Notes under the pieces: model-generated
Database searches by the model: none
What the model saw: only the letters and a program-made list of their open reading frames with translations
Told to the model about the DNA's origin: nothing
Made by a program: the position numbers and the translations under genes
In this document: piece by piece, positions 1-64,000 of the stretch
Numbering within the stretch: the first letter of the stretch is position 1
How the letters are laid out: every line of letters starts with the position of its first letter
Source of the DNA: Sinohyriopsis cumingii
Taxonomy: Eukaryota; Mollusca; Bivalvia; Unionida; Unionidae
DNA: 64,000 nt
Direction of reading: 5' to 3'
NCBI GenBank assembly: GCA_028554795.2
Contig: CM068826.1
Span: 101,124,346-101,188,345, forward strand

Positions 1-1144
<1,144 letters not shown>

Positions 1145-1639
1145 ATGTGTTCTTACGCATGTAGAAAAGGGGTTCAATTTCTTGTCAGAAAGACTATGGA
1201 TGGAAACACAGGGTTCTGTATTATTAAAGTTTTTGATGAGATTGTAAAATTAAATGTGGATAAACCAGTCTACCCCTTACGACATCGACTGAAGATAGAG
1301 AAAGAAAAAAGATAGAATTTCTAGGTCAGTTGTGCAAATATTACAGTGCAAGTAATTGTGTACATAATTAAAATAGTGACCAAAGTTATGTTTGACGCAA
1401 TGACCTACTAAAATGTAGAGAGAACGAAAAGGCTGAAAGGATACCATTTATCCTGACCTACCATCCAGACAACCCCAGGGTTTTAAAGATTAATCGCTTC
1501 TCCTAAAGTACAATAATTATTGTATTCATCAACAGCGTGTAACAATGCCAGAAGAAAAAGATACAATTTTCAAATTCACAAAGCACATACAAAAGTTTAT
1601 GATTCATTTCACAATTATGCATGATTTTTAGTCCATTCA

Positions 1640-3735
1640 GGAGTTAATTCCAGAAGAAATTAATACTGGTGGGTCGCGAATAACTGCATACCCATAAGCA
1701 CATTCCGGTATCAGTTGCTTATAAAGTTAGCCCTGCATTATCAGAACCTGTTAAATTATATCAACGTACAAGTAAAGATGAACAACCAACTGTTTCGCTG
1801 TTAAAAAAAAATCTTTTCATGGAAGCAGATAAAATATTTAGACGACTTTCAAATCCAGTCCCGATGAATCCATTGACCACTGGAATTTATGAATTCTTCC
1901 TTGGACTCACTGGTGAAAAACTGTAAGGATTTTACATCACTGACGAGGCATTTAGGTGAGCGAGCTGAATTAATGAAACAGAAAGGCATCTTTCCATATG
2001 ATTATCTAGATAGTTTCGAGCGCCTTAATGAAACATCACTACCAAGCCATAAGAAACTTTACTCATCTCTGTCGGTTGAATATATAACCGATGAGGAATA
2101 TGGTCACGCTAATAGTGTCTGGAACATATTCAATTGTAGGACTATTGGTGATTACCTAGATTTATGTTTGATTCAGGACGTATTATTGTTCGATGATGTA
2201 TTTCAGAGTTTTCGCAAAACAAGTATAACCATATATAAATTAGATCCTTGCTTGTATTTCTCATCACCAGGTTTCACTTAGGATGCATTATTTAAGCTAA
2301 CTAAAGCGGATTTGGGACTGATATCTGATGCTGACATATATTATTTTATTGAGAAAGGAATAAGAGGTGGAGTTTGCGTCGTGACAAAAAAAAACATCCT
2401 GTGCTAATAATAAATATTTACATGATTACGATTCCACGAAGCCGACTAAGTATATTTTGTATTTCGATAAATACAATCTCTATGATTGGGCTATGTCAGA
2501 AGGAATGCCAACTGTTTGTATTGGATAGGTATCTGTAAGCAATTTTCTAACAATTACAAAAGATGTAACTGTAGATCTTTCCAACTCAGATTTGACTTAT
2601 TTTGTTGAAGTTGATGCAGAGTATCCTGATTCGTTACGTGAGTTACATAATGGCTATCCTTTCATGGATGAAAAAATGATAAACCTGATTCCCTGTTATC
2701 AAAAGAACAGTTATCACACCGCCGACGAAAACCGTGTTCAGTAGAAAAATTAGTACCGAATTTGTTAAGTAAAAGAAATTATATTTGCCGTTACAGTTTG
2801 CTCAAACAAGCAGTTGACAATGGTTTGATTATCACATAAAATCATCGAATCTTAAAATTAAAACAATCGCGTTGGATGGCTGATTATATTAAATGTAATA
2901 TTGATACTCGGACTGTGGCTAAAACAGATTTTGAAAATGACTTTTTCGAGCTGATGAACAATTCAGTATTTGGAAAAACGATGGAAAATATTCGTAACAA
3001 AGTTGATATTGAAATAGTTAATAATAAAAAACGATGCAATAAATTAGTTGCCTCATAAAAGTTCTCTAGAGAGACATATCAGTAAAAATCTTGTTATGGT
3101 TAAAAAAACATAAAACGAATTTAGCTGTCAACAAGCCTATATATGTCGATGCATCTGTATTAGAAATCTCAAAGTGGTTGATGTATGACTTTCACTATAG
3201 ATTTGTAAACAATAAATGGTCAAATGTGATATTGTTGTTCACGGACACTGATTCTCTTGCGTATGAGATTGATGGAGCTGATTGTGTTAATGATGATTTA
3301 TATCAGGATATTTATAACAACAGAGAGGAATTTGATTTATCACTGTTGGAAAAGATACTGGATTTCATGAACCGACCAAAAAAATGGTAATTGGTAAGAT
3401 GAAAGACGAATTCTGTTTCGAACCGATTATCGAATTTGTTGGACTATGTAGCAAGATGTATTCAGTGTTATCTTTAAACACAAAGAACAGCATGATGAAA
3501 GCAAAAGGTGCTAAAACAAAGTTGTTGTTAAAAGAAATTGTACTCATGAATTATTCCGTCAAATATTATTTGGTGAAGAAAGCAATCATATTGCTGAGAT
3601 GTCAACAATAAGATCATCCCGTCATCAAATTCAAACAGATAAAATTTATAAGCAATGATTGACTAATTTTGATGATAAAAGATTCTGCATTGATGGTGCA
3701 AACACACTCGCATAAGGTCACTATAAATCACATTT
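1640..3735 (+). pseudogene. POLB: Element A: decayed protein-primed DNA polymerase B of a Polinton/adintovirus-like element
   Basis: Scattered frames keep landmark family-B polymerase segments in the right order. They include a block beginning KGIFPYDYLDSFERLNET, the exonuclease III neighbourhood with YLDLCLIQDVLLFDDVF, the following SPGFT block, a fingers-region stretch with NNSVFGKTMENIRNK, the palm motif C as FTDTDSLAYEID, and a tail reading NFDDKRFCIDGANTLA. This polymerase type is carried by Polintons and adintoviruses. It lies outside the terminal repeats of element B and is a different subtype from B's own polymerase, so it is treated as a separate older element. No other gene or terminal repeat of A is visible. 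It is a fossil with many breaks. Confidence 0.85.
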
Positions 3736-4912
3736 GTAGATGTATTTTTAGTTTGTTTAGTAGAAAGCTAAAAGTGGCTTTATCGAGCTATTTTCTGTAT
3801 GAATTAAGCAATCATTTTTATTGTGAGTGTATAATAAAAGAAGTTGTCTCTAGATGTGTTTTCACATGGAACTGATATTATTGTAGCCAAAACATTTTAG
3901 CGTGGTGGCCTGACAACTTTAGAGTCAACACAGAAAGGTTTTCAGGACGAAATAAAGCTTATTTGATGGAAACATATGGAACTCTGCTTATAACCCCCTT
4001 TTCATACTTGTCCTGCTTCAGTTAACTGTACCAATTATGGTCATCCTAAATCCAATAATACTATCAAAGCAGTAATTGTTTTTAACTATCATAAAGTACT
4101 ATTTCACATTATAGTTTCAAATCAATTCTTAAAACAAAAATGGACATTAGCAACCTACATTTCTTTCTTTTGTGACTGAAATAAAATGGATTGCATATTT
4201 TATGTAATAGTGTTAAATAACTTGACGAAATTAACATTAGTATTATATATCTCAAGCCATAAAGCCATAGCATTAGTAAATGTTTTAGAGTCAGCGTTCG
4301 TGTTAGAATTCATTAATTTGAGCATCATGTTATATTTGTGCTCGTTTTTGAGGTTGTGACCCCCTCCCTAAAAAAAGGACTAAAATACTGGTTTATATAA
4401 TGAATGTAAAGGTTTCATTTGTGGTTATGTGTCAGAGATAGATCGTAGTCTACGTACTTATGCATAACAGATGTGTAGTAGTCTACAGGGAGATATATAT
4501 ACTTATGTATGTATTAGGTGCAATATATGTTTTAGTCTTCGAGAAGCTGTATATCATTCTACTTGACTTAAAGAGTGTTCAAGGTTTCAAACGGTGTATC
4601 TGATCAAAAAGCAACTTGCTTGTCGGAAATATAGGTCACTGTTGTTTAACCGAGAAAGCTACAACAGTTACTTTCAATCATAATTTAAAAGGTTTGATAG
4701 CAAATGGTAGAATTTGTCATTGCTTCTGATATTATACATTGCATAAGAGAAAGCAATCATCTGTGAAGATTCTGGTTAACAAAATGTTTGAACTCTCTTT
4801 TTCTGAAAAGCTAATTTCACATTCAGTCGATGTTTTCTCTCTAGGATCCTCGTTGACCTGAATAGCTTACAAAACTTTCTAGACGTTATTGAAACAATAA
4901 ACATCCCAAGTA
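3736..4912. other. Non-coding spacer between elements A and B
   Basis: AT-rich sequence without a recognisable gene. It may include eroded flank of element A or host DNA. No inverted repeat matching the ends of element B extends into it. Confidence 0.5.
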
Positions 4913-4917
4913 GCTGC

Positions 4918-5174
4918 AGAGAGGGTGAACAGACCTTTTGCTAGAACTTTATTTTTGTAAAAATAAAGATTCCTACTAAAACGAATAAAGTAAGGTCAAT
5001 AACGCCAAACCAAAGCCTCTAACTTTAGTGAGAGTTTCTCTGATTGGGTTAGTTTGTTTGTTACTTTTTTGTCGTTAGTGTTTTTCTAAATTTGTATGTG
5101 TTTTCGTTTACCGTGGGACGTTTCATTGAGGTCGCACCTTCTCTGCTGCTATAATTAAATCATTATTATATCAA
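4918..5174 (+). repeat. Left terminal inverted repeat of element B
   Basis: Its reverse complement matches 39663-39929 throughout. The match includes the tip AGAGAGGGTG, a middle shared with 41825-42021, and an inner tail ending AATCATTATTATATCAA just before the first open frame. The inner part carries a second, inverted copy of the tip motif (CTTCTCTGCTGC near 5140), so the repeat itself has mirror-image ends. Confidence 0.88.
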
Positions 5175-5176
5175 TA

Positions 5177-5922
5177 ATGGCACCTGTTGCTGAATCTTAT
5201 ACAGCTAGATTAGCTAGAGAAAGATTAGAAGCGATCAAAAGGTTTTTGCCTGTTCGTGATTCCTTTAGACAAAAACTGCAAGAACGCCAAGAAGCACAAG
5301 TTGAATTTGCAGAGGGTACAGAACAATTGTTTAAACATGTCACAAAGGCTACCAAAGATCTTCTTCCCACATTGGAGTGAACCGCTAAAGCAACTGGGAA
5401 AATAGCAGAAAGAACTAAGAAAACAAAAATATTCTACAAGACCTTGCAGCTGAAATAGATATAGCTCAGCCACAGTTACAAGCAGAAATACAACAAGTAC
5501 TTGATAGTGTTGACAAAGTCTATGAGGAGGTCGGCGATGTAAGGGATCTTGTGCCACACCCAAAACTAAAACCAAAACCAACAGCCCGATTTACCGAAGA
5601 AGGTCGTAGACTACTTCAAGAGAGAACTATAGCGGTTGTCGCTACAGGATATCGAGATCGTGATAAATTATTAGATCGAACTACCGCCAGTGTTTCTGAA
5701 AAGAATTGGGTTCCTTTTGTATTTCGAAAGTATCGTGGTATACCTGGAATCACTGGTAAATGTAAGGATGAATTTTCAAGTTTTGAGAAACACGTCGAAG
5801 AGGCTAGAATAGTACCAGTACCTGGAGATATATTATCGCCAGGAAAATCACTATTCAGCCCAGCTCGTATTGAGGAAGAAGAAGAATGTTACGATGTATC
5901 TGTAGAAGTGGTTTTCCTTTGA
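5177..5922 (+). pseudogene. Element B: unidentified protein remnant
   Basis: Open stretches start immediately inside the left terminal repeat, with a good ATG at 5177. The first part is helical and charged (RLARERLEAIKRFLPVRDSF), suggesting a coiled coil. A later part contains TARFTEEGRRLLQERT and an acidic tail. I do not recognise the family. Its position just inside the terminus and next to pX-like remains suggests a virion-associated or accessory protein, which is inference only. It belongs to a fossil element. Confidence 0.45.
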
Positions 5923-6179
5923 CTGCACCAGGATGAAGTGGATTAGGAACTTGACCTGACAGTCTTCCCGCTGATGTTGTTCGCTTAGAAATTCTGATCG
6001 GAGGAAAACGTGCAGGAAATAATTCTCCAGAAATTATTAATGAAACATCTGATATTTGTCAAAGATTATTCACAGGCGGTGTTATGGATCAAGACATTTA
6101 TCATTCTCTCATTAATAAAATCACTGATGCTTATCACAGTGACTGAAAAACAACTAATTATTCAACGTGTAATTAAAAA

Positions 6180-6640
6180 ATGATTATACACAATTCTCAT
6201 CGTAGACGGATTATGGTTAGGGTAGTAAATTCACGATTACCAACTTACATAATAATTTACGGAGATGGATTTGGTGATTTTATTCAAGGTTTATATAGGA
6301 GAATGGCTCCAAAAGCAATGCTGATTGCAAAACAAATAGGAACGAAAGTTATTGACGTTATTCGAGATAAAGCATTACGTTCTGTTGGTAATCTTGCTGG
6401 AAAAACATTTTCATCAATAAAAGCAAGATTAGTTCGATTATAACGAAGGAAACCACAACCAGTACAATTACCCAGCACTGAAGTTATGCCTGCAAATATG
6501 ACTAAAATAATGACTCAAGCTGTAGATAAAAAAAGACTAACAGAGTTGGCTAATATACCCCAGTCAGAAAAAGAGAAAAAAGTAACAGGAAGTTTAATAG
6601 CAGGAAGCGGTCTTTGTTTTAGACGATAATAATTAGTTAA
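6180..6640 (+). pseudogene. Element B: pX/pVI-like minor capsid or core protein remnant
   Basis: A short basic protein contains YGDGFGDFIQGLYRRMAP followed by a helical, lysine-rich segment. This resembles the pX-like proteins of Polintons, and the protein at 24458-24874 in element C has the comparable HGLGDMLKSAFRSVAP. In adenoviruses and Polintons such proteins are thought to be small virion proteins that bind DNA or disrupt membranes. Part of a decayed element. Confidence 0.6.
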
Positions 6641-7029
6641 ATGAAATTTCTTGGACGTGATCAAAATGTAGATACTGGTTTGCAAATGTCTCAGCATTAT
6701 ATCCGATTTATTACTTTCCATTGTAACATCTTGATTTATCTAAGCAATCTGTTGTTGATATTCATTTTCGAGCTCGTGTAAACCCCCTTAATACTAATTA
6801 CAGAGTAATTGCAGTTATACTCAGCGACAAAGCAATGTTACTTGAAGGTACTAGTGGATGAATGAGAGCTGTTGATGCTCCAGTAGAAAACATGTAATTA
6901 AATCACTCATGATATTTATATATGTCGTATCATCATGTTAACGTTACTCTGACTCCTGGTCGAACTAAAAGACTTCAATCAAATTTAGCAAAGAAATTTG
7001 GATTAAAAATATCATTAAAAAAGATCAAA

Positions 7030-7312
7030 TAAAGGCGGGCAAAATAAACTATATCTGACTGTTCGTCAACTTAAACATTTCAATGACGCTAAACAATCAA
7101 AAACATGCGTAAGACTCAATCTTTCTGTTGGTGCGGTTAAAAACTTGATTAAAACAGGTGGTATATTTCCACTTTTTGAAGCTTTACCAGCGTTAATAGC
7201 TGCTGCAGCTCCAAACATTGCAAAAACAGTTGCACTTGGTGTTACAAGTGGTGTTGCTGGACATGCTGGTAAGAAGCTAACTGAAGAAATAACCGGATGG
7301 AAAATAAAATAG
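7030..7312 (+). pseudogene. Element B: small hydrophobic-tailed PX-type protein remnant
   Basis: The frame reads through LTVRQLKHFNDAKQSK, then IKTGGIFPLFEALPALIAAAAP and a Gly/Ala-rich helix. Element C has an equivalent at 20871-21257, where a charged head leads to a GGIFPLLLGPIL segment. The Gly-Gly-hydrophobic tail resembles the membrane-active or precursor peptides that adenoviral-type proteases cut. Function is by family analogy only. Confidence 0.55.
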
Positions 7313-7394
7313 GGGAGGGGTCTAAGAATACCAGGAACCACTTATCGATGCGAAAAAGTCTGAGACTTCCAGAAACAATTCGTTAATCCGTCCA

Positions 7395-7740
7395 ATGTCA
7401 AATTTTGATTTACTTGATCCTGCTAAAAAATTAAATATAAAAGATTTCAGAGTTGTTTTATGCGTGATCAATTACCAAAACAGCCAAACAATGTTGAAAC
7501 AGGAATTATTGATCTTGATAATAGTTCTGATCCTGGTACTCATTGGGCTGCATACGCATTTGATCCACGCGGTTATATTTATTTTGATTCATATGGGCTT
7601 CCTCCGCCAATAGAATTTTTAATATACGCCAAGATTATTCCATTTTGGCATTCATCGTTGCCAACACAAACACTAACTGATCCGCCAATATGCACGATTA
7701 TACAAGTAGTCACTAATCGTGTTAAACAGATTTTAAAGTA
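7395..7740 (+). pseudogene. PRO: Element B: adenain-type cysteine protease remnant
   Basis: The segment DPGTHWAAYAFDPRGYIYFD followed by SYGLPPP matches the His and Asp/Glu region of adenoviral-type (C5) maturation proteases. The intact relative in element C has GTHWVAVY and EYFDSYGLPP at the same spacing. These enzymes trim capsid precursor proteins. Only the front half is clear in this fossil. Confidence 0.8.
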
Positions 7741-7799
7741 TAAAGGTTGATATTTACGGAAGATCTTCTTCTATCAAAGACAAGAAAAAAAAGATGATA

Positions 7800-8003
7800 T
7801 TGATTTGTTAAAAGATGAACTTGCCAATATTATGAACCTCTCTGGAGTTGACATAGATGGAGTTGTTATTTTTCAGGATATATACAGTGTTTTAAAGACG
7901 AATAATACCAAATGGAATGACATAGTTCGCAGAGTTCTCGGTGATATTACGGATAACATTCCAGTATTTACCAATAATCAGATTATTAGTCAATTTCATT
8001 AAA
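7800..8003 (+). pseudogene. Element B: unidentified fragment
   Basis: A 65-codon frame (DELANIMNLSGVDIDGVVIF and onward) with ordinary composition follows the protease remnant. I do not recognise it. It may be a tail of the protease region or a separate small gene. Confidence 0.3.
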
Positions 8004-8065
8004 TTGATGGGTATATTACATATAAATGTTTCAGATTATTAGTCAATTTCATTAAATTGATGGGG
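7978..8065 (+). repeat. Short tandem duplication
   Basis: A segment of about 33 bp beginning AGATTATTAGTCAATTTCAT occurs at about 7979 and again at about 8033, roughly 54 bp apart, with nearly no difference. Confidence 0.8.
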
Positions 8066-8194
8066 TAAATATTACTAAAATAATGAAAATATCATCAAGA
8101 GCAGAAGAAGAAAAAAATAATTACATAATAATCCATGATTGTCAAAACAAATGTATTATAACATATTTGTTTTCTCGGGTAGAATAAAAGTCTG

Positions 8195-9814
<1,620 letters not shown>

Positions 9815-10188
9815 AGTAGTGAATAGGGTCACTTTAGCCTCAATGGGAATTAGCATTACAGACCCCCCTTGGGTCGTTTTAGCCTCAATGGAAATTTAAC
9901 ATGGAGAAAAATCGTGGGTCGTTTTAGCCTCAAGGGGAATTTAACATGGGAAATAGTCTTGGGTCACTTTAGCCTCAAGGGGAATTGAACATGAAGAAAA
10001 ACCCTGGGTCACTTTAGCCTCAAGGGGAATTGAACATGGGGGAATAAAGTGTGGGTCTATTTAGGGACAAGGGGGAATTGAACATGGGACTTTTTTTTTT
10101 TTAAATTTTTTTAAAAAAGGGGTAGGCAATTGAAAAGTCATTCTCTTTTCGAGAAATATGGGTGGCCCTGAAAAGGGCCTTTGGGTTT
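9815..10188 (+). repeat. Left terminal inverted repeat of element C
   Basis: It mirrors 29888-30267 almost base for base. The outer 280 bp or so consist of about six degenerate copies of a 40-50 bp unit built around CTTTAGCCTCAAGGGGAATT, followed by an A/T homopolymer tract. Its inner end holds a histone-like stem-loop that reads on the minus strand. Confidence 0.96.
10164..10179 (-). terminator. Histone-type 3' stem-loop no. 1 (inside left repeat)
   Basis: On the minus strand the sequence is GGCCCTTTTCAGGGCC followed by ACCCA. This is a 6-bp stem with a TTTC loop and the flank typical of replication-dependent histone mRNAs. A purine-rich GAAAAGAG stretch follows, in the place of a histone downstream element. 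It begins about 25 nt after the stop of the minus-strand gene at 10204-10434. Confidence 0.85.
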
Positions 10189-10203
10189 ATGTTAATGTAT
10201 CCA

Positions 10204-10434
10204 TTAACATAAAGGGCATCTGCGGCATCTTCTTGTCCTCAAGCTGCGTCTTACTCGAGGGCCATAAATCAGTGTCCTCTTGAGGCAACCTTGTCTTTCT
10301 ACATACACTCTTCGTATCCACAGACTGGTGTCTGACTTGTCGACAACGGTCCACTTGGACCGGACATACATGAGCATGTCCGTCCTAAACATCATGGAAG
10401 ACACAAGGGTGGATGATTCGACTGTGGTCCACAT
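10204..10434 (-). CDS. Small basic protein at the left end of element C (unknown function)
   Basis: This is a 76-residue arginine-rich protein ending RRSLRTRRCRRCPLC. It has no recognised domain; the basic, Cys-containing tail could bind nucleic acid. Coding is supported by context. A TATA box (TATAAATA on the minus strand, 10479-10486) lies about 45 bp before the ATG. A perfect histone-type stem-loop begins about 25 nt after the stop, the spacing seen in histone mRNAs. It faces away from the gene starting at 10654, so the two share one bidirectional control region. It lies just inside the terminal repeat. Similarity to any known protein was not recognised, so that it is expressed is inference. 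Confidence 0.55.
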   Translation of the reverse strand: MWTTVESSTLVSSMMFRTDMLMYVRSKWTVVDKSDTSLWIRRVYVERQGCLKRTLIYGPRVRRSLRTRRCRRCPLC

Positions 10435-10478
10435 CTTGAAGCGACGAGAACAGGTGAATCAATGCAGTGAACTGCGCT

Positions 10479-10486
10479 TATTTATA
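10479..10486 (-). promoter_or_regulatory. TATA box for the left-end minus-strand gene
   Basis: TATAAATA on the minus strand, about 45 bp upstream of the ATG at 10434. Confidence 0.65.
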
Positions 10487-10519
10487 GGTAGAGGAAGGAT
10501 TGAAACGGATTGAGTTCAT

Positions 10520-10606
10520 TCACCAATCCGAACACGCGTTACAAAATTCAGTCAGCTCGCATCCAATCCGAAGAGAGCAGTCTGTGACGTCACGTGGTCT
10601 ATATAG
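10520..10606 (+). promoter_or_regulatory. Bidirectional control region with CCAAT, CRE/E-box and TATA motifs
   Basis: Two CCAATCCG motifs (about 10523 and 10563) precede a perfect cyclic-AMP response palindrome TGACGTCA (10585-10592). That overlaps an E-box CACGTG (10591-10596), and TATATAG follows at 10600-10606. The ATG of the plus-strand gene is at 10654, giving normal TATA-to-start spacing. The same interval separates the divergent minus-strand gene. Confidence 0.65.
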
Positions 10607-10653
10607 ATTCGTTAGCGCTTGTGTGCAGTCAATCTATGCGACAGTGATTCAAC

Positions 10654-11227
10654 ATGACGGAAACTCAGAAAACGATCCATTGGGGTGCACCAGCAGGGGA
10701 GACTGCCCAAGGGAACCCGGACTTACTTTCAGAAGAGGTGAATTGGGATTTTGTGGATTTTCTTACCTCGCAAGAATTTGTTCCGGAACCTTCGTTACCT
10801 TCTTCATTACCGCAAGTGGAGAATTTTAGACAGAGACAGAAAGAAAGAATTGGAGAAATTTATACAACGACAAAAGGAAGCGGAACAAGCTTTTCTCCTA
10901 CAGCAGCAGCAAGAAGAAGAGGTAAGAAAAAAACAACAGCAACAACAGCAAGAAGAAGTATCAGCAAAGAAACAAGAGGGTGAAAATCAAACGGTCACGG
11001 TACTGTTGGACATTTTAGCGGAGTTAAGAAGTCTGAAACAAATGTATCAGACTTCTTTATTACGACCGAAGAGAATAAGACCTTCCCGAGCTAAACACGT
11101 TAACCCTGTGACTAAGCCTGTCGTACCACCCTTAGTGATTTCAACCCAATCATCATCAACATTACGCAGTCCAGAAGTAGGCCTTGGCCGTGGCAAAGGC
11201 TTAAGGCAGTTAAAGTTGATTGCTTAA
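10654..11227 (+). pseudogene. Glutamine-rich coiled-coil protein gene of element C (broken)
   Basis: The region encodes an acidic front (GNPDLLSEEVNWDFVDFL), then a long Lys/Glu/Gln-rich coiled coil with poly-Gln runs. A leucine-containing helix (TVLLDILAELRSLKQMYQ) and a basic, proline-rich tail follow. The family is not recognised; the layout suggests an oligomerising protein. It has its own TATA box and ends 22 nt before a perfect histone-type stem-loop. It is the second of five terminal genes with that signal. It converges on the zinc-knuckle gene at 11520-11966. It is among the broken genes counted for the element. Confidence 0.6.
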
Positions 11228-11249
11228 ACTCACCCCTACACCAAAAAAA

Positions 11250-11265
11250 GGCCCTTTTCAGGGCC
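11250..11265 (+). terminator. Histone-type 3' stem-loop no. 2
   Basis: GGCCCTTTTCAGGGCC followed by ACCCA, preceded by an A-run and followed by a CGAAAAGAGAT purine stretch. It lies 22 nt after the preceding stop. It is identical in the stem to copies 1 and 5. Confidence 0.85.
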
Positions 11266-11429
11266 ACCCACATTTCTCGAAAAGAGATAGCCTTTCAATT
11301 TGCCAATAACTCAAAAAAAATAATAAACAGCCCATTTTACCCCATATAGTACGTGTCTGTGTATGAGTGCGTGAGTGTACGTTCTTATTTTAAAATCAAA
11401 ACTCAAAGACACTTACCTTATATAATTAA

Positions 11430-11435
11430 TTTATT
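11430..11435 (-). terminator. Poly(A) signal for the zinc-knuckle gene
   Basis: AATAAA on the minus strand about 85 nt past the stop of the 11520-11966 gene. This gene therefore seems to use ordinary polyadenylation, unlike its convergent neighbour. Confidence 0.55.
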
Positions 11436-11519
11436 CTTTTATCCATTGTTACAATCCAATTCACAATTCACATCATAACACTTTAAAAAAAAGTTCATTG
11501 ACTTCTTCTTCCTCCTTAT

Positions 11520-11966
11520 TTAGTCTCTCTGTTTTTTAAATTTCTTCACCGTCACAGGCTTTTCCTCTTCTTCCTCCTCACTTTCTTCCCTTCTTCTTTT
11601 CTTCTCCTGTTTCTTTTTCTTCACCTGTCTGTTTTCTTCCTCTGAAAAATCCCTCTCTTCTTCTGAAGAATTCCTCTTTTCTTCTGACTCCTCTTGTTTC
11701 TTTTTTGGGCAATCTGGAGACCAATGTCCTTTTTCTTTACAATAATAACAGGTATCTTGACTTTTGTCTTTTTTAGCCCCTTTTTTTCTTTTTTGACGGT
11801 CTGGACACTCTGAAGACCAATGCCCTTTCTTCTGACAGATATAGCAAGTATCTTGACTTTTATCTCGAAAGGAAGGAGAGTAGTCCGTGGGCTGGTCTGA
11901 AGAGAATTTTCTAATGACCCCTCGCAAAGCTCTGATGAAACGTTCGATTTGGCTAGTCTCTTCCAT
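11520..11966 (-). CDS. Two-zinc-knuckle (CCHC) nucleic-acid-binding protein of element C
   Basis: A 148-residue protein has two CCHC knuckles, CYICQKKGHWSSEC and CYYCKEKGHWSPDC, separated by a basic linker. An alternating acidic/basic low-complexity tail ends KKFKKQRD. Such knuckles bind single-stranded nucleic acid in retroviral Gag and in CNBP-like proteins. They are not part of the Polinton core set. The start at 11966 (MEETSQIERF) is preferred over the upstream ATG at 12014, because the TATA box at 12021-12029 would place the transcription start near 11995. It is divergent from PolB, with the two TATA boxes only 17 bp apart. It may chaperone or package DNA or RNA; this is inference. Confidence 0.75.
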   Translation of the reverse strand: MEETSQIERFIRALRGVIRKFSSDQPTDYSPSFRDKSQDTCYICQKKGHWSSECPDRQKRKKGAKKDKSQDTCYYCKEKGHWSPDCPKKKQEESEEKRNSSEEERDFSEEENRQVKKKKQEKKRRREESEEEEEEKPVTVKKFKKQRD

Positions 11967-12020
11967 CGTTGTGCTCGGCTTGAGAGTGAAATGAATAGTG
12001 AAAGGACAAGACACACACCC

Positions 12021-12053
12021 TTTTATATACGCTGGTCTGCCATGACTATAAAT
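12021..12053. promoter_or_regulatory. Divergent TATA pair for the zinc-knuckle and PolB genes
   Basis: GTATATAAAA on the minus strand (12021-12030) serves the zinc-knuckle gene. TATAAAT on the plus strand (12047-12053) lies 48-54 bp before the PolB ATG. They form a compact back-to-back promoter. Confidence 0.65.
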
Positions 12054-12100
12054 TAGTCTATGGTGTTTAAACTTGAGTCATTTGACGTTTTGCACTCAAG

Positions 12101-15100
12101 ATGAAACGATCCTATTCATTTGAGAAGAAAGAAGAAGAAAGTAAGAGGCAGAAACGTGATCTATCGCCTCGTACCAGAGCTGAAATCTTGGCACAAATTC
12201 ATGCCAGTGATTTTGAAGAGGACATGAGTGAACCAGAATTTGAAACCTCTAAACCAAGTTCACCACCCCTAGTCAACCCTGAAAAATACTATTCCATTCG
12301 AGAGACGGAAAAGCGCTCCTCTAGAAAATTTAGAACCACGGCTTACAAATACACGGTGAAGTTTAAAGATTTCAAGGCTGAAGTGCCGTTGGAGAGAGCA
12401 GAAGTGTTTATCACTGGGGTGTGGGATTCTTTGCTCACTGCACTCAAGCGACAATGTCAACCCAAAGAAGACGATCGCTTGAGACTTTCCATACAACACG
12501 ACGGTTTGAAATCCCCTGTTTGGATCGAGTTTAGCACCCCTGCAGAATTGACCGCTTCCAAAGTCATGGACAAGATTCAACACATACAACAATCTAATCA
12601 CCAGTTTGACATCACCGATGGAAAAGCCACACTGGACATGACCCACGTATCTCCTCCTCAAGGGACTGGACGCAGAAAGATGTTATTGGTGGACGACCTT
12701 CGCATCACCAAAAAGAGTCTCGTCCAAATTAACAACCCTCAGGACCAGATGTGTTTAGCCCGTGCCATCGTGGTGGGACGAACCTATGCCAACAAGAACG
12801 ATACGGAAGAATGGAAAAGACCCTGGAAAACTATTCGACAATCGGACCGAGCCAAACAACGAAACGAAGCAGAACTCCTGTTGCAACAAGCTGGCCTGTC
12901 CAAAGACACACCCTGTGGCATTCCTGAGATGAAAAAATTGCAAGATGCCCTAGCTCCACGATACACCTTGAAAGTGCACCCTCAAGAAGTGCGCGGACCT
13001 CTGTTGTTTCGAGGCCAAGACTTTAAGGACGGAAAATACATTCATGTTTATTATCACGATGACCATTTCGATACCATTACCACTATCACTGGATTCCTGG
13101 GATATATTTATTATTGTGAGAAATGTGACCGTGGTTATAATAATCGAGAGCAACACAAACATTGTGGAATGAAATGCCCAGGATGTTTGGCCTCTCCACC
13201 CTGTCTGAGCGAAGGACCAGTGCCTTGTTCAACTTGTCTGCGCACGTTTGTCAGCCCTACCTGTTACCAACAACATTTGAAAACACAAAGTTCACAGAAG
13301 AAATGTGCTTGTCAACTCCTGAGATTGTGCCCTACCTGTGGACAAGGCATATGTACCAATGCTGCCAAGGCACACGTATGTCGAGGAAAGAAAAAATGTC
13401 ACATTTGTCACCACATCGTGGACTTGGAACACCAATGCTACGTGCAAAAATACCAACCCCCACTAGAGAAAGAGGACGGTCACAAGAAGAAATGCAATTT
13501 CATCTTTTTCGATTTCGAATGCATGCAAGAGACTGGCATTCACATTCCTAATTTCTGCGTGGCTCATCGAGCGTGCGAGAAGTGCATTCAAGAACCTATC
13601 TTCAGTCATTGCCCTCACTGCAGCAAGATTCCTGGAGGGCGTGAAAAAATCTTTCGGGGACCGAACACGTTAGCCGATTTTGCACAATGGGTCTTAGACC
13701 CCATCGACAAGACGTGGAGCCAAGAGGACATCGAACGTTACGGAGATTGTCATCGTCATGCCATGGTGATGGCTCACAATTTCTCCGGATACGATGGACA
13801 GTTTCTTTTGAGATACTATACGGAACAAGGCACCGAGCGTCCTAAAGTGACTTTGAACGGAGCCAAAATCATTTTCATGCAAGTGGGACAAGTACAGTTT
13901 AAAGATTCGATGAGCTATTTGGCCATGCCTTTGAGTCGAATGCCTAAAACGTTTGCAATGACAGAAATGGCTAAAGGGTACTTTCCACACTTTTTCAATA
14001 CGGAAGCCAATCAACACGCCGTTCTACCCCATTTACCTGAGGCTCACTATTACGACCCCGACAACATGCGTACCGAACAACAAGAAGCTTTCTACGCTTG
14101 GTACCAGGCTCACGCCTCGGACCCTTTCGACTTTCAGGAAGAAATGCTAAAGTATTGTCGTTCCGACGTGGACATTTTACGGCGTTGCTGTGGAAAATTT
14201 CGAGAACTGTTCATGGAACACGGAGGGGTCGATCCTTTGAAAGAAGCTTGCACCATTGCCAAAGCGTGTTCCTTAGTGTATCGACAACGATTCATGCCTG
14301 AAAACACCGTGGCTGTCATCAGCCCTCAAACGACCCACTTTGTCAAACGTCAATACTCGGTCAAAGCCCTACGTTGGTTACATTACTTGTGCGACAAGGA
14401 AGACAAGTGGATTCAGCATGCCCGCAACGGAGGGGGTGAAAAGACCATCGGAACGTATTCGGTCGATGGCTGGGACTTAGAAAACCCCAAGATCGTGTAC
14501 GAGTTTAACGGTTGCTTATTTCACGGATGTCCCGTCTGTTACCCTGACCGTAGCACTAAAAATCAGTTTTTACAACGAACCATGGAAGACTTGTACCAGG
14601 ACACATGTCAGCGGCGTCTAAAGTTGGAACAGGAAGGATACCAAGTGGTGGAAATGTGGGAACACGAGTACGATCACCGTATGAAAACCGATCCCGAGTT
14701 TAAATGTCTCGTGGAAAGTTACCAGTTCATGGACCCGCTGAACCCGAGGGATAGTTTGTACGGAGGAAGGACCAATGCCACCTGTTTGCTGTACCAAGCC
14801 GACGAAGAGAAAGGAGAAGAAATCAAATACTTGGACGTGTGTTCGCTGTATCCCTACGTGTGCAAATATTGTCGCTTTCCTGTAGGGCACCCACAATTGC
14901 TGACGGAACACATCGACCTGAAAAACATTCGACAATACGAAGGCTTGATCAAGTGTAAAGTTTTGCCTCCCACGAACCTATACCATCCCGTCTTACCTCA
15001 CCATTGTCAAGGCAAACTGATGTTTCCATTGTGCCGTACTTGTGCCGAAACGTGCAACAAAGACCAGCCTTGCCATCACACCCAGGAAGAACGTGCCTTG

Positions 15101-16127
15101 ACGGGAACCTGGGTCAGCGTAGAATTGTTCAAAGCTCTGGACATGGGATACCAACTGTTAGAAGTGTACGAAATTTGCCACTTTCCCAAGACACAACAAT
15201 ACCACAAGGGTGATCCCAGTCAGAAAGGCATTTTCGCCGACTACGTGGATGCCTTTTTGAAACTGAAACAAGAAGCCAGCGGCTATCCGTCCTGGTGTCA
15301 CACTCCCGAAGACTAAATACAATTCAATGAGAAATACTATGAACAAGAAGGCATCACTTTAGACCACGAAGGCAGGCGATCGTTTGCCAAAAGTGATGTT
15401 AAATTGCTTGTGGAGTAAAATGGCACAACGACCGTGTTTACCCAAGACGGAATATTTGACAGAACCTTTCCGCTACTTCCAGATGATTCACGACAAAACC
15501 AAATACATGAAACACGTGGACGTCGTTCGCGAGGATTTGATCTTGGTCAATTACGAAGAAGATCTGGACTTTGTACAAGACGACCCTTTTGGAAATGTCA
15601 TCATTGCGGCTTACGTGACAGCTCATGCTCGCTTAAAATTGTACGAAGCTTTAGAACTGTTAGGGGAACGCGTCCTGTACTTTGACACGGACAGCTGCAT
15701 TTACATCCATCACCCGAGTCAACAGCACCCTGACATCGAAGGAGACCGTTTAGGAGCCTGGACAGACGAGCATCCCGACGACAAGATTCTAAGTTTCGTC
15801 AGTGGCGGTCCCAAAAATTACGGCTACGAATACCGGGACAAACAAGGAGAAGTGCACACGACGTGCAAAGTGAAAGGACTGACTCTGAATTATCGTACCA
15901 GTCGAGTGGTCAACTTTGGGGTATTGAAAGAAGCCTTGCAATCCGGAGAGGATGGAAACTTTAAAGTGACCACCTATCAACCCAACAAGATTGTACGTTT
16001 ACCCACTCATCACATCGTCAGTCGGCCCTTGGAAAAAGTCTATCAAATCGTGTACCAGAAGCGAGTTCGACTTCCCAATCATTTCACCTTACCGTATGGA
16101 CACGTTGGTATAAAACATTGGTTGTAA
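12101..16127 (+). pseudogene. POLB: Protein-primed family B DNA polymerase of element C (broken)
   Basis: This would replicate the element by protein priming. A charged N-terminus and a region resembling other Polinton polymerases precede a Cys/His cluster at about residues 340-440 (CEKCDRGYNN, CPTCGQGICTN, CHICHHIVDLEHQC). Exonuclease I FFDFECM is near 470, exonuclease II HNFSGYDGQF near 558 and exonuclease III YCRSDVDIL near 685. Palm motif A SLYPYVCKY is near 915, and motif C FDTDSCIYIH is in the last part. All catalytic landmarks are visible. The zinc-finger front is the arrangement seen in alpha-adintovirus-type polymerases. The next gene's TATA box (TATAAAA, 16109-16115) lies inside its tail. 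It is one of the broken genes counted for the element. Confidence 0.95.
16109..16115 (+). promoter_or_regulatory. TATA box for the first BIR gene
   Basis: TATAAAA inside the end of the PolB region, 36-42 bp before the ATG at 16151. Confidence 0.6.
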
Positions 16128-16150
16128 GAGGATAGTCACACGCTAGAAGG

Positions 16151-16609
16151 ATGACTTCGCCACAGCAAGAATCGAGTGAGAAACCCGATGAGAACTCCAA
16201 GTTCAAACCCTACCATTTTCCAGTCTTCTTACCTGACTATTGTGATTGTGCCCGTCGATTGGACACGTTTCAGAAATGGCCTACGGATAGGGAAGGATTA
16301 CCTTCTTCGCATGTTTTAGCTAGAACAGGATTTGTCTACTTGGGACCTGAGTCAGGATTGGGATACGAGGTACAGTGTTTCGCTTGCGGACTGAAGTTAC
16401 GAATGGATCTTTGTATCTATAAAGATTCAGCTATTCTGGAACATACTCGATGGTCTCCGCACTGCCCTTACCTTTATATGGCCTTTCCGCCCATCACACT
16501 ACGGTACAATGTTGACGGTACCTTAGAGACGGTACCTTCCAGAACAAGACATAAAAAACATAAAAAAGGAAAGATGTACAAGCTGGAGACTGCATTGCGA
16601 CTAGTATAA
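16151..16609 (+). CDS. BIR-domain protein 1 (IAP-like) of element C
   Basis: A 152-residue protein has a single BIR domain. RRLDTFQKWP is the entry helix, then LARTGFVYLG, the zinc ligands CFACG at about residues 76-79, and EHTRWSPHCPYL supplying the His and last Cys near 97-105. BIR domains bind caspases or IAP-binding-motif proteins, and virus IAPs block apoptosis. There is no RING, and a basic tail (RHKKHKKGKMYK) follows the domain. The inserts differ from canonical cellular BIRs, so caspase binding is not assured. Its stop codon TAA forms part of the TATA box (TATAAAAA, 16605-16612) of the next BIR gene. Confidence 0.85.
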   Translation: MTSPQQESSEKPDENSKFKPYHFPVFLPDYCDCARRLDTFQKWPTDREGLPSSHVLARTGFVYLGPESGLGYEVQCFACGLKLRMDLCIYKDSAILEHTRWSPHCPYLYMAFPPITLRYNVDGTLETVPSRTRHKKHKKGKMYKLETALRLV

Positions 16610-16612
16610 AAA
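16605..16612 (+). promoter_or_regulatory. TATA box overlapping the stop codon of BIR gene 1
   Basis: TATAAAAA followed by GGGGG. The TAA at 16607-16609 is the upstream gene's stop. The next ATG is at 16661, about 50 bp on. Confidence 0.65.
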
Positions 16613-16660
16613 GGGGGCTATGGTCAAGATCATTGTGACTACCAAGACCGAGCGAACAAG

Positions 16661-17299
16661 ATGAATACTTTCAGAGAAACACAGAACAAGTTGTTTAGAA
16701 AGGCACAATTCAAGTGTGAGGCTTCGGAAGTGGAATGCGATTGTGAGCCTTGCGATGGGTACGATGCTGAACGTTGTGACCTTAGCGATGCCGTAAAGCA
16801 TCATGGGAACTTTGTTCTCACTGCCCCTATCATGGAAAGTGATGCTGTGCGTGTCAAACCTGAGGGATGCGAAAGTGATGCCGCTCGTCCTCTTGGACAT
16901 TTTACTGGGATTCGTTTTAAAGGGGAATGTTCACCTTCACGTCTACCCCCCTACGGATGTCATCCAGCCCTGAGCAAACTCCTGTCCATGTCACCCAACC
17001 CTCATCGAAACGAACCTGTGAAAGACGAATATTCGTTCCCTGTGCGTTTGTCGGAATACTGCAACTTTGAAAATCGTCTTCAATCGTTCAAAGGAAAATG
17101 GCCTAAGTATCTACGAGGACCGACCCCCGAAGAATTAGCCAGAGCTGGATTTTTCTACTTGGGCGAAGGAGATAAAGTCAAGTGCTTCAGTTGCGGTGTG
17201 TCACTTCATTACTGGGAACCGCAAGATTCGGCCTACGTAGAACATGCTCGATGGTCACCGAATTGTCATTACTTACCCTTAGTGGGACCAAGACATTGA
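16661..17299 (+). CDS. BIR-domain protein 2 (IAP-like) of element C
   Basis: A 212-residue protein has a C-terminal BIR domain: ENRLQSFKGKWP, LARAGFFYLGEGDKVKCFSCG near residues 155-178, and YVEHARWSPNCHYLPL near 192-206. The zinc ligands C-x2-C, H and C are all present. This domain is closer to cellular IAPs than that of BIR protein 1. The first 120 residues are cysteine- and acid-rich (CEASEVECDCEPC) and unassigned. No RING is seen. Two adjacent BIR genes suggest duplication with divergence. A role in suppressing host cell death is inferred from the family. Confidence 0.87.
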   Translation: MNTFRETQNKLFRKAQFKCEASEVECDCEPCDGYDAERCDLSDAVKHHGNFVLTAPIMESDAVRVKPEGCESDAARPLGHFTGIRFKGECSPSRLPPYGCHPALSKLLSMSPNPHRNEPVKDEYSFPVRLSEYCNFENRLQSFKGKWPKYLRGPTPEELARAGFFYLGEGDKVKCFSCGVSLHYWEPQDSAYVEHARWSPNCHYLPLVGPRH

Positions 17300-17323
17300 A
17301 GTAACTTACCATATAATCTGTTC

Positions 17324-17779
17324 ATGGATACTTTACAAGAGAACATTCGTGCTTTGCCTGTGGAGTTGAGAGAACGCATTTACCGAGAGCTGGTCAAAAT
17401 ACAAGTGAAACGTAAAGAACAATTGCATCCGTTACGTCACCGGTGTTTGAACCACTGGTACCTTCAGGCTATACAAGGACTGATTGAGTTGAAAGTGTTC
17501 CATTGGACAGACATTGATCAACGACCCCCTGGTTTTAGAAAGGAATGGTTTGGTGTTGACGATTCTATCTACTACATTGTAAACGTACTGCATCGAATTC
17601 CAGAGGAAGAGTTAACCAATTACCAACATCTCGAACACAATGTCAACTTGGTGAAAGAGGAAACTTCTGAACGAATTGTAACATGTAAATTAGTAACTAA
17701 ACGATTTAGATTCGACAATGAATTGAAACCATGTCTGTGCAAACAGTACATGTCTTGTGTCAGACCAAAGAGGATTTAG
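17324..17779 (+). CDS. F-box-like N-terminal protein, copy 1
   Basis: A 151-residue protein opens with NIRALPVELRERIYRELVKI, which resembles the LPxELRxxIY core of F-box domains. A His/Trp-containing helical region with no clear repeat follows. If it is an F-box, it would recruit host SKP1-cullin ligase; this is inference from a short motif. The first 40 or so codons are nearly identical to copy 2 starting at 17792, and the C-terminal parts diverge but share the pattern VKEETSE/AEEETSK. The two genes are tandem, 12 bp apart. Confidence 0.65.
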   Translation: MDTLQENIRALPVELRERIYRELVKIQVKRKEQLHPLRHRCLNHWYLQAIQGLIELKVFHWTDIDQRPPGFRKEWFGVDDSIYYIVNVLHRIPEEELTNYQHLEHNVNLVKEETSERIVTCKLVTKRFRFDNELKPCLCKQYMSCVRPKRI

Positions 17780-17791
17780 CATGACCTATTC

Positions 17792-18311
17792 ATGGATACT
17801 TTACAAGAGAACATTCGTGCTTTGCCTCTGGAGTTGAGAGAACGCATTTACCGAGAGCTGGTCAAAATACAAGTCAAACGTAAAGAACAGTTGCATCCGT
17901 TACGTCACCAGATCTTTAACCACTGGTACCTGAATGGTATAAGAGAACTGATTCGTCAGAAATTGTTTCAGTGGTCAGACCTTGTTCAATACTTCCAAGC
18001 CCCCGATGATCCACGTGTTGATCATTTTTGGTTACTTCGAGATTCACCTAGTACAACACATTGAGGAAGACAAGGTAAAGGATTACAGACATATTTTACG
18101 TGGAATCTACTTAGCGGAAGAGGAAACTTCTAAACAAAGTCTGACGTTTCGGTTACAGTATGCAACATTTAGATTCCCTACTGGAGAACGAAGATGTCTG
18201 GCTAGAAAGTACGTGTATTGTTTCCGAAACAAAGAGACTATAAAAACAGGCTGCCATGCCACGACTTTTATCGCATGTAATCCAACAGATTCCGTGGAAG
18301 GAACTCAATGA
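17792..18311 (+). pseudogene. F-box-like N-terminal protein, copy 2 (broken)
   Basis: This is a tandem paralogue of the gene at 17324-17779, starting with the same MDTLQENIRALPLELRERIY opening. Similarity runs to the ends of both genes, through an EEETSKQSLTFRLQYATFRF segment. The nearly unchanged 5' part and more divergent 3' part suggest recent duplication or gene conversion of the front. It is one of the broken genes counted for the element. Confidence 0.6.
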
Positions 18312-18982
18312 CCATATTCAAACCGTGGATCATTACCATCGATTATTACAAGAGCTGTATCCATTCAATTTGGGACGACAAGTGGTGTGTGTCTTAGTGA
18401 CTTGTTTTCTGGGATTTCGTTTACTAGCCGATTCCTTGTGGACTCTTTACGATCAGTACTTACCACCCTCAATGGCCTTAAATGGTCACGAAAAACTCCT
18501 TTTGCTCAAAGCCTTGCGGTTTCATCTGGATACTTCTCGACCTCTACGGGAAAAAAAGATTCGTCAACTTTTAGCTACCCAAGACGTGTATGACAATGTG
18601 TGTGTAGCTTGTGACTTACATCCCCATTGGACAGATGTCCGTGCCTGGAAAGAATGGGATTTTGAGGCTTGGACCCAAGAAGTGGCCCAGTATGCACGAC
18701 AGTTGTTCAAGGAAAAAAGTTACTTTTCAACCCGTGTTAGTGACGGTGCCAGAAGAACCCGTCACCCAGGACGGGACTGTCGTGGACAGGCCTGAAAGAC
18801 CCTTTCGGGAGGACACTTGTGTGACCTTACCCCCTACTATAGAACTGGTTAGAACATTACCCAAAACATGTTGTTGTACAGACACTTGTGTTTATTCCAC
18901 GTTAATGGTTATCATGTGCCTTTTATCCTTGTACTTAAGCCTTTGGCTTTTATGTATTTTTGTCTTTCGTATTCATGTTTGA
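18256..18982 (+). pseudogene. Possible tail-anchored membrane protein of element C (broken)
   Basis: The region encodes a helical body (QVVCVLVTCFLGFRLLADSL, LLLLKALRFHLDTSRPLREK, then DVYDNVCVACDLHPHW) and an acidic/proline linker. It ends in a strongly hydrophobic segment (STLMVIMCLLSLYLSLWLLC). A C-terminal anchor on a helical body next to IAP-like genes recalls Bcl-2-type proteins. However, no BH1 NWGR-like motif is visible, so that reading is not supported. A poly(A) signal at 18990-18995 follows. It is one of the broken genes counted for the element. Confidence 0.55.
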
Positions 18983-18989
18983 AACATTC

Positions 18990-18995
18990 AATAAA
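18990..18995 (+). terminator. Poly(A) signal AATAAA
   Basis: AATAAA directly after the possible tail-anchored gene and only 15 bp before the TATA box of the ATPase gene. Confidence 0.55.
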
Positions 18996-19010
18996 CGTGT
19001 TCTGAAAAAG

Positions 19011-19018
19011 TATATAAA
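19011..19018 (+). promoter_or_regulatory. TATA box for the packaging ATPase gene
   Basis: TATATAAA, 47-54 bp before the ATG at 19065. Confidence 0.7.
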
Positions 19019-19064
19019 CTCTTGTCTTGTTTGTTTTCGTGTCACAAGTGACATTTCTCACACT

Positions 19065-19793
19065 ATGGCTACCTCTGCTGTCTCTGCTCCCTCTTCCTCT
19101 ACTGTCAAAGTCATCGACGAACACTTAGATCGTGCCAGTTGGGAGGCTTTGTATCCTCGCCATCCCTTTAACATGCTCATTGCTGGACCTAGCGGTTCAG
19201 GCAAAACCGAATTCGTCAAACGTTTGATCGAACATAAACATCATTTGATCGATCGGCCACCTCAGCGGATCGTGTGGTGTTACAAAGAGTGGCAATCGGC
19301 GTACAGCCTCTTGCGAGAAAGTCAAGGCGATTCCATCGTGTTTGTGGAAGGCATTCCTAAAGAAGACGACGGCATCGTCTCTGACTCCCGTCAAACCCAT
19401 TTGGTCATTTTCGACGACATGTTAGGAGAAGACGAAGAAGAAATTAAACTGTGGTTCACGCGCAAAGGGCATCACCGTAATGCCAGTGTCGTTTACATCA
19501 CCCAAAATTTGTATCAATTAAATAAAGCCCATCGCACCATCAGTCTCAATGCGCATTACGTGGTCTTGTTTAAAAGCCCTCGAGATAAATCGCAAGTGCA
19601 AGTCTTAGCCAAACGGTTAGGAATGCCTTGGCTAACTCAGGCGTACGACGATGCCACTCAAACACCACACGCATATTTACTCGTCGATTTGAAACCTACA
19701 ACCCCCGAGGATTTGCGATTTCGTACCCACTTGTTTCACCACTGGTGCCAAGACGGAGGGCCTGTCCTGTACACGTCTCCGTCCTCGACTTAA
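19065..19793 (+). CDS. ATP: FtsK/HerA-type DNA packaging ATPase of element C
   Basis: A 242-residue ATPase of the A32-like packaging family pumps DNA into capsids in Polintons, adintoviruses and NCLDVs. Walker A GPSGSGKT is at residues 41-48 and Walker B LVIFDDML at 113-120. A sensor-like YITQNLYQLNKAHRTI motif follows. The ATG at 19065 is preferred to the upstream frame extension, because a TATA box lies at 19011-19018 and the extension overlaps the preceding gene. The frame is intact. The next gene has its own TATA box (TATAAAAA, 19815-19822). Confidence 0.95.
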   Translation: MATSAVSAPSSSTVKVIDEHLDRASWEALYPRHPFNMLIAGPSGSGKTEFVKRLIEHKHHLIDRPPQRIVWCYKEWQSAYSLLRESQGDSIVFVEGIPKEDDGIVSDSRQTHLVIFDDMLGEDEEEIKLWFTRKGHHRNASVVYITQNLYQLNKAHRTISLNAHYVVLFKSPRDKSQVQVLAKRLGMPWLTQAYDDATQTPHAYLLVDLKPTTPEDLRFRTHLFHHWCQDGGPVLYTSPSST

Positions 19794-19814
19794 TTTCACT
19801 CCACATAAAAAATC

Positions 19815-19822
19815 TATAAAAA
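19815..19822 (+). promoter_or_regulatory. TATA box for the basic core-protein gene
   Basis: TATAAAAA, 39-46 bp before the ATG at 19861. Confidence 0.65.
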
Positions 19823-19860
19823 CCTCAGACCCTTTTTCGTCTGTCTCACACAACGTCAAC

Positions 19861-20811
19861 ATGACGTCCCTTCAGTCGCATCTTCCCGTCAAATTGATTC
19901 GTGCCTTGTATGGCATCAGTCGAGAAAAAGATCCACAAACACGAGCCCGTGTCTTAGAAGCTAGTCTCAAAGAAGTCTTACGATGGTTCACGGTGACGGC
20001 ACGTCAAATACTCCAAGGAATCATTCAGATTCCTCATCAAACCAAACGCTTTTTCGATCGAAACAAAGTCGCTTTGGTCCAACTGGCCGATCCCCGCATC
20101 GACACTCAAACCAAAAAACAAATCATTTTGAAACCTGGAGGGAGCGGTACTCTAGGAGGGGTCATCATTCGCTCTCTCTTAAGATGGGATCCTAATGCCC
20201 CCAAAGTTATCCCCAAGAAAAAAGTCCAACGAAGCCCCAAGAAGAAAAAGAAAAAGACCAGGTCCCCAAGGAGAACTTCTCCAGTGGCGGGACCCTCCTC
20301 TGACCAGACACCACCCCGGAAAAACAAAAGAAGCCCCCAGAAAAAGAAACAGAGAAAAAGTCCCCAGAAAAAGAAAAGTCCACAGAAGAAAACTAGTCGC
20401 AAGAGAGGCACTTCGGCCAGGACGCAACTTTACACTCGCAAACCACGACCTGCCACGGCAGTGACTGCGTCTCCGGCATCCTCACGTTCATCCACTTCTC
20501 CGTTGATGACACCAAGAACTGAAGAGTACTTGGAGACGTTGATCACACCAAGAACTTCTCCGTTGATGACCCCAAAAAGAACTTCCCCAGTGGCAGGACC
20601 CTCCAATTTAGCGGCAGTGGCTGCTGCTCACAAAGTACCTTCTCCCAAAATCAAAGTTCAAGAAAGATCGGGCATGTTACAAAGTTTACTGGATTTGTCC
20701 AAGCAAGAACTGGCTCGATTTAGTCCGTTACGTACCCCTGCACGATGTGTCATGCCTGTCCTCAAACTGATACGACGTAAAGACAATCAGTGGCGACGCG
20801 TTCCAGTATAA
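19861..20811 (+). CDS. SPKK-rich basic core protein of element C
   Basis: A 316-residue protein has a helical front, then IILKPGGSGTLGGVIIRSLL, which resembles Gly-Gly-containing maturation or membrane segments of Polinton pX-like proteins. A long Lys/Arg/Ser/Pro region follows, rich in SPKK/SPQKK units (RSPKKKKKKTRSP, KSPQKKKSPQKK). SPKK units bind AT-rich minor grooves in histone H1 and in sea-urchin sperm H1/H2B. A role in condensing element DNA in a virion is therefore plausible. It also has imperfect repeats TSPLMTPRTEE, TSPLMTPKRT and TSPVAGPS. Its stop TAA lies within the TATA box of the next gene. The frame is open. Confidence 0.8.
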   Translation: MTSLQSHLPVKLIRALYGISREKDPQTRARVLEASLKEVLRWFTVTARQILQGIIQIPHQTKRFFDRNKVALVQLADPRIDTQTKKQIILKPGGSGTLGGVIIRSLLRWDPNAPKVIPKKKVQRSPKKKKKKTRSPRRTSPVAGPSSDQTPPRKNKRSPQKKKQRKSPQKKKSPQKKTSRKRGTSARTQLYTRKPRPATAVTASPASSRSSTSPLMTPRTEEYLETLITPRTSPLMTPKRTSPVAGPSNLAAVAAAHKVPSPKIKVQERSGMLQSLLDLSKQELARFSPLRTPARCVMPVLKLIRRKDNQWRRVPV

Positions 20812-20815
20812 AAAA
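20807..20815 (+). promoter_or_regulatory. TATA box overlapping the core-protein stop codon
   Basis: TATAAAAAA. TAA at 20809-20811 ends the upstream protein. The ATG of the next gene is at 20871. Confidence 0.65.
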
Positions 20816-20870
20816 GGCCTGTGACCAAGTCGGGGTATCAGTGTTTTTTGTTGCTCCTGAAGACTCAAAG

Positions 20871-21257
20871 ATGTCACCCTCCAGAAAACCCCAAGGAAAG
20901 AAAAGGAAAGGACTACCACCACGTTTAGTCAAACATGGGGACATGTTATCTATCCTGTCCAAAGCTTCTCCACCTCTACGAAAAAAACTCATTCAATCGG
21001 CCTCCAAAGAGGTCATCGATACCGTGTGCGAATGTTGTTTGAACGTCTTGAAAGGCACTATCCCTTTGTCCAAACACCAGAAACAATGCTTAAGCAAACA
21101 TCGTCACGTTCTTCGCCAAATGGTTCAAAAGAAAATTCCCATTCGTCAAAAGAAGAAGATGTTGGTCCAACGTGGAGGCATTTTTCCCCTCTTGTTAGGC
21201 CCCATACTGAAACGAGTCTTGGGAACCATGTTGGGAGGACTGGTGGGAGCAAGATAA
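20871..21257 (+). CDS. Small PX-type protein with hydrophobic Gly-rich tail
   Basis: A 128-residue protein has a basic front and a middle (VKHGDMLSILSKASPPLRKK, SKEVIDTVCECCLNVLKGTI) widely seen in Polintons. The tail is Gly-rich and hydrophobic (RGGIFPLLLGPILKRVLGTM). The start at 20871 is chosen because it follows the TATA box at 20807-20815 by a normal distance. The tail resembles membrane-active or pX-like virion peptides. Element B has a comparable remnant at 7030-7312. Exact function is unknown. Confidence 0.8.
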   Translation: MSPSRKPQGKKRKGLPPRLVKHGDMLSILSKASPPLRKKLIQSASKEVIDTVCECCLNVLKGTIPLSKHQKQCLSKHRHVLRQMVQKKIPIRQKKKMLVQRGGIFPLLLGPILKRVLGTMLGGLVGAR

Positions 21258-21262
21258 AAAGG
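21253..21262 (+). promoter_or_regulatory. TATA-like box overlapping a stop codon
   Basis: GATAAAAAGG, in which TAA (21255-21257) is the upstream stop. The next ATG is at 21307. This is a weaker TATA match than its siblings. Confidence 0.45.
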
Positions 21263-21306
21263 CCTTCGGAAGTCCCAAGATCTCAGAATCGACCCCTGAC
21301 AACCCA

Positions 21307-21951
21307 ATGGAAGGACGAAAACTAGCTTTAGTACCTTACAAACGATGGATGGAATACCATCGGTGGCAAGAACAACGTACCCCGCATTTACCTCCCAATC
21401 CCAATTTGAGCGAGATGTCCCAGTTACAACACGAATTGCAGTCCTTGATGGATCGCCAAGATTTGTCTGAAACAGAAAAATCGCAAAAGTACGGTCAACT
21501 TTTGCAACGACTGCAACTCTTTCACCAGAAAGCTTTAGACGAAACAGCTCTACCCACTCTGAAAGATTTTAAGACCTTGATGAAAAGTCCAGCACCATCA
21601 CCAGTACCAGTACCAGTACCACCAGTACCAGTGACCAAGACAGAAAAAGGAAAAGAAGAAGAAGAAGAAGAAGGGTTTCAAACTTCACCAGAAAAAGTAC
21701 GCAAGTTAACAACACCACCTACCTCCAGAATTGGATGGATTAAAAAGATGATGGCCACCCCTTCTTCATCACAAGAGAAAAAGAAAGTGAAGACAGAAGT
21801 GAAGACAGACGTGAAACAAGAACCGATATCCCCCGCTCAGACATCCTCCTCTTCGACACCTATTGCCGGTCGCACACGCAGAGCATTGCAATCCAAGAAA
21901 ATACCCCAAGAGAAAAAGAGTAGCATCCTCCAAGAGTGGGTGTCTTATTAA
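21307..21951 (+). CDS. Conserved Polinton protein with MVLVP-like front (unknown function)
   Basis: A 214-residue protein starts GRKLALVPYKRWMEYHRWQE. A helical segment follows (QDLSETEKSQKYGQLLQRLQ), then a Pro/Val-repeat hinge (SPVPVPVPPVPV), acid-rich and basic patches, and a Thr/Ser/Pro-rich tail. Proteins with this front and a helix of the LSxxEKxxxYxxxLQR type recur in Polintons, but I know of no established role. It is intact and lies just upstream of the integrase. AATAAA at 21972-21977 follows its stop. Confidence 0.7.
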   Translation: MEGRKLALVPYKRWMEYHRWQEQRTPHLPPNPNLSEMSQLQHELQSLMDRQDLSETEKSQKYGQLLQRLQLFHQKALDETALPTLKDFKTLMKSPAPSPVPVPVPPVPVTKTEKGKEEEEEEGFQTSPEKVRKLTTPPTSRIGWIKKMMATPSSSQEKKKVKTEVKTDVKQEPISPAQTSSSSTPIAGRTRRALQSKKIPQEKKSSILQEWVSY

Positions 21952-21971
21952 CACACCAATCAACACAAAAA

Positions 21972-21977
21972 AATAAA
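21972..21977 (+). terminator. Poly(A) signal AATAAA
   Basis: Twenty bases after the stop at 21951 and immediately before the integrase ATG at 21980. Confidence 0.45.
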
Positions 21978-21979
21978 AA

Positions 21980-23076
21980 ATGGAAAAAGTCTTAGCCGGC
22001 ATTTACTACGATCCCTCGCATCCTGCAGGTTACGCAGGAGTTCAAAAATTGTATCGTGCTGCCAAAACGCGACTGAAAAGTCTCCGTTTACCTCAAGTGC
22101 AACGATGGTTACAAGAACAAGCTACCTACACTTTACACAAACCCATTCGACGCAAGTTTGCCAGAAGTCGCACCCGAGTGGAAGGCATTGATCATGAATG
22201 GCAAGCCGATTTAGCCGATGTCTCTCATTTGGCCAGCTATAATCGTGGCTACAAATATTTGTTCTGTGTCATCGACGTCTTTTCCAAATTTGCCTGGGTC
22301 GTGCCCTTGACTTCCAAATCGAGCAGCGAGTTAGTGCGAGCCCTGCAACGGGTTTTGAAACAAAGTGGTCGTCACCCTCTTCGATGGCAAACGGACAAAG
22401 GCACCGAATTTCTGAACCAAGCTTTCCAAAAAGAATTAAAGAAACGTGACATTCATTTTTTTACCACCGAGAATCCCGAAACCAAAGCCAGCATCGTGGA
22501 ACGTTTTCAACGCACTTTGAAAGAACGCATGTGGAAATATTTTACGCATCACCACACTCTGAAGTACATCGACATCTTACCGCGTACAACCAATCTTACC
22601 ATCGAAGCATCGGACGTGCCCCGCAAGACGTGACTCCCGACAACGAAGTGTTGGTGTTTGAGCGCCTGTTTGGTACGTCCCCGACGAGGGCTGTCCCCAA
22701 GAAAAGTGGAGAGTTGGCCCTAGGAGATTGGGTGTGCATTGGCAAAACCAAACGCACTTTTGACAAAGGTTACTTACCTAACTGGACGACCGAATTGTTT
22801 CGCGTCACTGGACGAGTGCATGGTCGTCATCCTGCCGTCTATAAATTGGAAGACATGAACGGAGAAGTTCTCAAAGGAACGTTTTATTTGCCCGAGTTAC
22901 AACGTGTCACCAAAAAAGAAGACGACGTGTACGACATCGAAAGCATTCTCGAACGCAGAACCCGTAAAGTGGGCAAACGACGTGTCAAAGAAGTCAAAGT
23001 ACGTTGGAAAGGATATCCACCCAGTTTTGATTCTTGGATCGACGCTTCGCAAGTCATCGACTATAAAAAGAAGTGA
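21980..23076 (+). pseudogene. INT: Retroviral-type integrase with C-terminal chromodomain (broken)
   Basis: This is the element's integrase. A helical front leads to a DDE core: WQADLADVSHLASYN has the first Asp, WQTDKGTEFLNQ the second, and SIVERFQRTLKERMW carries the Glu. A beta-rich part follows (LGDWVCIGKTKRTFDKGYLP). The end is a chromodomain (YDIESILERRTRKVG, VKVRWKGYPPSFDSWIDAS). Chromodomains on integrases can steer insertion to methylated-histone chromatin, as in chromoviral LTR elements. Integration in 6-bp-duplicating fashion matches the ATCGTT flanks. It is one of the broken genes counted for the element. Confidence 0.95.
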
Positions 23077-23081
23077 CCATC

Positions 23082-23495
23082 ATGCCCTTTCACACAGACG
23101 CAGCTACGTCGACCACTCCTCCTTCACCTAGTTCTTCTGTGCAAGATTTACAAAAACAACCCTTGTGGGTGTGGTGTGGAGAACGTGTGCCTAAAACGCA
23201 AATCGTCTTTTTCTGCCAAATCTTCGTGGTGTATTGTGTCATCGGGGCAGCCATTGCCAATTTGAGTTTGCAACAAGGAGACAAACAATTGTGGACCATT
23301 TTATTGAGCAGCTGCATCGGTTACCTGCTTCCTAATCCCTCCCTGAAATTCTCTTCCAACGGGAACCACGGGAACCTTGTATCCAGTGCTAGTGCCAGTC
23401 ACCACTCCAACCACAACCAGAACCCCATTTTGAGCGGAGACACGCCTATGACGTCCAGTAACCCCTCGGACAGCCACAGAACTCTGGAATTATGA
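23082..23495 (+). CDS. Polinton two-helix membrane protein
   Basis: A 137-residue protein starts at 23082 (MPFHTDAATS). A Ser/Thr/Pro front is followed by WVWCGERVPKTQIVFFCQIF, which leads into a first membrane helix. A short loop with a conserved feel (NLSLQQGDKQLW) comes next, then a second helix ending SSCIGYLLPNPSLK and a polar Ser/His/Asn tail. Small proteins with two helices and the GYLLPNP ending are common between integrase and penton genes in Polintons. Its end overlaps the start of the penton-like gene by four bases (ATGA). It probably acts in the virion or in assembly at membranes, which is unproven. Confidence 0.8.
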   Translation: MPFHTDAATSTTPPSPSSSVQDLQKQPLWVWCGERVPKTQIVFFCQIFVVYCVIGAAIANLSLQQGDKQLWTILLSSCIGYLLPNPSLKFSSNGNHGNLVSSASASHHSNHNQNPILSGDTPMTSSNPSDSHRTLEL

Positions 23496-24454
23496 GTCAC
23501 CAAAACCAATTTTACTTAACCTTACCCAGCGACAGTTCCATGGAGGTGTTTCCCCACAACACGTTGTGCTGTTACACGGCCAAATTACCTCAGGCCATCC
23601 CCTTAGATCACGAAGCCCATTGGGAAGTGGCTTTGGTAGAAATGATTCACCCGACACAAATCAAAAACATCACTGAAACTCAAAACACTTTTTACGTCGA
23701 AATTTTCGACCCAGCACTGCAGCAAACCATGACGGGCAGTCCTCAACATAACTCACATCTTGCAAAGGACCTATTACCCCGCAGCAGCAGTGACTCTTCT
23801 CCTCCTCTTTTCGTTTATCACTTTAAAATTAACTCATTCCATTATTTTAGTGGTCAACATCTGGTGGAGGCCATCGCTGACAAATTCTATGCAACCTTTG
23901 ACAAAGTTCTGACCACAGCAAAAAAACGTGTCACCATCGAGTACCACAAACAGTCTCATCGTCTACTCATCAAATTTGATAGTGAGGATAGAAGTATACG
24001 TATTAAATTTTGCCCTGGATTGTATGACATTTTGGGTGGAGACCTCAGTATGGTCACGGATAAGCAGACCAAAAAAATTAAAATGGCAGAGATTGACAAC
24101 GACATGCATTTTGCGAGGTATTTTCGTTTCCCGGAAGAACTGAACCAAGGACTGAATTTGATGTTCGTGTACTCCGATGTGGTGGAGTACAACGTGGTGG
24201 GACACACCTCCGTACCATTACTGACTGTCATTCCTTTCAAAGTAAATTCTGCCACGGCCACTGACGAGGAAGGTGGAAACACTTACCACGTTCACCGCGA
24301 ATTTGTCCATCCTCACTATTTGCCTGTCAGCAAGTCTTATTTGGACACGGTCAACATTGCTATAAAAGGAGATTTGGGACAAAATATTCCATTCACCAAA
24401 GGAAAAGTCACGGTGAAACTCCATTTTCGAAAACGGTTTTCTCACGACTCGTAA
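23492..24454 (+). CDS. Penton-like minor capsid protein (single jelly roll)
   Basis: A 320-residue intact frame starts MSHQNQFYLTLPSDSSMEVF, the usual N-terminus of Polinton/adintovirus penton homologues. NTLCCYTAKLPQAI, HWEVALVEMIHP and a beta-rich remainder follow. These proteins form the fivefold vertices of the capsid. The ATG overlaps the preceding stop, so translation coupling or close packing of separate transcripts is possible. Ser-rich loops (RSSSDSSPP) are lineage-specific. A TATA box for the next gene (TATAAAAG, 24361-24368) lies inside its tail. Confidence 0.88.
   Translation: MSHQNQFYLTLPSDSSMEVFPHNTLCCYTAKLPQAIPLDHEAHWEVALVEMIHPTQIKNITETQNTFYVEIFDPALQQTMTGSPQHNSHLAKDLLPRSSSDSSPPLFVYHFKINSFHYFSGQHLVEAIADKFYATFDKVLTTAKKRVTIEYHKQSHRLLIKFDSEDRSIRIKFCPGLYDILGGDLSMVTDKQTKKIKMAEIDNDMHFARYFRFPEELNQGLNLMFVYSDVVEYNVVGHTSVPLLTVIPFKVNSATATDEEGGNTYHVHREFVHPHYLPVSKSYLDTVNIAIKGDLGQNIPFTKGKVTVKLHFRKRFSHDS
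24361..24368 (+). promoter_or_regulatory. TATA box for the pX-like gene
   Basis: TATAAAAG within the penton-like coding region, about 90 bp before the ATG at 24458. Confidence 0.45.
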
Positions 24455-24457
24455 ATC

Positions 24458-24874
24458 ATGTATCCAGTGTACCGAGGGGTTGCACGACAGCGAGGACACG
24501 GTTTAGGAGATATGTTAAAATCGGCCTTTCGTTCGGTGGCCCCGGTGTTGAAACCGATGGTGACACGCGGATTGCACGCCTTGAAAGATGCGGCACTGAC
24601 GCAAGGCAAAGAATTTCTCCAAAATGTCATCATCGACAAACAAAACCCTAAAGAAGCCTTCATGAGGGCAGGCAAAAATGTCTTGCTGCAAACAGGCAAA
24701 GACCTTTTGGGCCGACGAGACACACCTATAAATGTCCTGCACGCTACCGAGTCAGGCATTCAGCAAGGACAAGGCGGAAAGAGACGACGAAGAAAACACC
24801 CTTTCACCAGACTTCAAGCGAGAAAGATCAAGAAAAGAAGAACCGTTCGAGACTTAGACGTTTTCGATTATTGA
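24458..24874 (+). CDS. pX/pVI-like minor virion protein
   Basis: A 138-residue basic protein opens MYPVYRGVARQRGHGLGDML, then SAFRSVAPVLKPMVTRGLHA, an amphipathic helix, and ends in an Arg/Lys-rich tail (GGKRRRRKHPF, KIKKRRTVRD). The GxGxGDxL...FRxVAP pattern is a hallmark of pX-like proteins in Polintons and of adenovirus minor core or membrane-lytic proteins. It lies between the penton and major capsid genes, the standard order. Element B has a decayed relative at 6180-6640. Confidence 0.83.
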   Translation: MYPVYRGVARQRGHGLGDMLKSAFRSVAPVLKPMVTRGLHALKDAALTQGKEFLQNVIIDKQNPKEAFMRAGKNVLLQTGKDLLGRRDTPINVLHATESGIQQGQGGKRRRRKHPFTRLQARKIKKRRTVRDLDVFDY

Positions 24875-24888
24875 GACACAGAAAAAAA

Positions 24889-26202
24889 ATGATGCACCGA
24901 GAATCTTGCGCTTGTTCCAAGTCGGAACTGGACCTGTTTGCCATGCCCCCTACGATGATGACGATGCAAGAATCCCAATGGGTGGAATTTCACCCCGTCT
25001 CCTCACTGACCGATTCCGCTCCCATCGAGTTTGATATTAAAGGACAGCCCGAAGATTACATCGATCTGAATAGCAGTTACTTGTACCTGAAAGTCAAAGT
25101 TCTAGATAAGACTGGAACTGATATAGACACTGAAGCAGTAGCTCCCGTCAACAATTTCATGCATTCCTTGTTCAGTGGAGTAGACTTGTACTTGAATAAC
25201 AAACTAGTCAGTAGCAGCATGGATACTTACCCTTATCGTGCCTACCTGGAAAATCTCTTGACGTACGGAATAGATGCCAAGAATACTCATCTCAATGCCT
25301 GTGTGGTATGGGAAGCTGACGAACCTACCAAGTTTGAAATATTGGAAACTGATGAAAAGAAAGACAACAATGATGGATTTCCAGAACGAAGAAAGAGAAT
25401 CACGGGAGTGGACACAAGTTTAGAACTGATGGATCGTTTGCATTTGGACAAGTGGTTGCAAGAGAAATATTTGCTGAATGAAGTGGATGTCCGCCTGAGA
25501 CTGAATCGGAGCAGTACCGCTTTCCATTTATTGGCTAATACTGACGAGTACAAAACCAAAATCCAAGAAGCCAGACTCTACGTACGACGTGTGGAAGTGT
25601 TACCTAAAGTAGGAAACGACATCAGTTAGACGTTGAGCAGAACGACCGCCAAATATCCCATACGACGCGTGGAAGTGAAAACCTTCACCATTCCCAAGGG
25701 GCAACGATCCATGATCGAAGATCATCTGTTCCAAGGACAGCTACCCAAACGTTTGATCGTTGGTATCGTCGAGAATGAAGCCTTCAACGGAGCTATCGCT
25801 AAAAATCCTTTCTACTTTCAACACTTTGGCGTGTCCAAAATCGAAGTCAGTCGCGATGGCAAGACCTTGTGTACCAGACCTTTCGAACCTGACTTTACCA
25901 AGAAGAATTACTTGAGATCGTACTTGTCCTTGTACGAAGCCACCGGACAGTTAGGAACCAATACCAGTCACGGCATTACGTACGATGATTATGCAGGAGG
26001 CTACGCTTTGTGGGCTTTCGATTTCACTCCAGACCAAGGCAGCGACGAGGGACATTTCCACCCTATAAAATCTGGCCAGATTCGTGTGGAAATTCAGTTT
26101 ACAAACCGAGACCCTGATGTAACGGTGAACGTCATCCTGTATGCAGAATTCGATAATACCATAGAAATCAACAGTTTGAGAGAAGTCATTCTAGATTACT
26201 AG
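24889..26202 (+). pseudogene. MCP: Major capsid protein, double jelly roll (broken)
   Basis: The region encodes the hexon-like capsid protein of the element. The front ELDLFAMPPTMMTMQESQWV and SAPIEFDIKGQPEDYIDLN are typical of Polinton and adintovirus capsid proteins. SSYLYLKVKVLDK, FMHSLFSGVDLYLNNKLVSS and PYRAYLENLL follow, and the second half has NPFYFQHFGVSKIEVSRDGK and GYALWAFDFTPD. The match to the family is clear from end to end. It is one of the broken genes counted for the element. Its position after the pX-like gene and before the protease is usual. Confidence 0.93.
26064..26070 (+). promoter_or_regulatory. TATA box candidate for the 26208 gene
   Basis: TATAAAA within the capsid-gene tail, about 140 bp before the next ATG. 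It is plausible but could be chance. Confidence 0.3.
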
Positions 26203-26207
26203 AAACC

Positions 26208-26711
26208 ATGGAAGACTGTTATCCCTCTTTACCTAGTGGAGAAACTTTGGAGATGGAATGTGAGGAGACCGTGGAAGAAGAATCCCAAGACAAAGACGAA
26301 GAAGATATCATGATGAAGTCGAGATGGCCAGAACAAGAAGCCCATTTAGTCTGCTGTTTTGCCAAACACTTGGTCGAAAAAATGACGGAATTGATCAAGA
26401 AAGATTGCTATGGCTGTCAAAACGATCATCCCAGTCAAATTCAACACGACACATGCCTGATGTTGAGTCAAGAAGAAAAATTGGACGAGTATCTGGACGA
26501 GGCTTGGAGTCTCATCTCGGACGAAGACGTGTTGCACCAGTGGTATAAAGACTTGCGTGAACATTCTTGTCCACCATTAACCACTCAAGAGATCGATCGC
26601 ATCGAAGCTGTCCTGAATCAAAGTGAGGAGACGAAACGAAGAAACGGTTATTTGTCAGACATTTTCAAGCAAAAAGTCAGGATCGAATTGACGACTTATT
26701 ATTACCTGTGA
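26208..26711 (+). CDS. Conserved Polinton Cys/His protein (unknown function)
   Basis: A 167-residue acidic protein has a central CYGCQNDHPSQIQHDTCLML segment, whose Cys and His spacing suggests a zinc site. This CxGCxxDHPSQxQH signature recurs in Polinton-like elements, but I know of no assigned role. An acidic N-terminus precedes it and a helical C-terminus (KQKVRIELTTYYYL) ends it. It lies six bases after the capsid gene and 23 before the protease. The frame is intact. Confidence 0.75.
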   Translation: MEDCYPSLPSGETLEMECEETVEEESQDKDEEDIMMKSRWPEQEAHLVCCFAKHLVEKMTELIKKDCYGCQNDHPSQIQHDTCLMLSQEEKLDEYLDEAWSLISDEDVLHQWYKDLREHSCPPLTTQEIDRIEAVLNQSEETKRRNGYLSDIFKQKVRIELTTYYYL

Positions 26712-26733
26712 AGAAGAAAAAAACAACACACAA

Positions 26734-27294
26734 ATGGATACCTGGGAACTTTATTACCTTTTGAACCACAGTTCGTATACGGCTTCTTGGAATCCTGTCG
26801 TCTGTGCTAAAGATGAACTCCCTCATCGCAAACCTAAAGACCATCTAGTTTACGTGATCAACACGGACGACAGTCATCTCCCAGGAACCCACTGGGTAGC
26901 CGTCTACTTTCCTCAAGAAGGATGTGTGGAATATTTCGATTCGTACGGATTGCCCCCTTTGGAAGACGATATCATCGACTTTATGAGAAGAAATGCTCAA
27001 ACCACCCGATTCAATAATGTGAAATTACAAGGCACAGATTCCTTGGTGTGTGGACAGTACTGTGTGTATTTTCTGCATCATCGCAGCCTGGGCTATTCCT
27101 TAGAACATTTAGTGACTCATTTTGATCCTCGTTCTTCTTCTAGAAACGATGTGAAAGTAGATCGATGGTTTTGTGACCATTATGCTTATCTTTTGTCTCA
27201 AGCTAGGAAACGTAGTGTCCATCAATGGCCTAATGATTTCCAACAGTGGAAATCACAATTTCATTCACAACGTTGTCAGCCCTGTTTAAAGTAG
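26734..27294 (+). CDS. PRO: Adenain-type (C5) maturation cysteine protease
   Basis: This 186-residue protease cleaves capsid and core precursors. The catalytic His is in GTHWVAVY (His53). The acidic partner is in EYFDSYGLPP (Asp69 or Glu66). Gln99 and the nucleophile Cys106 are in LQGTDSLVCGQYC, matching the Q...C spacing of adenain. The length is usual for the family and the frame is intact. Likely substrates in the element are the Gly-Gly-containing pX/PX-like proteins, which is inference. The AATAAA at 27413-27418 is a likely poly(A) signal. Confidence 0.95.
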   Translation: MDTWELYYLLNHSSYTASWNPVVCAKDELPHRKPKDHLVYVINTDDSHLPGTHWVAVYFPQEGCVEYFDSYGLPPLEDDIIDFMRRNAQTTRFNNVKLQGTDSLVCGQYCVYFLHHRSLGYSLEHLVTHFDPRSSSRNDVKVDRWFCDHYAYLLSQARKRSVHQWPNDFQQWKSQFHSQRCQPCLK

Positions 27295-27546
27295 AGTGTG
27301 AATTGAGAAAAATGTTTGTCATTTTTTTGAAGAAAAAAATGTTTGATGTTATCATGTTGGATTATTGTTAAAAATGTTAGAGTTGTTGTTGGTTAGTGTT
27401 AAGTGATTTTTGAATAAAAAAATGTTGTGTTTTAAAAAAAATGCCTTTGTCTTTTGTTTAGCTATAAGAATGTTTGATTGATGCTCTTTAATTTCTTACT
27501 ATCCCTCTCATGACACTCATTGAACGTTGCGACTCGAAATCCGTGT
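27295..27546 (+). other. 3' region of protease gene with poly(A) signal
   Basis: A T/G-rich spacer contains several near copies of AAAAATGTTTG and an AATAAA at 27413-27418. No gene is seen. Confidence 0.55.
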
Positions 27547-27576
27547 GGGGGATGTTTTCCTTCACGTCCGCGCTTT
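27547..27576 (+). promoter_or_regulatory. Right-end promoter block, copy 1
   Basis: The block reads GGGGGATGTTTTC, two variable bases, then TCACGTCCGCGCTTT. The same block precedes the genes at 28525 and 29287. The ATG of the first gene lies about 65 bp further on, after an initiator-like CAGTCTAACC. Here the TATA position holds only a weak CTTTAAG. Confidence 0.7.
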
Positions 27577-27641
27577 GACTTTAAGAACCGGGGTTGTTTC
27601 CAGTCTAACCATCCATTGTCGACTCATCCTCCTACGAAGAT

Positions 27642-28011
27642 GTGCTCCAAACTAGCTACGCTCAACGAAGCCTACGTGAATTTGCATAGGGTCAGACACA
27701 GTCTGATACCGAAGCCAGAAGAGATAGAGAATGTGAGAATGTTAAAAGTCACTGAAGACCTGATAGAAGAGCTCTTCAGAGAAGAAGTGAACAGGGAGAA
27801 AGAAGAATGGACAGAGAAGTACAGACTTCAAAGACAACAGCAGCAGCAGCAGCAACAGCAACAACAACAACAGCAGCAGCAGCAACCTGAAGCTGACGGA
27901 GGCTTTGTCGATTGTCGTATCGACACCAAAGAGTTCTTCTTCTCTTTCCGAAGAAGCAGACCTATTGCCAGAAAGTCTATCCTCAGAGGACATCGCATTC
28001 TTAGAAACTAA
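27642..28011 (+). CDS. Right-end gene 1: poly-glutamine helical protein
   Basis: A 122-residue protein starts MCSKLATLNEAYVNLHRVRH. A charged helix (EELFREEVNREKEEWTEKYR) leads into about 18 Gln, and a Phe/Arg-containing tail (TKEFFFSFRRSRPIARKS) ends it. The start at 27642 is preferred because the shared promoter block lies at 27547-27576; frames starting upstream overlap it. The stop is 32 nt before a histone-type stem-loop. The helix resembles part of the 29287 gene product (EEVKKIKEKW), suggesting distant paralogy. Function is unknown. Confidence 0.65.
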
Positions 28012-28043
28012 AAAAGATTGCCATAGCAAAAAAACAAAAAAAA

Positions 28044-28059
28044 AGCCCTTTTCAGGGCT
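28044..28059 (+). terminator. Histone-type 3' stem-loop no. 3 (A-U base pair variant)
   Basis: AGCCCTTTTCAGGGCT followed by GCCCA, then CTCAAGAAAAGAAAT as a purine-rich downstream stretch. The first stem pair is A-T instead of G-C, changed on both sides, so the stem is kept. Confidence 0.75.
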
Positions 28060-28064
28060 GCCCA

Positions 28065-28428
28065 ATACTCAAGAAAAGAAATAACCATCAATTTGCCAAT
28101 GTGTGTAGGTAGAGTAGTGTGAATATAAACACTAACAATTTTTTAAAAAAATGTGAGGGTATGTGTTTGTGTATAAGATTGTGTGTTTGTAAGTGCTCAC
28201 GTACGTTGGTGTGGATAGTAGATTAAAATGATGTCTTTTTTGGTGTTTGAGGTGTAGATTTGAGGTTAGATTGGATTGCTTTGCGTATGTGAATAGTCTA
28301 TTGAAGTGATTAATGAAAATTTTTTACAATAGTAATGGGTAGCATAAAAAGTGAGTGAGTGTTTCTTTTAGGTCCGCGCGTTGTTTTTTTTTGGTCATGA
28401 TCTAGGTAAGATCAATTTTATGTTTTTA
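28065..28428 (+). other. Spacer of the first right-end cassette
   Basis: A G/T-rich spacer of about 360 bp is repeated in form at 28883-29195. Shared pieces include GTAGGTAGAGTAGTGTGAAT, a GTGTTTGTAA stretch, ATAGTAGATTA and GGTCATGATCTAGGTAA. It holds a partial promoter-block copy (GGTCCGCGCGTTG, about 28371). Confidence 0.65.
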
Positions 28429-28469
28429 GGGGGATGTTTTCCATCACGTCCGCGCTTTCAGTATAAATT
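28429..28469 (+). promoter_or_regulatory. Right-end promoter block, copy 2, with TATA box
   Basis: GGGGGATGTTTTC then TCACGTCCGCGCTTT (28429-28458), followed at once by TATAAATT (28462-28469). The ATG is at 28525. Confidence 0.75.
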
Positions 28470-28524
28470 GAAACTCGCTCGGCAGTCTAGCTACCCTTGT
28501 TGATTGATCAACACCACCAGAAGA

Positions 28525-28770
28525 ATGAACACCAGAATTGTGAAACTGCTAGAACTCCAGATGCACCTGGAATATGCCAGGCGCATAGTAAATGAACTAT
28601 CCGCGGAAGCCATAGTAGTAGAGGCAAGAATAAAGAAGGAAGAGGAGGAGAGAAGAGAGAGGGAAGAGGAGGAAAAGAAAATAGGAGAGAGGATGACTTA
28701 CAAGATACCAGAGAGGATTGGGGTGCTGAAGCCAATCATCCCGCCTCTGCACTCCCAAGAAGAAAGGTGA
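28525..28770 (+). CDS. Right-end gene 2: short coiled-coil protein
   Basis: An 81-residue protein begins MNTRIVKLLELQMHLEYARR. A strongly charged Lys/Glu/Arg coiled coil (RIKKEEEERREREEEEKKIG) follows, and a proline-containing tail ends SQEER. The ATG at 28525 is preferred, since the frame upstream has only a TTG. It has the shared promoter block and TATA box. A histone-type stem-loop lies 91 nt after the stop, the longest such distance of the five. Family unknown. Confidence 0.65.
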   Translation: MNTRIVKLLELQMHLEYARRIVNELSAEAIVVEARIKKEEEERREREEEEKKIGERMTYKIPERIGVLKPIIPPLHSQEER

Positions 28771-28861
28771 AAGGAGACTGGGGAAGAAGATGTGTGTGTG
28801 GCGCCAGGCCAGGAAGGTGCCATCATTAAATAGGTGCATCTGGAGTTCAAAAAAAACCAAC

Positions 28862-28877
28862 AGCCCTTTTCAGGGCT
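28862..28877 (+). terminator. Histone-type 3' stem-loop no. 4 (A-U base pair variant)
   Basis: AGCCCTTTTCAGGGCT followed by ACCCA and a CTAGAAAAGAAAT purine stretch. It has the same paired base change as copy 3. Confidence 0.78.
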
Positions 28878-29125
28878 ACCCAATACCCTAGAAAAGAAAT
28901 AACTATCAATTTGCCAACGTGTGTGTGTGTGTGTGTAGGTAGAGTAGTGTGAATATAAACACTAACTCTTTTTTCATAGTGTGAGTGTATGTGTGTTTGT
29001 GTTTGTGTTTGTGTTTGTAACTGCTCGCGTAAGTTTGTGTGAATAGTAGATTATGGGTTTATTTATTGTTTCTTAGCGTATGTGGAGAGTATAGTCTGGG
29101 TTTTATTATACGAAATGAGAAAATA

Positions 29126-29235
29126 GGGGGATGTTTTCATTCACGTCCGCGCGTTGTTTTGGTCATGATCTAGGTAATATCAATTTTATGTCTTAGGGGG
29201 ATGTTTTCAATCACGTCCGCGCTTTAAGTATAAAA
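29126..29235 (+). promoter_or_regulatory. Right-end promoter blocks, copies 3 and 4, with TATA box
   Basis: Two copies of the block occur in tandem (29126-29154 and 29196-29225). They are separated by a GGTCATGATCTAGGTAA stretch that is also found before copy 2. TATAAAAC follows at 29229-29236 and the ATG is at 29287. Confidence 0.75.
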
Positions 29236-29286
29236 CTAACAGTGCTTGCCATTGGAGCCCATTCTACGGAATAAGCAAACAAGAAG

Positions 29287-29877
29287 ATGCCAGCAGCTTC
29301 AGCTTTGTACAACAACCTTATGGGAAGTTGGTATTGGATGGTGGATGGATTGAATGTAGCAGAAAGGCTTGAACAGGAATGGAGGCATGCAGTGACAAAA
29401 GACTTCGTCTCAAGACAAGTAATCAGCCTCCACTTAGCCATCGATATTGTAAAAGAAATGATAGAGGATGAGGAGAAGAGAATCAGAGGTTTAATTAACC
29501 CACCGTATGTGAAAGTGGGTAAGTTGAAAGAAGCGATAGTTTATGTGACGAGTGTAAGGTGTTTTTTAGAAGACATTCTAGAATGGACAGATTGGTCTTT
29601 TGTGAAGTGGGGCTTAGACAAGCTTAAGAAAGCCGAAGAAGTAATGAGAAATGTGCTGACCGAAGAGGTCAAGAAGATCAAAGAAAAGTGGTCAAAGGAA
29701 AGAAAAGAAGAAGAAAATAGAAAGAAAAAGGAAGAACTAGAGAAACTAAACGCTAACTGGATGAAAATCCAAGAGAAGTTCCGAGCCATGGGTCACCCGG
29801 ACTGGATGCCGGAAACAGAAAAGAAGAAAGGAATGATGGAAAAAATAAGAGGATGGTGGAAGAAGTTAAGGAGTTAG
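29287..29877 (+). CDS. Right-end gene 3: helical protein of unknown function
   Basis: A 196-residue protein has MPAASALYNNLMGSWYWMVD at the front, then several amphipathic helices. A long charged coil follows (EEVKKIKEKWSKERKEEENR) and a basic/Trp end (GMMEKIRGWWKKLRS). It is intact. The promoter is the doubled block plus TATA box. The stop is 19 nt before a perfect histone-type stem-loop that lies in the right terminal repeat. No family is recognised. Similar placement, promoter and 3' end link it to the genes at 27642 and 28525. Confidence 0.7.
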   Translation: MPAASALYNNLMGSWYWMVDGLNVAERLEQEWRHAVTKDFVSRQVISLHLAIDIVKEMIEDEEKRIRGLINPPYVKVGKLKEAIVYVTSVRCFLEDILEWTDWSFVKWGLDKLKKAEEVMRNVLTEEVKKIKEKWSKERKEEENRKKKEELEKLNANWMKIQEKFRAMGHPDWMPETEKKKGMMEKIRGWWKKLRS

Positions 29878-29887
29878 AAGAAGAAGA

Positions 29888-30267
29888 AAACCCAAAGGCC
29901 CTTTTCAGGGCCACCCATATTTCTCGAAAAGAGAATGACTTTTCAATTGCCTACCCCTTTTTTTTAAAAAAAAAATTTTTTAAAACAAAAAATCCCATGT
30001 TCAATTCCCCCTTGTCCCTAAATAGACCCACACTTTATTCCCCCATGTTCAATTCCCCTTGAGGCTAAAGTGACCCAGGGTTTTTCTTCATGTTCAATTC
30101 CCCTTGAGGCTAAAGTGACCCAAGACTATTTCCCATGTTAAATTCCCCTTGAGGCCAAATCGACCCACGATTTTTCTCCATGTTAAATTTCCATTGAGGC
30201 TAAAACGACCCAAGGGGGGTCTGTAATGCTAATTCCCATTGAGGCTAAAGTGACCCTATTCACTACT
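29888..30267 (-). repeat. Right terminal inverted repeat of element C
   Basis: This is the reverse complement of 9815-10188, with about two substitutions plus a different A/T tract. It includes the histone-type stem-loop at its inner edge and the 40-50 bp subrepeats outside it. Confidence 0.96.
29897..29912 (+). terminator. Histone-type 3' stem-loop no. 5 (inside right repeat)
   Basis: GGCCCTTTTCAGGGCC followed by ACCCA and CTCGAAAAGAGAAT. It is preceded by CCCAAA, as in histone mRNAs, and lies 19 nt after the stop of the 29287 gene. Confidence 0.87.
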
Positions 30268-30273
30268 ATCGTT
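30268..30273. repeat. Right 6-bp target site duplication of element C
   Basis: ATCGTT, identical to 9809-9814. Confidence 0.95.
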
Positions 30274-32144
30274 TGTGTAGTGATATGTAAATTGATTCCC
30301 TTTTGGATTTTTGAATCTGTACGTGTCCGTTCGTGAGTTTTCCTTTATCAGGTTGGATAAGGTGGTGGCAAATTCCTTATCAAATTCAGACATTCCTTTC
30401 TTAGGTATTCTTGTAGGATTTTATAGTAGTGTCTTCTATGTGATTTATCTCCCGGTGCATATATGTTAATTACGTGTATGTTGTTAATATAAATGTGTAA
30501 TATCCTACCTTTTAGTGTGTCGGGTATTTCCATTTATTATTTTTTATGTTCTGGTTTAATATAAAAGCTACTCCTGATCTTGGGTTAATTGGATCTTTTT
30601 TTGCTATGAGTGTAGCATCCAAATTGTTTTCCAGGTATTGTATTACTTGAATGTTTATGTCGTGTATTTCCTGTAATAGGATAATATGCAAATTTTTCGC
30701 GAGTTTGTTTGCTTTATCGTGGTTTAGTCCATTACAGTTTAGAGACAGAATGCTCGCTCCTTTCCATAGAAAAGGTATAGAAGGGTTAAGGAGTGTTTAT
30801 TCTGCATTATGAGTTGTGGTATTAGTTGTGTGTGGTGGTTTGTTAGCGGTTATGGATTTTAGTTGGTGTTTTAGTTATTGTATTGTATTTTGTCGGTGTA
30901 GTGTTTTGGTGGTCCATACTTGGGTGATTGTTGTCTTATGTGCTTGGTTGACAGTGCTGCTTCTTGTTGTTGGTGCTGCTTCTTGTTTCTGGGCGGGCAT
31001 GTGAGTTTTGCTGGTTGTTGCGCACCGATTTCGTGTGAGGTTGCTTTTGGTGTTTTTGCTGGGGTCTGACATAGGTTGTTTTTCCTTTGTTGTTCCTTGT
31101 CATGTTTTTTTCTTTTTTTTTTTTTTCTTTATTTTCTTGGTTTCATTAAATTGCATGTTTTTCCTGTTCTTTCTTTTGCTTCGTAGTTCTACAGTTTGGT
31201 AATCTGTTTCGGTCACAGTTTCCTTTTTCGGTTTGCGGAGTATCGTGTTTATCTTCTAGAACTATTTCTTCATCATTTTGTATGGTTTCTTTTTCTGTTG
31301 TTGGAGTTGCTGGGGGCTGGGGATGGTTTGCTTTTTCAGTTTCCTGTTCCGGTTCGTGGTCTGAGTCATCATCATCGTCGGAGATTTGTCCAATTATGTC
31401 ATCAGTGGTCGCCACCGCCGCCGCATATGTAGCTGGTCTATTTGTTTCTCGACATTCTCTTCGGACGTGTCCGTTTTTTCCGCAAGCGAGACGGGCGTGT
31501 TACGTTGCATCATGGGTACCACAAGTGTACCATGAACCCATGCATTTTAAAAACCTCCGATACTTTGTCCACGTCTGCAGCATCAATTTGCATAGTTCTC
31601 TTGCCCGTCTTCACTGTCGGGAACCCCTGCAAAGTCTCATATGTGATCTTATACGTCCAAATACCCAGTCTGGTCCCTATGCCCTCCTTAAAGAATTCCA
31701 TCGGAAACTCATTGGGGTATCTGGTAATGTGGATTTCAATGTGTTTCCGTCTTGTGAGCCTAGTTATGGGTGGTGGTATTGTAATCAGGGCTGTCATTCC
31801 TTTTACAGTAAAACTCTCGAAATGAATTAGCTTTGTTTTGTTTTTAGGATAGATGAATAGGATCCCTGTTCCTATATTTGTTATGAAATCGATATTTTCA
31901 AGGGTTACTCTCCTGGCGGCTAGTGCCCCAAAAATTTCGGGGGATGCCGGTCTTTCCGCCACATGGACTTAGGACAGATCTATCGCTTCGACATAATCCC
32001 ATCTTTCTGCGGTGAAAAGTCTGCCTTCTTCCGTTTCGGTGAAAGCGTGCTTGGATCAGCATTGCTTGCATACCTCTTCGCTGTTCATCTTGTAGGAATG
32101 AACACAGTATGCTTAATTGTACTGATATACGGTGAAACTTGCAA

Positions 32145-32174
32145 TGTGGTGGTGGTGGTGGTGGTGGTGGTGGT

Positions 32175-32212
<38 letters not shown>
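32145..32212 (+). repeat. (GGT)n-(GT)n microsatellite
   Basis: About ten GGT units run into about twenty GT units, in the 5' region of the LINE. Confidence 0.95.
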
Positions 32213-32214
<2 letters not shown>

Positions 32215-32250
32215 GCGATAAGATCTGAAGCATTGTTTTCCTGTACTTAA

Positions 32251-33417
32251 AGGGGTTGTGCTATTTTAGTGGCAATGTTGTCACCGGTAGAATACAGAGA
32301 AAGATTGGAAAGAGCTTACCAAAGGGTTCGGCTTCCCAGCTGGTTTCCACTCCCTCCTGATCCACTGTTTACCTTCCTTTTTCCTCTAAATTATAGTGTG
32401 TTGACACTTCTTCGCCCTTTCTTCGCCCTTTCATATCATGTCTAGCTATTTATGACTTAGAAGTGACACCCTGTTTTTCTAAATACGTGTTTCTTGTATG
32501 TGTTTCCCTGTCCACCCATACAGTGTTTGATGTGTATTTGTTTTAGATAAATAATAATATAACTAATATATGAATTTGGTAGGGTTGCTTTTTGTTTTGC
32601 TCATCATATTGTTTTAGTTTCTTTATCCCATAAGCTTTGGGAAAATGACGTACTCCTTTCCTTTGGCCCGGGTTGGCCTTGGGCCTTTTTCCATTTTCCC
32701 ATGGCTTTGAGCTTTGGTCTGTACTCCCCACCCCTTAGAACATTTTGTGCCATGGGTAGGTTTCTGTCCCTTTTCCCATTAGTTGTCAATAACGCGTAGT
32801 GACTTTGCCAGAGTCATTTTGTCCTGTGATTGTAGTTTATGTTTTTGTTTTTTTGTTTTTGTGTGTGTGTGTGTGTGTGTGTGTTATTGTGAGCACTGGC
32901 GCTGTCTTTGTCGAATCATGTATTGGTCTGGATGCCCTATCTATTCCTAAAATAAGATTTTGGAATATATAAGGATTTATATAAGGAATGCTTTATTCAT
33001 ACTCGAATATTATTATAAAATAGAAGCGATGTTACTCTTTAATCGCTCTATCTTTTACCTCACAGAGTTATCTCTCTTCAGTAATCCTGTGTTATAGTAA
33101 AATTTACATACTTGTCACGCCAACGATAAAAGCTTTAGATTGATCAGATAATTGTTCTATCCCGATTATTTTAGACCAACAAAATACCCAAAACACACTT
33201 CACGACTGTGGAAACTTCTAAAATCATATAATATATTGTATTTTTAGAAAGTTTCCACATCGGCGGTATACGTCTCAGAATAATCAAATAACTGTTCTAA
33301 CAATAATTATTATAACAATGAGTATAATAACACCGAAAAAAAATAAATTAAATAAAAACTAATATAATAGTAATAGCCAGCACTACCGGACATATCTTCG
33401 CTTGACAGAGTTTCACT
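32251..33417. other. LINE 5' flank and unassigned part of element B
   Basis: No gene is recognised. It holds a (GT)n run at 32862-32884 and a hairpin at 33208-33258. The hairpin arms are GTGGAAACTTCTAAAA and its near complement around an A/T-rich loop. The LINE/element B junction is somewhere in this stretch. Confidence 0.5.
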
Positions 33418-33950
33418 TCAATAATACTGAAATGTAATTTTTTGTTTATATTTCTTGGAGAAAGCAGATCTGGTTATAGTATTTGCGACATAATGTATTG
33501 AAGACCTGCAAATATCGAAATATTTACCGGCTGCGTTTATTGATTCAAATATTTTTTCTTCGCCAGTCTCTGTAATTAATGATACAACTGATCTTGTACT
33601 CTTACCATTACAGCCAGTATTTCCAAATCTACAAATCTGACTTTGTGTGATAGCTCGGAAATCACATAAATTATTATTTTTCTTGTCTCCATCAACATGA
33701 TCGATCACAAGACCTTTCTCGATTAATCCGTTTGGTGTTGATGGAAAGAAAAGCATTACTCTCATAAATTTATTTTCGAATGTTTCAATTCGAAAATAAA
33801 TTTATGAGAGTAATACTTTTTCTTTCCATTAAAACCAAACATTAGATAACCAATATTAGTAACAAAACCGACTGGTTTTGTTAGTGGACACTTTCTGTTT
33901 ACACCATCACGGGATGTTTTATAACCTTTGATGACAGGATCTCTCACAAA
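33418..33950 (-). pseudogene. Element B: HNH endonuclease remnant
   Basis: Minus-strand segments read PVGFVTNIGYLMFGFNGKKK and YYSHKFIFE, followed by KGLVIDHVDGDKKNNNLCDF, the HNH core seen in phage- and virus-type free-standing homing nucleases. A NUMOD-like helix follows (SINAAGKYFDICRSSIHYVA). Such nucleases cut DNA and are carried as selfish or accessory genes by many large DNA viruses. It belongs to a decayed element. Confidence 0.7.
33741..33829. repeat. Long near-perfect palindrome
   Basis: Arms of about 40 bp (33741-33780 and 33789-33829) are inverse complements with about two mismatches around an 8-bp centre. They meet at TTATTTTCGAA / TTCGAAAATAA. Confidence 0.9.
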
Positions 33951-34084
33951 TTCTTTCTATTCCACTTGTATAATAATATAATTTGTTTCAATGATTATTT
34001 GCCTAAATTATTTTTTTTTTAAATCTTGCCATATAGTCTTCAGCGTTTCTTATAACATTATTGTTATTGTCGCAGTTAATTTTT

Positions 34085-34306
34085 TATCAAAATGTCTTTT
34101 GAGCTCTGTATTTCTTACCACCACGTTCCACACATAACTGTGTTTTTCCTCTAACTTTAATACCACATCTCAAACACGGCTTAGGTCCTATACTCCCTCT
34201 CCGTACACTTTGTAAATGATATCCGCAGAATTCGTTTACACAAGATTTGTCACAGGAAGTTGTAGAACCTATCATAAGCCACCTACATTTATTTATTGTT
34301 TGACTC

Positions 34307-34308
<2 letters not shown>
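34085..34308 (-). pseudogene. Element B: small cysteine-rich protein
   Basis: A minus-strand frame of 73 codons has paired cysteines and a His: SCDKSCVNEFCGYHLQSVRR, then PCLRCGIKVRGKTQLC. This suggests a zinc-binding fold. It is probably an accessory gene of element B, next to the HNH gene and on the same strand. The exact family is unknown. Confidence 0.45.

Positions 34309-34388
<80 letters not shown>
34309..34388. repeat. (TA)n microsatellite
   Basis: About 40 TA units. Confidence 0.96.
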
Positions 34389-34393
<5 letters not shown>

Positions 34394-34429
34394 ATTCAAT
34401 TTAAATATATACTTGTCTTAATTATAATA

Positions 34430-36640
34430 TGAACGAATTAACAGAGATTAAGATAAAGCCTTTTAGAGATAAATTTAATCTTGCGAGAATATCCCCCGAC
34501 TTTCCGATGCGAGCTCTGGCTGATCCGACGAATAAAAGTTTGATTAATTTTATTCATGACGCCAAGAAAGAATTTAGCAAGGATGGTGCATCTTATGTAT
34601 GGTGAACATTTGAAATCATACGCAACACCAATGGTGTTATCGATGCTACAATGAACGACACACGAGTGGCAACGATTATTAATTATCTCGATAATCGAAG
34701 ATATTTTTTCAGAGTAAAGTTTATTGCATTAGCAGAAACAGACAATAATAATTCGATTATCAGTGAGAAACGTGACCCTGTCCTTCATAATGAAAAAATT
34801 GCCGTATTAAGTAAAAATTCCAAACCAGAAATGCTGACTGGTATTGACAAACCGCATTATGAAAGAGCGTATCCTGCAACCGCATTTATTTATGGACTTT
34901 ATCTGATAATTGATAAACCCAGCGTTAATAATCTAAAACCGATGAAATTTTCAAAAATAAATTGTGTAGCCGAACGAGTAACGGAACATTTTAAAAACAA
35001 GATACGTGAAAACGGCTTAACTAATAAATGACATAAAATAATAAACGAGTGGGGAGAAATAGTTAAAGACATCGGAGCATCTGTCAAAAACGTCGCTGAA
35101 TTAGGAAAGAAATTAAAATTACCGATAACTATAAGAACGATAACCGGAGAGATTTTATACGAATAAAAAAAAAATATCGAAACGAACTTCGATTGAAATT
35201 TTTGATCATAATGCGCATGCGTAGACTAATGCAGTAAGAATATTTCCACGAAATCGAACTGTTATAGGTTACCGAGGAGATATATTTGATTTTATTAACG
35301 AAATAATAAAAAAAGATCATGTATCCGTGTGGCTGTTTCAAAGTTCAGATAATGGAAATTATGATCAGTTTGTATGGCCTAATAGCGTTATTTATCGTAC
35401 ATAATCTTTCCATTAAGAAATGAAAAATCTTGCCTTGAAATATACACATGACCATCCTGAACAATTACTGCGTAATTGTTTTACCGTTCCGTCAGTCGCT
35501 GCTCATTTTGCTAGAGACAAAAATTCGTGGAAACAAACACGATTGGATTTTCTTGAAGCAATACAACGCCGCTGTATCGAATACAGACACGGTGGATTAT
35601 GGAATAATAAATACCTTTATAGAGATGTTATTTCAGTTGATATGGTTGCATGTTATCTGGGAAGTTTTCTTGGAATGGGAGAGTGTTCTACGTATTTCGA
35701 GCGATTTGGACATCCAACGCACGAAATAACCAGAGAATCAAGAAACTGGACATTACCCGATTTTAATTTTACTCGATTTGCTTGTATCAAGTCATTTAAG
35801 TTTGCTGAAAATCTTCATCCGATTTGTTATGTCTGGTTTGGCAAACATTTTTCAGATAAAACGTTGGCACCAATAGTATTATTACGATATATGCTCGATG
35901 TAAAACTACTAGTATTGTTAATAGTAAGTGAAGCAATTATAATCATATCGTCCGCAGAAAGAAGTTTGGTTACCACAACAAAAGAAATATTCCGATGATG
36001 AAAATCCCGATATAACTGATTTTGAAAATAAAATCGCAAAAGATCTTGGTAGAAAAATAATCGGTAAATTCACCCAAGGAGAATCGTATGATCATAAACG
36101 ACATTGTACAAGATTGATTATAGGCGATGCTGAACTAGATTTTTTAATTGCTAATACAACGAATAAAAATACGTTTATAAGTCGAAGTAATGTTATTTTT
36201 TCAGACGGAACTAAATTAGGTACAATTGTGAGTTATATTGATGGTTAGTCACCTCAGTTTACTCATTTAAGATCTTCAATGCTCGCGTACGTTTCGATAA
36301 ATCTGTTATCGATGATAAATAACGTTTCTGAGTTTGCTGTCAGAGTCGCTACGGATTCATTTTTATATCAACAAGAATACAGGATTGTTAGAACAACTAC
36401 ATATCGGCACTTATGCTTTGTGGGGTGAAAGGAGAATAAAACAAGAAAATATATTTAATTATTCTGAATCCGCCGACGTTGAAAGTAAGGGTGTTTACTG
36501 CCACAAAAAGAATCAAATATCAAAATTATCATCTGCACCATCGGTATATGATCCTGTATCTAGACATAAAACAGTTTATCTCAATAGGCCTGGAAGTTCT
36601 GATAAAACAACTCGTGTGATTTAATTTTATAGGAATTTTG
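34430..36640 (+). pseudogene. POLB: Element B: family B DNA polymerase part of a large fusion
   Basis: After an uncharacterised front from about 34430 (MNELTEIKIKPFRDKFNLAR), the polymerase reads through SVDMVACYLGSFLGMGECST and FERFGHPTH, a palm motif A with the usual YPxSF element altered. TLPDFNFTRFACIKSFKF follows, then DGSPQFTHLRS-like and SSMLAYVSINLLSMINNVSE, and motif C as RVATDSFLY. This polymerase subtype differs from those of A and C. It is directly followed in the same direction by helicase motifs. It is a fossil with several breaks. Confidence 0.7.
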
Positions 36641-37825
36641 ACATAATTGTATTAATACCTACACACAGACTCGCATGAGAAATGAGAGAAAGAAATATTA
36701 GATCATGCACTTATCATAAATTCTTTCGATGGAAGGGAGATAAATAGACTCCTGAACGAATGGGAGACAAATATATTCCAATGATTATTGTTTGAGATGA
36801 AATATGCCCTTTTCATTAGAAACCTTAAAGATATTTATTGATTGGCTCTTATTGAAGAATACAGCTGTAATAATGTGTAGCGATCATGGTCAACCACCGC
36901 CCTTTGTTGGATTGTCTCCACATGGATGACTGATGAATTTTGTAGATTATTATGAAGAAATAACTGATGATCATAGAGTACTTGATCCAGAATTAAGAGA
37001 GTTTAAGAAATTAATCTGGCCACAACCGAATAAAATTCAATGTGAAATAATGCGTGAAATAATTTCAGAAACTCCTATTAATAATTTGTGGAATTTATGG
37101 AGACCAATGATTTGATAGTTGCAAGTAGAAAGATAGTTCACGATACACTTCAACAAAATTATTTATCTTACATAAAGAAAAAATTTCAACTCTACCCTTA
37201 CCACTGTGTTATCGACCAGCAGATACGCGACGAGAGAATATCGACGTTGATATACCAGGATCGTCAGAAAAACAACATCTTGTATTAAATGATATTGTTT
37301 TAGTTCCCGTCAGTGTTACTGAGAACGCGTTAACTATGGACAAAACTCCATGGACGCTAGGATACGCAATGACGATTCATTCATCACAATGATTAACCAT
37401 CTCTGATACAAATGTTTGGATCGTCGATGATCGTATCGAATGGTCAAACTTTGTTTATCTCGCAGTATCTCGAGCCAGAAGAATATCTCAGCTGCGGAGA
37501 ATTGTCATAGACTTTACAGAAACTACTGGTAATAGCGATGTTATTGACAATGATATAGTAAGAAAAAAATCAGTTATAAACAATGTGACAAAAAAAAATA
37601 AGTGCGACTTTGATTTCGATGCTGAACTTATCATGACATTGAAACAACGAAAGAATAATCCTTGTGCGGGCTGTATTACAGTAATGTTGTGGTAGAATTC
37701 AAATAATAATCCAAGACATTTTACTTTAGACAGAATTAATAGTAATTTTGGTCATAAACGCGAAAATGTAGTGCTGACCTGTCTTGAGAGTAATCGACGT
37801 CGAGGTGCTAGTTTACAAACGTAAA
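36480..37825 (+). pseudogene. Element B: SF1 helicase plus HNH nuclease tail of the polymerase fusion
   Basis: A P-loop-like YLNRPGSSDKTTRVI is followed by a Walker B region (YIPMIIV) and the NTAVIMCSDHGQPPPFVG motif III. The C-terminal helicase motifs follow: WTLGYAMTIHSSQ, then VWIVDDRIEWSNFVYLAVSR. These are the UvrD/Pif1-type motifs V and VI. An HNH-like end follows (HFTLDRINSNFGHKRENVVL, then TCLESNRRRGA). Polymerase, helicase and HNH in one order recall very large virus-derived fusion proteins. Function by family: unwinding during replication. It is part of a decayed element. Confidence 0.75.
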
Positions 37826-38450
37826 TGCGGTGGTAATTCTGTGTCTTCATGAATTACTTGTAATTGCTTGCGTACGAATCCACGTTGAGGAGCAGTTGAA
37901 TCTAATCGGTAGACTGCAGGTCTACCTGTGGACCTTACCACGCTAGAAATTGTATGTGTTGTAATACTCCAAATAGGATCAGTAGCTCTTTTTTTACCAC
38001 CTTCAAGTTCACCGGGTCCATATAAATACCTGACAGTAACATTACCTAATACTGGTTGTTTTGAGCATTCATGTCCTAGCATTGGTATGTATTTTATTTT
38101 GTAATCGCATTAACGGGTTTCATGGCAGTTGTTCGAGTAATTTCATTATTTAATGCATTTATCACACTTGGTAATCTTGCAACCCACTTTGTCTGTTAAT
38201 TGACGTCTTCCAAGTTTAATAGCATCATGTGGTACAAATAAAATATCTGCTTGATGAACTTCATTAGGATTGCTGACATCAAAGTTAGCATGATAAATTC
38301 GTTTAGGTGGTGGTAGGTAATTTGCCATATTGCCTGTCGTGCTAACCATTTTGCAGCAATAGAAAGTGTAACGTTTGCTGCATCAGCCAGTTTACTAATC
38401 GCTGCTCTACCTTTCCAATATCCTTTTGGGCTATAATAAATCGATTCCAT
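37813..38450 (-). pseudogene. INT: Element B: retroviral-type integrase remnant
   Basis: Minus-strand segments begin SIYYSPKGYWKGRAAISKLA, a typical integrase N-terminus in Polinton-like elements. LARQAIWQI, NEVHQADILFVPHD (first catalytic Asp in HQAD) and GRRQLTDKVG follow. The tail has NVTVRYLYGPGELEGGKKRA and PQRGFVRKQLQVIHEDTELP. It is clearly distinct from the chromodomain integrase of element C. It is a fossil, only partly preserved. Confidence 0.8.
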
Positions 38451-38459
38451 TATTTTATA

Positions 38460-38963
38460 ATAATCGGTTGATTAATTACCGGCTCCGAATAAAAATTTAC
38501 CTTTCATCGCAGATCTTACGAACCAATTAGCTAATGATTCTCTGAAAGATTTATTTTTTATACAATATAATGCATCAATTAATTTTACGTACGCAATATG
38601 TCGTTGTTCTAAATCTTTACTTTTATAAGCTACATCATGAGCGTGACATGCTTTATCAATCGCGTTTATTGGATATTCACCAGGTCTTGGTTAATCTCGC
38701 TCATCAAGTCGGATATCAAGTCGGGTTCCAGAACCACAATAGTTATATCCAGGAAGATGTTTTTCTCCTGGGTATTTACCCCATGGAGTTCCTGGCAATT
38801 TTTCTAATGAAGTAGCGATATCACCACCAATTTTATTATTAGAAATAAATTTATATTTACTTGTACCACATTTTACACATTTACCTATAAGTGCACGCTT
38901 TTTATTTTTCTTATTATTGTTGTTAATCCACTTGTGGGGGTGGATGCTGTACATCGAACACAA
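38460..38963 (-). pseudogene. Element B: phospholipase A2-like capsid domain remnant
   Basis: The minus strand reads LPGTPWGKYPGEKHLPGYNY then CGSGTRLDIRLDERD, the glycine-rich calcium loop of PLA2-like domains. INAIDKACHAHDVAYKSKDL follows, with the catalytic His-Asp pair. This domain occurs in parvovirus VP1, where it breaches endosomes, and in Polinton-like elements. A Cys pair (GKCVKCGTSKYKF) precedes it. It runs straight towards the integrase remnant on the same strand. Confidence 0.8.
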
Positions 38964-38999
38964 TATAGATTCATATTATTTATTATATTTCTACAACAT

Positions 39000-39662
39000 G
39001 GATGAAATTAATTTCTCAGCGACACGAAAACAAGAGCCAGAAAAACATTTTCAGCATTACCAAATTCTATTAGAGTGATAACAATAGGTCCAACTGGGTC
39101 TGGTAAAACGGAATTATTACCTAATTTTATAATGGGATGGCTCAAGTGGGACAAGTTATATTTAGTAGCTCCGTCAGTTGATGATCAGAGATGTTATGAC
39201 GTACTTAAATATTTTAATAAAAATGCAAAATTGTTAAATGAAGATGGCGATTACATTATTAATTTTATAACTGATATCGATGAAGCACCATCCGTAGACG
39301 ACCTTGATGGATTTTCTAATAATCTCGTAGTATACGACGACGTAATGATGGACAAACAAACAAATCCAGCTCGGATATTTTCTCGAGGTAGGCATAAAAA
39401 TACTGATCTGATTTATGTTATTCAACGATAGACACAAATACCTAAAGTGATCTGAGATAATTGTAATATTTTAGTTGTGTTTAAAGGAGTCGATACACAT
39501 ACTCTGCGAAATATTCATCAGACTTGGTGTAGACATGGATATGGACATGATTAAGTTCAAACATTTCTTTTCAAAAGCACAATCTGCTCCGCACGGATTT
39601 ATAACAATAAATTTACACGATCCCAGAACAAGATATAGTGTATGTATTGATAAAATATTTGG
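39000..39662 (+). pseudogene. ATP: Element B: FtsK/HerA packaging ATPase remnant
   Basis: Walker A reads ITIGPTGSGKTELLPNFIMG. LYLVAPSVDDQRCYDVLKYF, Walker B NNLVVYDDVMMDKQ and a sensor region (RGRHKNTDLIYVIQR) follow. The end of the protein (LIDKIFG-like) lies at the inner edge of the right terminal repeat. Packaging ATPases load DNA into capsids. It belongs to a decayed element but keeps its motifs. Confidence 0.88.
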
Positions 39663-39929
39663 TTGATATAATAATGATTTAAGTATAGCAGCAGAGAGGG
39701 TGCTACCTCAATGAAACATCCGGTGGGTAAACAAAACGAGCATAGTTTTTAAAAAACACTAATGACAAACATAAAATAATAAAATAAACTAACCCAATTA
39801 GAGAAACTCTCGGTAAAGTTAGAGGCTTCGGTTTGGCATTATTGACCTTATTTTTTTTTTTTTTCGTTTTCGTAGGAAGCTTTATTTTCCAAAAATGACG
39901 TTCTAGCAAAAGGTCTGTTCACCCTCTCT
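39663..39929 (-). repeat. Right terminal inverted repeat of element B
   Basis: Inverse complement of 4918-5174. It starts at TTGATATAATAATGATTT, passes an inner GCAGCAGAGAGGGTG motif and ends CACCCTCTCT. The two copies differ by many substitutions and small indels, showing age. Confidence 0.88.
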
Positions 39930-39934
39930 GCTGC

Positions 39935-41824
39935 CCAAGTGTTACTGCTGCTGCAAATTGTTGTATCGAGGCCTACATTTTCTTTACAGCTGTCATTCGG
40001 TCTTGGTGCTTGCATGGTTTCGTCAGACAGACAGCCGCATCTGCACGCATGGTACCCACGAACCACTGCTCCCTGCATAATTTGTGTTGAAGCAATAGTT
40101 GTTCCGGCTTTTGTGCACTTAGTTCACGCATTGTCGCTGGAAGATTTTGTCTCGCTTGTCGGTGGAGGAACACGTCGAATTACAGTTCCTGTAAGTGTCA
40201 AATAAAAATCTTGTCAGTTTAATCCCGGTAACAATTTTGAATTGCATTTACCGAGGTATGCCGAAAAGGTGCACACTACTAATTGTGTATGCGTGATGAA
40301 GAGAGCATAGGCATGTAAAAAGATCCTAACTCTTCACAGACAACTATTTAAAGTCCCGTATATCGCAGTGTTGATACTTTGTCAAATCACAGGCTGTTAC
40401 GGTTGAACCGGCAAAGGAAGCTTGCGTCGTATGTATGATTTACCCGTGAGGAAACTTTTAAAATGACGAAAATTATATACTGCGAAGCTTTTCTTGAGGT
40501 CCAGTTGCCTACTGTTAAAATTTGGCCTGATAGAATGTCCTCGTTCACATGTTGTAATACCTAGGCGACGACGGCGATAACATTAAAGTAGTTTTAGATT
40601 CAAGGCTACCATTGCTTAACATTTATCCATATGTTAGGTTTCCCGAAATATGTACATGTACGTCAATACTTATTTTCCTGTACTTAATTTCAGCCAATCA
40701 GGCACCCATTCACTTTCTTAAATACGTTTTTTATTGTTGTTAGTACTGGTTGGTTCCGCAGGATTTTAAATAATTAAATGTCAGTGACTTATATTCGGAT
40801 GTTTTTTTTTAACATTAGTTATTCCGACTCAAAGACAATTTTGCTAGAAACGTTTTGCAAAAAACCATTTTCGTCTCACCATAACTATTTTTAAACTGTC
40901 GATAACGTTTGGTTTCAATTTGGAGACATATATTATGATAAAATGGTAATTCTTTCTATCATAAAATAATACAATTTCTCTTCTGATACCGGACTTACCT
41001 ATATATTTCTTGCAAAGAAAGCAATTGGAATCTGCTAGAACCTTTTATGTACTTGATATCACCTTTGCAATGAAAAAAAAAATGCTTTCTACTAAAAATG
41101 TTTGAGATCGATGGCATATATAATAAACAAACCTCCTAAATACATGGTATAAGCAAGATATTGAAAATAAATAATGGGGGCAAAAAACGATAAAAAAGAG
41201 AAAAATCGAGATGCTATGTGATGCACAGGAAAAGATTTAAACATTGTTGATACATACAAAGGGAAGTCTCTGACTCCTATGTTGATATGTAGTGTATGTC
41301 CTGAACTAATGAATTACGATGAACACTGCGCAAAGATTCCGATATCGTTATGTAGTCGTTAAGTCGATATCGAATATTCAATTCATCTTATCTTTTTCAA
41401 AATATTACACAGGGTCATTGAATGTACTTATATAAACTTGGTAGCACTTGTCTTGTTGCTTCAGATGCGCATGTCTAGCGAACGCTTATATGAGGCGTCT
41501 GCGTGTACAGCAATTGCTGTAGAAAAGGGAAGTAAGTATTGAAACGCACTGTTCCTTCCTCACAAACTTTATTTTTACTGTCATTTAGAACCGGCGTGAA
41601 GGAAACTTTAAATTTAATTTTTTGCTTGTTATCAAATGATGATTTTTACCCGACCAATTGCGTCACTGTAGAAGAGGCGGATATAGTTTCACCTCAAATA
41701 AAAAATAACATTTATGAACATAGATACAAGAACGAACTTACGAAGAGACGAAACGCTGAAAACAAATATCAAATTAAGTTCATTGTTACCGGAGTAAGAT
41801 ACCAATCATAACAACATATACTGA
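39935..41824. other. Mostly non-coding DNA right of element B, with one unidentified frame
   Basis: A plus-strand frame ends at 41811 (VEEADIVSPQIKNNIYEHRY, then NKYQIKFIVTGVRYQS). It abuts another copy of the B-type terminal repeat, so it may be the last gene of a further decayed element. A Cys-containing minus-strand frame near 39970-40090 (RGYHACRCGCLSDE) has no family I recognise. The remainder shows nothing. Confidence 0.4.
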
Positions 41825-42021
41825 TCATGTACACTCTTTTGAAAAACACGAACGACAAAGATAAAGTAACAAAATAAACTAACCCAATTAGAGAAGCTCT
41901 CGGTTTTTGTTAGAGGCTTCGGTTTGACGTTATTGACTTCTTATTTTCATTTTTCGTAGGAAGCTTTATTTTTCAAGAAATGGACCTTCCAGCAAGTGGT
42001 CTGTACACCCTCTCTGCTTCT
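41825..42021 (-). repeat. Extra copy of the element-B-type terminal repeat
   Basis: It matches the right repeat of B from the AAACACxAAxGACAAA region through CTAACCCAATTAGAGAA, AGAGGCTTCGGTTTG and GTAGGAAGCTTTATTTT to the tip CACCCTCTCTGC. It is in the same orientation as the right repeat. It lacks the innermost 70 bp or so. No matching opposite copy was found in the window. Confidence 0.82.
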
Positions 42022-42068
42022 TTTCTTTTGTTGTTAAAAATATGTCAAATTACTGTGAACTTGTAGTG

Positions 42069-42555
42069 CAGTATGGGGTCATACAGGGTAACTTAGATCT
42101 GGATTTGGTGTGCAGTATGGAATCATGCAGGGTACTTAGATCTATATTAATAGTATGGTATGGAGTCATGCAGGGTAACTTAGATCTAGATTTATACTGC
42201 AGTATGGAATCATGCAGGGTAACTTAGATCTAGATTTGTAGTGCAGTATGGAGTCATGCAGGATAACTTAGATCTGGATTTATAGTATGGTATGGAATCA
42301 TGCAGGGTAACTTAGATCTAGATTTGTAGTGCAGTATGGAATCATGCAGGGTAACTTAGATCTATACTAATAGTATGGTATGGAGTCATGCAGGGTAACT
42401 TAGATCTAGATTTATACTGCAGTATGTAATCATGCAAGGTAACTTAGATCTAGATTTGTAGTGCAGTATGGAGTCATGCAGGATAACTTAGATCTGGATT
42501 TATAGTATGGTATGGAATCATGCAGGATAACTTAGATCTGCATTTATAGTGCATG
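42069..42555 (+). repeat. Minisatellite with higher-order structure
   Basis: About eleven copies of a 42-46 bp unit (CAGTATGGAATCATGCAGGG, AACTTAGATCTAGATTT). Units 42113, 42158, 42200, 42244 and 42290 are repeated in order at 42332, 42378, 42420, 42464 and 42510. This gives a five-unit higher-order period of about 220 bp. Confidence 0.93.
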
Positions 42556-43095
42556 ATTTCATACTGCTGAAAGACAGGAACATGAAATTTGCCATTATTA
42601 TTCTTGACATTTCACCAATAAATTTTAAAGTTTAAAAGGGGATGGAACAGATGTGGTTCATGAAGGTCAAAGGTCAAAATATTTGCTAATTGTTTAATAT
42701 GGAAGAAAGTGAATTGCTTGGTCATTATTATTTTTTTAATTTCATTGCAAATAAATGAAAAGAGACATTTTTACTTTATATTTCTTTTACTTAATGTAAC
42801 AGTTTTAAATTTAAGTTGACTTCATTCCTATATTCTAAGACTTCTAATTTCCCCATAATTAAGGTCATTACTCACACAATACTGCCTCAAGGCATGTTAT
42901 GTAAGCAAGAGCAAAATAAGCATAATTAGCTTATTTTCATGGATAAAATCAATGTTAATGTACCATTTTGTTCAGAACATCATCATACATAATGATATGA
43001 AAAGAAGAAAAAATTTGCATAAATGTTAATATTTGTATTAAGGCGGCACTCTACAGTTTTGTATTTTGCATAGGGTTAGAATTTTAAAGAAAAAG
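42556..43095. other. Non-coding spacer
   Basis: AT-rich sequence. Nothing recognisable was found between the minisatellite and its degenerate outliers. Confidence 0.5.
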
Positions 43096-43225
43096 TACAG
43101 TATGGAATCATGTAGTGTAACTTAGAACTGGATTTATTATATTATATGGAATCGTGCAGGATAACTTAGACATGGATTTATAGTACATTATGGAATCATA
43201 TTCGGTAATTTAGTTTTAGATTTCA
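43096..43225 (+). repeat. Degenerate outlying copies of the minisatellite unit
   Basis: Three diverged units (CAGTATGGAATCATGTAG, TATATGGAATCGTGCAGG, CATTATGGAATCATATTC), each followed by a TAACTTAGA-like or AATTTAG-like element. They lie about 550 bp from the main array. Confidence 0.75.
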
Positions 43226-43437
43226 AACACAAAACATCTTCAACATGTCATCCTCTTTACATGCACAAGCAATTGTTAACATCTTTCTGCCATCAAATAA
43301 ATCATAGATCCACTGTTAATTTTTGTCACCAGCACCATGATATCATCATAACACAATAGTATCATGAAGTTTGGTGTCAGATGGTTTAGAAACTGGGTTA
43401 AAGCTAGTTTGTAAGTATTTTTAAAATTGTTTTCCAG

Positions 43438-43667
43438 AGTCCATCACTGATGAAGAGGAGTTACAATACAACGTTGATGACCTTGAGACCAAACTGGATA
43501 ATGTTACCCTGAGACTGGAGACACTGATGGAAACATGGAATCAGCCTAGCCCCAAACTCCCACAAGGAAACCAATGCAGGGCCATGACCACTATGTCAAG
43601 ATCAGGAACTCCTTTCTTTGTGGGACTGTTTCCAACCCTGAGAATGCCAGGCTCGTCAGATGCATAG
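43438..43667 (+). CDS. Probable last coding exon of an unidentified host gene
   Basis: A clear acceptor (a T-rich tract then TTTTCCAG) precedes an open segment with host-like codon use. It encodes SITDEEELQYNVDDLETKLD, then NVTLRLETLMETWNQPSPKL and a Ser/Arg/Pro tail ending GSSDA before TAG at 43665-43667. The Leu spacing around DDLETKLDNVTLRLETLM predicts a short coiled coil. The exon begins with two bases of a split codon. No upstream exon was identified; the nearby transposon nest lies to its left. AATAAA-type signals follow near 43941 and 43986. The family is not recognised; a channel-type C-terminal coiled coil is only a guess. Confidence 0.55.
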
Positions 43668-46600
43668 GCCTTCCAACTTGGCATATTCAGTGATTGCTTT
43701 ATATTCTAGTGTAAGGCATTCACTTGGCATGGTCTCCATGGCAATATGAGCATATCTAAATTGAACAACATACAATTTATTGATGTAAAGACTTTATTAC
43801 GGCATATTTGTGGACAAGGAAATTCATTTTTAAGGCAGTGGAAAATCCAGGAAATATCCTTCATTTCACTTGGGTGGAAGTGTATGAACCCTATTGATAC
43901 TTAAGAAGAATGGTATTGTACTTATATGACTTCTTTGAGAATAAAAATATATAACAAGTAAAAACACTTTTGAAAATTTACATTAAATAAAATGAAGGTG
44001 AAGATGCTTTATTTGGCACAGTTTCCATGTTAGCATTTAAGAAGAGCTTGTACATGTGTCACTAATGGGTTGATTCATATTTTAAAATATGCGTTACTTA
44101 CAATGTAACTACATGAAAAACCATTATAAAAAGTTTTGAAATGCCCCTTCAGTAATCTCTGTTGGATGCATCTGGTGTTATTCATGTTCATTTCCACATA
44201 TCCTGCACACTGATATATTTTTTTTAACAAATGCGTTTCATAGGTCTAATGGATTGACAAAATTGATACAAGGTCGACTATTAAGAAGACATAGGTAAGT
44301 TTGATTTTAACTTTTTTGGCTCAAATTTGACCAGACTGTTTGCCCCATTTGACTTTCAAGTTGACCCTTACATTATGAATTTCATTTATGTTTCATAAGT
44401 TTTGAAAAACTGGATTGAACAAGGCCTGATACGAGATAAACCTTTATATAAAGTTTTGAAAAACTGGATTGAACAAGGCCTGATATGAGATAAACCTTTA
44501 TATGAAGTTTTGAAAGATTGGATTGTAAAAGGTCAGATTTGAGATAGGCCTTAATATAAAGGGGATGCAAGTCAAATTAAATTTTGTATTCACACCTCCT
44601 TTCAATTTGAGTTATTGCCCCTGGAAGTTTGTCCATGCATTGTGAACAAACTTCCAATGAGTTTTTAAAAGTTTGCCATGTTTACAGGGTATCTGTATAG
44701 TTGGGTAGCATGCTTGCATTTGCCTTATTGTCACTAATTTCAGAAAGGATGTCACATTGATTGCAATAGAGGAACACAATGTAGTTACAGATTTGTAAAT
44801 GGAACTCATTGTACTTTACCTTTATAAACAGGTGACCACTATGTAGAGGGGATCACTACAATAGGTTTGACTGTTAAACTTGAACCACAGCTAAACTTTT
44901 ATATTTCTAGTGTAGTATCCTTGATGCATGTAATCCTGGGCATGATGTAAAGTACCAGTATGAAGCAATATTATTAAGGTTGTATCCATGTAATATTTTA
45001 ATTGCATTAATTGTACAAACTCAAACAAACTGAACTTTGTATTCTCAATGGTCCGGTCAGTGATGGAAATGAAACAACCCAGAAAAGCAACTCTTGTTGG
45101 TTGTCATGTTATAAGTAAGGAACAATAGCCAGATTGCAACATGTATATGCTGGACCCTAATGCTAATTATTCGCTTCATAAATGTTGCAAGTGTCAGCCT
45201 TGCGAACAGTGAGTGTCAAAGCGATGTGTACACAGCTGGCCAGCTGGCTTATGTTATGATAGTGAAAGCCGACATCAAAAGGACAGGTGGGAAGCTAGTT
45301 GTATATAACATGGCTATAGGAACTTGTTACTGGCACCTTATTTGGCTGCGTGTGATTCACGGGAAATTATGCCAGTCTGATATCCCAATCTGATCAAATG
45401 TGATCTCCTCTATACTATTTGAAAATTAAACAGTGACCACATAGGGATTGTGTCCTGGTGGCTTGTGTTTTTACCATAATTACTAACTTTATCAGCCAGT
45501 CAGATGAAGTCTTATATCGTTAGGTTTGGGAGACTGAGCAGTGTTAGCTGAAGAGCATCAATGTATATGCTGAACCATTTGATTCACTTTCAGACTTTTG
45601 AGAGCTACATTTCCTTTATCTTATTCAAAGGTCTCTATTACATGACCCCTAAAAGGTCAATGTCGTATCTTCATGTAGGACAGTTGAGATCAAATTTTAA
45701 TCTGATTGAGTCATAGCCAACATATTGAATAATCTCCATTTTCCTTGGGCCTTTTGTGAGGAACGTGTCAAAGAATTCACCATTGTCAGCTCAAAGCATT
45801 ATTTAGACCAATCTGATATGTTTGCATTATTTGAGCGTTTTTGTGTTATTTTTGCTTATTTTTTATTTTATTTTTGACCTTGCTTAGCAGGTGGTGTTTT
45901 TTTTCATTGTTAATCCCTTGAAAGTAAATGGTGTTTGGGTAAGAATTAGCTGTCCTTGTTTGGTTCCTAGTTATTTTGTATCGTTTAAACAATTTTTTGT
46001 CTTATTTTTTGGAGATTAATACGAGTAAGCATGTATACAAAAAAGTTGGGTGTGATGCACACACTGCCTGCCTATTGTGTGCTGGTTGTTCATGCATAGA
46101 CAGATGTCCTATTCATGTACATGTATGTAGTCTAGACAGATCAAGTGTGAGAATGGCAGAAAGCCAATACACCATTAATGGGAAGAGCAAAGGCAATATT
46201 TCCACCTTTTCATCAAAAGATGCCCTTCCACCTTTCTCAAGAGGGGTCTGGATTCCTTTCCTTTTTAGGGAAGTCAGATCCCCTGTGCGGCAGTAACAAG
46301 AAGTGATCTCCATGGTTCATGTATTGCCAAAAAAAACCAAGGATCCCTGAGGTTTGGTCCAATGCTGTCAGTGCCATCCTTGGCCCCTCCCCTGGGAGGA
46401 AAGTGTCTTGAGAGCAAGTTGTACCTTTCTGGCATCGATAAGCAGTGCCACCTCAAGGCAGGCCTAGTGCTGGTGAGTGATATAAGCTAGTTGTGTCCTC
46501 CTGATGACAGGAAAGGGCAGTAATCTCACTCTGATAGATCCGAAGTCTGCTTGTCTGTTGGATCTCTTTATCACTGGACCAGTCTTTTATGGGGCACTAA

Positions 46601-47644
46601 CACTGGGTACCAGGCAGCTGTCTTGGGCCAACTCGAATCGCTCTTTGTTGAATGACATTATGAGCAGGCTCACATTGACATGGAAATTTTTTTTATAGTT
46701 TAGAGACTTCCTGTTTTTTTTACCTCTGAGGATGATTTTTTGTGAAATAGTGGCATTTTTAACTTATTTAGAAAAGGATATTGCAACATAGTTTAAAGTT
46801 CTAAACAATCCAACCCCAACCCCCAAATGTTTACTGGCAAGTTGATTTACAGTTTGATTTATTGGTCGATACGCACTGTGAAACTTTCTAAATATTCCCA
46901 AATTTGGTCATGACAAATGTATAGAAACGTTCTGTTTGTTAAATAAGTGCTATTAATAGAATTTGGCAGGTGGAAAATCATGTATCCCTCTTATAAAATA
47001 CATCAAGTAAAACATGTGGCAAGTGATTTCTTTCACTGGGATACAAATAGTAACCTTGCACTTGAATTCTAATGAAAAACCTGTTATGGTTGATTTATGG
47101 CTGGTCAAAAGTAGTTCTGAAGGGATCTGATCTTTTTCTTTCATGGCTCTGTTCTTGACTTGTTAAAATTGTATAAACATTTTTCAATCAAGTTGGCAGG
47201 GAATAAAATGGGTTCTGTCTGTCACTTTTATTCCCAGAGCACAACTCCAAAATTGGAAATTTACTAGTGGTCCATATGTGCTTTTTGATGTTCCAAGTTT
47301 CAACATTTTAAATGCCTTCGTAACTTCCAGAAGTTTAGCATCTTTCCATTTTATGTTTTAATATACTCAAAAATACATTTACTTTGGAGGGTTTATCTTC
47401 CTAAACTTGTGTGCAATTCACTTTTACATTTTTGTGGCTGTACCTTTAGTAAACACCGGTATTGTGCTTAAGTGTTGTAAAATGCTACTACATACATGCC
47501 ACCCATTATCCACACATTCTTTTCTGGGGGCAAAACTCCAAAACGGTTTCAAATCTCTAAAATTTGGTATATACTAGTGATGCTGATCCTGAATTCTTTA
47601 GTTACAGTATTTGTCATTTCTCCATAAAAAAATTGCTAATTTGT
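43668..47644. other. AT-rich DNA without recognisable genes, including a 54-bp tandem repeat
   Basis: It probably holds the 3' UTR of the 43438 exon and intergenic DNA. A three-copy tandem repeat lies at 44397-44560. Small open frames near 45160, 46113 and 46504 have no supporting motif or splice sites. Confidence 0.45.
44397..44560 (+). repeat. Three-copy 54-bp tandem repeat
   Basis: Units starting AAGTTTTGAAAAACTGGATT at about 44397, 44451 and 44505. The first two are almost identical and the third has diverged. Confidence 0.88.
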
Positions 47645-47858
47645 CAACTTTTCTCAAAAACCAATTTCAAGCAAATTTGGTAGATGGTACATAGGTACAA
47701 CTTTTCTCAAAAACCGATTTCAAGCAACTTTGGTAGATGGCATATAGGTATTAACTTTTCTCAAAACCAACTTCAAGCAAATTTGGCAGACAGTGTATGG
47801 GTATAACATTCTCTCAAAACCAATTTAAAGCAAATTTGGCAAACAGCATACGGATATG
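47645..47858 (+). repeat. Four-copy 53-bp tandem repeat
   Basis: Units starting CAACTTTTCTCAAAAACC at about 47645, 47698, 47752 and 47804, each with CAAGCAAATTTGGxAGA in the middle. They become more diverged to the right. Confidence 0.85.
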
Positions 47859-50800
47859 AAGGCTTTTCACTTCTATACTAAAAATGCCAATATGCCATCA
47901 TATATAGCAACCATTGCAAAAAATAGAAAATCCTTTAAATGGTTTCTTCTCAAAAACCACATAGAAGGGAACTGGATCATATTTGACAAAAATAATCTTG
48001 AAACAATGAGCTTTTGAATTTGTTAAAGGCAATGTTGATCCACTCTCAATATGGCTGCTGTTACAGAAAACAGAAGAAGAAAAAGCCCATAAATAACCTG
48101 ACAGAACTTGACCAAATTAAAAAATAAAATCTAGAAAAGAAACAAATCATTCTAGCTTTTATAACATTCTAATTTAAATAAATTATGTTAATCAAACTTT
48201 ACTTATTAAAGAAAAATACTACAAAAGAAAATACTGGACCCAATGAATGCATCCTGGCATTACAGCCTTTCAATACCGTGCTGATGTGCCATCAAATGTG
48301 GATAAGGTGCCAAAACTGAGAAATCTTGAAACAGTTGTTTTCACAAAGTACGCAATCAACAGCATTGGAAAACATTTCTACAGAAAGAATAATTATGATC
48401 TATATTTCTTGCCTACCATCTTCTGTATTTGGCTAATAGGTTGATGTCAGTCTTAGTTTTATCTAATTTTCAACACATACGGTTGTACTTAAAATACACA
48501 CAAGTGCATATGCTGCTTGTTTATGGTTTCTTTCTGATTCTCCAGTTCTTCCACCTGTGTTAATGCCAGTATTACAAGTTCTAGAACTTTCTGTCTGATC
48601 AATATGAAGTGAAAACTTCAATTTCCTATGGTTAAAGATTAAACCATTATTTCTTAAAATGATGGTGGTGTCAAAGCCATGAAATCCGATACATAAATAA
48701 AGACAACAAGATACATTAGATTTAAATTTTATTAGATAAATAATGATCACATGTAAGGGACTAAAGTTCATATTTGGTGCAAGGGATCATGTTGTCATGA
48801 CAACAAACATGCATGTGATTGCACAAGATGCAAGGATTTTATACATATGATTGGTCGAAAGGCTAGGTCAAAGGTCACCAGGGTCATGACAGAATGTATT
48901 ATGTGTTATGTATGTAAGATGAACATTTTCATGTAATATTGTATTTCTACATATTGCAACAATGAAACCAATTGCTTAAAAGACATGGCTGGACAGAAAA
49001 GGAACAAATGATTTAGTGCCAATGCAATTGTAAAATGATTTGTCTGAGGACACAGCAAAGCAGCCAACATCGGCTGATCTGAAGATCAAGAGCCCAGCAT
49101 GCTGACCTCTGCGCAGAGGAGCATGAAATCGAGTCAATATTTTGTCATTTTGATAAAATGAAGAAATGCGTCCTTTTCCATGTCTATTTTACATTCAATT
49201 ACATCCATCCAGATGTCATGTACAAATACATCTTTGACAATTTGCTAAACCTTTCATGTTTGAAACTTTTCCCTTACAATTCTCAATAAAAACTTAAAAG
49301 CTTGGAAGTACTAACATTACGTGTGCATGATACGTGAATATCTGTATTGTCTGGGGGTGGGTGGAGACAGATATTTGGCAACCTCTGACCTTGACCCCGC
49401 TATATACATGAATTGTGTAGAGTAGCTTCTAATAATTTACAGAGAAACAGTTGCCAAGTAAATTTTACTGCCCGACTGGAAGAGATGCTATTTTAAGTGT
49501 GCAGTAAATTGCAACATTAAACATTGCAACTGATCTATACAACTTGTTACATGACGCAATAAATCACTAAATGGCATTAAATCCACAACAACTTAAGAAT
49601 ACTTCAAAATCGTATCCATTCTACCAACAGAGATGAGTAAAACTGCTGTCATGTGCAAGAAAGTGAAATTAAAATGCCAGCTTATTATTTTACCATTATT
49701 TTCTTATTATAAGTGCAAGAAACATCAGGATTCTAATATCTTGTACAATGATAGAAGGCGATTGCATTTTTTTAAATGTATTGCCCTATACTCAACATAT
49801 TCTTTAAAATATGCTCAGCAAAATTGCAAACTTGCAAAATGTAAATTTCCATGTATGAATCAAATAATATGTATTTTTTTGGTCTATCATTATTGCACAA
49901 TATAAAGTTTGCATCTTCCCTTTACAAAAACTATATGCCTCGTATACACGTGTAAAATTACAAAATGGGATTATTGCCTTCAGAAGAATATCAGAAAAGG
50001 AATCTTTGAAATTAATCAGCTTCAAACTCCACTCAATGGGAGCAACGTAACTATTTTCATCAGTTAATATACTGTAAACATAAACTAAATCGGAGACAAA
50101 TCTGAACAACTTCTGGAGGCACCTTCTTTCAAAACAGGACAAGATATAAATCGGGGAAATACCGAACATTATTTTTAAAAAGTCATTAAAAAAAACCTTA
50201 AATTTTCTCTGCAAATGTTAAATTCATATGTAAAAACCATAAAAATATCTCTTACAAGACTGAACAAGTTTAAATTCATTGATTTTTATGTTAAAACATG
50301 AACATACTGCTAATTAACGACTGGTACCTAATTTCAGATCCTGTTCATAATGCATCAACAGATCAGTTGCAATCTTCAGTGTGCCAGTCAGTGCACATAA
50401 ATCAGTACAGATCACAATAAATAGATATGATTTTGACTGGCAACAAACACATGATGTTGCAGTTATTGCTTACATTTCATAAATAAATGTTAGCTTTTAC
50501 AGTAACTGAAATAAATAGCATATTAATAAAATGTTGTGTAGTTATACAGGGTAATAATATACTGTACATACAATACTGCTTAGAAATCTGAAGGCTCCTA
50601 TAGAAAGTTTGGGTTTGACATATTTTCATATCCAAATAGTATCGATCTGGGTATGACATCACATTACAGGATGTCAAATCTGAGTTAGTATTGTCAAGTG
50701 AAACCTGTTTTACATGGCAAGGCCAAACGGTGAATAGAGCATAGAAGCAGACCTGCAGAGTACAGTGCACCTGCTGATCATGTTCTACATTGTCAGGATT

Positions 50801-53800
50801 ATACAACTCTAGGCCCATATTTACATACTGTACATCATAATATATTCACGTAAATCTTCTAATTAATTTGGTACATTCTCAGCAGGGATGGGTGGGTTTT
50901 CTGATCGATAATATGCTACAGAGACTGGGCTACCAGAATGCATGGTACAGATACATTTAAATTAGATAGCCCAGCATATATACAGCATATCCTTTACAAA
51001 GGGATAATAATTGTTATTGGCACAAACAAATTTTAGGGAACATCTTGAAACTTAGTTTACACACTTATTTTGAGTTGCTAAATTTAAGTTTCACATCAAA
51101 TGTAGTATTATTTATTGTTGTGGGTCTCAATTTTCGTGGCTTTGAAGGAAGAAAAAAAAAAAAAGACATTTTCATGGGTACTTAAATTTGTTGTCTTGAT
51201 TTTAAGGATTAACCTCAACAAAAACCTCAAATAAAAACTACAAAAAGAACAAAAATTTGAGGACAATAAATTAGTCACTTAAAAGGTTAAAACAGTACTA
51301 GCACCTGTATCAGCACAAATTAAGCACCTGTCAAAATCATTCATTTACACTCTAGATCAAAGGCAGCCGATGTAACAAACATCACTAAGCTACTAATTGC
51401 TGCTTATTTAAGTATGCGTGTATGATCTGTTCCTTAAAACCAAGTCCATAATGTTGCACCATCACTTTCTATAGGCCATGGCATTTACATAATGGCTTAA
51501 GAATGGAAAAAATAAACAAATTTGGATAATATCATTCCACATGAGAAACAAACATGTGACCAGAGCCCATCAAAGTCTGAAAAACCAAACTGAAAGAAAA
51601 ACAAAAAAACACCCAAAAACAATGGAATGACTCCTCTGTTTTAGTCTACCTCATGTAAGAGCGAAGTTCAACCATTAGACTTTACTGAACAAATCATCAA
51701 ATAAAACAATCTTTAGCTGAATGGACAACTGTGGGTTACACAAAACTGAGTGATAGATCGAACCTAATTATCTGTGGCTTTGAGAATGCTGGACTTGTTT
51801 AATTAAAAAATTTCAAGATTATTTAACAACAAACTTTGTGTGTACACGGTACTAGCCAATTTGAGCAACTTGATGTTGATACAGTGGTTTTGTCCGAAAA
51901 TCGTTTAAGTGTGATCATTAATAATAAGCCATAATAAGTGTATATACCTAGTATTTCAAGGTCATTGTGCCTTACCCAATAGTTGCATTAGTTTACAGCC
52001 ATGCTGTTCACTGGGATTAAACATGCATGGATAAAATGAGACATGCTTTCATGAGAATTTTAAGTTTTTGACACTGATTGAAAGAAGACTCAAATCAAAC
52101 TTTAAATTATAGTACAATTTCTCTTTCTTTCTTTCATTTTCATTATTAAGATTGTTTGAATACCATATGTTTTTGCTACTTTCTATTCAAGTCTATTCTT
52201 CTTTATCTTGCAACATACTGGATACAGTACAGATACGTGTTCATTCAAACAAAATAAAATGCATCATAATTTTTAAAGGTGAAAATAAATGTTTAAAAGC
52301 TTATTATTTTTTAATCACACTTCAAAAACAAAAACAATATAAATTTATCAAAAGGCCTTACCATATACTGCTAATTTTTATTGTGTCTTAAAAGTGTGGT
52401 TCTGGGCAACAAAGAAATCCACGAAAATTGGTACCCCATCAAAGTTAGTTATACTACATTATAATCTTAATTTGGCTTTATTAAGAAACTTTTTTTTTTA
52501 AACCCTGCTTGCATATCTCATCATCGTTGCTATTGGCCTTAAAAATTCTTCAAAATTAATTTTGTTTTATAAAGATTTTAATTAAGTTCATAAAAGTTTT
52601 GGGACTTACAGTAGTTTATAGTGTGAGTCTACACATTTCAAGCTGGCCCTGTCATGCAAATTCAGTATAGAGCTAAACAAAATTGTCGATTTTGGAGACA
52701 GCAAAAAAAAAACTAAATCATAATCCATCCTCAATCCAATGAATGCATTTACTTTTTATCAGACTATCATCTGAAACATAATCTACCAAAGATAAAACAT
52801 ATTTGGCCACTAGAATGATCAATTCAGCATGGCTTAGAAAACATCAAAATTAACTTAATACCAGAAAGAACGATAAAAAAGATTGTGAATGTTCCCATGC
52901 TGCAATGTCAACATGTCTCAACAAGATGACATTATCATGCTGAACAGATTCAAAGAATGTACGACTTTCTGGATCATTACTGAGCCATTCTGCAATTAAT
53001 TAATGTCATTATAGGCTAATTTATTTTGTGCAAATTCCAAGCCTCTTAAAGGTAATTAAATGAAATTTTAAATTTCAGATTTCATAACCAATATTTCTTT
53101 CCCAACCCTAACTTATTAACTAACTGATCAATACAGATCTTTTTTCTTGAAAACAAAAATGGTGACTTGCTATGTAATACTTATAGCCACCTATCACAAA
53201 TACAGGGCAAACCTGCAATTGTTTGTGCCTGGCAGGTGACTGATTTTTTTAGAGTAGCAGTCCTACGTTTTATTGTCCTGTTTGAAGTGGAGGTCAAACA
53301 CAATGTCTGAAGTACTAGAAGCTGTACAGGTAACACCCATGTTTAATTTTTTATGCTAAATGCAGTAGAACAAAGGCAGATGTACCACTTTTATTGATGG
53401 CATATTTATCTAGATGTTAAGTCAACTTTAACTGTAAAAAAAAAAAAAAAGCATCAACAAAATTAAATGTTATATTTTTTTACAATTCTATTCCATGGCT
53501 TTCTTTTCTGCTTGTCATTATAACCACAGTAATTTTTTCAGCTGTTATTGCTTAACTCTTTGTAAAGAAATTGTATCTAAATATTTCGCAAATCGTTCAA
53601 GTTTCAAATATTGAACAGAACTCCCCAAATTCAAATATGCAAGATTTGGTTTTGATTATATATTTATGAAATATTAATGACTATTCTCTGCAGACAGCAA
53701 TCAGATTTTTCAGAAAATTAAATTATTAATGACCCTTCAGGAATCTGAACTTAAATAACACAATTTTGTTTCATGCTTGCAAAGCAAAATTTCATCAAAG

Positions 53801-56207
53801 CTTTTAGATTTAGTGGTTTCTTATATTTTCCATTTTCTACATATTCATAATTACAAGCTATGCAAATTACTTTTTTTTAAATGTGGTGTCCATACTCAAC
53901 CCCTTATATTTCCAGAGCCGAGATATAAAACTGAAGTAACAATTACAACTTTTGGCTCTCTTTCTTTACTCTGGAAGTAAACTTTATGCTACTGAAAATA
54001 TTTTGGATATACCTTGGATTATAGTTTGTCTTGCAAATTCAGATCGGTGCTATAAATGACTTTCAAAGTAACTCCATGGTAAATGCATGTCAATGTTTGC
54101 TAAAGTATTCAAGGTCATTTGGGTCAAGAGCTAATACTATGAGAAAAAAAATCACCTTAAATATATTTACAAGTTATATTTCTAACTAATTGAATTTTCT
54201 TCTAAAAATACAAAGAAACATTTGTTGTAAACACAAAATCTGTACATCTATTTTACAATATAAATAACATAATAAACAGCTGACACCATGCACAACATGT
54301 GCACCTCTTTATACAACACTGTTATCATGGCAACTGTGTGATAATAAACAAAAACTAATGAACATGTCATAAAATTGCTGTGTTCAAAATAAAAATGAAA
54401 CTTTGCTTCAGTTAATGCATACTCTTTTAAATTAAAAATCTTAAAGATATAAATAACAACAGTAAAAGTCATGACAATTGTTGCAAATAAATTTTTTTTG
54501 GCCTTTTTATAAATAAATGAGGCAAGGAAAATGGTTCCCATCTTTGACAAAAGTGCAGTAGATGGCAGGCAAACTGATTTATTAATGCTGACAAAAGTGT
54601 AAACTGTTCTAAACCTTTATTGTGGTAGAGAACTTAGTAAATTATATCTATTTACTGCATTTATAATTTCTTTGGAAACAATCTTAGGCAAATCATTGGT
54701 TGCTCTACTGATGCTGGGATGTGGACTGTGCCAATACTAAACATACATGTATTTTTGTATGGATACATCATTGTCATAGTGCACTCAAGGATAATTTGTT
54801 ATGCTTTAACTATGCATCACTGCACTATAATTAATCAAATGGTAGTTCTGATATTGCAACTTGAAGACTTTTTAAATTTTCAACCAAATATATAACAATG
54901 TAATTTCTTTTCTTATGGATACCAACTTTATTCAACTTTTGCAACTGTTATACATTTTTGATTTATTACACAAAAATTATGATTATTAAAACTGTGTTTA
55001 TAAGTATAGACAATTTATCTTTGGCATAAAAGTTTAATTTCCAATTTGGAAGCCAGCTAATTAAGACTAAGACACTGAATGTTTAGTAGTAATAGTTTGT
55101 AATCCCACTTGTGACCATTAAGAGACTTGTAAAGTTATAAAGTATGAAGCCTTTCACAAAAACTGCATGGCCATGGCAAAAACTGGTCTTATTATTGCTA
55201 TCCAATAGTATAAGAGAAAAATACTGATGCTAATTACATTGCCTGAGCAAATTTTAACGGTAAGAATCAAGCATTTATCTTAAAAAAATCAAAATGTTCA
55301 TCTTTTGCTAACAAACATTATGAAATACTTAAATTCCCAACAGTAAACTTTAATTTTTCATATGTGTTGTGTCTAATGCATGTCCGAAAAGATAGGCAAC
55401 TAAAACAAATACTTTCAGGTATGGAAAGTGCTATCTTTTCGGATATTTACCAAAGACTGGTTATGTTTTAGATATCAAGCATTTGTTCATAAAATAATTT
55501 TCTCTTTTCCCCCAAGTTACCTTTCTTTAGAATTTGCATTAAGAACTTGTATGTAATTGCATATTTCATATCACTAATATATCTTGAAATTAGTTTAAAT
55601 TTAAACCTATTCCAGAAACGGTGAAAAGTCATTGTGTTTGTGCAACAATATTTGCAAGTAATGGTACACTCAATTATGTCTTTTAACTTACAAATCTATT
55701 TTACTGCAATACGATAACTTGTCATCATACAGACATCTACTAGTCTCAAGATCCGACGAACAATCTGAGAACATGGAATATGCTGGAATAATGATATCTG
55801 AGGTGACGAGATGAGGGCATGGCTTGAAGACCATTGTATAAATAAATTATACTGTCATATTTACTCAAGTGGCCTCAACAAACGGCATAGACTCAGATCT
55901 GTTGTTCCATATTTGGGTCTGGGCCTAGGCCGTTTTTAGACGAGTGTGAATTATGTACCAGTAAATATGCTCCTTCACATCCATAAACAATATGCTGCCT
56001 CTTAGAAATCAAATTCAAATTTATATTAATAATAAATTTTTGTACAAATTGGTGTATCATTTTGTGACATGTCCTTTGTTTTAAGAAATACAAGTGTTAT
56101 TAATATACAAGACCCTATCAGGGTCTAAATGTGAAGATATGACTAAATAAAATAATGACATTATTCTGTAAAATCAGTGGCACTTAATCAACCGGCTCAC
56201 TGAATAT
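47859..56207. other. Long AT-rich region downstream of the ZMIZ gene
   Basis: No gene is recognised on either strand. Part may be the long 3' UTR of the minus-strand ZMIZ gene, which cannot be delimited from sequence alone. It contains a 14-bp palindrome at 49106-49119 and a two-stem hairpin at 55383-55443. Confidence 0.4.
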
Positions 56208-56997
56208 TTAACCCTTTACCTCATACAAGCGCCTTTGGACGCCTCAACTCCATTCTCATGCAAGCGCCTTTTGATGCCTCTACCCGAGTCACATGTAAGC
56301 ACCTCAACACCATTCTCATGGAAGCTCCTTCTTTTGGGAAAACCCCCTATTAGATACTACATTCGTTGGTATGAATGACCATTACATCAGATCATGTGGT
56401 TGCTGTTTAAGATCTGGTCAAAATGTGCTTTTTAAAGTAACTGGGTTAAATTTTCTCCACTCCAAAATGGAGGCTGCAGATTTCATTCAGTACTTACTAG
56501 AATTTTCACGATTTGAAAGCTTTAATAACTTACAATAACCCCTCTGATATTAATGTAAGCAGCAATTAGTTTTTATAAATTATCAAATTCAACAGATTTA
56601 GTGATGCAGACACAAAGAACTTGTACATTTCGATTATGAGAAATGTCAACTATGGTTGGCCACGAGCCTTCACTGACTTGACGGTGAATGATGAATGAGT
56701 TCTGTCAAGAATTTAAAGCACATAAGAAATTCTTCCATGAAAAATAATTATACACCTATAACGATTGGATTTTACTTTTAAGTCTTTCCATACGTAATAT
56801 GTGTGTACCAAAATTGTAAAATTATTAAAATTAAAACATCACATATACTACACTGCTTAACACTTAACAGGCAGTCTTATGTGTATGGAGTCAAATAGGT
56901 AACAGGTGTTCTATTTATAGCACACTGCACTGGGTAACTTTGCTACACGTATATTGAAGGGCTAAAAAGCCATACACTCTATGAGGTAAAGGGTTAA
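56208..56997. mobile_element. piggyBac-type non-autonomous element with TTAA flanks
   Basis: Terminal inverted repeats CCCTTTACCTCATA (56212-56225) and TATGAGGTAAAGGG (56980-56993) are perfect. They are flanked by TTAA on both sides (56208-56211 and 56994-56997), the exact target signature of piggyBac transposition. The interior of 782 bp has no transposase frame. Near the left end are diverged subrepeats CAAGCGCCTTTGGACGCCTC / CAAGCGCCTTTTGATGCCTC / TAAGCACCTCAACACC. It is non-autonomous and depends on a transposase elsewhere. Confidence 0.92.
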
Positions 56998-57554
56998 ATA
57001 CATTAGGGTTATTCCATCTGCATGTAATGACTGCTCCCTGTCAATGTTATTAGACAAATGTAAATGACTGCTCCCTGTCAATATTATTAGACATATGTCA
57101 TACATGTACTCTTAGAGAAGAGTTCACATCCATCTATCTGTAGGTCTGTGACTCACACACTATCCATGAAGGTCCCTGACCTTTCTTTGCGAAATAATTG
57201 CCACATTCTGTTCCTTGACCCAAATGTGAATTTGTCCATGAATTAACATCATCATAATGTTTCCTCAACTATCTATCATGAAGCGGGATGATTTTATGGG
57301 TACTGATGACAATGTAAATGACCATATTGTTACCATGGTGATGATAGCTGATGAGGTCCATGTCATGATAAATCTGGTGCTGTGAATATAAAATAATTTC
57401 ACAAAAATTGCAGATCTACTGCCAATGAAGTCTCACTTGATCACAAATAAGTATTTATTGCAGTAACAACCATCCAAATCAAAATTCACAATGTATCAAT
57501 GAGACCCTTCATCTCGAACTGGCCTAGAATGATGAATATTTTGGTTTATTCCAT
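56998..57554 (-). other. Start of the ZMIZ 3' UTR
   Basis: It follows the stop codon at 57555-57557 on the minus strand. It holds a tandem copy of an AATGACTGCTCCCTGTCAAT segment (about 57026 and 57062). No other feature is seen. Confidence 0.5.
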
Positions 57555-57740
57555 TCACGCTTCAAAAAACGCCAATATATCATCATTATTATTGTTTGCA
57601 CTGCTGTTGTTAGCATTGCTGCCAGTATTTGTATTGCCAGTTCCATTGCTGCCATTTTGCCCAGAGTTATCCCCTCCTTCAGGTGGACCCAGATAAGATA
57701 ACAGCTCAATGGGATCACCAAGGTTATCCAAACTGGTGAG
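57555..57740 (-). CDS. ZMIZ1: ZMIZ last coding exon
   Basis: Acceptor TTTTACAG, then [20 protein letters not shown], an Asn/Gly/Ser/Thr-rich run, and DDILAFFEA before the stop. The ELLSYLxPP and DDxLxxFE motifs are the conserved C-terminal activation motifs of ZMIZ proteins. The low-complexity run between them is longer than in the human protein. Confidence 0.93.
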   Translation of the reverse strand, partial: LTSLDNLGDPIELLSYLGPPEGGDNSGQNGSNGTGNTNTGSNANNSSANNNNDDILAFFEA

Positions 57741-60700
57741 CTGTAAAAAAAAAAATAACAATAAGTAATTAGTAACAAAGTATAGATCTTCAGGGATTTA
57801 TACAGTGCAGTAAGAAAATACATGTAAATAAGAAACAAGAAATCTATTTCTTTTCTCCAACATGCAATATGCAAGTTTCAAAAAAGTCATTTTAAATTAG
57901 CAACAAGGTAATAGTAAAGAATATGTATAATGAGAAATAATAAAATACAAATAAATCATAAACACCAAAACTATGTTTAATTATACATGCATTCTGTTGA
58001 TCAAACTGAGTCAACCTAGTATTGAAAATTTAAATAGGTCAGAACTCAATTTTTAAAAACAGATTATCATAATATGGGTAAAAGAAAATAGACTGCTTTG
58101 TCAACTGTTAACTAGATACTTGTTACTGACTTGTCCTTAAACAAATCATGAAATCATTTAACGGAAATTATGTGATCAACAAAGATTTCCAATTAACGAG
58201 TACCTCAATTTTTACCATCTGTACAACGTCTCATCCATCTATCATTCAAGATCTTGCATTTTTGTCAGAATTGTGTCAACTGTTACAAATTCAAAGCATG
58301 ATGACATTTAGTACAATGTGTAATTTGAATGGGATCATAACTGCAGACACTTTAATATGACCCTTACCTCTATCCCTGGTGCTGAGGGATCCCCATCTAT
58401 GATTGCTGTTGGATCAAAGTTCAGATCGTCTGCTCCTGATGTAGACAGATTGCCACCAGATGACTGCACCTGATGATGATTGAGAGGATGGCTTCCATTG
58501 GATGATGTGCAATTGTTCATGGCTTGTGACTGGCTAGATGGAGGTAAATGATTGTTCATGGAACTTGGTTGATGTGATAACACATTTGGATCTGAAGACT
58601 GCAGAAACTGGCCATGTGGATTCATTTGTTTATTCATCATATCACCAGAGTTCATTGAATTCATTGAGTTCATGGAGTTTACACTGTTTAAGGAGTTCAT
58701 ATCCCCTCCCACTCCTCCAGGTGGCAAATGTGACAGAGGTCCTGAAAAATCTCCCCCGCCAGAGGGGTAAACCCCAGGTCCTTCCCCTCCTGGTCCATAG
58801 CTACCTGAAAATGGAGGACCTGAAAAACAGAAAACATTGCCAAATTAGTCATGAACTGACCAATTAACAAATGCCATTTAAAATGGCTTATTGGTGATCC
58901 ATGTGGAAGATTTTCAGAGTTTACCATGGGAACATTAACATAGTTTTGGTGATCTTGTTTCCCTGTAGTAATTGGAAAAGCTGTATGTGTGTCTCTCATT
59001 TAAAAAAGTTGTAACTATGTCTCTCATTGAAAAAGCTGTACCCATATTTCTCACTGGAAAATTTTAAACATTTCTCTCAAATGAAAAACTGTACATGTGT
59101 TTCCCATTGGTAAAGCTGTACCTATGCCTCGCCATTCAAAGGCATGCTGGGTTCATTCTTGACTCTGCCAAAAATCTTTTTTTTTCTCCAGTTTTGGTTC
59201 ATGAAAGGTCTGTCTGACCCCCATAGGGTGCATAAAAAAAGGCCCAACAAAATAAAGACTGAAGTTGGTTACAGCAGAATTAAGACTTAAGCGCATCCCA
59301 TGTTAATTGAATAGAGTGCACTCGATGCGTAAGATTAACAAGACAATCAATTTCATTGGTTGATAATAGCATCATACTCATTTTACACCCAATTTTGAGC
59401 ACATGGTGGATCAATGACAAAAAATGCAAAGAGAAGACAAAATCATCAGCAAATCGGTGCTGCATTTATACGAAAGTAGTGTACTGGGAGGAAAAATATG
59501 TAGACTCAAATATCGTTATTAAATTCTAGATGTGAATGGTTTCTCGTGCACAAACTAAAGAACCCCGAGCTATGATCTGGAAGGGGCTGTTGGGCTCCAC
59601 TATTTTTATTTCTGGAATGAACAATGGATAAGATAGAAATACCCTTTAAGAATTATAAAACAGATTCTTCTGCAATGTTAGCAAATCAAATTGTCTCACC
59701 TTGTGAAGAGGGCCTCATTGGATATGGTGAATGCTGGGGCCCCATGTCCCAGGAGTTCATTGTGGGAAGCTGCATACTGGATGGAGACATTGCTTTCACC
59801 CACCTTCCCGCAGCACATGGTTCACCTATGGGAAAAATATAATGAACAATATCATGGTAGTTAGCAGGGACATAGCTAGGCATATTTAAAATGTACATGT
59901 GAAAAATTGCTCCCTGATGCTATCCTCTAATCTTTTTAATATTCACTACATACTGAATGAAAGAATCCTTGCTAATGTAAAGTTTCCATTCAGATTCTAC
60001 CTCCCAGATGAAGAATATATACTTAAATCAGGGATTACAAACATGCAGCCTGAGAGATAACAAAAGTGGTGTGGCCCTTGGGCCACTGAAAATGCCCTCA
60101 TGCAACCCTCAGGGTGGTCTGAGACCTGTGACTTAAATTTTATAAAAGTTTGGTTTTAAATTGATTGATAAAATACCTATACCACCTGTATCTTAAACAT
60201 TTTCCATTTGACTGGTTTCAAATTTGGTTAATAAAATACCTACCTCCAGTATCTTCTTCTTTAATGGTCTTGATAGGGACAGGTTTCCAGCTGGCCGTGG
60301 GGTCTATAGTCACCTCCTCAAATTCAGTGCTTGCCAAATTAGTCAGGATCCCCCAAATGTATTGGTCAATCTCTAATCCCTCAAGTAAAGCTGGTTTGCT
60401 GTCCAATGAAAACAAGTCCATTAATTCATGTCAGCAACTTCAACAATTTGATGCAACTGTTTGATTGCAACTAATCAGAAAAGCAAACTGAAAACTACTT
60501 AATTCATTCACTGAAACCAATTTCTGAAAGAACTGTTTTATTGCAACATTAATACCCAAGTCTATCTAAATGCAATAAAGTAACGAGGTTAATCCAAATT
60601 CTAAAATTTGTTCTTTCCAAGCTAAATCTATTCCTTATCTATCTATACATGAATACTGTTTTGTGCTAATATTTAGTTAAGTCAAATGTCTCAAGGGGTA

Positions 60701-63421
60701 CATACAGAGCTAGTTTATAAAGCTTAAATAAGTTGGTATAATGTTCTTTATAGTTGTTATGTACAATCTTCTGCACCTCATTGGGCCTCTTCTCTCCCAA
60801 TTTTTTAAACAAAAACAAGCTTGACAAAGTTTCACTTTCCTGAATCAATGATTTACTGACTACTATTTCAGATTTCTTGTCTGTTTCATAATGCTGTTTT
60901 ACAGCTTCACATCCATCAACGACATAGTTTGTTTGTTCACACGGGTATTTTGATAAAAAAATATCTCTTTATTTACAATTTGATTCAGATTCAATTTATT
61001 TTAACCCTTACAGTCATATACATGGCTAAATTGAGAAAAATTAACATTGCATACAATCTTTAAATTGCCTGTATTTTAATTAGGCTAAACATTTTGCCTT
61101 TTCCACATGAAAGGGGTTGACTGGCATTCCATCTGTTTTTGTACATCCAGCACGTACATTGGACTTCTATTCATCATTTTCAAGTTAAAAATCTCAAACT
61201 GGTATTTCCATTAACACATTCCCACCTTCAATAACCTAATATACATTGACACATTATCACCATCATCACCCATTATGACCAAATGAAATGGTTAATGGAT
61301 GATGAACAATGTTGGGAATCACCCAGTCTGGGTTTTCAAGGATGCCCAAATTTTAAATGTAATTGTACAGCTTCCTCGCTGCAAGGCTGAAATGACTGTT
61401 TCAATGAGCCAATTAAATTTAGTTAACAACCATTCATGTAAAGTCAAACAACCCAGGTGCATAAATTGCTGCCAACTTGAAAAAAGACAAAAGTCGTGAC
61501 AAGTGCTAAAAAAACTCTACTGGCTGCAAGAAATGTCCCAAGAAACACTTTAAGTGTAACAACCATTCATTTCAAGTCAAAGAACTCAGCTGTGTAAATT
61601 GTTGCTTACTAAAAAAAAAGACAGAAATTGAGTCAACCACTAACTGACCTCTACTATCTGCACAACACATCGCAACAAGCACATTTGGTGTTAGCAGTTA
61701 GGAAAAAAATTAACAATTATAATAATGATAATAATATCCTGTGCAGAGACTGTTTTTATATGTGCAACTTTAAGCTAATTTGCGTGAGTTCTCATGTTTG
61801 GCTGCCCTCAAAGTGCATAAATTTGTACAAATTTTGCGCTATCCACAAATCTGCATGCCCAGGCTGTATTTTTGAACATGGCAGTACAATTGTATATTGT
61901 GTCCATGTCAAAGAGTTTCCTAAATACATTAATACAATATGTCTAACAAATTCTTTCCCCAACTTGGATGAAAACACAAAATGCAGCTTTGTATATTACA
62001 TATATTTTCCACAATATGCTATGAATGGAATAAAAAAATGATTAACATAAATCTGACTTGGTGTATTGAAGCATATTGTCACATAAATGTTTTCAAAAAT
62101 GCCTCAATAAAACAAGTGAGTGGTTTTTTTTTAGTGAAACAGAAAAATAGACTGAAACATCAAAATGCAACAACTGATCAAACAAAAATAGAATGAAATG
62201 GGTATGTAATACTCACAAGTTCTCAGAAAAGAAACTAGTACTTACTTGCAGACTGGGCATCTCCACTGACCTCGCTCACAGTTCAGCTGAAGATATGATT
62301 CAAGGTCGAAGCACTAAAATAACAAAGTCGTACTGAGAATTGAGCAAAACAATCAACATAAATGTAAAATTAAAACATTTCCTTCATTTTTTTTTTAAGA
62401 AACATATTTGGACATGACCAGTCTACAACCAGCAGAAAAGTATATTGTATTGGTAAAACATGTCCAACGCAGTCCAAAAAAAGTTTCAAAACATGTAAAA
62501 ATAAATTAAAAACTTTTAGAATGGCCTGAAAATCTAATAAGGCCATCTATATATGCATACAAACATAACAAACAAATTTCATTCATCTACCTAAAGCAGC
62601 TTTGGCCCATTTTTACAAAAAATGATTTTATAAAATGTTTGAAATACTCCCAAAATACATACAATAATGTGAAAATTAATTAAATGTCCAGAAAATCTAA
62701 TTAGGCCAGTCACAAATAAATACAATTATCATACCTACTAAATTTCATTTGTCTATCTCAAGTGACTTTTGCTTAATTCTGCTAACAAGGTTATCACCAA
62801 TAAATGATATGTTTGCTTTAATAATAAAAAAGTGCTGTGTTAAAAAAGCATCACAAAAATGGAAAACATGCACACAAATATACTTCAGTTTATTTGTTTG
62901 TGTCATGTGGTTTTGTGCAATCTTTTATCAAAAGCCGTTCAGGATGGATGTGGACATCAAGATGGTCAGACAATTATGAACAGATTAACAACAAAATCAA
63001 AATAACATTTCCCACCCAACACAAAAGGTGGGGTACGTTAAAAAAAATGGGAAGACTCATGCCTGATACTGTTTTACTGAGGTTTATACCTATATTATCT
63101 ATTTTTTGTTTTGAAGATATTTGGATTTGAATGGATTTTTTTATATAATTGAAACTGACTTTTAATTGAAATTGACTTTACAAACTATATTCCATTAGAA
63201 ATGAACTGAATGCATTAGAACAGCTTGCAATTTTTAAAAAATCTCTAACAAAATATAAAAATATCTTACCTGCACATGCTTACAGTCATGCCCCCTGGCA
63301 GGTAGTGTTATCCGCCTGAAGGTTATTGGACATTTTAAGGAAACTTTTATTGCTGTTTGTTCCACTCCATCCTCTCCATTTAATGTATTATTACTGGACA
63401 CGTTTGTGAAATTTCTTTTGA
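57555..63421 (-). CDS. ZMIZ1: ZMIZ1/2-type MIZ zinc-finger protein, 3' exons (partial, continues beyond 64000)
   Basis: Six consecutive exons encode the C-terminal third of a ZMIZ (Zimp) protein, a nuclear PIAS-like SUMO-pathway co-activator. Coordinates are 63421-63270, 62313-62246, 60398-60244, 59825-59700, 58819-58368 and 57740-57555. Order: entry to the MIZ domain with [20 protein letters not shown], the SP-RING zinc site ([26 protein letters not shown]), then [16 protein letters not shown] and [20 protein letters not shown] Ser/Pro/Gly-rich transactivation region follows, then the acidic end [21 protein letters not shown]. Intron phases agree at every junction. The N-terminal exons lie beyond the window. 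Which vertebrate paralogue it matches better cannot be told. Confidence 0.95.
58368..58819 (-). CDS. ZMIZ1: ZMIZ Ser/Asn/Gly-rich exon
   Basis: Acceptor TTTTTCAG and donor GAG|GTAAGG. It encodes 150 residues rich in Ser, Asn, Met and Gly. These include [20 protein letters not shown] and the conserved [19 protein letters not shown] next to the transactivation end. Phase 2 entry and phase 0 exit fit both neighbours. Confidence 0.92.
59700..59825 (-). CDS. ZMIZ1: ZMIZ exon with MSPSxM motif
   Basis: Acceptor TTTCCCATAG and donor AAG|GTGAG. It encodes 42 codons including [20 protein letters not shown]. The KxMSPSxM motif follows the SP-RING region in ZMIZ1, where vertebrates have FKTMSPSQM. Confidence 0.92.
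60244..60398 (-). CDS. ZMIZ1: ZMIZ exon following the SP-RING
   Basis: Acceptor GACAG and donor GGAG|GTAGG. It encodes [20 protein letters not shown], then [20 protein letters not shown]. This is among the most conserved parts of the family outside the zinc finger. Confidence 0.94.
60399..62245 (-). other. ZMIZ1: ZMIZ intron
   Basis: A 1.85-kb AT-rich intron with no recognised gene. Two tandem-like segments around AACAACCATTCAT (61427 and 61558) show a small local duplication. Confidence 0.7.
62246..62313 (-). CDS. ZMIZ1: ZMIZ exon: second half of the MIZ/SP-RING finger
   Basis: A 68-bp exon with acceptor TATTTTAG and donor CAA|GTAAGT. It encodes [20 protein letters not shown] then VC and a split Asn codon. 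It supplies three of the zinc ligands. Confidence 0.95.
62314..63269 (-). other. ZMIZ1: ZMIZ intron splitting the MIZ finger
   Basis: A 956-bp AT-rich intron between the two halves of the zinc finger. Nothing else is recognised. Confidence 0.75.
63270..63421 (-). CDS. ZMIZ1: ZMIZ exon: first half of the MIZ/SP-RING finger
   Basis: Acceptor TTTTTTAG and donor CAG|GTAAGA. It encodes [20 protein letters not shown], then [20 protein letters not shown] and [10 protein letters not shown]. The entry Cys and His ligands are present. No further upstream exon was recognised in 63422-64000. Confidence 0.95.
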
Positions 63422-64000
63422 CTAAAAAATATTAAAAAAATATATCTCTTAAGAATAATCAATGATAAGGACAGTGTATTTTATGATACTTTACTTGTAC
63501 TTTTCATGCAATGTTCAAAGTTCAAAATATTGATTTGAAACAACCATTTTGGCAGTTTCCTGTTGGATGAAATTCTATTACAAGTTTTTTAAAAATATAA
63601 CATTTTTCTATTATTCCTTCACTAGAGCTGTTGTAGAACCTAAAATTGCAGCCTCAACAACATGTTTTTGCTGAAATTTGGCACCATTCCCCTATTCGAA
63701 CGCTTCATATCACATACTTGTACAATGGAATATTGGATACAAGTTTTATGTAACTAATTTTGGTTTAAACAACACACGATATCCTTTTTTCGGATATATT
63801 GTGAAAGGAGATCTGAAAATAAACTGCACCAAAAATTACAAATAATGTGAGATAGGAGTCACAAGACTAGGTGTGAAAAATTCCCCCAAAATTTTATTAC
63901 CGGAATAATTGCAACAGAATTTAGCAAGGTCTAAGAGTAAAATTCACTGCAACAGCACGTTGGAAGAGGTGAAGGTAACTATTGATGGTAATGTTTAACA

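Follow-up and report, generated by a model that had tools for sequence, protein, structure and literature searches.

Histone-type 3' stem-loops downstream of small terminal genes in a Polinton family of Sinohyriopsis cumingii

The window, a stretch of 64,000 nt analyzed at its full length, contains a Polinton, element C (Table 1), flanked by a directly read 6-bp TSD (ATCGTT, at 9809-9814 and 30268-30273). With this TSD, TIRs, DNA polymerase B (PolB), an RVE integrase, an A32-like packaging ATPase and an adenain-like protease that was only weakly matched, the element resembles Polintons/Mavericks and adintoviruses; one source defines the latter by an OTU-like PolB N terminus plus a BLAST-recognizable hexon (PMC11071296). 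Among the 20 ORFs scanned, no Pfam match to major or minor capsid proteins was obtained. PolB and ATPase queries returned no relative from a viral contig collection; the PolB alignment against that collection contained two loci at 31-32% identity, both on one 316-kb contig.

Five small genes, tA to tE, occupy the terminal regions of the element. The tA ORF extended over ≥65 aa in 15/22 anchored copies, with differences of 0.115, 0.083 and 0.285 at the three codon positions, and the tB frame was open (182-196 aa) in 21/35. For tD and tE, frames counted as open by the script's rule were found in 0/11 and 2/8 copies, respectively. Of 14 tD sites examined in other copies, nine have an ORF of 73-150 aa whose stop is 25-36 nt upstream of the hairpin described below; at two the ORF stops 86 and 96 nt short of it, and the remaining three showed no ORF of ≥50 aa. 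At eight loci the gene in slot E is, judged by its sequence, either different from tE or strongly diverged; its treatment as unrelated to tE was dropped, as the two share a C-terminal stretch (8/21 identical, E = 0.004). Histone families were absent among Pfam matches (E 0.05) for all five genes and the other slot-E gene, and the weak matches seen among tA, tB, tC, tD and the other slot-E gene all fell below their cut-offs. The tE model had no match in the PDB at E ≤ 0.001. Blast comparison gave nothing between tC and tD, and short matches only between tD and tE (best E 1.1). The promoter-like core CGTCCGCGC that precedes tC has no exact copy in the window beyond the four positions in Table 1.

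Table 1. Coordinates of element C and its features in the window
Feature	Position	Strand	Evidence and remarks
Polinton element C	9815..30267	.	20,453 bp; TIRs and TSD read directly, core genes via Pfam
Left TIR	9815..10188	.	tA hairpin at inner edge
Hairpin 3' of tA	10164..10179	-	RF00032 40.8 bits; GAAAAGA 10150-10144 (minus strand)
tA, 76 aa	10204..10434	-	ORF; no Pfam match
tB	10654..11227	+	Frame broken in window copy; 20 homologous proteins
Hairpin 3' of tB	11250..11265	+	RF00032 41.8 bits; GAAAAGA 11279-11285
CCHC zinc-knuckle gene near left end	11520..11966	-	Internal control; AATAAA downstream, no hairpin
DNA polymerase B, core	12101..15316	+	PF03175 E 1e-37; relatives in Saccostrea echinata
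A32-like packaging ATPase, core	18975..19793	+	PF04665 E 2.3e-8
RVE integrase, core	21980..22633	+	PF00665 E 3.8e-14
Adenain-like protease, core	26734..27294	+	Internal control; weak PF00770/PF02902, each E 0.021, under cut-off
CGTCCGCGC, promoter-like core preceding tC	27565..27573	+	Repeats at 28447, 29144, 29214
tC, 123 aa	27640..28011	+	ORF; anchored copies
Hairpin 3' of tC	28044..28059	+	RF00032 23.5 bits (E 0.041), under cut-off; GAAAAGA 28073-28079
tD, 81 aa, truncated in window copy	28525..28770	+	ORF; compared with other copies
Hairpin 3' of tD	28862..28877	+	RF00032 29.9 bits (E 1.7e-4), under cut-off; GAAAAGA 28891-28897
tE, 196 aa, predicted helical bundle	29287..29877	+	12 homologous proteins; model mean pLDDT 79.8
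Right TIR	29888..30267	.	tE hairpin at inner edge
Hairpin 3' of tE	29897..29912	+	RF00032 40.8 bits; GAAAAGA 29926-29932

An initial annotation of this DNA had described a 16-nt hairpin at five places in element C, each with an ACCCA or GCCCA flank and a GAAAAGA stretch beyond, 19-91 nt 3' of five small terminal genes and in their sense orientation. All of this was borne out: the five hairpins lie at the described positions, GAAAAGA stands 13 nt past each stem, and stop-to-hairpin distances were 24 (tA), 22 (tB), 32 (tC), 91 (tD) and 19 nt (tE). All five match the Rfam histone 3' stem-loop model RF00032, and the scores are above the background level that the annotation had named as contrary evidence, three exceeding the curated cut-off of 34 bits (E = 6e-9 to 1.4e-8) and two falling below it. 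The hairpin pattern with ≤2 mismatches occurred five times in the 64 kb, whereas 100 shuffles contained it 0.07 times on average and at most once, and a search restricted to perfect six-pair stems carrying a TTTC, TTTT or TTTA loop recovered the identical five sites and none besides in the window; the viral contig collection gave 0 matches to the 19-nt hairpin pattern. The count of five copies stood as to their presence, but not as to their separateness: the sites at 10164 and 29897 are one TIR-duplicated site, each TIR having one of them at its inner edge, the sites at 28044 and 28862 fall within a duplicated stretch, and all five belong to one homologous module of ~58 nt. The sites therefore have fewer than five independent origins, and the repetition of the signal is partly duplication.

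Of the 25 genes in the window, five are followed by the signal in sense, and no hairpin was found within 400 nt 3' of the stop of the other 20 ORFs, in agreement with its annotated absence after the core genes that had been checked. The annotation had also noted that some core genes have AATAAA instead, which holds for the protease, where AATAAA follows the stop without a hairpin. However, AATAAA occurs within 400 nt in only 4/20 of the other window genes, so the contrast with core genes is drawn mainly from the CCHC gene and the protease. The association with small terminal genes was upheld for the five that carry the signal, but not for the CCHC gene, which also lies near the left end. In the window copies, tB has an AATAAA ~95 nt past its stop, on the far side of the hairpin, and tD an ATTAAA upstream of its hairpin.

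A genome-wide search with RF00032 gave at least 75 matches above the cut-off; among the matches listed, all 75 lay in copies of this Polinton family, host histone genes were absent, and most scored above the two host histone ends read. RF00032 matches in animal genomes therefore need not represent histone genes. Across anchored copies the sites track terminal-gene stops, and the scatter without relation to stops that the annotation had named as contrary evidence was not seen, with the signal present after tA in 18/22, tB in 33/35, tC in 14/16, tD in 10/11 and tE in 8/8, versus 0/12 for the CCHC gene, 0/6 for the protease and 0/1 for each of three further core genes. Since loci had been fetched for their good RF00032 scores (index hits), counts were also made with these removed, index copies without a scanner match being kept in the denominators (tA, 8/12; tB, 20/22; tC, 14/16; tD, 10/11; tE, 1/1). 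Nine copies missed by the scanner were inspected by eye, and all had the hairpin place: in six the hairpin was intact and the downstream element had changed or been lost, and in three the hairpin itself was changed. The downstream element was GAAAAGA in 109 of the 121 scanner sites and AAAAAGA in 12, and its first base lay 13 nt past the stem at 116 sites and 14 nt past it at the other 5. Evidence from other contigs comes from P0025 of the tE family and P0037 of the tB family, the two among 45 fetched proteins that read on into the identical hairpin.

In non-index copies, divergence was 1.6-5.0% in the hairpin, 0-6.9% in the downstream element and 9-49% in most flanks, measured on scanner-positive copies alone, which favors low values for hairpin and element, and with too few non-index copies for tE. 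Because the scanner demanded the downstream element, its presence and low divergence are partly built in. In tA copies the ACCCA flank diverged by 17.5%, the same as its surroundings. These figures bear on the explanation that the hairpin stems from a single capture of a host histone 3' end, was spread by duplication, TIR homogenization and transposition, and is now functionless. The homologous stretch common to all sites, the location of tA and tE in TIRs and of tC and tD in a duplicated stretch, and the broken tB frame and short tD of the window agree with such a history, which we nonetheless consider unlikely. Among scanner-positive copies, hairpin and downstream element have diverged by 0-7% while most flanks have diverged by 9-49%, the spacing between the two is nearly invariant, slot E keeps the signal at the eight loci despite its different or strongly diverged gene, it persists in both homologues from other contigs, and it was not seen after the CCHC gene or the protease in 18 copies.

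Host histone 3' ends, with which the annotation had proposed a comparison, proved alike in both genes read (H3 and H2B): each has the same type of stem as the Polinton sites, GGCCCT, with GAAAAGA at 13 nt, and the hairpins lie 28 and 34 nt past the stop. The H2B hairpin is identical to those of tA, tB and tE at 16/16 positions, while the tC and tD hairpins equal the two host hairpins at just 13-14/16; most tC and tD sites have an A-T first pair, unlike the host stems. In their six-pair stem, TTTC loop, ACCCA-type flank, purine-rich downstream element and proximity to a stop, the sites resemble metazoan replication-dependent histone ends, which are processed by SLBP and the U7 snRNP (PMC12774660, PMC5011920) and whose stem-loop and downstream element are termed hallmarks of these genes in PMC5011920. 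Unlike histone genes, the terminal genes lack a histone family match and lie inside a mobile, virus-like element.

That these small genes share a hairpin signal with host histone genes suggests that they borrow the machinery serving the host's S-phase histone messages. On the sequence evidence, the 3' ends of the terminal genes in this family are probably functional signals of the histone type, read by host SLBP and U7. A terminal gene would be transcribed by host RNA polymerase II, its hairpin would be bound by SLBP, and the U7 snRNP would pair with GAAAAGA 13 nt past the hairpin, GAAAAGAG being the proposed pairing partner of the 5' end of host U7 snRNA; a search for U7 in the host gave no match, with controls equally silent. 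The histone cleavage complex would then cut between hairpin and GAAAAGA, leaving a capped mRNA with a hairpin end and presumably no poly(A). As ordinary poly(A) signals seem to serve at least some core genes, the genes of the element would be split into two mRNA classes, of which the terminal class would be expected to build up in S phase, with SLBP and histone processing active.

Some histone variant genes are dual-mode, having a hairpin plus downstream poly(A) signals. SLBP binding to the Polinton hairpins might likewise promote mRNA stability or translation while ordinary downstream poly(A) signals set the final 3' ends, a reading that we find about as improbable as a functionless remnant. 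AATAAA lay within 200 nt in 5/6 protease, 8/12 CCHC and 15/35 tB copies, and beyond the hairpin in 6/35 tB copies and the window tB, which may give that gene a poly(A) fallback, but AATAAA was rare at the others (tA, 2/22; tC, 1/16; tD, 0/11; tE, 1/8). In favor of this reading, purine-rich elements were reported near only some histone hairpins in the clam Lucina (PMC6210712); in the Polinton copies, however, the 13-nt spacing is kept, which U7-dependent cleavage alone should need. Very improbable, and the least likely of the three alternatives, is that the hairpin serves the element's own cycle at the DNA or RNA level, in TIR replication, packaging or simple transcription termination, and is histone-like by resemblance only, for although two sites are at TIR inner edges, 3/5 lie outside the TIRs, every site is in the sense orientation 3' of a stop, and the letters resemble host histone ends down to the GGCCCT stem and the GAAAAGA at 13 nt.

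If histone-type processing does operate here, a mobile element would be tied to host S phase through histone-type ends on non-histone genes, this use of the histone 3' end beyond histone genes would span an entire family of mobile elements, and that family would supply natural substrates for work on SLBP and U7. We lean slightly toward a broader view in which a DNA virus lineage runs two 3'-end systems, with core genes polyadenylated and terminal ones served by the host histone pathway, the histone-type ends acting as an S-phase-only switch for accessory proteins and perhaps pulling the viral genome to histone locus bodies. To our knowledge, little has been established on when Polintons are expressed, and the signals would provide a sequence handle on that timing.

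The initial annotation knew of no description of such ends in Polintons. In the literature covered this stands for analyses, whereas bare occurrence has been counted in Polinton-like viruses. In literature on Polintons/Mavericks and adintoviruses, available mostly as titles and abstracts, histone-type 3' ends on their genes were not found described, nor were they in titles and abstract openings on SLBP with viruses or transposable elements. The sole precedent found is a tally in PMC12220804, where RF00032 was matched six times among 8,300 Polinton-like virus genomes, with 0 in cryptophyte PLVs; in the portion of that paper available, RF00032 likewise occurs inside Polinton-like viruses, but figures as a bare count among RNA classes, without position, gene, host comparison or function.

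Predicted folding of the sites weighs against histone-type processing. The best single-strand fold of the tD site differs from the hairpin, and that of tC was unremarkable, with 10/200 shuffles equally good; at tA, tB and tE the downstream element pairs with a TTTCTC upstream of it.

Hairpins of the histone type follow the small terminal genes tA to tE of Polinton element C, and the five places proposed in the initial annotation were confirmed, the first on the minus strand. A pattern search of the window (two mismatches allowed) returned only these five against 0.07 expected, and the proposed likeness to the Rfam histone 3' stem-loop (RF00032) was borne out by covariance scores of 41.8, 40.8, 40.8, 29.9 and 23.5 bits, three of the five exceeding the cut-off of 34. 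The sites of the two TIRs count as one, and those of tC and tD lie in duplicated sequence, which means that the hairpins do not represent five independent sites. When 51-nt stretches were folded singly, four of five formed the six-pair stem and four-base loop; that of tD preferred another pairing, and the stability of the tC fold was within chance (10 of 200 shuffles as good). A short tail, CAATTTGCC or CAATTGCC, is common to all five sites downstream of GAAAAGA, ~29-31 nt past the stem end.

Features of the window, and fetched loci with a second gene in slot E
Feature	Position (strand)	Remarks
Polinton element C	9815-30267	TSD ATCGTT; TIRs ~375 nt
45-nt tandem repeats within each TIR	9823-10040 and 30042-30259	
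Hairpin after tA	10164 (-)	
Hairpin after tB	11250 (+)	
Hairpin after tC	28044 (+)	
Hairpin after tD	28862 (+)	
Hairpin after tE	29897 (+)	
tA-tB intergenic region	10435-10653	divergent genes
CCHC zinc-knuckle gene	11520-11966 (-)	hairpin-free
Two adjoining BIR-domain genes	16151-17299	inhibitor-of-apoptosis type; element core
Duplicated stretch	17313-17989	209 nt long; identity 86%; start-to-start distance 468 nt; spans small ORFs
Adenain-like protease gene (weak match)	26734-27294 (+)	hairpin-free
mir-8 family match	39047-39115 (-)	below threshold (28.2 bits, cut-off 47)
Other slot-E gene, before TIR hairpin		loci L003, L007, L008, L022, L024, L026, L027, L055

Placement relative to genes was assessed for 25 window ORFs taken as genes (selected ORFs, to which tA, tD and tB with its broken frame were added). 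A hairpin lies ≤400 nt downstream of five and is absent after 20, four of which (CCHC, the protease, a 179-aa and a 214-aa ORF) have AATAAA within that distance; the window's tB also has AATAAA, past its hairpin. Within the element, the chance of a random strand-position falling ≤100 nt past a same-strand stop is 0.061. Counts anchored on gene ends, which are not restricted to places with hairpins, placed the signal ≤350 nt downstream of tA in 18 of 22 copies, tB in 33/35, tC in 14/16, tD in 10/11 and tE in 8/8; it followed no copy of CCHC (0/12), the protease (0/6), p246, p163 or p167 (0/1 each), the hairpin-free genes to which the counts are limited, other core genes being without long enough copies. 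AATAAA occurred ≤200 nt downstream in 5/6 protease and 8/12 CCHC copies, and in 2/22 (tA), 15/35 (tB), 1/16 (tC), 0/11 (tD) and 1/8 (tE) terminal-gene copies; nine of the 15 in tB fall within an A-rich run immediately 5' of the hairpin.

The host genome gave 150 scored PF00125 matches, mostly within ~8.3 kb tandem repeats, and the 3' ends of two histone genes, which we take from their C-termini to be H3 and H2B, were compared with the element. The anticipated likeness held: both score with RF00032 (H3, 35.9 bits; H2B, 38.2 bits) and carry GAAAAGA 13 nt past the stem, with hairpins starting 28 (H3) and 34 (H2B) nt after the stop. The tA, tB and tE hairpins are identical to that of H2B at 16/16 positions and to that of H3 at 15/16, and those of tC and tD match host H3/H2B at 14 and 13 of 16; the 13-nt spacer that separates the stem from GAAAAGA matches at 6-9 positions. 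The stem GGCCCT departs from the Rfam consensus GGCUCU, which indicates, at the level of sequence, that element C shares a host-type stem variant.

Searching the host assembly (2.90 Gb) with RF00032 yielded at least 75 scored matches, all above cut-off, from 589,472 first-look candidates, a lower bound that misses the window's own sites and both host histone ends read; the match in one control genome was below cut-off. All 75 fetched loci have terminal-gene or TIR matches to the element C family. In the first 55 of these loci a scanner picked up 122 hairpin-plus-purine sites; one, different in sequence, was set aside as chance. Among the 121 kept, the loop is TTTC in 120, and the first stem pair is G-C in 86, A-T in 29 (the form of tC and tD, with both stem sides changed), A-C in three, G-T in two and C-C in one. 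The downstream element, whose presence the scanner required, is GAAAAGA in 109 and AAAAAGA in 12, 13 nt (116 sites) or 14 nt (five sites) from the stem. At one locus (L052) two Polintons lie with the right end of one ~1 kb or less from the other's left end. Two further loci (L058 and L059), 9.7 kb apart and alike in the parts compared, look like a local duplication that would take in a Polinton end.

Divergence was measured in scanner-positive copies, leaving out the index hits through which loci were fetched, a choice of rows that favours low values for hairpin (tA 1.6%, tB 5.0%, tC 1.7%, tD 3.6%) and downstream element (4.8, 6.9, 0 and 0%, respectively). Most other stretches diverge by 9-49%, the exceptions being the five bases 5' of the hairpin in tA, which do not differ (0%), and the ACCCA flank, at 3-17.5%. 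By its codon-position differences (third 0.285, first 0.115, second 0.083), tA behaves as a real gene; the third-position excess is weaker in tB (0.058 vs 0.037 and 0.037) and tC (0.091 vs 0.053 and 0.040). Slot E, the position of tE before the right TIR, is occupied by a tE-family gene in some copies, and in eight loci by another, MASNHLDKM-type gene (~129 aa where open). This second gene resembles tE in no more than a short C-terminal stretch and is either different or strongly diverged; its upstream promoter-like motif and downstream hairpin are the same. Since the hairpin is kept with either gene, the signal seems to go with the slot. Public contigs 0.6-2.3 kb long encode 12 homologous proteins of tE and 20 of tB. 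Among 45 fetched proteins, two continue beyond the usual stop; back-translation of both tails recovers the 21-nt hairpin-plus-flank with a single mismatch, whereas none of 640 shuffled proteins came closer than three.

In the known pathway, SLBP recognises the hairpin while U7 base-pairs with the purine-rich element (PMC12774660), and histone-type mRNAs are S-phase linked and without poly(A) (PMC5011920). From the likeness of the signal to histone 3' ends we infer the same pathway for the terminal genes: host SLBP would recognise the hairpin, host U7 would pair with the purine-rich element, and the mRNAs would be S-phase linked and lack poly(A). No histone family match to tA, tB, tC, tD or tE was found in Pfam. 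In the open literature on Polinton, adintovirus or Maverick and histone stem-loops, no description of such 3' ends on Polinton genes was found, the sole relevant item being a count of six histone 3' UTR stem-loops in 8,300 PLV genomes, with no further comment in the available text (PMC12220804).

The host is probably a mollusc. None of the 20 ORFs of element C that were scanned was recognised as a capsid gene. The element encodes PolB (44% identity to two proteins of Saccostrea echinata, among other relatives), an integrase, an A32-like ATPase, the two BIR proteins and the weakly matched protease. The tA-tB intergenic region contains TGACGTCA and TATA-like boxes and resembles a shared bidirectional promoter.
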